Assembly (NCBI GenBank): GCA_017453465.1
Contig: JAFTEV010000034.1
Coordinates: forward strand, 1 to 46,026
DNA length: 46,026 nucleotides
DNA from: Bacteroidaceae bacterium
Lineage (GTDB): Bacteria > Bacteroidota > Bacteroidia > Bacteroidales > Bacteroidaceae
Reading direction: 5' to 3'
The stretch's first letter is position 1, and every line of letters begins with the position of its first letter. The position numbers and the translations under genes are program-made. A model generated the notes under the pieces. That model was given only the letters and a program-made list of their open reading frames with translations, was not told the origin of the DNA and made no database searches. Shown here piece by piece: positions 1-46,026 of this stretch.

Positions 1-99
1 GACAAGGGCGCAGATGCTTTTCTCGACCTACTCTCCATCGTGGAAACCACAAAGAAGCACAATAACTCTCCGTATGCTGCTATCCGCGCTTTATTCTAA
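1..99 (+). CDS. C-terminal end of an unidentified protein
   Basis: An open frame runs from the first base of the window to a TAA at 97-99 and encodes 32 residues, ending in SPYAAIRALF. No start is visible, so it is cut by the window edge. The frame is open with ordinary codon use, but 32 codons prove little. The tail (LLSIVETTKKHN) is faintly like the ends of some DDE transposases of the IS66 kind; that is an impression, not an identification. It is not the rpoC or DUF3467 tail that I would expect upstream of rpsL in this order. Confidence 0.5.
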   Translation, partial: DKGADAFLDLLSIVETTKKHNNSPYAAIRALF

Positions 100-165
100 G
101 CACGGACAACGGCAGCATGGCTAATCGCTGAATAGTTACTGCTGTAGCTTGTTTAGTTAAATAAA

Positions 166-196
166 CCTAAAATTTCGGGCTTCGGGCTTTTTTAGG
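166..196 (+). terminator. possible AT-rich terminator of the upstream gene
   Basis: CCTAAAA (166-172) pairs with TTTTAGG (190-196) across a 17-nt loop that contains TTCGGGC twice. The right arm is preceded by a short T run. The stem is weak, so this is only a candidate for ending transcription before the str promoter. Confidence 0.3.
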
Positions 197-230
197 GGTG
201 GTGGATGGTGGCTAAGTGCTAAATAATTCG

Positions 231-238
231 TACCTTTG
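231..238 (+). promoter_or_regulatory. promoter -7 element (TAnnTTTG) of the str/S10/spc/alpha cluster
   Basis: TACCTTTG matches the Bacteroidetes primary-sigma -7 consensus TAnnTTTG exactly. I see no good TTTG at the usual -33 distance, so the assignment rests on the -7 match and on position upstream of a ribosomal operon. Transcription would start at about 244-247. Confidence 0.6.
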
Positions 239-259
239 CACCACTTTTTGGAGTAGTGC

Positions 260-276
260 GCACCCCGCATGGGTGC
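260..276 (+). promoter_or_regulatory. hairpin in the rpsL leader
   Basis: GCACCC (260-265) and GGGTGC (271-276) form a perfect 6-bp stem with a CGCAT loop, just inside the predicted transcript. No T run follows, so it is not a terminator. It may be part of a regulatory leader or a 5' stabilising stem. Confidence 0.4.
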
Positions 277-526
277 AAGGGCTGTTCTGCGGATGACCTA
301 AGCCATGAATTTTCAAGGGAAAAGAACGATGGCGGGCACTGCATGGAAGGGACTTAAAGCACGAAGAAGGCTCAAGTTGTTAAGCTACCATGAAGGATTT
401 TTGTTATGTTGAGGCGTGAGGCTTTTATGTAAGAAGAATGAATGGATGGTAGTGGGCGCACGAGAGTTTACTTGAAAGGACTAAAAATAAAATTCAATAA
501 TATAATAATCAAAAAAGTAAAACAAA

Positions 527-907
527 ATGCCTACTATTCAACAATTGGTAAGAAAAGGCCGTCAGGTATTGGTGGACAAGAGCAAGTCTCCAGCTCTGGA
601 TTCTTGTCCTCAGCGCCGTGGCGTTTGTGTGCGTGTCTATACGACTACGCCTAAGAAGCCTAATTCAGCGATGCGTAAGGTCGCTCGTGTACGTTTGACA
701 AACAAGAAGGAAGTGAACAGCTACATTCCGGGCGAGGGTCACAACTTGCAAGAACACTCTATCGTGCTGGTGCGCGGCGGACGTGTGAAGGACCTCCCAG
801 GTGTGCGCTACCACATCATCCGTGGCGCGCTGGATACTGCCGGCGTAGCAAGCCGCACGCAGCGTCGCTCGAAGTATGGTGCCAAGCGTCCGAAGGCTAA
901 GAAGTAA
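527..907 (+). CDS. rpsL: 30S ribosomal protein S12 (uS12)
   Basis: S12 lines the decoding centre of the small subunit and is the classic streptomycin target. The 126-residue product aligns end to end with the family. The [10 protein letters not shown] loop has Lys43, and the [13 protein letters not shown] loop has Lys88 followed by Asp89, the position that is methylthiolated in other bacteria. Both lysines are the wild-type, streptomycin-sensitive residues. The ATG at 527 gives the usual [11 protein letters not shown] start and has AT-rich sequence rather than a Shine-Dalgarno in front. First gene of the str block; rpsG follows after an unusually wide 185-bp gap. Confidence 0.98.
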
Positions 908-1092
908 ATCTCTCTTATCAAGGAAGAAAAAACAGTTTTTAAAAAACAACCAGATGATTTGATTTGTTGGCAATGCTAAGGTTGAGTAAATGGACACCGC
1001 ACACGCTATATATAATATAAATAATGTGTAGGGCCGTTGAAGAGACAAGATGCAACACAACCTCGAATCAACAGTAAAATCAGAACAGAACA
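908..1092 (+). promoter_or_regulatory. rpsL-rpsG intercistronic region, candidate S7 site
   Basis: This 185-bp gap is large for neighbours in one operon and has no gene. In enterobacteria S7 represses translation by binding exactly this intercistronic RNA. I see only short possible stems here (for example ACAC/GTGT around 1000-1028), so any homology to that control is by position only. Confidence 0.25.
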
Positions 1093-1569
1093 ATGAGAAA
1101 AGCTAAACCAAAGAAGCGTGTGATCCTGCCGGATCCAGTTTATGGGGATGTAAAGGTTACAAAGTTTGTGAACAACCTCATGTATGATGGCAAGAAGAGT
1201 ATTGCTTACTCTATCTTCTACAATGCGCTGAAGAATGTGGAGAACAAGATGAAGAACGAGGAGAAGTCTTCGCTCGAAATCTGGAAGAAGGCTCTGGAGA
1301 ACGTCACTCCGCAGGTGGAGGTGAAGAGCCGCCGCATCGGTGGTGCCACATTCCAGGTGCCGACCGAAATCCGCGCAGACCGCAAGGAGGCTATCTCCAT
1401 GAAGAACATGATTCAGTTTGCCCGCAAGCGTTCAGGCAAGAGCATGGCCGACAAGCTGGCTGCCGAAATCATGGATGCGTTCAACCAGCAGGGTGGTGCC
1501 TTCAAGCGCAAGGAGGACATGCACCGCATGGCTGAGGCTAACCGTGCATTCGCACATTTCCGCTTCTAA
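1093..1569 (+). CDS. rpsG: 30S ribosomal protein S7 (uS7)
   Basis: S7 nucleates assembly of the 30S head on the 3' major domain of 16S rRNA and contacts the E-site tRNA. The 158-residue product is standard length. It opens with MRKAKPKKR, carries the conserved [16 protein letters not shown] segment in the middle and the [13 protein letters not shown]-like end as [15 protein letters not shown]. The start at 1093 matches homologues. fusA begins 62 bp downstream, so rpsL, rpsG and fusA form the str unit. Confidence 0.98.
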
Positions 1570-1631
1570 TCGGAGAGTTTCAATAGGTAAATAGATAGAG
1601 TATTAAAGTAAAAAGAAAGGACTGAAAGTAT

Positions 1632-3749
1632 ATGGCTAAGCAAGATTTGCACCTGACCCGCAACTTCGGCATCATGGCTCACATTGATGCCGGCAAGACT
1701 ACCACGTCGGAGCGTATCCTGTTCTACACAGGTAAGACGCACAAGATTGGCGAGGTTCACGACGGTGGTGCTACAATGGACTGGATGGCTCAGGAGCAGG
1801 AGCGTGGTATCACCATCACTTCTGCTGCCACAACTGCATACTGGACCTGGAACGGACAGAAGTACAAGTTCAACCTGATTGACACTCCGGGACACGTGGA
1901 CTTCACTGCTGAGGTGGAGCGTTCTCTGCGTGTGCTCGACGGTGCGGTTGCAACCTACTGTGCTGTGGGTGGCGTTGAGCCTCAGTCGGAGACTGTGTGG
2001 CGTCAGGCCGACAAGTATAATGTTCCCCGCATGGGTTATGTGAACAAGATGGACCGCTCTGGTGCTGACTTCTTTGAGGTAATCCGCCAGATGAAGGAAA
2101 TCCTGGGTGCTAACCCTGTGCCAGTGGTTATTCCTATCGGCGCAGAGGAGAACTTCAAGGGTGTGGTTGACTTGATTAAGATGAAGGGTATCATCTGGCA
2201 CGATGAGACTCAGGGTGCAGAGTTTGACATTATCGACATCCCTGCCGACCTCCAGGCTGAGGCTGAGGAGTGGCGCGGCAAGATGCTGGAGTCGGTGGCT
2301 GAGTTTGACGATGCGCTGATGGAGAAGTTCTTCGACGACCCTTCGACCATTACCGAGGCTGAGATTATTTCTGCCATCCGCAAGGCTACATGCTCGTTGG
2401 CTTGCACTCCGATGCTGTGTGGCTCTTCGTTCAAGAACAAGGGTGTGCAGACACTGCTCGACTATATCTGCGCCTTCCTGCCTTCTCCGCTCGACACGGA
2501 GGCTGTTGTGGGCACAAACCCCAATACGAAGGAGGAAGAGGACCGCAAGCCCAGCGAGGACGAGAAGACTTCTGCGCTGGCCTTCAAGATTGCCACTGAC
2601 CCGTATGTGGGCCGCTTGACATTCATCCGTGTTTATTCGGGTAAGGTTGAGGCAGGTTCTTACATTTATAATACTCGCTCTGGCAAGAAGGAGCGTGTGA
2701 GTCGTCTGTTCCAGATGCACTCTAACCACCAGAATCCTGTTGAGGTCATCAGTGCTGGTGACATCGGCGCAGTGGTTGGTCTGAAGGACATCCACACGGG
2801 TGACACGCTGTGCGACGAAGATGCTCCAATCGTACTGGAGTCTATGGACTTCCCAGACCCCGTGATTGGTATCGCCGTAGAGCCTAAGACTCAGAAGGAC
2901 CTCGACAAGCTGTCGGTAGGTTTGGCTAAGCTGGCTGAGGAAGACCCGACCTTCACCGTGAAGACGGATGAGCAGAGTGGCCAGACGGTTATCTCTGGTA
3001 TGGGTGAGCTTCACCTTGACATCATCATCGACCGTCTGAAGCGTGAGTTCAAGGTTGAGTGTAACCAGGGCAAGCCTCAGGTTAACTACAAGGAGGCCAT
3101 CACGAAGACTGTCAACCTGCGCGAGGTTTACAAGAAGCAGTCGGGTGGTCGCGGTAAGTTTGCCGACATCATCGTGAACGTGGGTCCTGTTGACGACGAC
3201 TTCGAGGGCACAGGTCTGCAGTTCGTGGATGAGGTGAAGGGCGGTAACGTGCCTAAGGAGTTCATCCCTGCTGTGCAGAAGGGCTTCGCCGAGGCCATGA
3301 AGAATGGTGTGCTGGGCGGCTTCCCGATGGATAGCCTGAAGGTGACTCTGGTCGATGGTTCGTTCCACCCGGTTGACTCTGACCAGCTGTCGTTTGAAAT
3401 TGCTGCCCGTCAGGCTTACAAGAATGCTTGCGCTCAGGCTAAGCCTGTGCTGATGGAGCCTATCATGAAGCTTGAGGTTGTTACTCCTGAGGAGAACATG
3501 GGTGACGTGATTGGTGACCTGAATAAGCGTCGTGGCCAGGTGGAAGGCATGGACAATGCCCGCTCTGGCGCGCGTATTGTGAAGGCGATGGTTCCGCTAG
3601 GCGAGATGTTCGGCTATGTGACCGCGCTGCGTACTATCACTTCGGGCCGTGCAACTTCTTCTATGCAGTATGACCACCATGCGCCCGTGAGCAGCTCTAT
3701 CGCTAAGGAGGTGCTGGCTGAGTGCAACGGTCGCACGGACCTTGTATAA
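1632..3749 (+). CDS. fusA: translation elongation factor G
   Basis: EF-G is the GTPase that drives tRNA-mRNA translocation and, with RRF, ribosome recycling. The 705-residue protein shows the P-loop AHIDAGKT at 16-23, the switch-I RGIT at 58-61, DTPGH at 84-88 and NKMD at 138-141. Domains II-V follow at full length, with the domain-[25 protein letters not shown] segment's flanking sequence intact. It ends near a normal family length, so it is neither the short mitochondrial-type nor a tetracycline-protection paralogue by these motifs. tuf, which follows fusA in many phyla, is absent; rpsJ comes next after 96 bp with a hairpin. Confidence 0.98.
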
Positions 3750-3764
3750 AGTAAAAGTAATGGT

Positions 3765-3810
3765 AAGGGGGTGCAGGCGAGCAAACGACTCTTTGTCTGC
3801 ATACCCTCTT
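3765..3810 (+). promoter_or_regulatory. hairpin between fusA and rpsJ
   Basis: AAGGGGGTGCAG (3765-3776) pairs with CTGCATACCCTCTT (3797-3810): 12 base pairs with one G-T wobble and a two-base AT bulge, around a 20-nt loop. There is no T run behind it, so it is not a standard terminator. It sits just ahead of the S10 block, where L4 controls the leader RNA in gammaproteobacteria; whether this stem has that role is unknown. Confidence 0.5.
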
Positions 3811-3845
3811 GCTGATTAATTAATATCTAAAAAAATCAAATAGCA

Positions 3846-4151
3846 ATGAGTCAGAAAATTCGTATTAAGCTGAAATCTTACGATCACACGCTCGTGGACA
3901 AGTCTGCTGAGAAAATCGTGAAGACCGTGAAGTCAACGGATGCTACTGTCAGTGGTCCTATTCCATTGCCAACTCACAAGCGCATCTACACCGTGAACCG
4001 TTCAACCTTCGTGAACAAGAAGTCGCGTGAGCAGTTTGAACTCTGCACCTACAAGCGACTGATTGATATCTACAGCTCGACAACCAAGACTGTGGATGCG
4101 CTCATGAAGCTTGAATTGCCTTCAGGCGTTGAAGTGGAAATCAAGGTTTAA
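3846..4151 (+). CDS. rpsJ: 30S ribosomal protein S10 (uS10, NusE)
   Basis: S10 is a 30S head protein and, as NusE, joins NusB and NusG in coupling transcription to translation. The product has the usual 101 residues, starts [14 protein letters not shown] and contains the conserved [21 protein letters not shown] loop region that reaches into the head. First gene of the S10 block, about 40 bp ahead of rplC. Confidence 0.98.
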
Positions 4152-4190
4152 TACTAAAAGTCAGAGAATTTATTAAAACAGTTAATTGAA

Positions 4191-4805
4191 ATGCCAGGAT
4201 TATTAGGAAAAAAAATCGGAATGACATCCGTTTTCAGTGCTGATGGAAAGAATCTTCCATGCACTGTTATCGAAGTAGGTCCTTGTGTTGTAACTCAGGT
4301 AAAGACCGTCGAGAAGGACGGCTATGCCGCTGTTCAGGTAGGTTTCCAGGAAGCTAAGGAAAAGCGCACGACGAAGCCCATGAAGGGACATTTTGCAAAG
4401 GCAGGTACAACACCAAAGAGACACTTGGCCGAGTTCACATTTGACGAAGAGTACAATCTCGGTGATGTTATCACCGTTGAGCTTTTCAACGATTCTGCTT
4501 ACGTGGATGTTGTTGGAACCTCAAAGGGTAAGGGATTCCAGGGTGTAGTAAAGCGCTGGGGATTCGGCGGTGTAGGTCAGGCTACACACGGTCAGGACGA
4601 CCGTCTGCGCAAGCCGGGTTCTATCGGTGCCTGTGCCACTCCATCGCGTGTGTTCAAGAATCTGCACATGGGTGGTCAGATGGGCAATGTACAGGTGACT
4701 ACACACAACCTGCAGGTTATTAAAGTTATCCCTGAGCACAACCTCCTGCTCCTGAAGGGCAGTGTGCCAGGCTGTAAGGGTTCAATCGTATCAATCAAGA
4801 AGTAA
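4191..4805 (+). CDS. rplC: 50S ribosomal protein L3 (uL3)
   Basis: L3 is an early-assembly 50S protein whose extended loop approaches the peptidyl transferase centre. The 204-residue product begins [12 protein letters not shown] and carries the [11 protein letters not shown] and MGGQMGN signatures. The loop reads [11 protein letters not shown], so the glutamine that PrmB methylates in E. coli is missing here, as far as I can align by eye. rplD starts 3 nt after the stop, which suggests translational coupling. Confidence 0.98.
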
Positions 4806-4808
4806 GCA

Positions 4809-5438
4809 ATGGAAGTTTCAGTATTAAATATCAAAGGTCAGGATACTGGCAAGAAGGTCGTTCTGAACGATGCAATCTTCGGGATTGAACCTAACGACCA
4901 TGTTATCTACCTCGCAGTGAACCAGTACCTCGCTGCACAGCGTCAGGGTACTCACAAGTCTAAGGAAAGAAGCGAAATTACAGGCTCTACTCGTAAACTG
5001 ATTCGCCAGAAGGGTGGCGGCGGCGCACGCCGTGGTGACATCAAGTCGCCTGTGCTCCGTGGTGGTGGCCGTGTGTTCGGTCCTCGTCCTCGTGATTATT
5101 GGTTCAAGCTTAACAAGAAAGTGAAGGATTTGGCTCGCAAGAGCGCGCTTTCATACAAGGCTCAGCAGAATGCAGTGATTGTAGTTGAGGACTTCGATTT
5201 CGAGGCTCCAAAGACTAAAGATGCTGTAAGTTTGTTAAATAATCTTAAGATTGCGGGCAAGAAGGTGCTTCTGGCTTTGCCAAAAGTAGAAAAAAACGTA
5301 TATTTGTCGGCTCGAAACATTCAGCGTTTCGAGGTTATGACAGCATCTGCACTCAATACCTATAAGGTGATGAATGCAAATGTACTTGTCGTGACTGAGG
5401 ATGCGTTGAAACTTGTTGACGAAACTTTTAACAAGTAA
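4809..5438 (+). CDS. rplD: 50S ribosomal protein L4 (uL4)
   Basis: L4 binds 23S rRNA domain I and its basic loop lines the exit-tunnel constriction. The 209-residue protein has the typical loop with [10 protein letters not shown] and [13 protein letters not shown]. In gammaproteobacteria L4 also represses its own operon; the only S10-leader structure visible here is the hairpin at 3765-3810. The stop codon TAA at 5436-5438 overlaps the Shine-Dalgarno sequence of rplW. Confidence 0.98.
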
Positions 5439-5443
5439 GGAGG
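5437..5443 (+). promoter_or_regulatory. strong Shine-Dalgarno sequence of rplW
   Basis: AAGGAGG lies 8 nt before the rplW ATG and shares its first two bases with the rplD stop codon (TAAGGAGG). It decides the rplW start at 5452 rather than an upstream in-frame codon. Such strong sites are rare in Bacteroidetes, whose ribosomes mostly ignore them. Confidence 0.8.
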
Positions 5444-5451
5444 TACGAAAC

Positions 5452-5745
5452 ATGGCATACATCGTAAAACCATTGGTAACAGAGAAAATGACAGCTATTA
5501 CAGAGAAGCAGAACAACAAGTTCGGCTTCATCGTGCTTCCTGCTGCCAATAAGATTGAGATTAAGAAAGAAATAGAAGCTAAGTATAACGTGAATGTAGT
5601 TTCTGTTAACACCATGAACTACGCTGGCAAGCGTAAGAGCCGCTACACGAAGGCTGGTGTTATCAAGGGCAAGACCAAGGCTTACAAGAAGGCTATCGTC
5701 ACCCTTGCCGAAGGCGAAACTATCGATTTCTATAGTAACATTTAA
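5452..5745 (+). CDS. rplW: 50S ribosomal protein L23 (uL23)
   Basis: L23 sits at the tunnel exit and is the docking point for trigger factor and SRP. The 97-residue product starts MAYIVKPLVTEKMT, matching homologues. I chose the ATG at 5452 over an in-frame start at 5413 because the longer form would overlap rplD by 26 bp and a full Shine-Dalgarno lies 8 nt before 5452. The NYAGKRKSRYTKAGV loop is characteristic. rplB follows after 9 nt. Confidence 0.97.
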   Translation: MAYIVKPLVTEKMTAITEKQNNKFGFIVLPAANKIEIKKEIEAKYNVNVVSVNTMNYAGKRKSRYTKAGVIKGKTKAYKKAIVTLAEGETIDFYSNI

Positions 5746-5754
5746 TAATTAAAA

Positions 5755-6582
5755 ATGGGTATTCGTAAATTTAAGCCAGTAACTCCTGGCCAGCGTCACA
5801 AAGCTATTGGTACTTTCGATGATGTTACTACATCGGTGCCAGAAAAATCTCTTGTTTACGGTAAGCGTAGCACAGGCGGTCGCAACAACAAGGGGCGCAT
5901 CACTGTCCGCTACAGAGGTGGCGGTCACAAGAGGCTGTACCGCTTCATCGATTTCAAGAGGGAAAAGGACGGAATTCCCGCAGTTGTGAAGACTATCGAG
6001 TACGATCCAAACCGCTCTGCGCGTATTGCACTTGTCTTCTACGCTGATGGTGAAAAGCGTTACATCGTTGCTCCTAACGGATTGAAGGTTGGCGACAAGA
6101 TTATGTCGGGTGCTGAGGCAGCCCCGGATCTTGGTAACACACTTCCACTGGAGAACATTCCTGTGGGTACTGTGATTCACAACATCGAATTGCGCCCAGG
6201 CCAGGGTGCGAAGATGGTTCGCTCGGCCGGCAATTTTGCTCAGTTAACTTCACGCGAAGGTAAGTATTGTGTCATCAAGCTTCCTTCAGGCGAAATTCGC
6301 AAGGTGCTCTCTGTCTGTCGCGCTACAATCGGTAGTGTGAGCAATTCAGACCACGCACTTGAGTCTTCAGGTAAGGCAGGCCGCAGCCGCTGGCTGGGTC
6401 GTCGTCCGCACAACCGTGGTGTTGTAATGAACCCAATTGATCACCCGATGGGTGGTGGTGAAGGCCGTCAGACTGGTGGACACCCACGTTCACGCAATGG
6501 TCTCTACGCTAAGGGTCTCAAGACACGTGCACCGAAGAAGCTGTCGAACAAGTACATAATCGAAAGACGTAACAAGAAATAA
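5755..6582 (+). CDS. rplB: 50S ribosomal protein L2 (uL2)
   Basis: L2 is a primary 23S rRNA binder needed for subunit joining and peptidyl transfer. The 275-residue product has the conserved N-terminal [19 protein letters not shown] motif and the C-terminal [14 protein letters not shown] segment, whose histidine next to the proline corresponds to the functionally important His229 of E. coli. Full length, ATG start 9 nt after rplW. Confidence 0.98.
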
Positions 6583-6594
6583 AGTTAACTGAAT

Positions 6595-6864
6595 ATGAGT
6601 CGTTCATTAAAAAAGGGTCCATACATTAATGTGAAGCTCGAAAAGAAGGTTCTCGCCATGAACGAGAGCGGCAAGAAGAGCGTTATCAAGACATGGGCAC
6701 GTGCTTCAATGATTTCTCCAGATTTCGTGGGACATACCATTGCAGTACACAACGGTAATAAATTTATCCCTGTTTATATTACTGAGAACATGGTCGGCCA
6801 CAAGTTGGGTGAGTTTGCGCTCACACGCACGTTCCGCGGTCATGCCGGTAATAAGAAAAAGTAA
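6595..6864 (+). CDS. rpsS: 30S ribosomal protein S19 (uS19)
   Basis: S19 forms a complex with S13 in the 30S head near the A-site tRNA. The 89-residue product opens [12 protein letters not shown] and ends with the typical [18 protein letters not shown]. Intact and in its usual place between rplB and rplV, with 12 nt to the former and 36 nt to the latter. Confidence 0.98.
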
Positions 6865-6900
6865 AAACAGGCTCACACAAGTAAATAAGACTTTTATATA

Positions 6901-7305
6901 ATGGGAGCAAGAAAACAATTAATGGCCAAGAAGATTAAGGAGGCCAAGAAGACTACTTACTTTGCTACTCTCCGCAATGTCCCCTCTTCACCGCGCAAGA
7001 TGCGTTACGTGGCAGACCTGGTAAGGGGCATGGAAGTGAGCAAGGCTCTTGCAACTCTTAAGTTCAACAGCAAGGATGCTGCCAAGGACCTTGAGAAGTT
7101 GCTCCGCTCTGCTATCGCCAACTGGGAGCAGAAGAATGATCGTAAGGCTGAAAATGGCGAACTCTACATTTCCAAGATTTTTGTGGATGAAGGTGCAACG
7201 TTGAAGCGTATGCGTCCGGCTCCACAGGGTCGTGGTTACAGGATTCGCAAGCGTTCTAATCATGTTACTATTTTCGTGGACGCTAAAACTAATGATGAGA
7301 AGTAA
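6901..7305 (+). CDS. rplV: 50S ribosomal protein L22 (uL22)
   Basis: L22 contributes a beta-hairpin to the exit-tunnel constriction, a known site of macrolide-resistance changes. The 134-residue product has an N-terminal MGARKQL extension like other Bacteroidetes L22 proteins, then the [18 protein letters not shown] core and the hairpin [19 protein letters not shown]. The hairpin looks wild type. rpsC starts 2 nt after the stop. Confidence 0.97.
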
Positions 7306-7307
7306 TT

Positions 7308-8039
7308 ATGGGACAAAAATGTAATCCAATAAGCAACCGCCTCGGCATTGTCCGTGGCTGGGATTCAAACTGGTTTGGTGGTAAGGATTTTGGTGACAAC
7401 CTCCTTGAGGATTCAAAGATTCGCAAGTACCTCAATGCCCGTTTGGCTAAGGCAAGTGTTTCTAAGATTGTCATCGAAAGGACACTGAAGCTTGTCACTA
7501 TCACTATCTGCTCGGCTCGTCCAGGTATCATCATTGGCAAGGGCGGTCAGGACGTTGAAGCCCTGAAAGCTGAATTGAAGAAGGTAACGGACAAGGATGT
7601 TCAGATTAATATCTATGAGATTAAGCGTCCGGAACTTGACGCTGTAATCGTTGCAAACAACATTGCACGCCAGATTGAGGGTAAGATTGCCTATCGCCGT
7701 GCAATCAAGACTGCTATCGCAAACACTATGCGCTCAGGTGCGGAGGGTATCAAGATACAGATTTCTGGCCGCCTCAATGGTGCAGAAATGAGCCGTTCTG
7801 AAATGTACAAGGAAGGCCGTACACCGCTCCACACACTCCGCGCAGACATTGACTACTGCCTTGCTGAGGCACTCACAAAGGTAGGTCTCCTTGGTATCAA
7901 GGTGTGGATTTGCCGTGGTGAGAAGTTTGGCAAGCAGGACCTCACTCCGAACTTCGCACAGCAGAAGGAAAGTGGCCGTGGAGGTAACAACAATGGTGGC
8001 GGTAGAAGATTCAGAAACAAGAAGTCTAATCGCAATTAA
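7308..8039 (+). CDS. rpsC: 30S ribosomal protein S3 (uS3)
   Basis: S3 lies at the mRNA entry tunnel and takes part in mRNA unwinding with S4 and S5. The 243-residue protein has the [13 protein letters not shown] start, a type-II KH domain with the GxxG loop in [15 protein letters not shown] (about residues 72-86) and the [12 protein letters not shown] motif. A low-complexity basic tail rich in Gly, Asn and Arg follows the core; such tails are common in Bacteroidetes S3. Confidence 0.98.
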
Positions 8040-8050
8040 TCAGATGAACT

Positions 8051-8482
8051 ATGTTACAGCCAAAAAGACAGAAATATAGAAGACCGCAAAAAGGTCGTGG
8101 CCGTTTAAAAGGCGTATCACACCGTGGTACTGAACTTGCTTTCGGTAGCTTCGGTATCAAGGCTCTTCAGACTCGCTGGATCACAGCTCGTCAGATTGAA
8201 GCAGCCCGTGTTGCAATCACACGTTACATGCAGCGTCAGGGTCAGGTTTGGATTCGCATCTTCCCTGACAAGCCTATCACTAAGAAGCCTGCTGACGTCC
8301 GAATGGGTAAGGGTAAGGGTGATCCATACCAGTATGTGTTCCCTGCTAAGCCAGGACGTATCCTCTTCGAGATTGAAGGTGTTTCTTACGACATTGCCAA
8401 GGAGGCTCTTCGCCTCGGTGCTCAGAAGCTTCCTACTACAACTAAGTTTATTGTACGTCGTGACTACGACAAAAACGCTTGA
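8051..8482 (+). CDS. rplP: 50S ribosomal protein L16 (uL16)
   Basis: L16 is a late-assembly protein that helps to position the A-site tRNA. The 143-residue product begins [16 protein letters not shown] and contains [20 protein letters not shown], the family hallmark. rpmC follows 5 nt after the stop, consistent with coupling. Confidence 0.98.
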
Positions 8483-8487
8483 TTAAG

Positions 8488-8682
8488 ATGAAAATTACAG
8501 AAATTAGAGAACTTAACGATGCTGAGCTTGCTGAGCGCATCGAGACAGAGGTTGCCAACTATGAGAACATGAAGTTTGGCCATTATATTTCTCCTGTAGA
8601 AAATAATTCTCAGATTAAGAAGCTGCGTCGTGACATCGCACGTATGAAAACTGTACTTCGCGAAAGAGAACTCAATAAATAA
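8488..8682 (+). CDS. rpmC: 50S ribosomal protein L29 (uL29)
   Basis: L29 sits by L23 at the tunnel exit. The product is 64 residues, mostly two predicted helices, with the usual [15 protein letters not shown] end. The ATG at 8488 is preferred to a TTG at 8479 because it yields the normal MKITEIREL start and does not overlap rplP. Confidence 0.96.
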
Positions 8683-8693
8683 TTCGAGGCTAC

Positions 8694-8948
8694 ATGGAAA
8701 GAAATTTAAGAAAACAGCGTCAGGGTGTGGTTGTCAGCGACAAGATGGACAAGACTATTGTTGTTGCTGCAAAGTTCAAGGAAAAACACCCTATCTATGG
8801 TAAGTTTGTCCAGAAGACAAAGAAATACCATGCTCACGACGAGAAGAACGATGCACATGTGGGTGACACAGTGCTTATCATGGAGACTCGTCCATTGAGC
8901 AAAACTAAGAGATGGAGATTAGTACAAATCGTTGAAAGAGCTAAGTAA
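8694..8948 (+). CDS. rpsQ: 30S ribosomal protein S17 (uS17)
   Basis: S17 is an early 16S rRNA binder with an OB fold. The 84-residue product has the family pattern [14 protein letters not shown] near the N-terminus and [14 protein letters not shown] near the end. It lies 11 nt after rpmC and 5 nt before rplN. Confidence 0.97.
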
Positions 8949-8953
8949 ACAAT

Positions 8954-9319
8954 ATGATACAAGTAGAATCAAGATTGGCAGTTGCTGACAACAGTGGTGC
9001 ACGTGAGGTACTTTGTATCCGTGTTCTGGGTGGTACTCGCCGCCGTTATGCTACTGTAGGTGACGTAATTGTCGTAGCAGTTAAGAATGCTATCCCAACG
9101 AGTGAAGTAAAGAAGGGGTCTGTATCGAAGGCTCTTATCGTCCGCACGAAGAAGGAGGTGCGCCGTCCTGATGGATCATATATCCGTTTTGATGACAATG
9201 CGTGTGTGCTTCTCAATAATGCCGGCGAAATGAGAGGTAGCCGTATCTTTGGCCCTGTAGCTCGTGAGCTCCGTGCTGCTAACATGAAAGTAGTTTCTTT
9301 GGCTACTGAGGTACTTTAA
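8954..9319 (+). CDS. rplN: 50S ribosomal protein L14 (uL14)
   Basis: L14 is a subunit-interface protein and a docking site for the silencing factor RsfS. The 121-residue product begins [16 protein letters not shown] and ends [13 protein letters not shown]... as is standard. No start ambiguity. Confidence 0.98.
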
Positions 9320-9340
9320 TTTTTAAAGAATTACAGTAAA

Positions 9341-9658
9341 ATGAGTAAATTACACATAAAGAAAGGCGACACGGTTTATGTAAACGCTGGCAATAACAAG
9401 GGCAAGACGGGCAAGGTTCTTTCTGTTCTTGTTGAAAAGCAGCGCGCCGTAGTCGAGGGTGTGAACATGGTAAAGAAGAGCACGAAGCCAAGTGCTGCAC
9501 ACCCACAGGGAGGTATTATCGAGCAGGAGGCTCCTATTCATATCTCTAACCTTAATGTGGTGGATCCTAAGACAGGTAAACCAACACGTATTGGTAGGAG
9601 ATTGGGTGCCAACGGCAAATTAGTACGTTATGCTAAAAAGTCAGGGGAGGAAATTTAA
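9341..9658 (+). CDS. rplX: 50S ribosomal protein L24 (uL24)
   Basis: L24 starts 50S assembly and lies near the tunnel exit. The 105-residue product has an N-terminal KOW motif around [19 protein letters not shown]. Its stop codon overlaps the rplE start by one base (TAATG at 9656-9660), a sign of translational coupling. Confidence 0.97.
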
Positions 9659-10212
9659 TGAGTACAACTGCACAACTTAAGAATGTATATAAAGAGCAGA
9701 TTGCTCCAGCGCTCCAGAAGCAGTTTAACTACACTTCACCTATGCAGATTCCTGTGTTGAAGAAGATTGTGGTGAATCAGGGTCTTGGCATGGCAACTGC
9801 TGACAAGAAGGTTATCGAGGTTGCAATGAATGAAATTGCACAGATTACGGGTCAGAAGCCTGTTGCTACGATTTCTAAGAAGGATATTTCTAATTTCCGC
9901 CTCCGTAGGAAGATGCCTATTGGCGTAATGGTTACCCTTCGTCGTCAGCGTATGTACGAGTTCCTCGAAAAGCTTATCCGTGTGTCACTCCCACGTATCC
10001 GTGACTTCAAAGGCATTGAGTCTAAGTTTGATGGCCGTGGAAACTATACGCTTGGTATTACTGAGCAAATTATTTTCCCAGAAATCAACATTGACCAAGT
10101 GGATAAGATTATGGGTATGAACATTACGTTTGTAACTTCTGCCAAGACGGACGAAGAAGGCTATGCTCTTCTCAAGGCGTTTGGCCTTCCATTTAAGGAC
10201 GCAAAAAAATAA
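9658..10212 (+). CDS. rplE: 50S ribosomal protein L5 (uL5)
   Basis: L5 is part of the 5S rRNA particle and forms an intersubunit bridge with S13. The 184-residue product includes [11 protein letters not shown] and the [24 protein letters not shown] signature. The start overlaps the rplX stop by one base. In E. coli S8 represses the spc operon at the rplE start; here the structured gap lies before rpsH instead. Confidence 0.98.
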
Positions 10213-10219
10213 TTGTGAT

Positions 10220-10519
10220 ATGGCAAAAGAATCAATGAAAGCACGCGAGGTGAAGCGTGCAAAGCTTGTGGCAAAGTATGCGGCTAAGCGTGCTGCTTTG
10301 AAGAAGGTTGTTGCTACAGGTGATCCCGTTGAGGCTTACGAGGCTGCTCGCGCTCTTCAGGCAATCCCTGCTAACGCAAATCCTATTCGCTTGCACAACC
10401 GCTGCAAAATTACTGGACGTCCAAGGGGCTATATGCGCCAGTTTGGACTCTCACGCATCCAGTTCCGCGAGATGGCTTCACAGGGACTTATCCCAGGCGT
10501 AAAGAAGGCAAGCTGGTAA
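10220..10519 (+). CDS. rpsN: 30S ribosomal protein S14 (uS14), zinc-free long form
   Basis: S14 is a head protein of the 30S subunit. The 99-residue product is the long form, with a basic helical N-terminal part and the conserved [18 protein letters not shown] end. It has a single Cys, so the CxxC pairs of the zinc-binding short form are missing. I place the start at ATG 10220 ([12 protein letters not shown]), not at an upstream in-frame codon that lies inside rplE. Confidence 0.96.
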
Positions 10520-10762
10520 GATTGCGGTATCAGTTGCTTTAAGTATTTCGCAAACAAACATCGGATAGTTACCAGTTCGGGGGTAACTTGAAGATATTTT
10601 GTTTCGGAATAAACGGTGAAGGAAAACAGCTTCTGCCAATATTGATTTTGATGCGCGGAATGCTAAGCTCCCTTGCTGGTAAAAGCTAAATTAAAGACGT
10701 TTTATTAATTTAAATATTGTCGGGTCTTCCGAAAATATGTTCCCGATTAATTTAATTTTATT
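10520..10762 (+). promoter_or_regulatory. structured rpsN-rpsH gap, candidate S8 control region
   Basis: A 243-bp gap without a gene interrupts an otherwise tight operon. AGTTACC (10567-10573) pairs perfectly with GGTAACT (10582-10588) across an 8-nt loop. Near the rpsH start, TCGGG (about 10722) pairs with CCCGA (about 10743), flanked by two copies of ATTAATTTAA that can extend the stem. S8 is a known translational repressor of the spc operon in E. coli. An internal promoter is the main alternative, but I see no clear TAnnTTTG. Confidence 0.45.
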
Positions 10763-11158
10763 ATGACAGATCCAATAGCTGATTATTTGACGAGACTGCG
10801 CAATGCCATTCAGGCTAAACACAAGGTTGTGGAAGTGCCAGCCTCAAACCTGAAGAAGGAAATCACCAAGATTCTCTTCGACAAAGGTTACATCTTGAAC
10901 TACAAGTTCGTAGAAGAGGGTCCACAGGGTACGATAAAAATTGCCCTGAAGTATAACCCTCAGACGAAAGAGAACGCCATTCATGCTTTGAAGCGCGTTT
11001 CTCGTCCTGGTCTCCGGAAATATACTGGATACAAGGATATGCCACGTGTAATTAATGGATTGGGTATCGCTGTGATATCTACATCTAAAGGTGTCATAAC
11101 AGACAAGGAAGCTACTGAACTTAAGGTCGGTGGTGAAGTTCTTTGTTATGTTTATTAA
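10763..11158 (+). CDS. rpsH: 30S ribosomal protein S8 (uS8)
   Basis: S8 binds helix 21 of 16S rRNA in the platform. The 131-residue product has the MTDPIADYLTRLRNA start and the C-terminal GLGIAVISTSKGVITDKEA segment. Its gene follows a wide structured gap, unlike its neighbours. Confidence 0.98.
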   Translation: MTDPIADYLTRLRNAIQAKHKVVEVPASNLKKEITKILFDKGYILNYKFVEEGPQGTIKIALKYNPQTKENAIHALKRVSRPGLRKYTGYKDMPRVINGLGIAVISTSKGVITDKEATELKVGGEVLCYVY

Positions 11159-11161
11159 TTT

Positions 11162-11167
11162 AGGAGG
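11162..11167 (+). promoter_or_regulatory. strong Shine-Dalgarno sequence of rplF
   Basis: AGGAGG lies 9 nt before the rplF ATG and 3 nt after the rpsH stop. It fixes the rplF start and is one of three such sites in the cluster. Confidence 0.75.
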
Positions 11168-11176
11168 AATTTTATA

Positions 11177-11746
11177 ATGTCTAGAATTGGTAAATTACCT
11201 ATTACTATTCCTGCAGGAGTAACCGTAACTCATAAGGATGACATTGTAACTGTGAAAGGTCCGAAAGGCGAGCTTAGCCAATATGTTAATCCTTCAATTA
11301 AGGTTAACATCGAGGACGGTAAGTTGACAATGGAGGAAAACACGGAGTTGATGCAGGATAATGCAAAGCAGCGTCATGCTTTCCACGGTCTCTACCGCTC
11401 ACTCGTGAATAATATGGTAGTTGGAGTTTCTGAAGGCTACAAGGCCACTCTCCAGCTTGTTGGTGTAGGCTACCGCGTAAGCAATCAGGGTAACGTCCTT
11501 GAGTTTGCACTCGGCTACTCTCACGGTATCGTTTTTGAAGTTCCCAAGGAAGTCAAAGTCGAGACTAAATCAGAGAGAAATCAGGATCCTCTTATCATGC
11601 TCGAATCATGCGACAAGCAGTTGCTCGGACTCGTGTGTGCAAAGATTCGTTCGTTCCGCAAGCCAGAGCCTTACAAGGGTAAGGGTATCCGCTTCCAAGG
11701 CGAGGAGATTAGAAGAAAGTCTGGTAAGTCTGCAAGTGCTAAATAA
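11177..11746 (+). CDS. rplF: 50S ribosomal protein L6 (uL6)
   Basis: L6 has two related domains and sits near the sarcin-ricin loop and the L7/L12 stalk base. The 189-residue product shows MSRIGKLPI at the start and the EPYKGKGIRFQGE motif near the end. Translation starts from one of the few strong Shine-Dalgarno sites in the cluster. Confidence 0.98.
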   Translation: MSRIGKLPITIPAGVTVTHKDDIVTVKGPKGELSQYVNPSIKVNIEDGKLTMEENTELMQDNAKQRHAFHGLYRSLVNNMVVGVSEGYKATLQLVGVGYRVSNQGNVLEFALGYSHGIVFEVPKEVKVETKSERNQDPLIMLESCDKQLLGLVCAKIRSFRKPEPYKGKGIRFQGEEIRRKSGKSASAK

Positions 11747-11763
11747 TTAAACGGATTTAGAGT

Positions 11764-12105
11764 ATGATTACAAAGATTGAAAGACGACTCAAAATTAAAT
11801 ACAGAGTACGCAATAAGATTTCTGGTACAGCTGAACGCCCACGCATGAGTGTTTTCAGAAGTAACAAGCAGATTTATGTTCAAGTGATAAATGATGATAC
11901 CCAGAAGACACTTGTTTCTGCATCGTCACTTGGATTCGAGAAAATGAATAAAAGTGAGCAGGCTGCCAAGGTTGGCGCGCTGATTGCAAAGAAGGCTCTT
12001 GAGGCTGGTATTTTAGCAGTGGTGTTTGACCGAAATGGCTACCTTTATCACGGAAGAGTAAAGGCTGTGGCTGATGCCGCACGCGAAGCAGGACTTAAAT
12101 TTTAA
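11764..12105 (+). CDS. rplR: 50S ribosomal protein L18 (uL18)
   Basis: L18 binds 5S rRNA with L5. The 113-residue product has the basic N-terminal segment [16 protein letters not shown], then [16 protein letters not shown], and ends [17 protein letters not shown]. rpsE starts 8 nt later. Confidence 0.97.
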
Positions 12106-12113
12106 ATACGATT

Positions 12114-12623
12114 ATGGTAAATAGAGTTAAAGTACAAAACGATGCCGAGCTGAAGGACCGCTTGGTTGCTATTAATCGTGTTACTAAGGTTACTAAGGGT
12201 GGTCGTACATTTACATTCGCTGCCATCGTAGTTGTTGGTGACGGTAACGGTGTTATTGGCTATGGTCTTGGTAAGGCTGGTGAAGTTACAGCTGCTATCG
12301 CTAAAGGCGTTGAAGCTGCAAAGAAAAATTTGGTCAAGGTTCCTGTTCTGAAGGGAACAGTTCCTCATGAGGCATACGCCAAGTTTGGCGGCGCTCGCGT
12401 ACTTATCATGCCTGCTTCTGAAGGTACAGGAGTTGTGGCAGGTGGTGCCATGCGTGCTGTGCTTGAAAGTGTCGGCATTACAGACGTGCTTGCAAAGTCG
12501 AAGGGCTCGTCTAACCCACACAACCTCGTAAAGGCTACGATTGAGGCTCTTGCAAATATGCGTGATCCAAGAATGGTAGCCGCTGACCGTGGTGTTAATT
12601 TGACAAAAGTATTTAAGGGATAA
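12114..12623 (+). CDS. rpsE: 30S ribosomal protein S5 (uS5)
   Basis: S5 helps decoding accuracy and mRNA unwinding. The 169-residue product has the dsRNA-binding-like N-terminal domain with [16 protein letters not shown] and [10 protein letters not shown], and the C-terminal [14 protein letters not shown] segment. The stop TAA (12621-12623) is fused to the rpmD Shine-Dalgarno (TAAGGAGG). Confidence 0.98.
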
Positions 12624-12628
12624 GGAGG
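12622..12628 (+). promoter_or_regulatory. strong Shine-Dalgarno sequence of rpmD
   Basis: AAGGAGG overlaps the rpsE stop codon and lies 9 nt before the rpmD ATG, the same TAAGGAGG arrangement as between rplD and rplW. Confidence 0.78.
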
Positions 12629-12637
12629 AATATTCAC

Positions 12638-12814
12638 ATGGCAACAATTAAAATTAAGCAGATTAAAGGCCAGGCAGGACGTCCTGCCGGTCAAAAGAGT
12701 ACACTTGAGTCTCTGGGTCTCGGCAAAATCAATCGTGTTGTTGAGCGTGAGGATTCTCCATCTCTTCGCGGTATGATTCGCAAGGTTGCACATCTTGTAG
12801 AAGTTATCGACTAA
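12638..12814 (+). CDS. rpmD: 50S ribosomal protein L30 (uL30)
   Basis: The frame encodes 58 residues, beginning MATIKIKQIKG and including LESLGLGKINRVVER and the C-terminal GMIRKVAHLVEV. This is the small bacterial L30 in its expected place between rpsE and rplO. It has a clear Shine-Dalgarno 9 nt upstream. Short, but family motifs and synteny make it secure. Confidence 0.96.
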   Translation: MATIKIKQIKGQAGRPAGQKSTLESLGLGKINRVVEREDSPSLRGMIRKVAHLVEVID

Positions 12815-12844
12815 TTGTTTATTAACTAAAAATCTGATTTGACA

Positions 12845-13291
12845 ATGGAATTATATAATTTGAAACCAGCTGAGGGTGCTACTCATAATAGCAAGCGTGT
12901 TGGCCGTGGATATGGTTCGGGCAAGGGCCGTACTTCTACTCGTGGTCACAAGGGTGCCAAGGCTCGTTCTGGTTACAAGAAGAAAATTGGTTTTGAAGGT
13001 GGACAGATGCCACTTCAGCGCCGTGTTCCTAAGTTCGGTTTCCAGAATATCAACCGTGTAGAATACAAGGCTATCAACTTGGACATTATCCAGGCTCTTG
13101 CTGACAAACTTGGTGTGTCGAAAATCGGCATTGCAGAACTTATTGCAGCAGGTTTTGCCAATAAGAAGCATCTTGTTAAGATTCTTGGCAATGGTGAGCT
13201 CACTTCAAAGGTTGATGTTGAAGCTCATGCATTTTCGGCAAAGGCTGAGGCTGCCATCACGGAAAAGGGTGGCACGGCTGTAAAACTCTAA
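12845..13291 (+). CDS. rplO: 50S ribosomal protein L15 (uL15)
   Basis: L15 is a late-assembly 50S protein. The 148-residue product has the glycine- and arginine-rich N-terminal extension (KRVGRGYGSGKGRTSTRGHKG) and GFEGGQMPLQRRVPKFGF. I use ATG 12845 (MELYNLKP) instead of a TTG two codons upstream. Confidence 0.97.
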   Translation: MELYNLKPAEGATHNSKRVGRGYGSGKGRTSTRGHKGAKARSGYKKKIGFEGGQMPLQRRVPKFGFQNINRVEYKAINLDIIQALADKLGVSKIGIAELIAAGFANKKHLVKILGNGELTSKVDVEAHAFSAKAEAAITEKGGTAVKL

Positions 13292-13309
13292 AATTAATTT
13301 AGAAAAGCT

Positions 13310-14680
13310 ATGAATATATTTAGAAAAGCTGTAGATAATCTTAAGGCTTTCAAGCTTGTCAAGACGTTAATTAACATCTGGAAGGTTGAAGACTTGCGTG
13401 TTCGCATCGGAATAACTCTTCTTTTTGTTGCTGTTTATCGTTTTGGCTCCTATGTAGTACTTCCTGGCATTGATGCTGAAGCACTTCAGGGTCTTAAGAA
13501 TCAGACAGAAGGTGGACTTATGTCACTGCTTGACATGTTCTCAGGTGGAGCTTTTTCTAAGGCATCTATCTTTGCACTTGGAATCATGCCATACATTTCT
13601 GCGTCAATCGTTATGCAGTTGCTTGGCATTGCAGTTCCTTATTTCCAGAAGATGCAACGTGAGGGCGAGAGTGGCAGAAGGAAGATGAATCAGTACACAC
13701 GTTATTTGACTGTTCTCATTCTTCTCTTCCAAGCTCCCTCCTATCTCTTTAATCTTAAAGCTCAGACAGGTGGATCAGCATTGTATCCATCATTGGACTG
13801 GACCTTGTTCATGGTGACATCAACTATCATCCTTGCAGCTGGTAGCATGTTCATCCTCTGGCTCGGTGAGCGAATTACGGACAGGGGTATCGGCAATGGC
13901 GTTTCGCTTATTATCATGATTGGTATCATTGCACGTTTCCCATCTGCGTTCATTCAGGAACTGATAACTCGATTCACAACTCCTCAGGGTGGTGGTCTTG
14001 TTATTTTCCTTGTTGAAATCATCGTCTTCCTGTTTGTAATTGCAGCAGCAATACTCCTTGTACAAGGCGTGCGCCAGGTTCCGGTTAATTATGCAAAGCG
14101 CATTTCTGGAAGTCGTCAAATAGGCGGTGCCCGCCAGTATATCCCCCTCAAACCGTATGCGGCTAATGTGATGCCTATCATCTTTGCCCAGGCAATCATG
14201 TTCATCCCTATTACAGTTGCAGGATATGTTTCTGGTGGTAAACTCAGTGCAGGCATGAACCTCTTGATTGACAATACAAGCTGGCTGTACAATTTGATAT
14301 TTGCAGTATTGATTATTGTATTTACATATCTGTATACGGCCATTACAATCAACCCTGTTCAGATGGCTGAGGATATGAAGCGCAATAATGGCTTCATTCC
14401 AGGAGTTAAGCCAGGTAAGGAAACGGCAGACTATATTGATGGAATTATGGACCGCATCACTTTCCCTGGTTCGCTTTTCTTGGCATTGATAGCTATTTTG
14501 CCTGCCTTTGCAGACGTCTTGGGCGTTCAACGTGAATTTGGTCAGTTCTTTGGTGGAACTTCATTGCTCATCCTCGTAGGTGTAGTTCTTGACACGCTTC
14601 AGCAGATAGAAAGCCACCTTATGATGAGACACTATGATGGTCTTCTGGAATCAGGCCGAATTCGTGGAGAACATGCCTAA
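13310..14680 (+). CDS. secY: protein translocase subunit SecY
   Basis: SecY is the channel subunit of the SecYEG inner-membrane translocase that exports the signal-peptide proteins in the second half of this window. The 456-residue protein has about ten hydrophobic segments, the plug-region LPGIDAEAL segment and FALGIMPYISASIVMQLL in TM2, the long cytoplasmic loop with QVPVNYAKR, and the conserved NPVQMAEDMKRNNGFIPGV stretch. It lies between rplO and map; adk, found here in many bacteria, is absent. Confidence 0.98.
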   Translation: MNIFRKAVDNLKAFKLVKTLINIWKVEDLRVRIGITLLFVAVYRFGSYVVLPGIDAEALQGLKNQTEGGLMSLLDMFSGGAFSKASIFALGIMPYISASIVMQLLGIAVPYFQKMQREGESGRRKMNQYTRYLTVLILLFQAPSYLFNLKAQTGGSALYPSLDWTLFMVTSTIILAAGSMFILWLGERITDRGIGNGVSLIIMIGIIARFPSAFIQELITRFTTPQGGGLVIFLVEIIVFLFVIAAAILLVQGVRQVPVNYAKRISGSRQIGGARQYIPLKPYAANVMPIIFAQAIMFIPITVAGYVSGGKLSAGMNLLIDNTSWLYNLIFAVLIIVFTYLYTAITINPVQMAEDMKRNNGFIPGVKPGKETADYIDGIMDRITFPGSLFLALIAILPAFADVLGVQREFGQFFGGTSLLILVGVVLDTLQQIESHLMMRHYDGLLESGRIRGEHA

Positions 14681-14695
14681 GCAGACATAGTGAAG

Positions 14696-15490
14696 ATGGT
14701 ATATCTTAAGACTGACGAAGAGGTAGAGCTTTTGCGGAAAGCAAATCTTCTTGTAGGTAAAACTCTTGCTGAATTGGCGAAAGCCATTCAGCCAGGAGTT
14801 ACCACAAGGCAGTTAGACACAATTGCTGATACCTTTATCCGAGATAATGGTGCTATCCCCACATTCAAGGGATTCCCTAACCCATACGGTGGGCCATTTC
14901 CTGCAAGCATTTGCACATCGGTAAATCACCAGGTGGTACACGGGGTGCCAAATGACATTCCGCTCAAGGAGGGTGACATTGTTTCTATAGACTGTGGAAC
15001 ACAACTTGACGGATATTGTGGAGATTCATGCTATACATTTGCTGTAGGTGAGATTTCTGAAGAAGTGCAGACACTTTTGACAGTAACCAAGGAAGCGCTC
15101 TATAAGGGAATTGAACAAGCAGTCGTTGGACATCGCCTTGGTGATATATCCTATGCCGTTCAGCAGCATTGTGAAACACATGGCTATGGAGTCGTCCGTG
15201 AATTTGTTGGCCACGGCATAGGTCGCGACATGCATGAGGATCCTCAAGTGCCCAACTATGGAAAACGTGGAAACGGCATATTGCTGAAAAATGGTTTATG
15301 TATAGCCATTGAGCCAATGATAACAATGGGTGCAAAAGAAATTTACATGCAGGACGATCATTGGAGCATCATAACAAGAGATAAGAAGCCAGCAGCCCAT
15401 TACGAGCATTCAATATGCGTGCGCAAGGGAAAAGCCGACATTCTTTCGTCATTTGAAGAAATTGAAAAAGTATTAAGAGAAAATCATTAA
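14696..15490 (+). CDS. map: methionine aminopeptidase, type I
   Basis: The enzyme removes the N-terminal methionine from new proteins in the cytosol, using two divalent metal ions. The 264-residue product has all five metal ligands, Asp99, Asp110, His173, Glu206 and Glu237, each offset by +2 from the E. coli enzyme, plus the substrate-site His82. There is no N-terminal SH3 or zinc-finger extension, so it is type Ia. I chose ATG 14696 (MVYLKTDEEVELL) over a GTG two codons upstream. infA follows after 3 nt. Confidence 0.97.
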   Translation: MVYLKTDEEVELLRKANLLVGKTLAELAKAIQPGVTTRQLDTIADTFIRDNGAIPTFKGFPNPYGGPFPASICTSVNHQVVHGVPNDIPLKEGDIVSIDCGTQLDGYCGDSCYTFAVGEISEEVQTLLTVTKEALYKGIEQAVVGHRLGDISYAVQQHCETHGYGVVREFVGHGIGRDMHEDPQVPNYGKRGNGILLKNGLCIAIEPMITMGAKEIYMQDDHWSIITRDKKPAAHYEHSICVRKGKADILSSFEEIEKVLRENH

Positions 15491-15493
15491 AGT

Positions 15494-15712
15494 ATGGCTA
15501 AACAGTCTGCTATTGAGCAAGACGGAACCATCTTGGAAGCATTGTCAAATGCACGGTTCCGGGTCGAGTTGGAGAATGGTCATGAGATTATCGCTCACAT
15601 TTCTGGAAAGATGCGAATGCACTACATTAAGATTCTTCCAGGCGATAAAGTACGAGTAGAGATGTCTCCGTATGATCTTTCCATAGGACGTATAACATTC
15701 AGATACAAATAA
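15494..15712 (+). CDS. infA: translation initiation factor IF-1
   Basis: IF-1 occupies the A site of the 30S subunit during initiation. The 72-residue OB-fold protein has the standard pattern [13 protein letters not shown], then [28 protein letters not shown] and the end [10 protein letters not shown]. It lies 3 nt after map. Confidence 0.98.
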
Positions 15713-15724
15713 AAACATTAAGAT

Positions 15725-15841
15725 ATGAAAACAAGAGCATCTTTAAAGAAACGTACACCAGAATGCGTTATTGTTAGGCGCAAAGGTCGCCTGTTTGTAA
15801 TTAACAAGAAGAACCCTAAGTACAAGATGCGTCAGGGCTAA
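15725..15841 (+). CDS. rpmJ: 50S ribosomal protein L36 (bL36), zinc-free form
   Basis: The frame encodes 38 residues, starting [14 protein letters not shown] and ending NPKYKMRQG. Length, the basic composition and the position between infA and rpsM identify L36. Only one of the four zinc ligands (Cys14) remains, so it should fold without the zinc ribbon. This matches other Bacteroidetes L36 sequences as I recall them. Confidence 0.95.
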
Positions 15842-15874
15842 TTCTTATGTAAGAATCCGTAATCAAATAAAAAT

Positions 15875-16255
15875 ATGGCAATAAGAATTGTTGGTGTAGA
15901 CCTCCCACAGAATAAGAGAGGTGAAATTGCGCTCACATACATTTTTGGTATTGGACGCAGCAGCGCTGGTAAGATTTTGGAAAAGGCTGGCGTGGACAAG
16001 GACATTAAAGTCAAGGACTGGAACGATGAGCAAGCAGGTAAAATCCGTGAGGTTATAGCTGCTGACTACAAGGTCGAAGGTGATCTTCGTTCTGAAATTC
16101 AGCTTAACATCAAGCGATTGATGGACATTGGCTGCTATCGTGGTATCCGCCATCGTTTGGGTCTTCCTGTGCGTGGCCAGAGCACAAAGAACAATGCTCG
16201 CACCCGCAAGGGAAAGAAGAAAACAGTTGCAAACAAGAAAAAAGCTACTAAATAA
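15875..16255 (+). CDS. rpsM: 30S ribosomal protein S13 (uS13)
   Basis: S13 in the 30S head contacts the P-site tRNA and L5. The 126-residue product begins [17 protein letters not shown] and has [17 protein letters not shown] and the basic tail [13 protein letters not shown]. rpsK starts 9 nt later. Confidence 0.98.
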
Positions 16256-16264
16256 TAGAACGGT

Positions 16265-16654
16265 ATGGCAAAGAAAACAACTTCTGCAAAGAAGAGAAAT
16301 GTTAAGGTTGATGCTCAGGGACAGCTTCATGTTCACTCATCATTCAACAACATCATCGTTAGCCTCGCAAACAGTGAGGGACAGGTCATCTCTTGGTCGT
16401 CAGCAGGAAAGATGGGCTTCCGTGGTTCAAAGAAGAACACTCCCTATGCAGCCCAGATGGCAGCACAGGATTGCGCCAAGGTTGCTTTCGATCTTGGTCT
16501 TCGTAGTGTAAAAGCCTACGTGAAGGGTCCAGGCAATGGTCGTGAAGCCGCAATCCGTGGTTGTGCCGCAGTTGGCATTGGCGTAACAGAGATTATTGAC
16601 GTTACTCCACTTCCACACAACGGTTGTCGTCCTCCAAAGAGAAGAAGAGTTTAA
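16265..16654 (+). CDS. rpsK: 30S ribosomal protein S11 (uS11)
   Basis: S11 is a platform protein that contacts the Shine-Dalgarno/anti-Shine-Dalgarno region. The 129-residue product has [32 protein letters not shown] and ends [18 protein letters not shown], the family signature. The 113-bp gap before rpsD is structured. Confidence 0.98.
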
Positions 16655-16674
16655 TACACACAATCAATCAGGAC

Positions 16675-16745
16675 TCATGTTGCCTTCCCGTTTTGTCCGC
16701 ATCTTTTCCTTTCTGCGGCTGCTGCTGAGGGTTGAGGTAGCATGA
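16675..16745 (+). promoter_or_regulatory. structured leader of rpsD, candidate S4-binding RNA
   Basis: TCATGTTGCCT (16675-16685) pairs with AGGTAGCATGA (16735-16745), 11 bp with two G-U wobbles. Inside it CCGCA (about 16697-16701) pairs with TGCGG (16714-16718). The structure ends 22 nt before the rpsD start codon and has no T run. S4 represses its own synthesis in several phyla, and an S4 leader class has, as I recall, been proposed for Bacteroidia, so an autoregulatory site is plausible. Confidence 0.5.
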
Positions 16746-16767
16746 ATGCATTAAAACAGAAAAATAT

Positions 16768-17373
16768 ATGGCTAGATATATTGGACCAAAGTCACGAATT
16801 GCACGTCGTTTTGGCGAGGCAATTTTCGGACCAGACAAAGTTCTTTCCAAGAGAAATTATCCTGCTGGTCAGCATGGCAACAACCGTCGCAAGAAGTCAT
16901 CTGAATACGGTCTTATGCTTGCTGAAAAGCAGAAAGCAAAGTACACTTATGGTGTGCTTGAACGTCAGTTCCGCAACCTCTTTGAAAAGGCAGCCTCTAA
17001 GGACGGTGTAACAGGTGAAGTTCTTCTTCAGCTTCTTGAGGCTCGCCTTGACAACATTGTTTATCGCCTTGGTCTGGCAAAGACACGCGCAGCTGCTCGT
17101 CAGCTCGTCAGTCACAAGCACATCACAGTTGACGGCAAGGTTGTCAACATTCCATCATACTCTGTGAAACCTGGTCAGGTTGTCGCTGTACGCGAGAAGG
17201 CAAAGAGCCTTGAAATCATCGAGGCATCTCTTGCAGGCTTCAACCACAGCAAGTACCCATGGATTGAATGGGACGAAAGCGTAATGGGTGGCAAGCTTCT
17301 TCACAACCCAGAGCGTGCTGACATTCCAGAGATTATCAAGGAGCAGATGATTGTCGAGTTGTACTCTAAATAA
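16768..17373 (+). CDS. rpsD: 30S ribosomal protein S4 (uS4)
   Basis: S4 nucleates assembly of the 5' domain of 16S rRNA. The 201-residue product begins [16 protein letters not shown], contains [30 protein letters not shown] (S4 RNA-binding fold) and ends [14 protein letters not shown]. The N-terminal zinc-binding cysteines of some S4 proteins are missing. The gene follows a structured gap that may let S4 control it. Confidence 0.98.
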
Positions 17374-17383
17374 TAAATAAACA

Positions 17384-18376
17384 ATGGCGGTATTAGCATT
17401 TCAAAAACCAGAAAAAGTCGTAATGTTGGAAGCAGACGACAAGTTCGGAAAATTTGAATTCCGACCCTTGGAGCCTGGATTTGGAATTACTATTGGTAAC
17501 TCCCTTCGCCGCATTCTTCTTTCTTCGCTCGAAGGCTATGCCATCAACACCGTGCGCATTGCAGGTGTTGAGCATGAGTTTTCAACCATTTCGGGCGTAA
17601 AAGAAGATGTGACCAACATTATCTTGAACCTAAAGCAAGTAAGATTCAAGCAAATAGCTGATGGAATCGAGTCGGAAAAGGTATCAATCTCCATTGAAAA
17701 CCAAACGGAATTCAAGGCTGGCGATATCACTAAATTCCTCAGTGGATTTGGAGTGTTAAATCCTGATTTGGTAATTTGTCATTTAGATTCCCAAGCAACA
17801 TTGGATATTGAACTGAGCATTAACAAGGGTCGTGGTTATGTTCCCGCAGAAGAAAACCGTAGCTACTGCAAGGAACTCAACGAGCTTGCTATTGACTCCA
17901 TCTACACTCCAATCCGCAACGTCAAATTTGCAGTAGAAAACTATCGTGTACAGCAGAAGACCGACTACGAGAAACTCATTATCGAAGTCACCACCGATGG
18001 TTCCATTCATCCCAAGGACGCTTTGAAAGAAGCAGCCAAAATCCTCATTTACCACTTCATGCTCTTCTCCGACGAAAAGATTACGCTGGAGAACACAGAC
18101 CTTGATGGCAACGAGGAATTCGATGAGGAAATCTTGCGTATGCGCCAGTTGCTGAAGACTAAGCTTGTCGATATGGATCTCTCAGTGCGTGCCCTCAACT
18201 GTCTGAAGGCAGCCGACGTAGAGACACTCGGCGACCTTGTACAATTTAACAAAACTGACTTGCTTAAGTTCCGCAACTTCGGTAAGAAGTCACTCACCGA
18301 GCTTGACGACTTACTTGAGAGCCTGAACCTTTCATTCGGAACAGATATTTCTAAGTATAAATTAGACAAAGACTAA
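17384..18376 (+). CDS. rpoA: DNA-directed RNA polymerase subunit alpha
   Basis: Alpha dimerises to nucleate RNA polymerase assembly and its C-terminal domain binds upstream promoter DNA and activators. The 330-residue product has the N-terminal domain with [21 protein letters not shown] (about residues 27-47) and the C-terminal helix-hairpin-helix domain from about residue 255, including [20 protein letters not shown] and [16 protein letters not shown]. It lies 10 nt after rpsD and 9 nt before rplQ. Confidence 0.98.
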
Positions 18377-18385
18377 GATTAAACA

Positions 18386-18883
18386 ATGAGACACAATAAG
18401 AAATTCAACCACCTTGGTCGTACCCATTCTCATCGTGCAGCACTGCTTGCCAACATGGCCATTTCTCTCATCATGCACAAGAGAATCACCACGACACTTC
18501 CAAAGGCAAAGGCTCTCCGTGTCTATGTTGAGCCACTCATCACCAAGGGTAAGGAAGACACCACCGCTTCGCGCCGTGTCGTATTCAGCTACCTTCAGAA
18601 CAAATATGCAATCCAGGAGCTTTTTGGCCCCATTGCAGCAAAGGTCGGCGACCGTCCAGGCGGCTACACCCGCATCATCAAGCTGGGCAAGCGCGCCAAT
18701 GACGATGCTGATATGGCATTCATCGAACTGGTTGACTTCGACGAGAACATGGCAAAGACCGAGGCTAAGAAGACTCGCACACGCCGTTCACGCAAGTCTG
18801 GCACGAAGGCCGAAGCCCCTGTAGCTGAAGAAGCCGCACCACAGGCCGAGGCTGAAGCACCCGCAGCAGAACCCGCTGAATAA
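18386..18883 (+). CDS. rplQ: 50S ribosomal protein L17 (bL17) with acidic Ala/Glu tail
   Basis: L17 lies near the tunnel exit. The first about 120 residues are a normal L17 ([17 protein letters not shown], then [24 protein letters not shown]). A tail of about 45 residues follows, first basic ([12 protein letters not shown]) and then rich in Ala, Glu and Pro. Such extensions occur in other Bacteroidetes L17 proteins and are probably disordered. Last gene of the cluster; a strong terminator lies 28 bp downstream. Confidence 0.97.
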
Positions 18884-18910
18884 CGCTTTTACTTTGGTTT
18901 CCTATAAAGG

Positions 18911-18949
18911 AAAGGCCATGCACAATCCCATGTGCATGGTCTTTTTTTT
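18911..18949 (+). terminator. strong intrinsic terminator of the ribosomal cluster
   Basis: AAAGGCCATGCACA (18911-18924) pairs with TGTGCATGGTCTTT (18931-18944) around an ATCCCA loop: 14 bp with one wobble. An eight-T run covers 18942-18949. This is a textbook terminator after rplQ and marks the end of the conserved region. Confidence 0.92.
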
Positions 18950-19078
18950 GATGCTATCTCGGAGGCAGCACATGGCGTTTTCAGGCTTACAGGCTTGAGG
19001 CGGCGGGGCGGTAGGGATGCCTTTCGGGAGGGGGTGAAGAGGGTTTTTGTCGGGGGTGTGGACAGAAGTGGTTCGGTG

Positions 19079-19189
19079 TGGCTTGGAAAGTTGACGCAAC
19101 GGCGTTGTTTTTGAAAACAACGCCGTTGTTTCTATAAACAACGCTCATTGTTTTTATAAACAACGGCGTTGCGTCAACTTTGTAAGCCA
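19079..19189. repeat. nearly palindromic element, left copy
   Basis: The 95-nt core (19087-19181) begins AAAGTTGACGCAAC and ends GTTGCGTCAACTTT. The two 24-nt ends are complementary at 23 of 24 positions, and pairing continues outward with TGGCTT/AAGCCA. Inside are nested repeats of TTGTTT and AAACAA; the best inner hairpin is 15 bp with a two-base TG loop (19097-19111 with 19114-19128). A second copy lies at 45908-46002. Confidence 0.9.
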
Positions 19190-19199
19190 AAGTGGACGA

Positions 19200-19435
19200 T
19201 TTTGGTGTGGAAGTGTGATGGAAATGGATAGAAATGGGGGCGGGGTGGGAGAGGGATGGGCGGGAGTGATAAGAGGAACGGGAAGGGGGTGGGAGAGGGA
19301 TGGTGGCGGAGTGGGAGAGGGATGAGTGGGAGTGATGAGAGGAATGGGACGGGGATGGGAGGGTAGTGAGAATGGAAGGGAGTGGGTGAGAGTGCTGAGA
19401 AAGGATGGGAATGGGAGGGGAGTGGAGGCTTTTTT
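19200..19435 (+). repeat. G-rich imperfect tandem repeat, G-quadruplex potential
   Basis: The + strand is almost pure purine plus T with very little C. TGGGAGAGGGATG occurs at 19246, 19290 and 19312, intervals of 44 and 22, which suggests a 22-bp unit. Two segments, 19236-19260 and 19280-19299, have at least four G runs of three or more with loops of one to three bases, the canonical quadruplex pattern. Confidence 0.75.
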
Positions 19436-19490
19436 ATGTTGTTTTTACATTTTATGGGGGAGAATTGTTAGAAGTTCAAAAAAATATTCG

Positions 19491-19498
19491 TAAGTTTG
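19491..19498 (+). promoter_or_regulatory. promoter -7 element of the GH43 gene
   Basis: TAAGTTTG matches TAnnTTTG and lies 29 bp before the ATG at 19528. The nearest upstream TTG (19465-19467) is 23 nt away, slightly too far for an ideal -33 element, so the promoter is probable but not certain. The leader is short and AT-rich. Confidence 0.6.
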
Positions 19499-19527
19499 CA
19501 GCAAATTGATAACTAAACCTTAACAAT

Positions 19528-22467
19528 ATGACTGCAAAATTGACAATGAAATGGGCTGTGGCAGCTCTGGCGACGGCTGGGCTGCTTGGCGTTTCTGCCA
19601 CCGTGAAGGCTCAGGAAGAAATGACAGAGGTGACCACTGCGGAGTTGGCCTCTCTTTACAAGAGCACTTCGTTCAGGCAAATCAGTGTGCACGACCCCTC
19701 CGTGGTGTGGGACGATGCCACGGGCACTTTCTATATCTATGGTTCACACTACTTTGGTGCTCAGTCGAAAGACCTGCGCAACTGGACGGCCATTACCAAT
19801 TACTACAACACCACCTTCGACAAGGCTTTCAAGCAGAACCCCACGCACACCGTGAAACGCCGCTTGCCGGGCAGTTCCATGGTGGAGGAAGTGACGCTGG
19901 GCAGCTACGATGCTGCTGCATTCTGTGCCACCTACGCCGACGACGAGGCCGGCTGGGTGCAGGGTTGCCAGTGGGCACCCGACATCGTCTATAACCCCAC
20001 GATGAAGAAATGGTGCTACTACGTCAGTCTGAACGGCGACTACTGGGCTTCGGTCATTGTGCTGATGACCTCCGACTCGCCCACAGGCCCCTTCATCTAC
20101 CAGGCCCCCATCGTCTTCAGCGGCTTCGACGGCCAGACACGGTCGGGCAAGAGCGTGAACTACAAGAAGACAGACCTCGAAATCGTCTTGGGCACACAGT
20201 CCTCCCTGCCTTCGCGCTATCGCACTGACCGCTGGGGCACGTTCTACCCCAACAACATCGACCCCTGCGTCTTCTTCGACGAAGCGGGCGAAATGTGGAT
20301 GGCCTACGGCTCGTGGTCGGGCGGCATATTCATGCTGAAGCTCGACAAGGAGACAGGTCTGCGCGACTACACCTATACCTACACGGGCACGGGCACCTCG
20401 CCCGATGCCAACGCGCTGAGCGATGCCTACTTCGGCAAGAAGATAGCCGGCGGCTACTACGTCAGCGGCGAAGGCCCCTACATTCAGCACATTGGCCAGT
20501 ACTACTACCTCTTCATGAGCTACGGCGGCTTTGCCCCCGACGGCGGCTACGAAATGCGCGTGTTCCGCAGCACATCGCCCACAGGCCCCTACACCGATGC
20601 CAACGGCACTGCAGCCACCTACAGCCGTTACGCACTCAACTACGGACTGAATGCCACCGACAACCGGGGCATGAAGCTCATCGGCGCGATGAACCAGTGG
20701 GGCCTGATGACGGTGGGCGAGTGTGCACAGGGCCACAACTCTGCATGCACCGACAGCCAGGGCCGCTCGTTCCTCGTTTGTCACACTAAGTTCAACAACG
20801 GCACGGCGGGTCACTGCGTGCGCTCCTACCAGCTCTACACCAACGAGGACGGCTGGCTCGTCTGCGCCCCCTTCCAGTTTGCGGGCGAGACGGTGAACGA
20901 CGACTCCATTGCCGCCGGCTGCCCCTTCACGGCGGCAGACATAGCGGGCGACTATCATGTGCTCATACATCCCTACAAGCTGGACCACAACAACTTCCAG
21001 GAAGCTACGCCCAAGACCATCCACCTCTCGGAGGACGGCAAGGTGACGGGAGCGTACTCCGGCACATGGGCCGTGGCCGACGGCACAGCCTACTTCACCG
21101 TCAAGCTGGCCGGTGTCATCTACAAGGGTGTCATCACCGAGCAGACACTGGAGAACAACGCGGCCAAGACCGTAGCCTTCACAGCCGTCTGCTCGACCAA
21201 GGGCAATGCCAGCTGCGGCGTGCCCGTCTGGGGCTACAAGCTGGCTCCGAAGAGTGCCATTGCCTACAACTATCAGCAACATTCGGGGAGCGAGCTGAAA
21301 CTTTCTGCCCGCGTGACCAAGAACGTCAGCATCATGTTCGACCCCGTGGAGAACACCACCCTCACTTGGACTTCCTCTGAACCCGACGTGCTCTCCACCA
21401 CCGGCAAGTACAACCCCGACACCGTGGCAGTCAAGGTGAACATGACGGCCCGCCTGGAGAACTGCGGCTACTACTGGGAGAAGGCGTTCACCACGACCTG
21501 CGCCAAGGCCGCAGCCGTTTCGGGCGACCCCTACACGGGGCTTGTGGCCTACTACAACTTTGACGATGTGCCCACCCAGAACCTTTACGACGAAGACCAG
21601 CGGGCTACCTACGGACGCTCGAAGACCACGGGCACCATCCCCGTGCTGGAGACCGACTACGACCGCTTCGGCCAGGTGTGCCATCAGTACTATGGCGAAC
21701 AGGGTTCCAACAGCTTCACCCGTATGCCCAACCCGCTGGCTGGCACCGACAGCTTGCAGGGCTTCACCGTCAGTCTGTGGGTGAAGCGTGCCGACCTCAA
21801 CTACACGGGTGCCCTGTGGAGCTTCATCAACACCACCATTTCGGCCAGCAAGTCGGAGCGGCTCTTCCTCACGGGCAACAGCTACATCGGCTACAATGAC
21901 AACAACGGCAACTGGTTTGACGTGAACAACCCCGAAACCAAGAAGTTCACCTCCAACAACGGCATCACCGTGGGCGACTGGCACCTGGTCACCTTCACTT
22001 ACTCCCTGGAGAACGGCTACAAGTTCTACCTCGACGGTGTGGCCTACTCCGTGACCAACATGCAGTATCAAGGCAGCACCGACAAGGCGGCTGACTTCGA
22101 CCGCACGCTGGTCACCAACTTCGCCTCTACAGCCAAGTACTTCTACCTGGGCTTTGGTGCCTACGAGGGGTCTGCCGAGGCTCGCTTCGACGACCTGATG
22201 ATTTACAATCGCGAACTCTCTTCAGCCGACGTGCGCGGACTCAACACGCTGCTCAACCGTGTCAACGACTTCTCGCCCCGCAAGCAGCAGATGGGCGACC
22301 TCGACGGCGACGGCGTGATTACGGTCAACGACATTTCGCTCCTCATCGAGGCTTACCTTGCTGGCGGCGAAGGCTACGACCTCGCCCTCTGCGACATCGA
22401 TGGCGACGGACAAATTACCATTGAGGACATCACCCTGCTCATCGAAATCTATCTGGGTGGAGAATAG
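19528..22467 (+). CDS. secreted GH43 endo-arabinanase-like enzyme with LamG-like and dockerin-like domains
   Basis: Probably cuts alpha-1,5-L-arabinan outside the cytoplasm. A signal peptide covers about residues 1-28 (cut after VKA). Residues ~45-455 form a GH43 five-blade propeller: Asp56 in HDPS (base), Asp245 in NIDP (pKa modulator) and Glu315 in GEGPY (acid) are all present, as is His403 in GHNS, which in arabinanases lies near the bound ion. A beta-rich C-terminal arabinanase domain follows to ~580, then an Ig-like stretch, a LamG/concanavalin-like domain (~670-900) and, at 922-979, two EF-hand-like repeats (DLDGDGVITVNDI and DIDGDGQITIEDI) typical of dockerin type I. The gene has markedly more C at third positions than its neighbours. 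Family confident; arabinan as substrate is inferred from the subfamily look. Confidence 0.88.
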   Translation: MTAKLTMKWAVAALATAGLLGVSATVKAQEEMTEVTTAELASLYKSTSFRQISVHDPSVVWDDATGTFYIYGSHYFGAQSKDLRNWTAITNYYNTTFDKAFKQNPTHTVKRRLPGSSMVEEVTLGSYDAAAFCATYADDEAGWVQGCQWAPDIVYNPTMKKWCYYVSLNGDYWASVIVLMTSDSPTGPFIYQAPIVFSGFDGQTRSGKSVNYKKTDLEIVLGTQSSLPSRYRTDRWGTFYPNNIDPCVFFDEAGEMWMAYGSWSGGIFMLKLDKETGLRDYTYTYTGTGTSPDANALSDAYFGKKIAGGYYVSGEGPYIQHIGQYYYLFMSYGGFAPDGGYEMRVFRSTSPTGPYTDANGTAATYSRYALNYGLNATDNRGMKLIGAMNQWGLMTVGECAQGHNSACTDSQGRSFLVCHTKFNNGTAGHCVRSYQLYTNEDGWLVCAPFQFAGETVNDDSIAAGCPFTAADIAGDYHVLIHPYKLDHNNFQEATPKTIHLSEDGKVTGAYSGTWAVADGTAYFTVKLAGVIYKGVITEQTLENNAAKTVAFTAVCSTKGNASCGVPVWGYKLAPKSAIAYNYQQHSGSELKLSARVTKNVSIMFDPVENTTLTWTSSEPDVLSTTGKYNPDTVAVKVNMTARLENCGYYWEKAFTTTCAKAAAVSGDPYTGLVAYYNFDDVPTQNLYDEDQRATYGRSKTTGTIPVLETDYDRFGQVCHQYYGEQGSNSFTRMPNPLAGTDSLQGFTVSLWVKRADLNYTGALWSFINTTISASKSERLFLTGNSYIGYNDNNGNWFDVNNPETKKFTSNNGITVGDWHLVTFTYSLENGYKFYLDGVAYSVTNMQYQGSTDKAADFDRTLVTNFASTAKYFYLGFGAYEGSAEARFDDLMIYNRELSSADVRGLNTLLNRVNDFSPRKQQMGDLDGDGVITVNDISLLIEAYLAGGEGYDLALCDIDGDGQITIEDITLLIEIYLGGE

Positions 22468-22546
22468 GGGAAACGAATGTGACTAATATGAATAATTTAA
22501 GATGTGTTCAATTTATAGGAATGCCCTAAACAAAAAAGGAAGAACT

Positions 22547-22783
22547 ATGAGAACAGGAGTATCTGTAAATATAAGTATGCCCCGAACCGACCAGCGCTTT
22601 GTTCGGCAGATGGCAAAACGGATGGGGTGGTCTGTCACAGAGTCCACAGACGACCGTCTGTTCGATTCGGAAACAGGCAAATATCTCAACGAAGAAACCA
22701 TGCAGGCTATCCGAGACGTGGAAGCGGGCAAAGTAAAACGGTGCAAAAACCTTGACGAATTGATAGCGGCATTTCAAAATTAA
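22547..22783 (+). CDS. small RelB/DinJ-like antitoxin-type protein, no toxin partner
   Basis: The product has 78 residues from ATG 22547 (MRTGVSVNISMPRTDQRF); a longer frame from 22502 is possible but less likely. The N-terminal VSVNISMPRTDQRFVRQMAKRMGW resembles the ribbon-helix-helix or Phd-like start of Bacteroidetes antitoxins, and the acidic C-terminal LNEETMQAIRDVEAGKVKRCKNLDELIAAF resembles the part that usually wraps a RelE/YoeB-type toxin. No toxin gene follows; the next 915 bp are non-coding. So it is an orphan antitoxin, a remnant, or a small DNA-binding protein. The function is not shown by the sequence. Confidence 0.65.
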   Translation: MRTGVSVNISMPRTDQRFVRQMAKRMGWSVTESTDDRLFDSETGKYLNEETMQAIRDVEAGKVKRCKNLDELIAAFQN

Positions 22784-22823
22784 ATTCACATACAATCACC
22801 TAACTATCGTCACCCCTTCCAAA

Positions 22824-22922
22824 ATTCATGGTTAATTCACGGATAATTCATGATAATTTCTGTTGAAAAAAAGATTTCTTCGCCAGGAATTGCCATGAAT
22901 TATCCATGAATTAACCATGAAC
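22824..22922. repeat. inverted repeat of phased ATTCATGG units (IR1)
   Basis: The left arm (22824-22859) has three TTCATGG-type units spaced 11 bp; the right arm (22886-22922) is its complement with about three mismatches. The loop is about 26 nt. The last arm is read as CCATGAATTATCCATGAATT on the + strand. Confidence 0.8.
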
Positions 22923-22959
22923 CTTTAGTAAGCGTTAAAAAATAACTTGGGACATTTAA

Positions 22960-22976
22960 TTTACGCTAAGCGTAAA
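22960..22976. promoter_or_regulatory. perfect palindrome, possible operator
   Basis: TTTACGCT and AGCGTAAA flank a single A, an 8+8 palindrome that lies midway between the two larger inverted repeats. Its size fits a dimeric regulator site; no regulator gene is next to it except the small antitoxin-like protein. Confidence 0.45.
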
Positions 22977-22998
22977 ATACATCCAAAAGTTCAGTAAA

Positions 22999-23109
22999 TT
23001 ATTTATGGCCATTCATGGGTCATTCATGGTAATTCATGTCTAAAAGACACAGTATTTTCTTTTTCTACATGAATTATCGTGAATGGTCCATGAATTTTCG
23101 TGAATTAGT
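22999..23109. repeat. inverted repeat of phased ATTCATGG units (IR2)
   Basis: The left arm (22999-23039) carries CATTCATGGGT and CATTCATGGTA units, 10-11 bp apart. The right arm (23066-23109) is the complement with several mismatches; ACATGAATTATCGTGAATGG is its start. It has the same unit as IR1, so the two are related. Confidence 0.78.
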
Positions 23110-23196
23110 GTGTGGGTCATTTCTGCTTAATTTGAGCAAAGAGGCACGGAGGTTTTCACAAAAAGCTATGCAACGGACAAAAAATCAGTGAAAAGT

Positions 23197-23227
23197 TTTG
23201 CTGAAAACTAAAAAGTCCGTACATTTG
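23197..23227 (+). promoter_or_regulatory. near-consensus Bacteroidetes promoter
   Basis: TTTG at 23197-23200 is followed by exactly 19 nt and TACATTTG at 23220-23227, the best match to the primary-sigma consensus in the window. Transcription should start at about 23233-23236, 465 nt upstream of the next ORF. Confidence 0.8.
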
Positions 23228-23233
23228 CGGCGT

Positions 23234-23575
23234 TGATTCAGACAACTATGCTGCCAGCGGGCAGTCATCTACTGAGGAGACACATAGACTATAGGCGTTT
23301 ATCACGCTTGTTCAATGACTCTTTGGAACTTCGCAACTTTCATGGTATTGTCAATGAACAATGCAACGGTAAAAGCCACTTTAATGATTATTTATACACG
23401 GCGGCGTGTATCTTTTTGGGCAGTAATCCCCCTTTGTGGTGTTATGCCCTATCGTAGTACATCCTTGTGTAGCAAATATATCATTGAATGTGGGGTTATT
23501 CGTTGCTCGTTCAACAGTACCGGGTAGCGAAGACCTCAAAGAGTGGGACGAGTAAGGATGTTCCCACATTTTTTA
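23234..23575 (+). ncRNA. candidate structured leader or small RNA
   Basis: The first about 340 nt of the predicted transcript can fold. TTGTTCAATGAC (about 23309) pairs with GTCAATGAACAA (about 23350) with one mismatch. ATACACG (23394-23400) pairs with CGTGTAT (23405-23411), followed by CTTTTT. GTGGGA (23543-23548) pairs with TCCCAC (23562-23567), followed by ATTTTTT (23568-23574). The last resembles an intrinsic terminator, so the product may be a free small RNA or an attenuated leader for the 1163-aa gene. I recognise no known RNA family. Confidence 0.4.
23543..23574 (+). terminator. terminator-like hairpin inside the leader
   Basis: A 6-bp GTGGGA/TCCCAC stem with a 13-nt loop is followed by a run of six T. 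It lies 124 nt before the next start codon and about 340 nt after the predicted start of transcription. The loop is large, so termination would be partial; it could act as an attenuator. Confidence 0.45.
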
Positions 23576-23698
23576 TCCCCATGTGAAAATGTTCATTCTG
23601 CAAGCTGAATGCCTCCGAGAGTCATTCACACACTATGATTTTGTCAAGAACCAACATTTATAATTAACCTATTTAATAACTCAAATTTTTAGTTCTTT

Positions 23699-26600
23699 AT
23701 GAAACGAAAATTACTTTTGGCGGCACTGGTGGCCGCTGGTGCTGTCGGGTTTAAGACCCATGCACAAGAGGCTGGTACCTATTATTTCTACAATGAAGAG
23801 AGTGGAAAGTTCCTCAGTCGCGGAGCTACATGGGGTACACATGCTTCAGCAGATACTTATGGCATTGCATTTGAAATTACAAAGGTTAGTGATGGCGTTT
23901 ATACATTAAAGAATGTTGACCACTCTTTAATGGGTAATGCAAATAGGTATCTTGGTGATAATTTGTATACAGATAATGGTACAGCATGTAACTTTACTTT
24001 CACGGAAGCAGGTACAGGTAAATACACATTGTATAAAAATACAAATGAATACCTTACCATTGGTGCTTCAGATACTTATGGTCAAATTCCTGTAGAAACT
24101 ACAACTGATGCTAATAATGCAACTATATGGACATTGATGACCAAAGATGCATATAAAACAAAGCTTGCAGAACGTGATAATGCTGCAATTTCAACGCTCG
24201 CTGCATCAATGAATTTTGCAAATGTTACAGATTTGAACAGCTTAAAGTCCTATGTTTCTATTGCTAAAACCACAAATAAGACAAGTAGTATCGGGAATGC
24301 AGAAATTGGTGGTGGAAGTTCTGCTTGGACAAAATCTCAAACCGAAAATAAACGAAAAACAGGTGACGCTAAAGCTGGTGATGGTGTGTTCCAAGTATGG
24401 AATGGCTGTGCAGATGTGAATCAAACTGTTACAGGACTTTCAAAAGGCTTGTACAAAATAACCGTTGAAGCATTTCTTCGTTTTGGTGACAAGGAGGCAG
24501 CAAAACGTGTAACTACAAATGGTAGTATGACTTCTTATGTATATGGAAATGAAAGTAAGACACTTCTTCATAATTTTTGGGATATAAGGCAAGACAACGA
24601 CCATCCAAATTCAATGTCAGAAGCTTCTTCTCAGGTTATTGATAAAGATGATAGGGCTTTATTGGAATGCTATACTTCTGTTGGTGATGATGGCAATTTG
24701 AAATTGGGTATCTATTTGGCAGGTGGTTTTGATAATGTGTGGATGATTTGTGATAATTTCACCTTGACTTACATAGAGGACACTCCTACAGATGAATTAA
24801 CTGATAAAATCAAAAAGATATATGCCGAATACAAAGGCATATTAGGGGATCATTCTGTGGCTTCTGATATGACATCTGCATATAATAATTTTGTAGCCTC
24901 ATCAACACTTGCAAATTATTATACACTGCAAGAGGCTGTTACAGCAGCAAAGTCACCATCAGAACTTTGTAGAGAAATAACTAAAGCAACACAACTTGGT
25001 GTAGGAAGTGATGCTATTGATGCGGCTCAAGCAGTTCTCGATAATGGGTCTTCAACAGAAGATGATTATATTGTTGCCACTCAGAATTTGAAAATTGCAG
25101 AGTACAACTATGTTACTACAACCTATGAATATGGAGTTGACCTGGGTGCCTGGACGACTACAGGCCCGACAGGTTCACTTAGTGCACAGCATTATAAAGG
25201 TTCTGGTTATTCCTATCTAGAGCAATCTACTGCTGCTTGGAGCCAGAGCAGCTGGACCATCAAGTACACACAAGACCTTGCTTTGCCTGCTGGTAACTAT
25301 GTATTCAAAGTTGCCGGTCGTCAGGCAGACAGCGATGGTGTTACTTTGAGCCTTACGGTTAAGAACGGCGAAAGTGTATTGGGTACCGTCAGCGATTTCC
25401 CGAAAGGTGACACAGGCTTGGGTATCAACACAAGTGGTGAAACAGACTTTACGACTGGTGAAGGTCATGAATATGCCAACAACGATGCTGGTCGTGGCTG
25501 GGAATGGCGCTATGTTAAATTCACGCTTGTTGCAGATGCTACCGTGAATGTTGCCGTGGATGCTGTTGCTACGACAAATCATATGTGGGTAAGCTTCTGT
25601 GATGCTACTGTACAGACTGACAACGAAGCCAACATCTCACTCATTTCGTACAATGTGGCTCTGAACAACGCACAGACAGTACTTGCAGATGCTACATATA
25701 CAAACGTTGCAGGTACTGACAAGTCTAGCCTGGAGGCAGCTATTGCTGCTGATGGAACACTTGACAAGTCTAATGCAGAAGCCATCAATGCAGCAACAAC
25801 GGCATTGAACACTGCTGCCACGACATTCACTTCCGGTGTTGCTTCTTGGAACGCATACGTTCTGGCTAAGGGCTATGGTGAGGCTATCAACTCTACAGCC
25901 CTGCCATACGCTGTTGCTGCTAAGCTGACCGCTGTGACTACCGCTATTACTGCTACCGTCAACACTGCTGCTGAAGCCCTCGCTCAGGCTAATGCCATCA
26001 ACGCAGCCAACCGTGCTGCTTACGAAAGCAACGGCATTGCCGAAAACATCAGCGGTGCCAAGAACCGCACCTCGCTCATTACCAATGCCGACGGTTCTGC
26101 CTCAGCTGGCTGGGAAGGTTCTAGTAACTTCTGGACAGCATCTAACGAGGCTTACACTGAAGCTGATGGCAACACTACCAACACTTACTTCGACAAGAAC
26201 GGTGTGAAGAACTTCACAGCAAGCCAGACCATCAAGCTGCCGAAGGGCAACTACATCCTTTCTGTTACTGCACGTGCACAGGCCGGCATCAACTCCTACA
26301 AGATGCAGGTGACAAACAACGCCAGCGAGACGGCTGAAGTAGCCCTCACCGCTATGGGTAATGCAAACGGTGTGTTCAACCGTGGTTGGAACGACTTCAC
26401 TGTGGCTTTCGAGCAGAAAGCATACGGCGATGCAACTATTACCATCAGTGCAGAAAACAGTGCAAACTTCTGGATGTCTTGGGACCGTTTCCGCCTCTAT
26501 TGCATTGGTGAAGAAGGTGCTGTGGAAATTGCAGAAGATGCAGATTTCACTCCTGTTGACATGGAGGATGTTGATGTAACTCTGAATCGTACTATCAAGG

Positions 26601-27190
26601 CAAATGTTAATACACTTGTTCTGCCGTTCAATATGACACAGAGTGAAGTTGAAGAACAGTTTGGTGTCGGTTCTAAAGTTTATGTTGTAAAGAGCTATGA
26701 CGCAGACAGGGAAAATATTTCATTTGACGTTGCTGATGGAGTTACAGCCAATGTTCCTTGCTTGTTGCAGGCAACTCAAGCTGGTACAAGCTACGACCTT
26801 GAAACCCGCACAATTGTAGCTGGTGCACTAACATACGCTCCAGAAGAGGCTGGTGTTTCAATGACAGGTAATTATGCTGCTTCACAGACTGTGCCAGAAG
26901 GTGCCTATGTTGTTTCTAATGGCAAAATTTACGTAGTTGACAGTGAAGTGACCATTGCTGGTACTCGTGCATATATCAGTTTGACACAGCCTGAAACCCC
27001 TGAAACCCCTGCTAAGGCCCGTGTACTTACAATGTCATTTGAAGGTGATGATGCAACAGGCATTGCTGTTATTGAAAACGGTAACATCAACATCGAAAAG
27101 GGCACGATTTACAACCTGAATGGTCAGCGTGTAGCTAACCTGACAAAGGGTATCTACATTGTAAACGGCAAGAAGATTTTAGTTAAATAA
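23699..27190 (+). CDS. large secreted multi-module protein of unknown function with T9SS-like tail
   Basis: The 1163 residues begin with a signal peptide (about 1-22, ending THAQ). An N-terminal beta-rich stretch (~24-155) follows, then three similar galactose-binding-like modules at about 205-358, 480-640 and 785-935, each starting after a Trp/Gly-rich segment and separated by Ala-rich helical stretches like FIVAR repeats. A beta domain (~940-1090) and a PETPETPAK linker lead to the tail YNLNGQRVANLTKGIYIVNGKKILVK's family pattern, common in secreted Prevotella proteins and akin to type IX sorting domains. No catalytic motif is recognisable. It may bind glycans at the surface; that is inference. 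The first ~1.4 kb of the gene are AT-rich, the part encoding modules 2-3 clearly richer in GC. Confidence 0.85.
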   Translation: MKRKLLLAALVAAGAVGFKTHAQEAGTYYFYNEESGKFLSRGATWGTHASADTYGIAFEITKVSDGVYTLKNVDHSLMGNANRYLGDNLYTDNGTACNFTFTEAGTGKYTLYKNTNEYLTIGASDTYGQIPVETTTDANNATIWTLMTKDAYKTKLAERDNAAISTLAASMNFANVTDLNSLKSYVSIAKTTNKTSSIGNAEIGGGSSAWTKSQTENKRKTGDAKAGDGVFQVWNGCADVNQTVTGLSKGLYKITVEAFLRFGDKEAAKRVTTNGSMTSYVYGNESKTLLHNFWDIRQDNDHPNSMSEASSQVIDKDDRALLECYTSVGDDGNLKLGIYLAGGFDNVWMICDNFTLTYIEDTPTDELTDKIKKIYAEYKGILGDHSVASDMTSAYNNFVASSTLANYYTLQEAVTAAKSPSELCREITKATQLGVGSDAIDAAQAVLDNGSSTEDDYIVATQNLKIAEYNYVTTTYEYGVDLGAWTTTGPTGSLSAQHYKGSGYSYLEQSTAAWSQSSWTIKYTQDLALPAGNYVFKVAGRQADSDGVTLSLTVKNGESVLGTVSDFPKGDTGLGINTSGETDFTTGEGHEYANNDAGRGWEWRYVKFTLVADATVNVAVDAVATTNHMWVSFCDATVQTDNEANISLISYNVALNNAQTVLADATYTNVAGTDKSSLEAAIAADGTLDKSNAEAINAATTALNTAATTFTSGVASWNAYVLAKGYGEAINSTALPYAVAAKLTAVTTAITATVNTAAEALAQANAINAANRAAYESNGIAENISGAKNRTSLITNADGSASAGWEGSSNFWTASNEAYTEADGNTTNTYFDKNGVKNFTASQTIKLPKGNYILSVTARAQAGINSYKMQVTNNASETAEVALTAMGNANGVFNRGWNDFTVAFEQKAYGDATITISAENSANFWMSWDRFRLYCIGEEGAVEIAEDADFTPVDMEDVDVTLNRTIKANVNTLVLPFNMTQSEVEEQFGVGSKVYVVKSYDADRENISFDVADGVTANVPCLLQATQAGTSYDLETRTIVAGALTYAPEEAGVSMTGNYAASQTVPEGAYVVSNGKIYVVDSEVTIAGTRAYISLTQPETPETPAKARVLTMSFEGDDATGIAVIENGNINIEKGTIYNLNGQRVANLTKGIYIVNGKKILVK

Positions 27191-27203
27191 GAATTTATTC
27201 ACT

Positions 27204-27236
27204 GGGAGCAAATCTGCATAAGTGGATTTGCCTCCC
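27204..27236 (+). promoter_or_regulatory. stable hairpin between the 1163-aa gene and the 68-aa gene
   Basis: GGGAGCAAATC (27204-27214) pairs with GATTTGCCTCCC (27225-27236), 11 bp with one bulged C and a 10-nt loop. Only two T follow, so termination is unlikely. It could protect or separate the upstream message, or set the ratio of the two products. Confidence 0.55.
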
Positions 27237-27254
27237 CCTTAAAAACAAAAAAAC

Positions 27255-27461
27255 ATGAAAAAAGCATATATGAAGCCACTTACAGAAGTGGTTGACACTT
27301 TGTCGATAAAAGCGTATCTTGTTAGCGCAAGTGGAAATGGACTCAACATGTCAAGTGGTGGTGGAACAAGTACTGGCAGCGTTACTAAAGGTGACTCTAA
27401 ATATCGTGGTGACTACGAGCCAGAGCCAGAGAATGAGCCAAACTTTGGCGACCTCTGGTAA
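27255..27461 (+). CDS. small protein of unknown function, Bacteroidales MKK..KP type
   Basis: The 68-residue product begins MKKAYMKPLTEVVDTLSIKA, continues with a Gly/Ser-rich stretch and ends acidic (EPEPENEPNFGDLW). It has no clear signal peptide or membrane segment. Many Bacteroidales genomes carry similar small genes (KK..KP start, short middle, acidic end with an aromatic) near secreted or surface proteins, but I know of no assigned function. It is 64 bp after the 1163-aa gene on the same strand, without a promoter between them, so probably cotranscribed. A terminator follows. Confidence 0.65.
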   Translation: MKKAYMKPLTEVVDTLSIKAYLVSASGNGLNMSSGGGTSTGSVTKGDSKYRGDYEPEPENEPNFGDLW

Positions 27462-27582
27462 TCCCAATACAAACAATCATACTTGCATTTTTTAAGTTTT
27501 CGTTTATGCAAGTAAAACAGCGTCAAGCGAGGTGTTGTGAAACACATGGCGCAATAATGAAGTTAATTTAGAATAAAGTATG

Positions 27583-27620
27583 CAGCCCTTCCGCAGTGAT
27601 GCGTGGGGGCTGTTTCTTTC
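27583..27620 (+). terminator. intrinsic terminator after the 68-aa gene
   Basis: CAGCCCTTCCGCA (27583-27595) pairs with TGCGTGGGGGCTG (27600-27612) with two wobbles and one mismatch, GTGA loop. TTTCTTTC follows. It separates the small-protein unit from the FAS1/Sus operon. Confidence 0.75.
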
Positions 27621-27710
27621 ATTTGGGTGTTTCATTTCTTTTGGTGTGGTGTTGCTGTGTGCGTATGTCTTTGTTAAATTTTAGGGAATGTTGAAAAGTT
27701 TTTTCTGAAA

Positions 27711-27743
27711 ATTTGTTTAGGTAAACAAATATTCGTTTCTTTG
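27711..27743 (+). promoter_or_regulatory. promoter of the FAS1/SusCD operon with a perfect palindromic operator
   Basis: ATTTGTTTA (27711-27719) and TAAACAAAT (27722-27730) form a perfect 9+9 palindrome around GG. Its TTTG (27712-27715) can serve as the -33 element: 20 nt later lies TTTCTTTG (27736-27743), one base off TAnnTTTG. A protein on the palindrome would therefore block or modulate the polymerase. No candidate regulator gene lies in the window. Confidence 0.65.
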
Positions 27744-27908
27744 CACGCGATAAGAATGGGCTTGAAGTGCCGATTTGGCCAAATGTTTGCATGGAGAGAC
27801 CGTTTGAGTCATTACACATTATTTATTTTATACATGAATACCGCCCTGTTTTGGGGCACTTAACTAATCTATTTATTTAGAAAAGACATCAAAAATCTTT
27901 CTAATATT

Positions 27909-30890
27909 ATGTTTTACAACTTTCAGAGGAAAAAACTATGCAGTCACCTCTTAGCAGGAGGTGCCATGCTGGCTGCGGGTTTGGGAGTTCTCTCTTGTTC
28001 TGACAAGTATGATTTGGATTCGGACAGTAATCAGCCGTCGAATCTGAATGACATCTACGACTACTTGGTGGAAGAGGGCACTTACACGAACTATGTGCAG
28101 CTCATTCGGGATCTTGGAGAGGCAGAAGTGCTGTCCAAGACGGGTAGTAAGACCTTGTTTGTCGCAGACGATGATGCGTTTGCCAAGTTCTTTGCGTCGA
28201 ACAGCTGGAATGTGTCGAGTTATGACCAGCTGACGACGGCTCAGAAGAAGCTGTTGCTGTATTCGTCGATGATTGACAACCCGTATTCTACTTCCATGCT
28301 GGCCACGGCGGATGGTCCGGTGAAGGGTGAGGTGTTCCGCCGTGCGTCTTCGACCACCATCTACGACTCGGTGCTGGTGGTTCCGGCAAGCGACCCAGAG
28401 GGCATACTGCCTGACAATGACCGCTTCAATGAGTTGAAGGCTAACCATCCGAACATTGTGTTGTTTGACGAGGCTCGTCAGCCGGCTCCGATGCTTCACT
28501 TCACGTCGAAGTTCATGTCGGCCAACAAGGTGTTCACGACAGACATTGACTTCCTCTATAGCAAGTGGCTGGGCAAGGACAACCGTGCGGAGGAGGATGT
28601 GTATGTGAACAATGCGAAGATTCTGGAGGCCAACGTGTTCTGTAAGAATGGTTTCGTGCAGAAGGTTGACGAGGTGGTTGTGCCGCTCGACAACATGGCT
28701 GAGGCTTTGCGCAAGTGCTCGAAGACGCAGCTCTTCAGCAGCATTCTGGAGCGTTTTGCTGCTCCGGCTTATCAGCAGTCGCTGACGGAGGCTTACAACC
28801 AGAACAAGGGCACGGAGTATGACTCTGTGTTTATCAAGCGTTATTTCTCTAAGCGTTCATACGGTTCGGGCTTGGGCGACAAGGATGTGGCTTTCGACAC
28901 GGACAAGAATGGTAATCCATTTAATGGTCAGCTGAAGTTCGACCCGGGATGGAACGGCTATTATCCTGACATCACTCCGAAGGGCAGTGACCCGATGATG
29001 GAGGAGATGGGCGTGATGCTGGTTCCGACGGATGCTGCGCTGGAAGCGTGGTGGAACGGCGAGGGTGGCGATGACATCCGCAAGTTCTATGCCCAGTCGG
29101 GTGACGACACGAAGACGGGTCTGCGGAAGACTCCTACCTCGGTGCTTGACGAACTGATCAATGCCGGACAATATGCTTCGTTCTGCCAGACGATTCCGTC
29201 GAACTTCTCGAATGTGCTTGATGGTGCGCAGATGGAGCTTGGCATCACGGAGAATGACATTGACAGCGTCATCATGTGTTGTAACGGTGCCATCTACCTG
29301 ACGAATAAGGTGTTTGCGCCAGTGGCTTATTCTTCTGTGCTCAGTCCGTCGGTGATTGACACGATGAGCTACAACACGATTTCAAATGCCATTGAAAACA
29401 TGGAGTATGGTGCATACCTGAATTCTATGGTGTCGCGCTATACGTTCCTGTTGCCGACCAGCGCGGCCCTGTTGAACTACGTAGACCCAGTTTCCTATGG
29501 TCTGGCTCAGCCACAGATGTGGGCTTTGAGGTATGATGCCTCGAAGACTCAGACAAGGTGCATTGTTGTAGATGTGTATAACTGTACCATTGATGAGAAC
29601 GGTGTGCCGACTCCAGTGGGCGATAAGCTGAGGACGATTGAGGAGACATTGTCGAGTTCTTTGGACGGTAGTCTGAAGGACCGCATGGAGGACATTCTGG
29701 ATAACCTGATTATCACGCAGGACTATACCGCAGGCAAGCAGTATTACAAGACGAAGGGCAACACGTTTGTACGCATCGTGCCTTCTGGTACAGACTACCA
29801 CGTGTTTGGTTCATGGCAGCAGCAGTATGAGAATCCTATCGTGGTTGACAAGGATTCTATCTATACGAAGCGGAACGGTTCTACCTTTGTGGTTGACCGT
29901 GTGCCCATGGGTGCTTCGAAGTCGGTGGCTCAGACACTGGCCGACCATCCAGAGTTCTCTGATTTCCTCTGGGTGCTGCAGAACAGTGGTGCGCTGAGTA
30001 CGACCAACGCTAAGGATGGTTGGCAGGCTGGCGACCAGAAGATTGGTAACCTGTTCAACGTGAAGGACGGTGGCTCTATCGGTGCGGAGGATACGGACTC
30101 TAAGTCGAGGAAGGCTACTTATTTGCTCAACAACTTCCACTATACGGTTTATGCTCCCACCAATGATGCCATGAAGTTGGCGTTTGCCGCTGGTCTGCCT
30201 GACTCTACGGCTTTGCGCTTGGCTGAGGAGTATGACCAGAGTGTGGCTGAAGACGTGGATGCTGCTGCTGACTCTGCTGCAAAGGTGCAGGAGGTGCTGC
30301 TTGACTTCGTGAAGTATCACATTCAGGACAACTCCATCTTCATGGACCAGGGCTTTGAGTCGAACAGCTACGAGTCGGGCAAGACGGAGCTGACTCCTTC
30401 GACCAACATCGTGGAGGCTGGTGCAGAGACTACCATTGCGGTTGTTGACAACACGCACATCAGGGTGATGACTACCAGCAATCCTGATGGCACTGTCTAT
30501 GAAACTCCCGACCAGACGGCGAACTCTAACGTGCTGACAAAGTCGGCAGATGGCACTATCACGGCTGCTCAGTACTACACGGGCAAGTATTCTCCGGGTC
30601 GTCCATATAAGTTGAACGTGAATGTTTCGGCCAGCAGCATGACTGTGACTGACGTTGAGGGCAACACGCGCAATGTGAGCACAGTGGAGGGTCTGCACAA
30701 CTTGATGGCACGTGAATACTGGTATAAGTCTTCGTCCAGTGTTACTCCGGCCAATGCTTATAACACGAAGCTGGACAACTCTTCGTTTGTTGTCATCCAG
30801 GGCATTGACGGTCCGCTCTTCTTTGATACTCCAAGTCAGTTTAAATATACACGTAAGCAACTTACTACAGAAGCAAAACGTCGTCGCTAA
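27909..30890 (+). CDS. fasciclin (FAS1)-repeat lipoprotein, first gene of the operon
   Basis: The 993-residue protein has a lipoprotein signal with Cys30 (GVLSC) followed by SDKYDLDSD, acidic like Bacteroidetes surface-export signals. FAS1 core motifs recur at about residues 82 (TLFVADDDAFAKFF), 370 (MLVPTDAALEAWW), 513 (FLLPTSAALLNYV) and 746 (TVYAPTNDAMKLAF), so at least four divergent FAS1 units are likely. FAS1 is an adhesion or ligand-binding fold. Proteins of this kind occur beside SusCD pairs, where they probably sit on the cell surface; their ligands are mostly unknown. The C-terminus is basic (TEAKRRR). The SusC gene follows after 12 nt. Confidence 0.87.
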   Translation: MFYNFQRKKLCSHLLAGGAMLAAGLGVLSCSDKYDLDSDSNQPSNLNDIYDYLVEEGTYTNYVQLIRDLGEAEVLSKTGSKTLFVADDDAFAKFFASNSWNVSSYDQLTTAQKKLLLYSSMIDNPYSTSMLATADGPVKGEVFRRASSTTIYDSVLVVPASDPEGILPDNDRFNELKANHPNIVLFDEARQPAPMLHFTSKFMSANKVFTTDIDFLYSKWLGKDNRAEEDVYVNNAKILEANVFCKNGFVQKVDEVVVPLDNMAEALRKCSKTQLFSSILERFAAPAYQQSLTEAYNQNKGTEYDSVFIKRYFSKRSYGSGLGDKDVAFDTDKNGNPFNGQLKFDPGWNGYYPDITPKGSDPMMEEMGVMLVPTDAALEAWWNGEGGDDIRKFYAQSGDDTKTGLRKTPTSVLDELINAGQYASFCQTIPSNFSNVLDGAQMELGITENDIDSVIMCCNGAIYLTNKVFAPVAYSSVLSPSVIDTMSYNTISNAIENMEYGAYLNSMVSRYTFLLPTSAALLNYVDPVSYGLAQPQMWALRYDASKTQTRCIVVDVYNCTIDENGVPTPVGDKLRTIEETLSSSLDGSLKDRMEDILDNLIITQDYTAGKQYYKTKGNTFVRIVPSGTDYHVFGSWQQQYENPIVVDKDSIYTKRNGSTFVVDRVPMGASKSVAQTLADHPEFSDFLWVLQNSGALSTTNAKDGWQAGDQKIGNLFNVKDGGSIGAEDTDSKSRKATYLLNNFHYTVYAPTNDAMKLAFAAGLPDSTALRLAEEYDQSVAEDVDAAADSAAKVQEVLLDFVKYHIQDNSIFMDQGFESNSYESGKTELTPSTNIVEAGAETTIAVVDNTHIRVMTTSNPDGTVYETPDQTANSNVLTKSADGTITAAQYYTGKYSPGRPYKLNVNVSASSMTVTDVEGNTRNVSTVEGLHNLMAREYWYKSSSSVTPANAYNTKLDNSSFVVIQGIDGPLFFDTPSQFKYTRKQLTTEAKRRR

Positions 30891-30902
30891 TAAATCATTA
30901 TC

Positions 30903-33900
30903 ATGAAAAAAATATTATCAACATTAATGCTATTGGCCTGCTTCTGCATCAGTGCAAGTGCGCAGGTGAAGGCTGGCGATATTGTTAGCGGTCAGATTTG
31001 GGACGACCTTGAGCCATTGATGATGGTGAACGTTGTCGAAATAGACCATAACAATCGTATCGTGGCAGCGGGTGTTACGGACATCAATGGTAACTTCTCG
31101 TTCAAGATTGTCAGCCCAAAGAATAAGATTCGCATCTCGTACATCGGTTGCGAAACCAAGGTTCTTCCTATTTACAAGAAGTCTTTCGGCAAGATTATCC
31201 TGACTCCTACTACTCAGCTGAAGGAAGTCGTGGTGAAAGCTGTGAAGAAGACGCAGACTTCGGGTCTGCAGATTCCTGTGACAGAAATCTCTGTGGCTCA
31301 GCAGACCATCGACATGAAGGAGTTTGAGGGTCTGGCCATGACCAGTGTGGACGAGGCTCTGCAGGGACGTATCTCAGGTCTCGACATTGTGGCCAACTCT
31401 GGTAACCTGGGCGCCGGTACAACCATGCGTCTGCGTGGTGTGAGCACCATCTACGGCAGTGCTGACCCGCTCATCGTGGTGAACGGCAACGTCTGGACGA
31501 ATGACGCAAACGCAGACTTCGACTATACGAATGCCAACGAAGAAAAGTTTGCAGAACTGCTGAATGTGAACCCTGAGGACATCGAGTCTATCTCGGTGCT
31601 GAAGGATGCTGCCGCTACAGCCATCTGGGGTTCGCAGGGTGCCAACGGTGTGATTGAAATCAAGACAAAGCGTGGTGCACGTGGCAAGACCAAGGTGCAG
31701 TACTCTTATCGTTACACCAACACATGGCAGCCCAAGGGTTACAACCTGCTGAGCGGTGATGACTACACCATGTACATGAAGGAGGCTTACTTCAACACGA
31801 CCCAGACTTCGGGTTATGCTGACAATACTTCTACCCGCTACATTCCTGAAATTGGTTACAACCAGAACTTCTCGGAGTGGCGCATGTATGATGATAACAC
31901 AGACTGGCGCGATGCCATCAAGCAGCACGGTCAGTATCATCAGCACTTCGTTTCTCTGACGGGTGGTGGTGAGAAGGCCAACTTCCGTATTTCGGGCGGT
32001 TATGACCACCAGACGGGTACGGTCATCAAGCAGAAGCTCGACCGCTTTACAACTCGTGTGGCTCTCGACTACTTCGTCAGCGACCGCATCAAGGTCAGCT
32101 CGAACTTCGACCTCACTTACACCAAGAACCAGAAGAACTACCGCTATGGTGGCGAAGACCTCCTGGCCATTGCTTACCGCAAGATGCCTAACCTCTCAAT
32201 CTATGAGGAGGATGAGAATGGCAATGACATCGAGGGACGTTTCTACACGATGAACCCATACTTGACAGCTGCACAGGCTGGCTACAACGCTGCTTCAGGT
32301 CAGTTTACGAACAACGATCCTAAGCTGCTCAACGACCAGTACAACTTGCCTAACCCTGTGGCCGTTGCCCACAATGCACTGAACAACGAGAAGACCATCA
32401 AGCTCTCGCCTGAGTTCATCCTGTCATACGACATCTTGGGTACAGAAGCAGACCAGACTCGCCTGAAGTATGAAGGTCAGATTATCTTTGACATCTACAA
32501 CCTCAACGAGGATTCTTACTTCCCTGGTTCGCTCATCGCGACCGACTGGTCTTCGTCTGGCACCTACAATGCTGCCAGTGCTTACACTTACAAGAGCCAC
32601 TCTTTGTCAACACGTCATTCGTTGACTTTCACGCCGCACTTCAAGAATGAAGACCACAGCTTGCTCTTCATGGCCCGTTATCAGTACAACAGCGGTTCTT
32701 CTTCAAACCAGACCAATGGTAACAAGTGGCTGCCCTCGGCTGACGGCATTATCTCTCCTTTGGCTGGTGGTATCAACACAGCCTTTACTACGGGTGCAGG
32801 TGAATGGAAGTCACAGTTCATGCTCTTCCAGTTGCACTACGCTTACAAGGGCCGTTACATTTTTGATGCTACACTGCGTCGCGACGGTTCCACGAAGTTC
32901 GGTCCGTCTAACCGCTGGGGTAACTTCCCCGGTGTTTCTGCTCGTTGGAACATCAGTGACGAACCTTGGATGAAGTGGGCTGAAAACTGGTTGTCTATGC
33001 TCTCCATCCGTCCAGGTTGGGGTATCGTAGGTAATCAGCCTGGCTCTGAAGGTCTGTTCTATTCTAAGTATGCTTCTGGTGCCAATTACCTGAACAGCAG
33101 TTCTGTCTATCCGTCTAACATCCGTCTGACGGCCCTGAAGTGGGAGCAGAAGGAGACATTCAACTTGGGCTTTGACCTCAGCTTGTTCGACGGCTTGATT
33201 GATGCCGACCTTTCAATCTACACTCAGAAGACAAAGGACCTGCTGATGCCTGGTTTTGCCATTCCTTCTTCTTCTGGTTACACTTCACTGCCTACTCGCA
33301 ACGTGGGTTCGATGCGTAACAATGGTTGGGAATTCAACATCAATGGTCACAGAGTTGTCAAGGCTGGCAAGTTCTCGATGGACTTCAACATCACTTTCGC
33401 CAACAACCGAAACAAGATTATCGAAATGGACGAGACCGTGCTGGAGACCATGAACGCAGACTTCGGCTATAACAACGGTACTTACCTGTCACGTGTACAG
33501 CTCAACAACCCGCTGGGTTCCATCTATGGTTTCCGCTCGAAGGGTGTGTATGCGTACTCAAATCTGCCTAAGGTGCGCGACCGTGCTACGGGCGATGAGT
33601 TCTATGTGGACCAGAACATGAGCGACATTGACAAGTCGAAGTACATGATTATTGAGACGGGTGGCAAGAATGCGCCTGTTGTCCGCACAGCCAATGGTGA
33701 TGTGGTTTACAGCGCAGCCGGTACACCCAAGAAGATGTACTTTGACTACAACAAGGGTACAAAGTATGAGTTTGTCGGCGGTGATGCCGTCTATGAGGAC
33801 ATCAACAACGACGGTAGCATTGATGAACTTGACATCGTTTATCTGGGTAGTTCTCTTCCGAAGCTGACTGGTGGTTTCGGCGTGAAGTTCAACTATGCTG

Positions 33901-34358
33901 GTTTCTCGCTGAACCTGCAGTTCAACTATCGTTATGGCAACAAGGTCATCAACTATGCTCGCATGAACATCGAGAACATGGCTACGAACTCCAACATGTC
34001 ACAGGCTGTGAACTGGCGTTGGCACAATGAGGGTGACGAGGCTCAGATTCCGCGTGCCGCCACTGCCGCAACAGGTGTTAACACTTTCAACTATCTGGGT
34101 AGTGACCGCTTTGTGGAAGATGCTTCATTCCTGCGTCTGAACTATGCACAGCTGGCCTATAATTTCGAGCCAAAGCTGCTGAAGACTATCGGCATTTCAT
34201 CGCTCCGACTCAACCTTACAGTAAATAATGTGTTCTGTATCACCAAGTATTCGGGTGCTGACCCAGAAGTGGTTCAAGCAGGTTTTGCTCCTGCGGGCGA
34301 CGGTTCGCGTACTCCACGTTCAAAGTCGTTCACCCTTGGTGCTTCCATCTCATTCTAA
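30903..34358 (+). CDS. SusC-like TonB-dependent outer-membrane transporter, first pair
   Basis: It imports an oligomeric ligand caught by the partner SusD, using TonB energy. The 1151-residue protein has a signal peptide (1-20), an N-terminal CarboxypepD-reg-like domain (about 22-105), a possible TonB box near KEVVVKA (107-113) and a plug with VDEALQGRISGLDIV (149-163), MRLRG and VLKDAAATAIWGSQGANGVIEIKTKRG's consensus pattern. The rest is a 22-strand barrel ending SFTLGASISF with the terminal aromatic. No STN domain, so it is not an anti-sigma signalling type. Its substrate cannot be read from sequence. Confidence 0.94.
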   Translation: MKKILSTLMLLACFCISASAQVKAGDIVSGQIWDDLEPLMMVNVVEIDHNNRIVAAGVTDINGNFSFKIVSPKNKIRISYIGCETKVLPIYKKSFGKIILTPTTQLKEVVVKAVKKTQTSGLQIPVTEISVAQQTIDMKEFEGLAMTSVDEALQGRISGLDIVANSGNLGAGTTMRLRGVSTIYGSADPLIVVNGNVWTNDANADFDYTNANEEKFAELLNVNPEDIESISVLKDAAATAIWGSQGANGVIEIKTKRGARGKTKVQYSYRYTNTWQPKGYNLLSGDDYTMYMKEAYFNTTQTSGYADNTSTRYIPEIGYNQNFSEWRMYDDNTDWRDAIKQHGQYHQHFVSLTGGGEKANFRISGGYDHQTGTVIKQKLDRFTTRVALDYFVSDRIKVSSNFDLTYTKNQKNYRYGGEDLLAIAYRKMPNLSIYEEDENGNDIEGRFYTMNPYLTAAQAGYNAASGQFTNNDPKLLNDQYNLPNPVAVAHNALNNEKTIKLSPEFILSYDILGTEADQTRLKYEGQIIFDIYNLNEDSYFPGSLIATDWSSSGTYNAASAYTYKSHSLSTRHSLTFTPHFKNEDHSLLFMARYQYNSGSSSNQTNGNKWLPSADGIISPLAGGINTAFTTGAGEWKSQFMLFQLHYAYKGRYIFDATLRRDGSTKFGPSNRWGNFPGVSARWNISDEPWMKWAENWLSMLSIRPGWGIVGNQPGSEGLFYSKYASGANYLNSSSVYPSNIRLTALKWEQKETFNLGFDLSLFDGLIDADLSIYTQKTKDLLMPGFAIPSSSGYTSLPTRNVGSMRNNGWEFNINGHRVVKAGKFSMDFNITFANNRNKIIEMDETVLETMNADFGYNNGTYLSRVQLNNPLGSIYGFRSKGVYAYSNLPKVRDRATGDEFYVDQNMSDIDKSKYMIIETGGKNAPVVRTANGDVVYSAAGTPKKMYFDYNKGTKYEFVGGDAVYEDINNDGSIDELDIVYLGSSLPKLTGGFGVKFNYAGFSLNLQFNYRYGNKVINYARMNIENMATNSNMSQAVNWRWHNEGDEAQIPRAATAATGVNTFNYLGSDRFVEDASFLRLNYAQLAYNFEPKLLKTIGISSLRLNLTVNNVFCITKYSGADPEVVQAGFAPAGDGSRTPRSKSFTLGASISF

Positions 34359-34376
34359 TAGCATAAGAAAACCGTT

Positions 34377-36266
34377 ATGAAGAATATCAAGAATAAAATA
34401 AAATATGTGGCAGCGGCAGCTGTCGTGGGTGCAACGGTTTCGGGCTGTTCTCTCGACTTGCTTCCGCTCAACGAGGTCGTGCTCGAAAACTATTGGACCG
34501 ACAAGGCCGATGTGGAGAGCGTGGTAAATTCCTGCTATGTGGCCATGCAAGAAGGCGGCTACATCACGAACCTCATTGTATGGGGAGAAAATCGCTCCGA
34601 AAACACAACGCCCAACTCTTCGGCTCCGAATGATTTGCGCTACCTGATGAAGGGCAATCTGAAGACGACCAATGGTTATTGCAACTGGGCTGCGTTCTAC
34701 AATGTCATCAACCGTTGTAACACTGTGCTCTACTATGCAGAACAGGTGGCACAGAAAGACCCTAACTACACAGAGTCGGACTTCCACATCACGCAGGCCG
34801 AAGTGAAGTTCCTCCGTGCTTATTCCTACTTCACGCTGATTAAGACCTTCAAGGATGTGCCTTTCTCGCTTGAGCCGTCAATCGACGATGACGTGGACTA
34901 CAGCTTGGCCCGCACGCCGTTTGAGACCATTATCAATGCGCTGATTGACGACCTTGAGGGATGCAAGAACTATCCTCCCATCAGGTATTCAACAGCTCTT
35001 TACAATTCGGCTCGCGTCACTCGTGATGCCATGTACGCACTCTTGGCAGAACTGTACCTGTGGCGAGCTTCTGACTCCGGGGCAGAACTGTCGGCCAAAC
35101 AGAATGATTACCGTTCTTGCATTGCCTGCTGCGACTATGTGATTAACCATAAGATTAATCTTTTCAGGGAAAACAATTTCCTGAATGCCAACAATCAGTC
35201 TGTGGATTTGACAAAGGTCTATGACACGTATGTCTATTCCAACTACGGCATTCCATTGCTGAAGGAAGAGGCTGGCACAGGTGTTTCCACTGGCCCTCAG
35301 GGTTACAACTCCATTTTTGGCACAGGCAATTCGTTTGAGTCCATCTTTGAAATCTCTTACACGACGGGTACAGACGACAAGAAGAACACCGATGTTTCTG
35401 TCATGTATGGTGGATATGCCGACAAGGACAAGACGAGTGCAGACAGAATGGTGCTTGCTAACGAGAACCTGATTAACACAGAGCCTGCAGCTACGGCCTA
35501 CAACAACGATGCTCTCTTTGTGGTTCCTTCTGACTACCGTTCCATCGAGAATTTCCACTACACAGGTGGCGGTGGCTCACAGGAAATCTATAAATATGTA
35601 GTGGAGCGCAATCAGGCAGGTAGCAGCTCGTCCTCAATCAATCTGGGTACTGTTGGCACGAAGTTCACAGCTCCTGACACGAAAACAGCCCAGAGTGTTC
35701 GTCGCTGGTCTAATCAGTATGAAAGCTGGATTCTCTACCGCATATCAGAGGTTATCCTGATGCGTGCAGAGGCCGAGATTGAACTGGCTGGCACGATGGA
35801 TAAGGCTGCTACAGCCACAGCAAACTTCACTGGCTATCATGAGGGTGCAAGCCTTGGTTCGGCAGCAGAGCTTTATGCTGATGCCTTCAACTTGATTTGC
35901 GCTGTTTATATGCGTTCAAACCCTGTTGTGAAAGGCAATGCCGGTCACAATTACATGCCAAAGAACGCCAATTACAAATTTGAAGATTACGAGAAACTGC
36001 TGATGTTGGAGCGTCGTCGTGAGTTCCTCTTCGAGGGCAAGCGCTACTACGACCTTGTTCGTCAGGCACGCCGCGAGGGTACCACTGCTAAACTTCAGGA
36101 AGCCATCACTTCCAAGTTTGGCGAAGCTCTGAAATCAATCCTCATCAAGATGTCGAATCTTAACTTTATGTATATGCCAATCCTCAAAAGCCAGATTAAG
36201 GTGAACCCCAAACTCACCCAGAATCCTTGCTACTATGATGAGGAAGAATCTGTAAAACAATACTGA
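34377..36266 (+). CDS. SusD/RagB-like surface lipoprotein, first pair
   Basis: It forms the lid on the SusC before it and binds substrate at the surface. The 629-residue protein has a lipobox with Cys24 (VSGC), the PLNEVVLENYWTDKADVE start typical of SusD, TPR-like helices including AEVKFLRAYSYFTLIKTFKDVPF and ARVTRDAMYALLAELYLWR, and the terminal LLMLERRREFLFEGKRYYDLVR. The spacing is 18 nt to SusC and 3 nt to the next gene, so it is part of the same operon. Confidence 0.94.
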   Translation: MKNIKNKIKYVAAAAVVGATVSGCSLDLLPLNEVVLENYWTDKADVESVVNSCYVAMQEGGYITNLIVWGENRSENTTPNSSAPNDLRYLMKGNLKTTNGYCNWAAFYNVINRCNTVLYYAEQVAQKDPNYTESDFHITQAEVKFLRAYSYFTLIKTFKDVPFSLEPSIDDDVDYSLARTPFETIINALIDDLEGCKNYPPIRYSTALYNSARVTRDAMYALLAELYLWRASDSGAELSAKQNDYRSCIACCDYVINHKINLFRENNFLNANNQSVDLTKVYDTYVYSNYGIPLLKEEAGTGVSTGPQGYNSIFGTGNSFESIFEISYTTGTDDKKNTDVSVMYGGYADKDKTSADRMVLANENLINTEPAATAYNNDALFVVPSDYRSIENFHYTGGGGSQEIYKYVVERNQAGSSSSSINLGTVGTKFTAPDTKTAQSVRRWSNQYESWILYRISEVILMRAEAEIELAGTMDKAATATANFTGYHEGASLGSAAELYADAFNLICAVYMRSNPVVKGNAGHNYMPKNANYKFEDYEKLLMLERRREFLFEGKRYYDLVRQARREGTTAKLQEAITSKFGEALKSILIKMSNLNFMYMPILKSQIKVNPKLTQNPCYYDEEESVKQY

Positions 36267-36269
36267 TTT

Positions 36270-38342
36270 ATGAAAATACTGAATTTTAAGTCTCTGGCTG
36301 TTGCTTTGATTGCAATGACAGCCGTTCAGTTCAGCCTCGTAAGCTGTTCTGATGACCCAGGCGTGGAGAACTATTACACCAGTACTTCAGAATATGCTAC
36401 TGACTATTTGCAAGGAAACGACCAGTACAGCATGTATGTGCAGATTTTGCAGCGTGCCACTGGTGCAAAAGGCAATCTGCGCCTCGTAGAGCTTCTTGCA
36501 TCTTATGGTTCTTACACTGTTTTTGCGCCGACCAACGACGCTGTGAAAATGTTCCTTGCCAGCAAGGGCGTGTCTTCTGTGGATGAACTCCCGAAGGAAG
36601 ACTGCGACACGGTGGCTCTGAACTCCATCATCGAAACCGCATACTTCACGACAGACGTGAGCGACGGTACATATCCCCAGTCGAACATGTTGGACCAGTA
36701 CCTGACCATCCGCAGCGACAGCGACTTGGTGTCCAATCCGGGTCAAGTCACACTGGCCATGTATGTCAACGATGCCCGTCTGATTCAGACCGACGACTCT
36801 GTGTCAAACGGTGTGGTTCATACCGTGGACAGGGTAGTGCTCACCAGCACACAGATGATTTCTGAGTTTATTGACGAAGACGAAAACTGCTCACTCTATG
36901 CACAGGCTCTGAAAGCTACAGGAGTAGATAAGCTCATGCTGGAGTATGAAGACGAAACCTACTCGGTAGGTAGTGACTCCATCGACTGGACAAACGATGC
37001 ACTTGTTTTGCCAACAGCTTCCGAGTCGGATAACGTGGCCTACATGGAGCACCGTTATTACAAGTACACATTCTTCATTTGTCCCGACTCTGTGCTGGAG
37101 GAAAAGTACGGCATCACTACGCTGGACGACCTTCGTGCAAAAGCACACGAACTCTACGACCCCGTTTATCCTGAGGATGCCAACATTACAGACGAAACCG
37201 ACCGCCGCAATGCGCTCAACCGCTTCATTTCTTACCACATCCTCGACCGTTACGGTTCTTACTACACGCTGACTGCCGTTGACGGACAAAACTCTACGCT
37301 GGCCATCAACTGGAACCGCCGTAAGTGGGACATCGCAGACTGGTATGAAACCATGATGCCGCACTCCATCCTGAAGTGCTCTTTCCCATCAGGAACTCAG
37401 GCCGGTCTTTACATCAACCGCCGTGGTGTGCAGTCACGTGCCGATGAGCGCGGTGTGTTTGTTCGTGGTGCCAAGGTCACTCCTACATCCGACATGAACA
37501 AGGTGAATACCTGTCTCAATGGTATCTACCACTACATCGACGACATCATTGCATACGACGAGAACACACAGAACGTGGTGCTCAACGAGCGTCTGCGCAT
37601 AGATGCCTCTACACTCTCGCCTGACTTCATGACCAGTGAGGCCCGTGGCCACTACACACGTTCAAATTACGAGAACGGTAAGTATGGTATCTGGGACAAC
37701 ACAACCAACCACAACAACAAGCAAACTTGTCTCGGCTTCAAGGCTGGCTATGCCAAGAACTTTGAATATACCAACAACACCCACCTGCATGTGCGTCCAC
37801 GTACACTTTCGTTCTGGTCCTATCAGGGTGACGAGGTGACCATCCTTGGTATCTTCGACTTCAAGGTGAAGATTCCTCCTGTTCCGGCAGGCACCTATGA
37901 GCTTCGTCTGTTCACTTGCGTTGATTTCTCCAACCGTGGTATCATTCAGGTTTACATTGACGATATTCCACAGGGCATCCCATTCGATATGCGCCCAGGC
38001 GGAACAGTCCTGTTCGGATGGCAGTCTGATACATCGCTGGGTGACGAAGATGCTATTGCTTCCTTCGACAAGTCTATCCACAACCTGGGCTGGATGAAGG
38101 GACCAAAATCCTACTATTCTGCAAGCACCGAATCTGGTGGCACACAGGGAACTTGTTTCCGCGATGCACCCAATACGATTCGTAAGGTGCTGGGGCACTT
38201 CACCACAGATGGCAAGACCGACCACTACTTACGTTTCCAGCAGAAGCTTGAATCGACGAAGAATGCTATGAACTTCGACTTCCTCGAAGTATGTCCAAGC
38301 TCGGTTTACAACAACGAGTACTACGCAGAGGATAGATGGTAA
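36270..38342 (+). CDS. fasciclin (FAS1) lipoprotein, second
   Basis: The 690-residue protein has a lipobox with Cys26 (LVSC) and an acidic SDDPG after it. A first FAS1 unit shows YTVFAPTNDAVKMFL (about 82) and NGVVHTVDRVVL (about 181); a second shows TFFICPDSVLEEKYG (about 262) and NGIYHYIDDIIAYD (about 417). The last about 250 residues form a beta-rich domain with GTYELRLFTCVDFSNRGIIQVYIDD, which looks like a jelly-roll, perhaps sugar-binding. Only 3 nt separate it from SusD. Probably surface-exposed and part of the ligand-binding assembly, by inference. Confidence 0.87.
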   Translation: MKILNFKSLAVALIAMTAVQFSLVSCSDDPGVENYYTSTSEYATDYLQGNDQYSMYVQILQRATGAKGNLRLVELLASYGSYTVFAPTNDAVKMFLASKGVSSVDELPKEDCDTVALNSIIETAYFTTDVSDGTYPQSNMLDQYLTIRSDSDLVSNPGQVTLAMYVNDARLIQTDDSVSNGVVHTVDRVVLTSTQMISEFIDEDENCSLYAQALKATGVDKLMLEYEDETYSVGSDSIDWTNDALVLPTASESDNVAYMEHRYYKYTFFICPDSVLEEKYGITTLDDLRAKAHELYDPVYPEDANITDETDRRNALNRFISYHILDRYGSYYTLTAVDGQNSTLAINWNRRKWDIADWYETMMPHSILKCSFPSGTQAGLYINRRGVQSRADERGVFVRGAKVTPTSDMNKVNTCLNGIYHYIDDIIAYDENTQNVVLNERLRIDASTLSPDFMTSEARGHYTRSNYENGKYGIWDNTTNHNNKQTCLGFKAGYAKNFEYTNNTHLHVRPRTLSFWSYQGDEVTILGIFDFKVKIPPVPAGTYELRLFTCVDFSNRGIIQVYIDDIPQGIPFDMRPGGTVLFGWQSDTSLGDEDAIASFDKSIHNLGWMKGPKSYYSASTESGGTQGTCFRDAPNTIRKVLGHFTTDGKTDHYLRFQQKLESTKNAMNFDFLEVCPSSVYNNEYYAEDRW

Positions 38343-38362
38343 AACTATTAAAATAAAGAACT

Positions 38363-40267
38363 ATGAACAATCATATAAAAAACACATTCCGCACAGGAGT
38401 ACTTGCAGCAGCAGGTCTTGTAGCAATGTATTCTTGTTCTGATACGTGGGATGACCATTACAATGGCACTGCCTCTTCCGCCTCTGTTTTCGACGGAACC
38501 ACGATGCAGGCCATTGAGCAGCAGGCACCCGACTTTGCTGCTGTTCTCAAGGCTGCTGGCTTTGACCGCGAACTGGCTTCGTCCAACACGTACACTGTAT
38601 GGTGTCCTGCCAATGGCACATTCAACAAAGACAGCTTGATTGCTGTGGCTCAGTCAGACTCGGCTGCTGTTGTGAAGCGATTCATCCAGAACCATGTGGC
38701 CCGCTACAATGTTTCGCTGGGTCTTGAACCCCAAGAGGTGACACTCCTCAACACCAAGTTGCTGACCATGTCGGACAAGCAGACACACAAGATTGGCAAT
38801 GTCAATATCTCTGAGACAAGGAACAACATCAAGTGCAACAATGGTATTCTCCACTTCATTGATGGGCAGATTCCTTTCCAGAACAACATCTTTGAACTGA
38901 TAGAGCAGGAGTACCTGCGTTCAACCAATCCCACCAAGGCCGACAGTTCACTCTATGCCTTCTTGCAGGTGTTCAATGAGGACTCACTGCTCGAAAACAA
39001 GTCGGTAAGCCGAGGCGTGGATGAGAACGGCGAAAAGATTTGGGTCGATTCAGTGACACTGCGCAACAACACTGTCCTGAAGAATGTCGATGCACTTGTT
39101 TACGATGAAGACTCAAGCTACATCGCACTCATTCCTTCCGTTGAAGCTTTCCAGAAGCGTTATTCTGAGGCAAAGTCTCTGCTCAAGTTCAATCCTCACA
39201 TGGACGAGGGTCTGGAGTACAAGAAGACCGACTCTCTGCAGAACTACTACGCCAACATGTTCTCAATGAACGACCTCTTCTTCAACCGCAATGCCAACGA
39301 GCACTGGGAAGACTCACTCAAATCCACCATCTATTCTCCAATGGACTGGCCTTACGGTCTTTACTACCGCAAGGCGGACAATGTGCACCACGGCCTTCCA
39401 GAGGACAGGGGTGTGAACGACATCCTTGCCACTGTCGGAGTGGCCGATTCCATCACTTGCTCCAATGGTATTGCTTATCTGATAGACGAATACCCCATGT
39501 CTATCTATGAGCAGTATTTCAAGAAACTGAAGATTAGAGCCAGCTCGTTCACCTTGGACGATGCATCCCGTTCAGGCAATCCTCAGACGGGTGGCCTTCT
39601 GACCAAGAACATCGGTTCCGTCAGCTCTATGTCAGGCACATGGACCGTGGCCTACTGGAAGGAAATCAATCCGAAGCTTGATGTCAATGGCGACACCATC
39701 GGATATGATACGATTTGGGCAGGTGACTCACACGTCCAGACATATTACTATATGGACGTTCCGCCATCATCTAACACGGTGAACCCCAACATCGCATTCA
39801 AGATTTCTGGCAACCTTTCTGGCAAATACGACCTTTACATCGTAACGACTCCGCTCTGGTTCAAGCCCGGAAACTCCTTGACAACAGAGCCGCGTGCCTA
39901 TCGTTTCAATGCCAACATCTACGAAATGGGTACAGACGGCAACTACCCCAACAAGGGTACAGCATTGCTGAATCCTGCCGATAACAGCAAAGTATTTACC
40001 ACGCCGACCCCGACAAGCATTGCAGCCATCACAGACACCACTTATCTTGGTGCGTATGAGTTTAAGTACGCCTACTACGCACAAGACGAGCCAGGCGTGA
40101 TACTCCAGCTTGTTACTGCCATTTCTTCAAGTCAAACAAAGTCATTCTCTCGCGAAATGCTGATTACAGGTTTCATCCTCAAGCCACACGACGACTCTGC
40201 ACTTGAAGAATCCCGGGCCAAGAGACGTGACGATGATTCTATTATTAACACCACTAAAAAATACTAA
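38363..40267 (+). CDS. fasciclin (FAS1) lipoprotein, third
   Basis: The 634-residue protein has a lipobox with Cys25 (MYSC) followed by SDTWDD. FAS1 motifs are YTVWCPANGTFNKDSL (about 77) with NGILHFIDGQI (about 160), and YIALIPSVEAFQKRY (about 253) with NGIAYLIDEYPM (about 368). A beta-rich C-terminal domain (about 385-610) follows, then a charged tail with RAKRRDDDS. The tail recalls the AKRRR end of the first FAS1 protein. The next SusC begins 2 nt after the stop, so the operon continues. Confidence 0.87.
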   Translation: MNNHIKNTFRTGVLAAAGLVAMYSCSDTWDDHYNGTASSASVFDGTTMQAIEQQAPDFAAVLKAAGFDRELASSNTYTVWCPANGTFNKDSLIAVAQSDSAAVVKRFIQNHVARYNVSLGLEPQEVTLLNTKLLTMSDKQTHKIGNVNISETRNNIKCNNGILHFIDGQIPFQNNIFELIEQEYLRSTNPTKADSSLYAFLQVFNEDSLLENKSVSRGVDENGEKIWVDSVTLRNNTVLKNVDALVYDEDSSYIALIPSVEAFQKRYSEAKSLLKFNPHMDEGLEYKKTDSLQNYYANMFSMNDLFFNRNANEHWEDSLKSTIYSPMDWPYGLYYRKADNVHHGLPEDRGVNDILATVGVADSITCSNGIAYLIDEYPMSIYEQYFKKLKIRASSFTLDDASRSGNPQTGGLLTKNIGSVSSMSGTWTVAYWKEINPKLDVNGDTIGYDTIWAGDSHVQTYYYMDVPPSSNTVNPNIAFKISGNLSGKYDLYIVTTPLWFKPGNSLTTEPRAYRFNANIYEMGTDGNYPNKGTALLNPADNSKVFTTPTPTSIAAITDTTYLGAYEFKYAYYAQDEPGVILQLVTAISSSQTKSFSREMLITGFILKPHDDSALEESRAKRRDDDSIINTTKKY

Positions 40268-40269
40268 CT

Positions 40270-43200
40270 ATGCAGCACTTCAATAATTTTGGATTGACTT
40301 TGTCAAGCTTAAAGTTTGCAGCATTGGCGCTTTTCCTCGGAACAGCACTTCCAATGGCTGCACAAGAGGAAGCAGAAACAGAAGGGGCTGCTGAAGCTGC
40401 GGCAGCACCCAAGCGCAGTGCCAAACCTGCCAAGAAATATCCGACGATAGAAGTATCGGGTAGGGTAGTGGATGCTGCCACAGGCGAACCTCTTGCTGGT
40501 GCCCAGATTCAGGCATACAACAACCGCAACTACACAGCAATGACGGGCGAAGATGGCACATTCGTCATCAAAGTCCCTAAGTTTGTCACATCGCTTGCTG
40601 TAAACCTCGAAGGATACAATCTCAACCGCACAGCTCTCAATGGCCGCACGTCGAATGTGGAAGTGACACTACACTCCGACCTCTTCCTCGGTGATTACAA
40701 GGCCAAGACCTCTGCCAGCCGCTCGGTTGACACCAAAGACTTTGAAACATCTACAGCAATCACCATTGACGAAGAGATACAGAACCGTCTGGGTGCCGAC
40801 ATCCACACGATTCAGCGTTCTGCCAACAGAGGCCAGGGCGCATCCATGTTCATCAACGGTTTCAATTCGCTCAACTCCAATGCCCAGCCCCTCATCGTGC
40901 TCGACGGTGTCATCTACGACCAGATGTACGACACAGAGATGCTGCATTCGGGCTATTTCAACAACCTGCTTCAGTCCATTAACCTGGAGGACATCGAAAG
41001 CGTAGAAGTCTTGAAGAACGGAACAGCCATTTACGGTGCCAAGGCAGCCAATGGTGTTATCCTCATCAAGACAAAGCGTTGCCGCTCAATGGCCACCCGC
41101 ATTGATGTCAACATCAGCGGCGGCGTGGAACTCCGTCCCAAGACCATGGAAATGATGGATGCCGAGACCTATCGTTCCTACACATCCGAACTGCTCGGTA
41201 CCACTGGCACAAAGGTGACAGACTTCAAGTTCCTCAACACCGACCCCAAGTACTATTATTATAATATGTACCATAATAATACGAACTGGAAGGACGAGGT
41301 TTACCGCAAGACTGCATGGACACAGAACTACGGCATTGCCATCCAGGGTGGTGACGATGTAGCTGCATACAACCTCTCGGTGGGCTACATGAACTCAAAG
41401 TCAACGCTCAAGGCTAATGACATGCAGCGTTTCAACATCCGTTTCAACACCGACATCAACTTCAACAAGTGGTTCTCCACACAGTTCGATGCCAGCTACA
41501 CCAATGTGACTCGCGACCTGCGCGACGACGGTCTGAACTCCGAGTTCAACGTCTCCTCGCTTGCTTCGCCATCATTCTTGGCACTGGCCAAATCGCCATT
41601 CCTGGCACCCTACGACTTTGCCACAGACGGCTCCATCACATCGTTCATCTCTGATGCCGACACCTACCTCGACGAAATTCTTGGCACCAAGGCTTCTGTA
41701 GCCAACCCCACAGCCATTCTCGAAAACGGTGAGGCCAAGAACAAGAACCACTCCGACTGTACGATGATTAACCTGGCCATTGCTCCCAAGTGGCAGCCAA
41801 CGAGAAACTTCTTCCTTTCTGACCGTTTCTCTTACACCATGCAGAGCTTTGACGAAGCCTACTACACACCAATCAAGGGTATGCCAAGCTACCGGGCAGC
41901 CGGCAACGAGGCCGCTACCCACAATGCCAAGTACTCGCTCTACTCCAAGCACAACGCCGTCTTCAACGACCTGCGTGCCGACTGGACCATCCTGCCCGAC
42001 GGACCTCATCGCCTGGAGGCATTTGGGGGTTTCCGCTTCATGAGCGACAGCTTCACCTCTTCCTACCTGATTGGTGACAACACCGGTAACGACAAGACAC
42101 CAAACAACTCATCCTCTCAGGCCAACAAGCGCACACGTGGTGACGACCTCTCATGGAAGTCGCTGGCCTACTACGTCAACGTCGAGTACAACTTCCAGGA
42201 GAAATACTATCTGCAAGGACAGGTTGCAGCAGAGTCTTCCTCTCGCTTCGGTAAGGACGCAACGGGTGGTCTGAAACTCTTCGGAGTGCCCTGGGGCATC
42301 TTCCCCTCCATTCAGGGAGCCTGGGTTCTCACCAACGAAAGCTGGTTCCAGCCCAGCAAGGGCGTGAACATGCTGAAGCTGAACGTCGGCTTCGAGTCTG
42401 TAGGCAACGACGGCATTAACAACAGTGCAACACTTACCTACATGTCGTCAGCCTCTCTGCTCAACAATCAGGCCACATCCATCGGACTCACCAACATCGG
42501 TAGCTCGGCACTGCGCTGGGAGACAACTAACCGCTTCAATGCCGGCATCGAGGGCAACTTCCTCAACAACCGCTTGACAGTTCGCTTCAACTACTTCAAC
42601 TCAAAGACAAGCAACCTCATTGCACTCGGCTCATTGGCCTACGTAGCTGGTCTGACCAACTACTCATTCTACACCAACGACGGCGCACTGAAGAACCAAG
42701 GCTTCGACTTTGCCTTCAACGCCAAGCTTGTTGACACGAAGAATTTCAAGTTCGACTTGGGCGCCAGCCTGGGTCACTACAAGAACAAGCTGACACAGCT
42801 GCCCGACGGCAAGACCTCATTCACGACCGACATGTTCGGCGCAACCATCCTGTCCGAAGTAGGACGCAGTGCAGGTGTCTTCTATGGTCTCAAGACCGAT
42901 GGAGTCTATGCAACCTCCGAGGCAGCCAAGGCTGATGGCAAGTACATCCTGGACGCTGCTGGCAACAAGGTCTTCTATCAGGCTGGCGACATGAAGTTCA
43001 TTGAGCAGACCCCCGATGGCGAAATCAATGCCCTCGACCGCACGGTCATTGGCGACCCCAATCCCGACATCTATGGCAACATTACGCTCAACTTCAACTT
43101 CTGGGAGCGTTTCAATGTCGCTGCAAACTTCAAGTACTCTCTGGGCAACGACATCTACAACTACCAGCGTGCACTGCTCGAAAGCGGCTCCATGTTCCTC

Positions 43201-43554
43201 AACCAGACCACAGCCGTCACACGTCGCTGGGCTGCCGAAGGACAATACACCGACATTCCGCGTGCATCCTACGGTGATGTCATGGGCAACAGCCAGTTCT
43301 CCGACCGCTGGATTGAAGACGGCTCTTACCTCAAGCTCAAGAACGTAACCCTCTCCTATAAGATTCCCATTCGCAACGAATACATCCAGGGAATTACCAT
43401 CTGGGCTGCTGCAAACAACCTCTTCACGCTCTCCAAGTATCTTGGTGCTGACCCCGAAGTCTCTTGCGGCAACAGTGTGCTCATGCAAGGCATCGACGCT
43501 GGCTACCTCTCTGCAGGTCGCAGCTTCCACCTTGGTGTCAAGATTAATCTCTAA
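40270..43554 (+). CDS. SusC-like TonB-dependent outer-membrane transporter, second pair
   Basis: The 1094-residue protein has a signal peptide ending near residue 32, then an unusual Ala/Glu/Lys/Pro-rich linker (about 33-57) before the CarboxypepD-reg-like domain VSGRVVDAATGEPLAGAQIQAY. The plug has ADIHTIQRSANRGQGASMFING, PLIVLDGVIYD and IESVEVLKNGTAIYGAKAANG, but its first motif diverges from the usual VxxALQGxxxG form. The barrel ends FHLGVKINL. It differs strongly from the first SusC in plug and linker, so the two are not recent duplicates. Confidence 0.93.
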   Translation: MQHFNNFGLTLSSLKFAALALFLGTALPMAAQEEAETEGAAEAAAAPKRSAKPAKKYPTIEVSGRVVDAATGEPLAGAQIQAYNNRNYTAMTGEDGTFVIKVPKFVTSLAVNLEGYNLNRTALNGRTSNVEVTLHSDLFLGDYKAKTSASRSVDTKDFETSTAITIDEEIQNRLGADIHTIQRSANRGQGASMFINGFNSLNSNAQPLIVLDGVIYDQMYDTEMLHSGYFNNLLQSINLEDIESVEVLKNGTAIYGAKAANGVILIKTKRCRSMATRIDVNISGGVELRPKTMEMMDAETYRSYTSELLGTTGTKVTDFKFLNTDPKYYYYNMYHNNTNWKDEVYRKTAWTQNYGIAIQGGDDVAAYNLSVGYMNSKSTLKANDMQRFNIRFNTDINFNKWFSTQFDASYTNVTRDLRDDGLNSEFNVSSLASPSFLALAKSPFLAPYDFATDGSITSFISDADTYLDEILGTKASVANPTAILENGEAKNKNHSDCTMINLAIAPKWQPTRNFFLSDRFSYTMQSFDEAYYTPIKGMPSYRAAGNEAATHNAKYSLYSKHNAVFNDLRADWTILPDGPHRLEAFGGFRFMSDSFTSSYLIGDNTGNDKTPNNSSSQANKRTRGDDLSWKSLAYYVNVEYNFQEKYYLQGQVAAESSSRFGKDATGGLKLFGVPWGIFPSIQGAWVLTNESWFQPSKGVNMLKLNVGFESVGNDGINNSATLTYMSSASLLNNQATSIGLTNIGSSALRWETTNRFNAGIEGNFLNNRLTVRFNYFNSKTSNLIALGSLAYVAGLTNYSFYTNDGALKNQGFDFAFNAKLVDTKNFKFDLGASLGHYKNKLTQLPDGKTSFTTDMFGATILSEVGRSAGVFYGLKTDGVYATSEAAKADGKYILDAAGNKVFYQAGDMKFIEQTPDGEINALDRTVIGDPNPDIYGNITLNFNFWERFNVAANFKYSLGNDIYNYQRALLESGSMFLNQTTAVTRRWAAEGQYTDIPRASYGDVMGNSQFSDRWIEDGSYLKLKNVTLSYKIPIRNEYIQGITIWAAANNLFTLSKYLGADPEVSCGNSVLMQGIDAGYLSAGRSFHLGVKINL

Positions 43555-43569
43555 AAACACGTAAAACTC

Positions 43570-45684
43570 ATGAAAGTAAAATCTATCATAGCATGTGGCT
43601 TGCTCCTGCTCGGAGTGGGAGCAGCCACAACCTCTTGCGAGGATATGCTCACGGCAGAGAACAATCTCGTCACTACCAACCTCGCACCACAGGATACAGT
43701 ATATCAGATGATGGGTATTCTGCAGCGTATGCAGAAGTTGGCCGACCGCACCATTCTGCTGGGCGAAGTCCGTGCCGACCTCGTCGAGGTTGACCCCATC
43801 CACGCCTCTTCCGACATTCAGCAGTTGGCCAGCAACACAATCTCCACCGAGAACACCTACAACTCGCCAGCCGAATACTACAGCGTCATCAACTCCTGCA
43901 ACATCTACTTGGCTTACGTCGATTCGCTCTACAAGATTTATGGCGACTTCTACTACGAGAAAGAGATTTGCGCCACCAAGTGCTTCCGCGCATGGTGCTA
44001 CCTGGAGCTGACAAAGGTCTATGGCGAAGTGCCCTTCGTGACCGAGCCTGTCCTTTCAGCCGAAGCTGCCGACCAGATTGTGTCTTCAAGTGAAAAGGCC
44101 GACATGCTCAAGGTGCTCAACTTCTCCATCCAGGACCTGGCCAAGTATCCCTACATGCCGAAGAACGATGCCCTGCGTCCACGCTACGGTAACCAGAAGT
44201 GGAACGACATCACCTGGAACAACTTCTTCATTCCCGTCCGTGCCCTCCTGGGCGAACTCTACCTCTGGCGAGGCTCTGTCACGGGCAATCAGGAAGACTA
44301 CAAGAATGCCGTCCGCATGTATCACGACTACTTCTGCTATCCTGGCGAAGAAATCTCCACAGGCTACAACCCCGTGGTTTGGGCAACTACCGACTTCAAC
44401 ATCTCGGTGGATGATTACTCAATGATGGAGTTTTACGTTTCTGCCAACAACGCAGGTGTTCTGCCGCTCGACTCTGTTGCATACTTTGGCAATACCTCCG
44501 ACCTCCGCGCCGTGTTCAACTCGCAGTATAGCAACAACTACTATCCCGCAGTTTCACCCTCGCAGCGCATTCGCGACATCTCCAAGGCACAACGCTACTG
44601 CTACTACAACTATCTTGTAAAGGCAGACACCATCTATGCTTCTACCAACCCCAACGACTACGACAATTCTATCAAGGTCGGCGACCTCCGCCTTTCGGCT
44701 GTTTACAACACAGAGAGCAACATTGCCGAAGCGCGCTACAACGGCAACGTCAACTCCATGAAGAACTTCATCAGCAAGTGGACAGAAGGTGACATGAGAC
44801 TTTCCACCGACCGTCGCCAGTCCTACATTCCTTACTATCGCAACAACATCCTCTACCTCCACATGGCCGAGGCACTCAACCTCGCAGGCTTCCCCGAAAC
44901 CGCATTTGCAGTCCTTGCCTACGGAATCACCAACGATGTTTTGGACGACCGCTCCATCATCTCGCAGGATGAGTTCGACCGTCTTTGCGAAATCAAGTCT
45001 TACGGATTCTCCCTCTCCGAACCCCTCTATGCCGTCGATGCAGAACTCAACGGCAAGACCAACAGCTCATTCGTCATCTGGCCATCCAACATCTTCGAGA
45101 ACATCGAGAAGGTGGGCCGCACGAAGCAGGGAGGCGGCTATCCCACAACGACAGTCATAGTCAATGGTCGTCTCCAGACACACTTCCAGCAGGGCATCCA
45201 CTCTATTGGCTCTGGCGATACCGAGTTCAACAAGTACTACCAGCTCAACACCGACGAGGTGAGCAGCGGCATCACTCCTGAGCCAGAAGTCCCAGTCTAT
45301 GCAGAAGTGCCCAAACTGACTAAGAGGTCAACCCACGAAGACTCGCTTGCAGCTCAGGCCATCATTGATGCCAACGAAGCCCTGAAGGTTCAGTACGAAG
45401 CAGACCTCGCAACCGTACAGGCTGCCAACGCTACCTACCTTGCTTCAGCTCCCGTGCGTGCACTTCGCCAAGCCCACGTCCGCCAGCTCATCCTCGAAGA
45501 GGAAGCCCTGGAAGGCATGTTCGAAGGTCTCCGTTTCTACGACCTCCTTCGCTACCAGATGCAGGACGGCAAGGTTTCAGGCTCATCAGCAACCATCACG
45601 CTCCCGGCCTTCATTACAACCAACTACGGAGCCACCCCGAAGATGGAAGGCAAGCCCTGGTACCTGCCACTGCCCAAACGCTAA
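43570..45684 (+). CDS. SusD-like surface lipoprotein, second pair
   Basis: The 704-residue protein has a lipobox with Cys23 (TTSC) and EDML after it. It keeps the SusD layout: an N-terminal YNSPAEYYSVINSCNIYLAY helix pair, KCFRAWCYLELTKVYGEVPF, ALLGELYLWRG and the C-terminal LILEEEALEGMFEGLRFYDLLRY. It is about 100 residues longer than common SusD proteins, mostly in the region after residue 480, with an Ala/Glu-rich helical insert (about 590-635). Last gene of the operon; a terminator lies about 56 bp downstream. Confidence 0.92.
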   Translation: MKVKSIIACGLLLLGVGAATTSCEDMLTAENNLVTTNLAPQDTVYQMMGILQRMQKLADRTILLGEVRADLVEVDPIHASSDIQQLASNTISTENTYNSPAEYYSVINSCNIYLAYVDSLYKIYGDFYYEKEICATKCFRAWCYLELTKVYGEVPFVTEPVLSAEAADQIVSSSEKADMLKVLNFSIQDLAKYPYMPKNDALRPRYGNQKWNDITWNNFFIPVRALLGELYLWRGSVTGNQEDYKNAVRMYHDYFCYPGEEISTGYNPVVWATTDFNISVDDYSMMEFYVSANNAGVLPLDSVAYFGNTSDLRAVFNSQYSNNYYPAVSPSQRIRDISKAQRYCYYNYLVKADTIYASTNPNDYDNSIKVGDLRLSAVYNTESNIAEARYNGNVNSMKNFISKWTEGDMRLSTDRRQSYIPYYRNNILYLHMAEALNLAGFPETAFAVLAYGITNDVLDDRSIISQDEFDRLCEIKSYGFSLSEPLYAVDAELNGKTNSSFVIWPSNIFENIEKVGRTKQGGGYPTTTVIVNGRLQTHFQQGIHSIGSGDTEFNKYYQLNTDEVSSGITPEPEVPVYAEVPKLTKRSTHEDSLAAQAIIDANEALKVQYEADLATVQAANATYLASAPVRALRQAHVRQLILEEEALEGMFEGLRFYDLLRYQMQDGKVSGSSATITLPAFITTNYGATPKMEGKPWYLPLPKR

Positions 45685-45740
45685 CCTCCCCACGATTCTA
45701 AACCACTTTAGCTGCTAACGCAGCACACCCCATTCGAAGT

Positions 45741-45786
45741 CCAAGCACCTTAAAGGTTCGCCCTTTAACTGCTTGGGCTTCTTTTT
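45741..45786 (+). terminator. intrinsic terminator of the FAS1/SusCD operon
   Basis: CCAAGCA (45741-45747) with an inner TTAAAGG pairs with CCCTTTAA and TGCTTGG (45770-45776) around a TTCG tetraloop; a small internal mismatch remains. CTTCTTTTTG follows. A strong stem with a T run in the right place after the last susD. Confidence 0.82.
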
Positions 45787-45787
45787 G

Positions 45788-45905
45788 TCTGCCCTCTCCA
45801 TCCCCTCCCGCAGTTCTCTCCGCCCCCTCCCATCCCCTCCCGTTCCCACCCCCAAATCCCGCCCAAACCGCCCCCACTTCCCTCCCGACTTTCTCCCGCT
45901 CCAGA
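45788..45905 (-). repeat. C-rich tract (G-rich on the minus strand)
   Basis: Runs of three to five C recur throughout. On the minus strand the segment reads GGGAGGGGATGGGAGGG in one part, which closely resembles GGGACGGGGATGGGAGGG in the left tract near 19345-19365. It faces inward, next to the right palindrome, as the left tract does, but on the opposite strand. Confidence 0.7.
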
Positions 45906-45907
45906 CA

Positions 45908-46002
45908 AAAGTTCACTCATCGGCGTTGTTTTCAAAAACAACGCCGATGTTTCCAGAAACAACGAACGTTGTTTCTACAAACAACGCCGTTGCGTCAACT
46001 TT
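45908..46002. repeat. nearly palindromic element, right copy
   Basis: It is 95 nt long, exactly like the left copy, and aligns with it without gaps at 81 of 95 positions by hand count. The right end (45979-46002) is the exact complement of the left end of the left copy (19087-19110). The inner hairpin is 15 bp with a CA loop (45918-45932 with 45935-45949); its third base pair is T-A where the left copy has A-T, a compensatory change. Confidence 0.9.
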
Positions 46003-46026
46003 CCTTGCAAGACAGGGAAGAAACCC

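Follow-up and report, generated by a model that had tools for sequence, protein, structure and literature searches.

Two near-palindromic arrays in the window

The window analysed here, a stretch of 46,026 bp that makes up a whole contig, belongs to a Bacteroidaceae genome (G000) whose assembly is 85% complete and comprises 108 contigs. It carries two 95-bp near-palindromes, one on each side of a block of accessory genes resembling a polysaccharide-utilisation locus (Table 1). The left copy lies between rplQ and a GH43 gene, the first gene of the block, and only 24 bp of contig follow the core of the right copy, whose outer arm is thus cut off. The two cores, equal in length as the preliminary description had stated, are real and align without gaps at 81/95 positions (85%). 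The reported 15-bp hairpin with a two-base loop was also recovered in both copies (19097-19128 and 45918-45949), its third pair reading A-T in one copy and T-A in the other. Folded as single-stranded RNA, both copies were far more stable than dinucleotide shuffles (z -11.1 and -6.4), with 0/200 shuffles as good.

Table 1. Coordinates of the two element copies and their parts in the window.
Feature	Position	Strand	Remarks
Left core	19087..19181	.	95-bp near-palindrome with four palindromic units; from genome match and alignment
Left core, unit 1	19094..19110	.	Alignment columns 8-24; outer half altered to GACGCAACG
Left core, unit 2	19115..19131	.	AAACAACGCCGTTGTTT; alignment columns 29-45; pattern match 19116-19130
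Left core, unit 3	19136..19153	.	18 bp, 1 base longer than that of G004; alignment columns 50-67
Left core, unit 4	19158..19174	.	Alignment columns 72-88
Left copy, left arm	18982..19086	.	Degenerate, ~105 bp; boundary approximate, from conservation fade at ~110 bp and size of the copied unit
Left copy, right arm	19182..19286	.	G-rich tract begins here; boundary approximate, from arm profiles and size of the copied unit
Stretch that G001, G067 and G028 lack between rplQ and GH43	18953..19435	.	Ends set by eye; includes the G-rich tract
Right core	45908..46002	.	95 bp; subfamily AAAGTTCACTCATC common to L016, L020 and L023
Right core, unit 1	45915..45931	.	Alignment columns 8-24
Right core, unit 2	45936..45952	.	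Alignment columns 29-45
Right core, unit 3	45957..45974	.	Alignment columns 50-67
Right core, unit 4	45979..45995	.	Alignment columns 72-88
Right copy, left arm	45800..45907	.	C-rich; ~105 bp in common with L020; boundary approximate
Right copy, start of right arm	46003..46026	.	Arm cut off by the contig end

The arrangement of the pair proved less meaningful than it had appeared. A G-rich tract does follow the left core, with a G skew of +0.85 over 160 bp; since the other side of this copy is also G-rich (+0.43) and the right outer arm is cut off, the impression that the tracts face each other does not describe a property of the pair. Similarly, the two copies flank the whole accessory block only because one of them happens to lie at a contig end, and their pairing is accidental.

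A dispersed intergenic family

As the preliminary description had suggested, the arrays belong to a dispersed repeat family, with 38 places in G000, of which 36 are complete, each measuring exactly 95 bp. One of the remaining two is cut by a contig end, and the other is a two-unit copy, shorter by exactly two units. Three places are exact duplicates on other contigs (L034/L035, L017/L018 and L043/L021), leaving about 35 independent loci. For nine of the 38 copies the nearest contig end is no more than 550 bp away, compared to ~1.4 expected for 108 contigs, so the repeats seem to break this assembly. No copy falls inside a gene (0/38) according to a simple, purpose-made gene caller that misses some genes. 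Nine of the 27 copies with both neighbours called lie between divergent genes, or 8 of 25 loci once duplicate contigs are removed, which leaves little support for the earlier suggestion of a 3' transcript stabiliser. No plasmid, phage or viral-contig matches to the element were found.

Array geometry is kept in three genomes while the sequence changes

The core consists of four 17-bp palindromes, each with A/T-rich ends and a CGNCG centre, set at a pitch of 21 bp (two helix turns) and bordered on the outside by arms of ~105 bp made of degenerate 22-bp repeats. All complete G000 copies contain one extra base, giving steps of 21-21-22. In G004, from the same genus, the palindrome is a related one and complete copies number at least 16; of the 17 examined, 16 have four units with steps of 21-21-21, and the 17th has two units. 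In a further genus-mate, G015, at least 19 copies are built on a quite different palindrome, TATTCTCGNCGAGAATA, with four units and steps of 21-21-21 in 19/19 copies examined, and arrays of this type were present in 1 of 45 genomes. The pitch is therefore rigid, being exactly 21 bp in all 35 complete copies of G004 and G015. Mean pairwise core identity was 91.5% in G000 (n=29), 81.6% in G004 (n=16) and 77.2% in G015 (n=19), corresponding to 8.1, 17.3 and 21.4 substitutions per pair, with core lengths equal within each genome. Copies in G004 and G015 thus differ on average at 17-21 of 94 positions, yet the 21-bp pitch is held. Spacing that persists while the letters drift or give way to others points to a phased platform and a putative dimeric binder.

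Under strict filters, with 93 candidates scored per genome, the sequence model had no matches in 37 of the 45 genomes of the genus. A single match in G025 (E 0.006) may be due to chance, and a lone 41-bp match of 85% in G046, from another family, was disregarded as probably fortuitous. A G027 type shows, by eye, three sites at 22 bp; with this type and the extra base of the G000 copies, the 21-bp pitch does not hold without exception.

Some places share one neighbouring gene between genomes at 67-96% identity, four between G000 and G004 and two between G000 and G015; both neighbours match only at the thiD-response regulator place (G015), one of them at 42%. As the chance expectation is only a rough guess (~1), these shared positions carry no weight. 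In pairwise alignments of the G000-G004 places with a shared neighbour, the far flank and the arms gave no clear alignment. L010-L051 (69%) would be a fifth such pair for G000 and G004, but possibly a paralogous one.

Arms, periodicity and curvature

Dyad-symmetric conservation of arm positions reaches ~110 bp to either side of the core in G000 and G004, in profiles that omit duplicate, partial or short-flanked copies (L013, L016, L018, L020, L021, L022, L023 and L035, as well as the right copy of the window, whose flank is short). At positions d 41-43 and 52 the letter is nearly always A or T, either being allowed. Along most of the arm length the base class (A/T or G/C) is about as informative as the letter itself, which does no more than suggest indirect readout. 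In the A/T profile at 25-112 bp there is a period of 11 bp, which 0/500 row shifts reached in either G000 or G004; a period of 23-25 bp is equally strong, and further A/T peaks lie at offsets of 5 bp (d 20, 25 and 30, and in G000 additionally 64-65, 69 and 74). One arm is 44 bp (2 x 22) shorter in one of two related copies. Matching of arm to arm within a copy over 120 bp showed no excess among 31 G000 and 16 G004 copies, L028 being the exception.

Predicted curvature over the core and 105 bp on each side exceeded that of dinucleotide shuffles in G000 (z 3.14, n=29) and G004 (z 3.99, n=16), whereas control stretches taken from G000 gave z 0.67 (n=69) and z 0.22 (n=72). In G015 the elements showed no unusual curvature (z 0.75, n=19), and bending is thus not a feature that the three genomes share.

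Empty sites and the question of mobility

Around the left copy the gene order is conserved: G001, G067 and G028 keep rplQ and GH43 adjacent without the element. A second empty site is the gap between thiD and a response regulator in G004 and G028. Comparison of L026 with relatives gave no clean empty site, and at the sites that lie downstream of the ABC-F gene and upstream of dxs the next genes of the relatives differ and so give no information. Three pairs of related copies share ~75-118 bp to the left and ~100-155 bp to the right of the core, which indicates that a unit of ~0.3 kb was copied. These observations suit a MITE-like, non-autonomous element, in which the arrays would be recognition sites for a trans-acting transposase or recombinase and their spacing would be needed only for mobility. 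The element also has the size (50-1000 bp), the many copies and the lack of coding capacity of such elements, and G015 has its own family. However, conservation is central and fades outward, the reverse of what terminal inverted repeats would produce, and by eye neither sharp ends nor target-site duplications were seen at the two empty sites and in the three copied pairs. Only 2/38 places are incomplete, and no transposase match at 1e-8 was obtained for 30 proteins encoded in the flanks of 17 of the 38 loci. Overall, we consider a mobile origin of this kind rather unlikely, even though it is the strongest of the alternatives.

REP/BIME repeats are linked with RAYT (Y1) transposases. The genome-wide search for a cognate transposon, confined to the Y1 transposase family PF01797, gave 0 matches in G000, which is no proof of absence since this genome is only 85% complete; matches above the cut-off were found in G004 and G015. 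Like the short palindromic extragenic repeats described as REP/BIME (PMC3733652), the present elements occur in many copies, but they are ~95-bp arrays of four phased units with arms instead of single palindromes of 20-40 bp. BrickBuilt, a MITE of Porphyromonas gingivalis with 19 copies, always intergenic (PMC4596501), resembles them as a dispersed intergenic element with tandem units of ~22-23 nt. As that paper describes it, BrickBuilt consists of direct 23-nt repeats between a leader and a tail, with short TIRs AAGACCTTTGCA / CCGAAAGGTCTC (Table 2, PMC4596501) and no four-palindrome core mentioned; compared by eye with the printed TIRs, our elements have neither the direct-repeat minisatellite nor these ends. 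The results listed in literature searches named no family of this kind.

Gyrase wrapping and RNA structure

The phased, dyad-symmetric A/T-G/C pattern could also mark strong gyrase sites, that is, gyrase-wrapped DNA of the kind seen at E. coli BIME-2 or the Mu SGS. The motif that Topo-Seq gave for E. coli gyrase is described as degenerate, symmetric and 130 bp long, with a 10.75-bp GC period read as wrapping (PMC6379681), and in the present elements the 11-bp arm period likewise extends to 112 bp in two genomes. Nevertheless, a footprint of ~300 bp is more than twice the length of that motif (PMC6379681), the 5-bp offsets and the equally strong 23-25-bp period speak against it, and the core is a specific palindrome array at 21 bp whose palindrome is completely different in G015. 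We therefore regard gyrase sites as an improbable explanation.

A structured RNA, acting as transcript end, stabiliser or terminator, would account for the very stable single-strand folds of the window copies, and the preliminary description had concluded from the A-T/T-A swap that structure rather than sequence was being kept. Inside the core this is unsupported. The swap is common to the right copy and to L016, L020 and L023, and as these also share its left arm it may represent one event. Once copies were oriented, none of the core pairing models showed excess complementarity in G004 (p 0.17-1.0), an apparent u1:u2 excess in unoriented copies (p 0.004) having disappeared (p 0.98). The same was found in G015 (two-hairpin p 0.69, long hairpin p 0.998) except for u1:u3 (p 0.015), the single weak case among eight models. 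Some pairings were even rarer than chance (G004 u2:u3, p_low 0.0007; G015 long hairpin, p_low 0.002), and no RNA-type covariation was seen inside the core of oriented copies. Further out the picture differs somewhat: symmetry at columns 7, 9 and 10, in the outer stem of the core, is kept by changes on both sides in 13-17 of 44 rows, and covariation is present in the arms of G004 over their first 10 bp (p 0.0003), both of which a hairpin would also explain. Covariation scores of the mixed 44-row alignment exceeded those of shuffles (reached by 1/500 for the two-hairpin and 0/500 for the long-hairpin model), scores that related rows and the mixture of two species can inflate. No Rfam family reached its gathering score anywhere in the window; sub-threshold matches in a 601-bp stretch round the left copy, the best with E 2.9e-9 and 47.6 bits (cut-off 105), were to miRNA and sRNA models and are regarded as palindrome artefacts. 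With 8 of 25 distinct loci between divergent genes as a further argument against it, an RNA function is very unlikely.

The idea that the two near-palindromes are recombination substrates bounding an exchangeable island, to which the position of one copy on each side of the block had given rise, is almost certainly wrong: on the left side it is already refuted, as that copy lies inside synteny that three relatives keep element-free, with GH43 following rplQ also in G015 (~6 kb between them), while the right copy lies next to a contig end and 38 places exist in G000. Repeats at the contig ends of draft genomes can mimic island boundaries, and caution is needed in such cases.

Discussion

Taking these results together, we lean towards the reading that the element is a dyad-symmetric intergenic platform of ~0.3 kb for a putative dimeric DNA-binding protein, with its spacing under selection. 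Four 17-bp sites at a 21-bp pitch could place four protein dimers on one helix face, and the arms would extend the array outward with degenerate 22-bp sites. A candidate sequence-specific dimeric protein may occupy the array cooperatively, its specificity having presumably shifted between species with the geometry unchanged, and the resulting nucleoprotein complex would most likely serve chromosome architecture or bending, not a gene product. No partner protein was found.

Noc sites are dispersed architectural dimer sites on the chromosome. Similar to these and to the dispersed architectural sites matS/MatP (PMC3330122), the present family comprises tens of short, putative dimer sites throughout a chromosome, but in place of single short sites it has four at an exact two-turn pitch, with long arms. 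Tentatively, the arrays might form a class of dispersed centromere-like sites in gut Bacteroidales, in which geometry is conserved and the recognised sequence is replaced species by species along with a fast-evolving DNA-binding protein. Whole genomes would then switch site specificity, leaving the architecture of 17 + 4 bp, two turns and 22-bp arms unchanged.

If true, this would mean that selection preserves how a DNA platform is arranged on the helix even though its sequence drifts and, between species of one genus, is exchanged altogether, and that specificity turnover of a chromosome-wide binding protein would be directly testable in bacteria. The element would then also be a ready bait with which to isolate the candidate protein of these Bacteroidales, whether architectural or a transposase.

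A dispersed family with a phased four-palindrome core

The paired near-palindromes that the preliminary description had reported at the two ends of the block are present as claimed: their 95-nt cores align without gaps at 81 of 95 positions (85% in a genome search), and both contain the 15-bp hairpin with a two-base loop. Of the suggestion that they belong to a dispersed, REP/MITE-like family, the dispersal was borne out by the genome search, which placed the element at 38 distinct places in the window's own genome (G000). A search with a sequence model built on 44 copies gave 76 matches over the two strands, corresponding to the same 38 places; since scoring covered 93 of the 1175 candidates from the first look, very weak copies could be missed. 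The 38 places comprise 36 full-length copies, each spanning exactly 95 bp, one copy truncated where its contig stops and one copy of two units. At three places a stretch of 3.1-6.1 kb is repeated exactly on another contig (C106/C81, loci L034/L035; C92/C12, L017/L018; C105/C82, L043/L021; one pair inverted), such identical stretches being redundancy or near-identical strains in a draft assembly with 6% contamination. At nine of the 38 places a contig stops no more than 550 bp away, versus about 1.4 expected from 216 ends, and repeats of this kind seem to break the G000 assembly.

The core is formed by four palindromic units with the consensus AAACAWCGSCGWTGTTT. In a second genome, G004, the 17-bp units follow one another at steps of 21, 21 and 21 bp in 16 of 17 copies examined, the other being a two-unit copy; the G000 steps are 21, 21 and 22 bp, the last because the third unit has one extra base. 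In the G000 copy L014, the middle part of the core reads in the opposite direction. The two arms outside the core carry degenerate 22-bp units (e.g. GGTGTGAAGTGAGGGAAATTTT in locus L009). In 29 G000 and 16 G004 copies, arm conservation is symmetric between left and right and tails off about 110 bp out. Some arm positions keep A/T with the two letters mixed, such as position 42 (25 A and 33 T in 58 arms), but taken over whole arms, the letter is about as informative as the A/T-G/C class. The A/T profile at 25-112 bp has an 11-bp period in G000 and G004, matched by none of 500 row shifts, and a 23-25-bp period of about equal strength; beyond 112 bp, a weak 21-22-bp signal was detected in G000 only. 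Predicted curvature of the core ±105 bp, calculated by a wedge model, was strong in G000 (z 3.14) and G004 (z 3.99) and not in a third genome, G015 (z 0.75), with z 0.67 and 0.22 for control stretches of G000.

Coordinates of the window features and of the G015-type loci
Feature	Position or loci	Description	Remark
Left core	19087-19181	95-bp near-palindrome	
Right core	45908-46002	95-bp near-palindrome	24 bp from contig end
Insertion holding the left copy	18953-19435	roughly 480 bp, includes G-rich tract	ends by eye
1163-aa protein	23699-27190		no Pfam match at 1e-5
Fasciclin-domain and SusC/SusD-type genes	27909-40267	three large fasciclin-domain proteins alternating with SusC/SusD-type genes	
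G015-type loci	L205, L217, L226-L243	TATTCTCGNCGAGAATA, four units at 21 bp, 19 places	

Different letters in related genomes

The 15-mer AACAWCGSCGWTGTT was found in 7 of 45 same-genus genomes (reversed control, 0-1 hits per genome), and the sequence model matched 8 of the 45, one of them by a single weak match (E 0.006 in G025). A two-site pattern retrieved 45 stretches from a collection with one genome per species. All come from MAGs that bear Bacteroidaceae, Prevotellaceae or Bacteroidales in the title, and where a title names a host, it is sheep, yak or water buffalo; none was found in viral contigs. Several of these stretches (G027 type) have, by eye, three sites at 22-bp pitch with a half-site in the middle. 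In G012 (L062:2000-2100), units of 22-23 bp, ACGCCGTTGTTTCAAGCTTTCC, form a direct tandem array that is maybe intermediate between direct-repeat and palindromic forms. Near the L026 element, a stretch of about 50 bp (L026:2867-2916) is another dispersed repeat, recurring in G004 and, right where several contigs begin, in G015.

No copy of the G000-type motif was found in G015 by 15-mer or sequence-model search. A different array stands in this genome both upstream of the GH43 gene and between thiD and the response regulator; a homology search with it, scoring 19 of 30 first-look candidates, gave 25 matches, counted as 19 distinct places; the same search found none in the other 44 same-genus genomes. 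All 19 copies have four 17-bp units at steps of 21, 21 and 21 bp, separated by four-base linkers, with half-sites around CGNCG (e.g. TATTCTCG, ATATGGCG, ATATATCG and TATTATCG), and their arm consensus, ACAGTGAAGCGTG-GAA-ATTTT, resembles the G000 arm unit as judged by eye.

DNA platform, mobile element or RNA fold

In favour of a DNA platform, mean core differences per copy pair were 8.1 in G000 (29 copies), 17.3 in G004 (16) and 21.4 in G015 (19), and despite these substitutions complete copies within each genome keep equal length and pitch. Relics of a dead mobile element that had diverged to this degree would be expected to show indels as well. Changes in number come as whole units, as in the two-unit core and in one arm shorter by 44 bp.

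The main rival is a mobile element maintained through a recombinase of its own. In three pairs of related copies, the shared sequence extends roughly 75-118 bp to the left and 100-155 bp to the right of the core, so that a unit of about 0.3 kb has been copied to new places, as this rival would have it; against it, no sharp ends or target duplications were noticed in the copied pairs and empty sites, and no Y1 transposase was found in G000. Thirty proteins from the flanks of 17 loci were diverse, without a transposase match at 1e-8 among them.

The preliminary description had also proposed that structure rather than sequence is kept, with 3' transcript stabilisation as one reading; inside the core this found little support. 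Both window cores fold as single strands far more stably than dinucleotide shuffles (z -11.1 and -6.4), outer core positions change jointly on the two sides, and in a mixed alignment both hairpin models had covariation scores above shuffles, though relatedness among the rows can inflate this control. Against the proposal, complementarity under the core pairing models was not in excess in the oriented copies of G004 (p 0.17 to 1.0), nor in G015 save for one of eight models (p 0.015), and some core pairings fall below chance frequency (u2:u3, the second and third units, in G004, p_low 0.0007). Covariation in the G004 arms over their first ten positions (p 0.0003), like the joint outer changes, could stem from symmetric half-sites as well as from the base of a hairpin. 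Among the 27 of 38 G000 copies with both neighbours called, by a simple gene caller that misses genes, none lies inside a gene, and the arrangement is tandem in 14, divergent in 9 and convergent in 4 (13, 8 and 4 without duplicate contigs). The RNA reading is little supported.

The block between the two copies

That the two copies bound an exchangeable island is refuted on the left: in G001, G067 and G028, too, the GH43 gene comes directly after rplQ, about 100 bp separating stop from promoter and no element lying there, so the left copy is part of an insertion in conserved synteny. The pair was accordingly rejected as island ends, the right copy lying at the end of contig C6 (46026 bp), all of which is the window. 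A second clear empty site is that between thiD and the response regulator, with the element in G000 (L043) and none in G004 and G028. In G015, an insertion of about 6 kb separates rplQ from the GH43 gene (L208/L205, C68:1569-7245) and adjoins a G015-type array.

Encoded in the block are a dockerin-bearing GH43 enzyme, two SusC-like TonB receptors, one SusD-family protein and three fasciclin-domain proteins, the interleaving of the last with SusC/SusD-type genes looking unusual for such a locus; a 704-aa protein, like the 1163-aa one, had no Pfam match at 1e-5.

Comparison with known systems

Systems with which the element can be compared include MatP/matS, Noc and RAYT. BrickBuilt of P. gingivalis (PMC4596501, PMC5771137) is likewise intergenic with 23-nt units, but differs in having direct repeats between a leader and a tail and defined terminal repeats. 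The E. coli gyrase motif is described as symmetric, degenerate and 130 bp long with a 10.75-bp GC period (PMC6379681), and a preprint gives a 10-11-bp periodic GC preference for gyrases of other species too (PMC12324340). The arms of the element are partly like the gyrase motif, whereas its specific core is unlike it. A literature search of narrow scope, a thin basis for calling the family undescribed, named no paper on this family. The protein that would bind the element and the purpose it would serve are inferred; the element itself is read as a DNA platform of four phased palindromes, dispersed in the genome and with letters that vary among species within a single genus.
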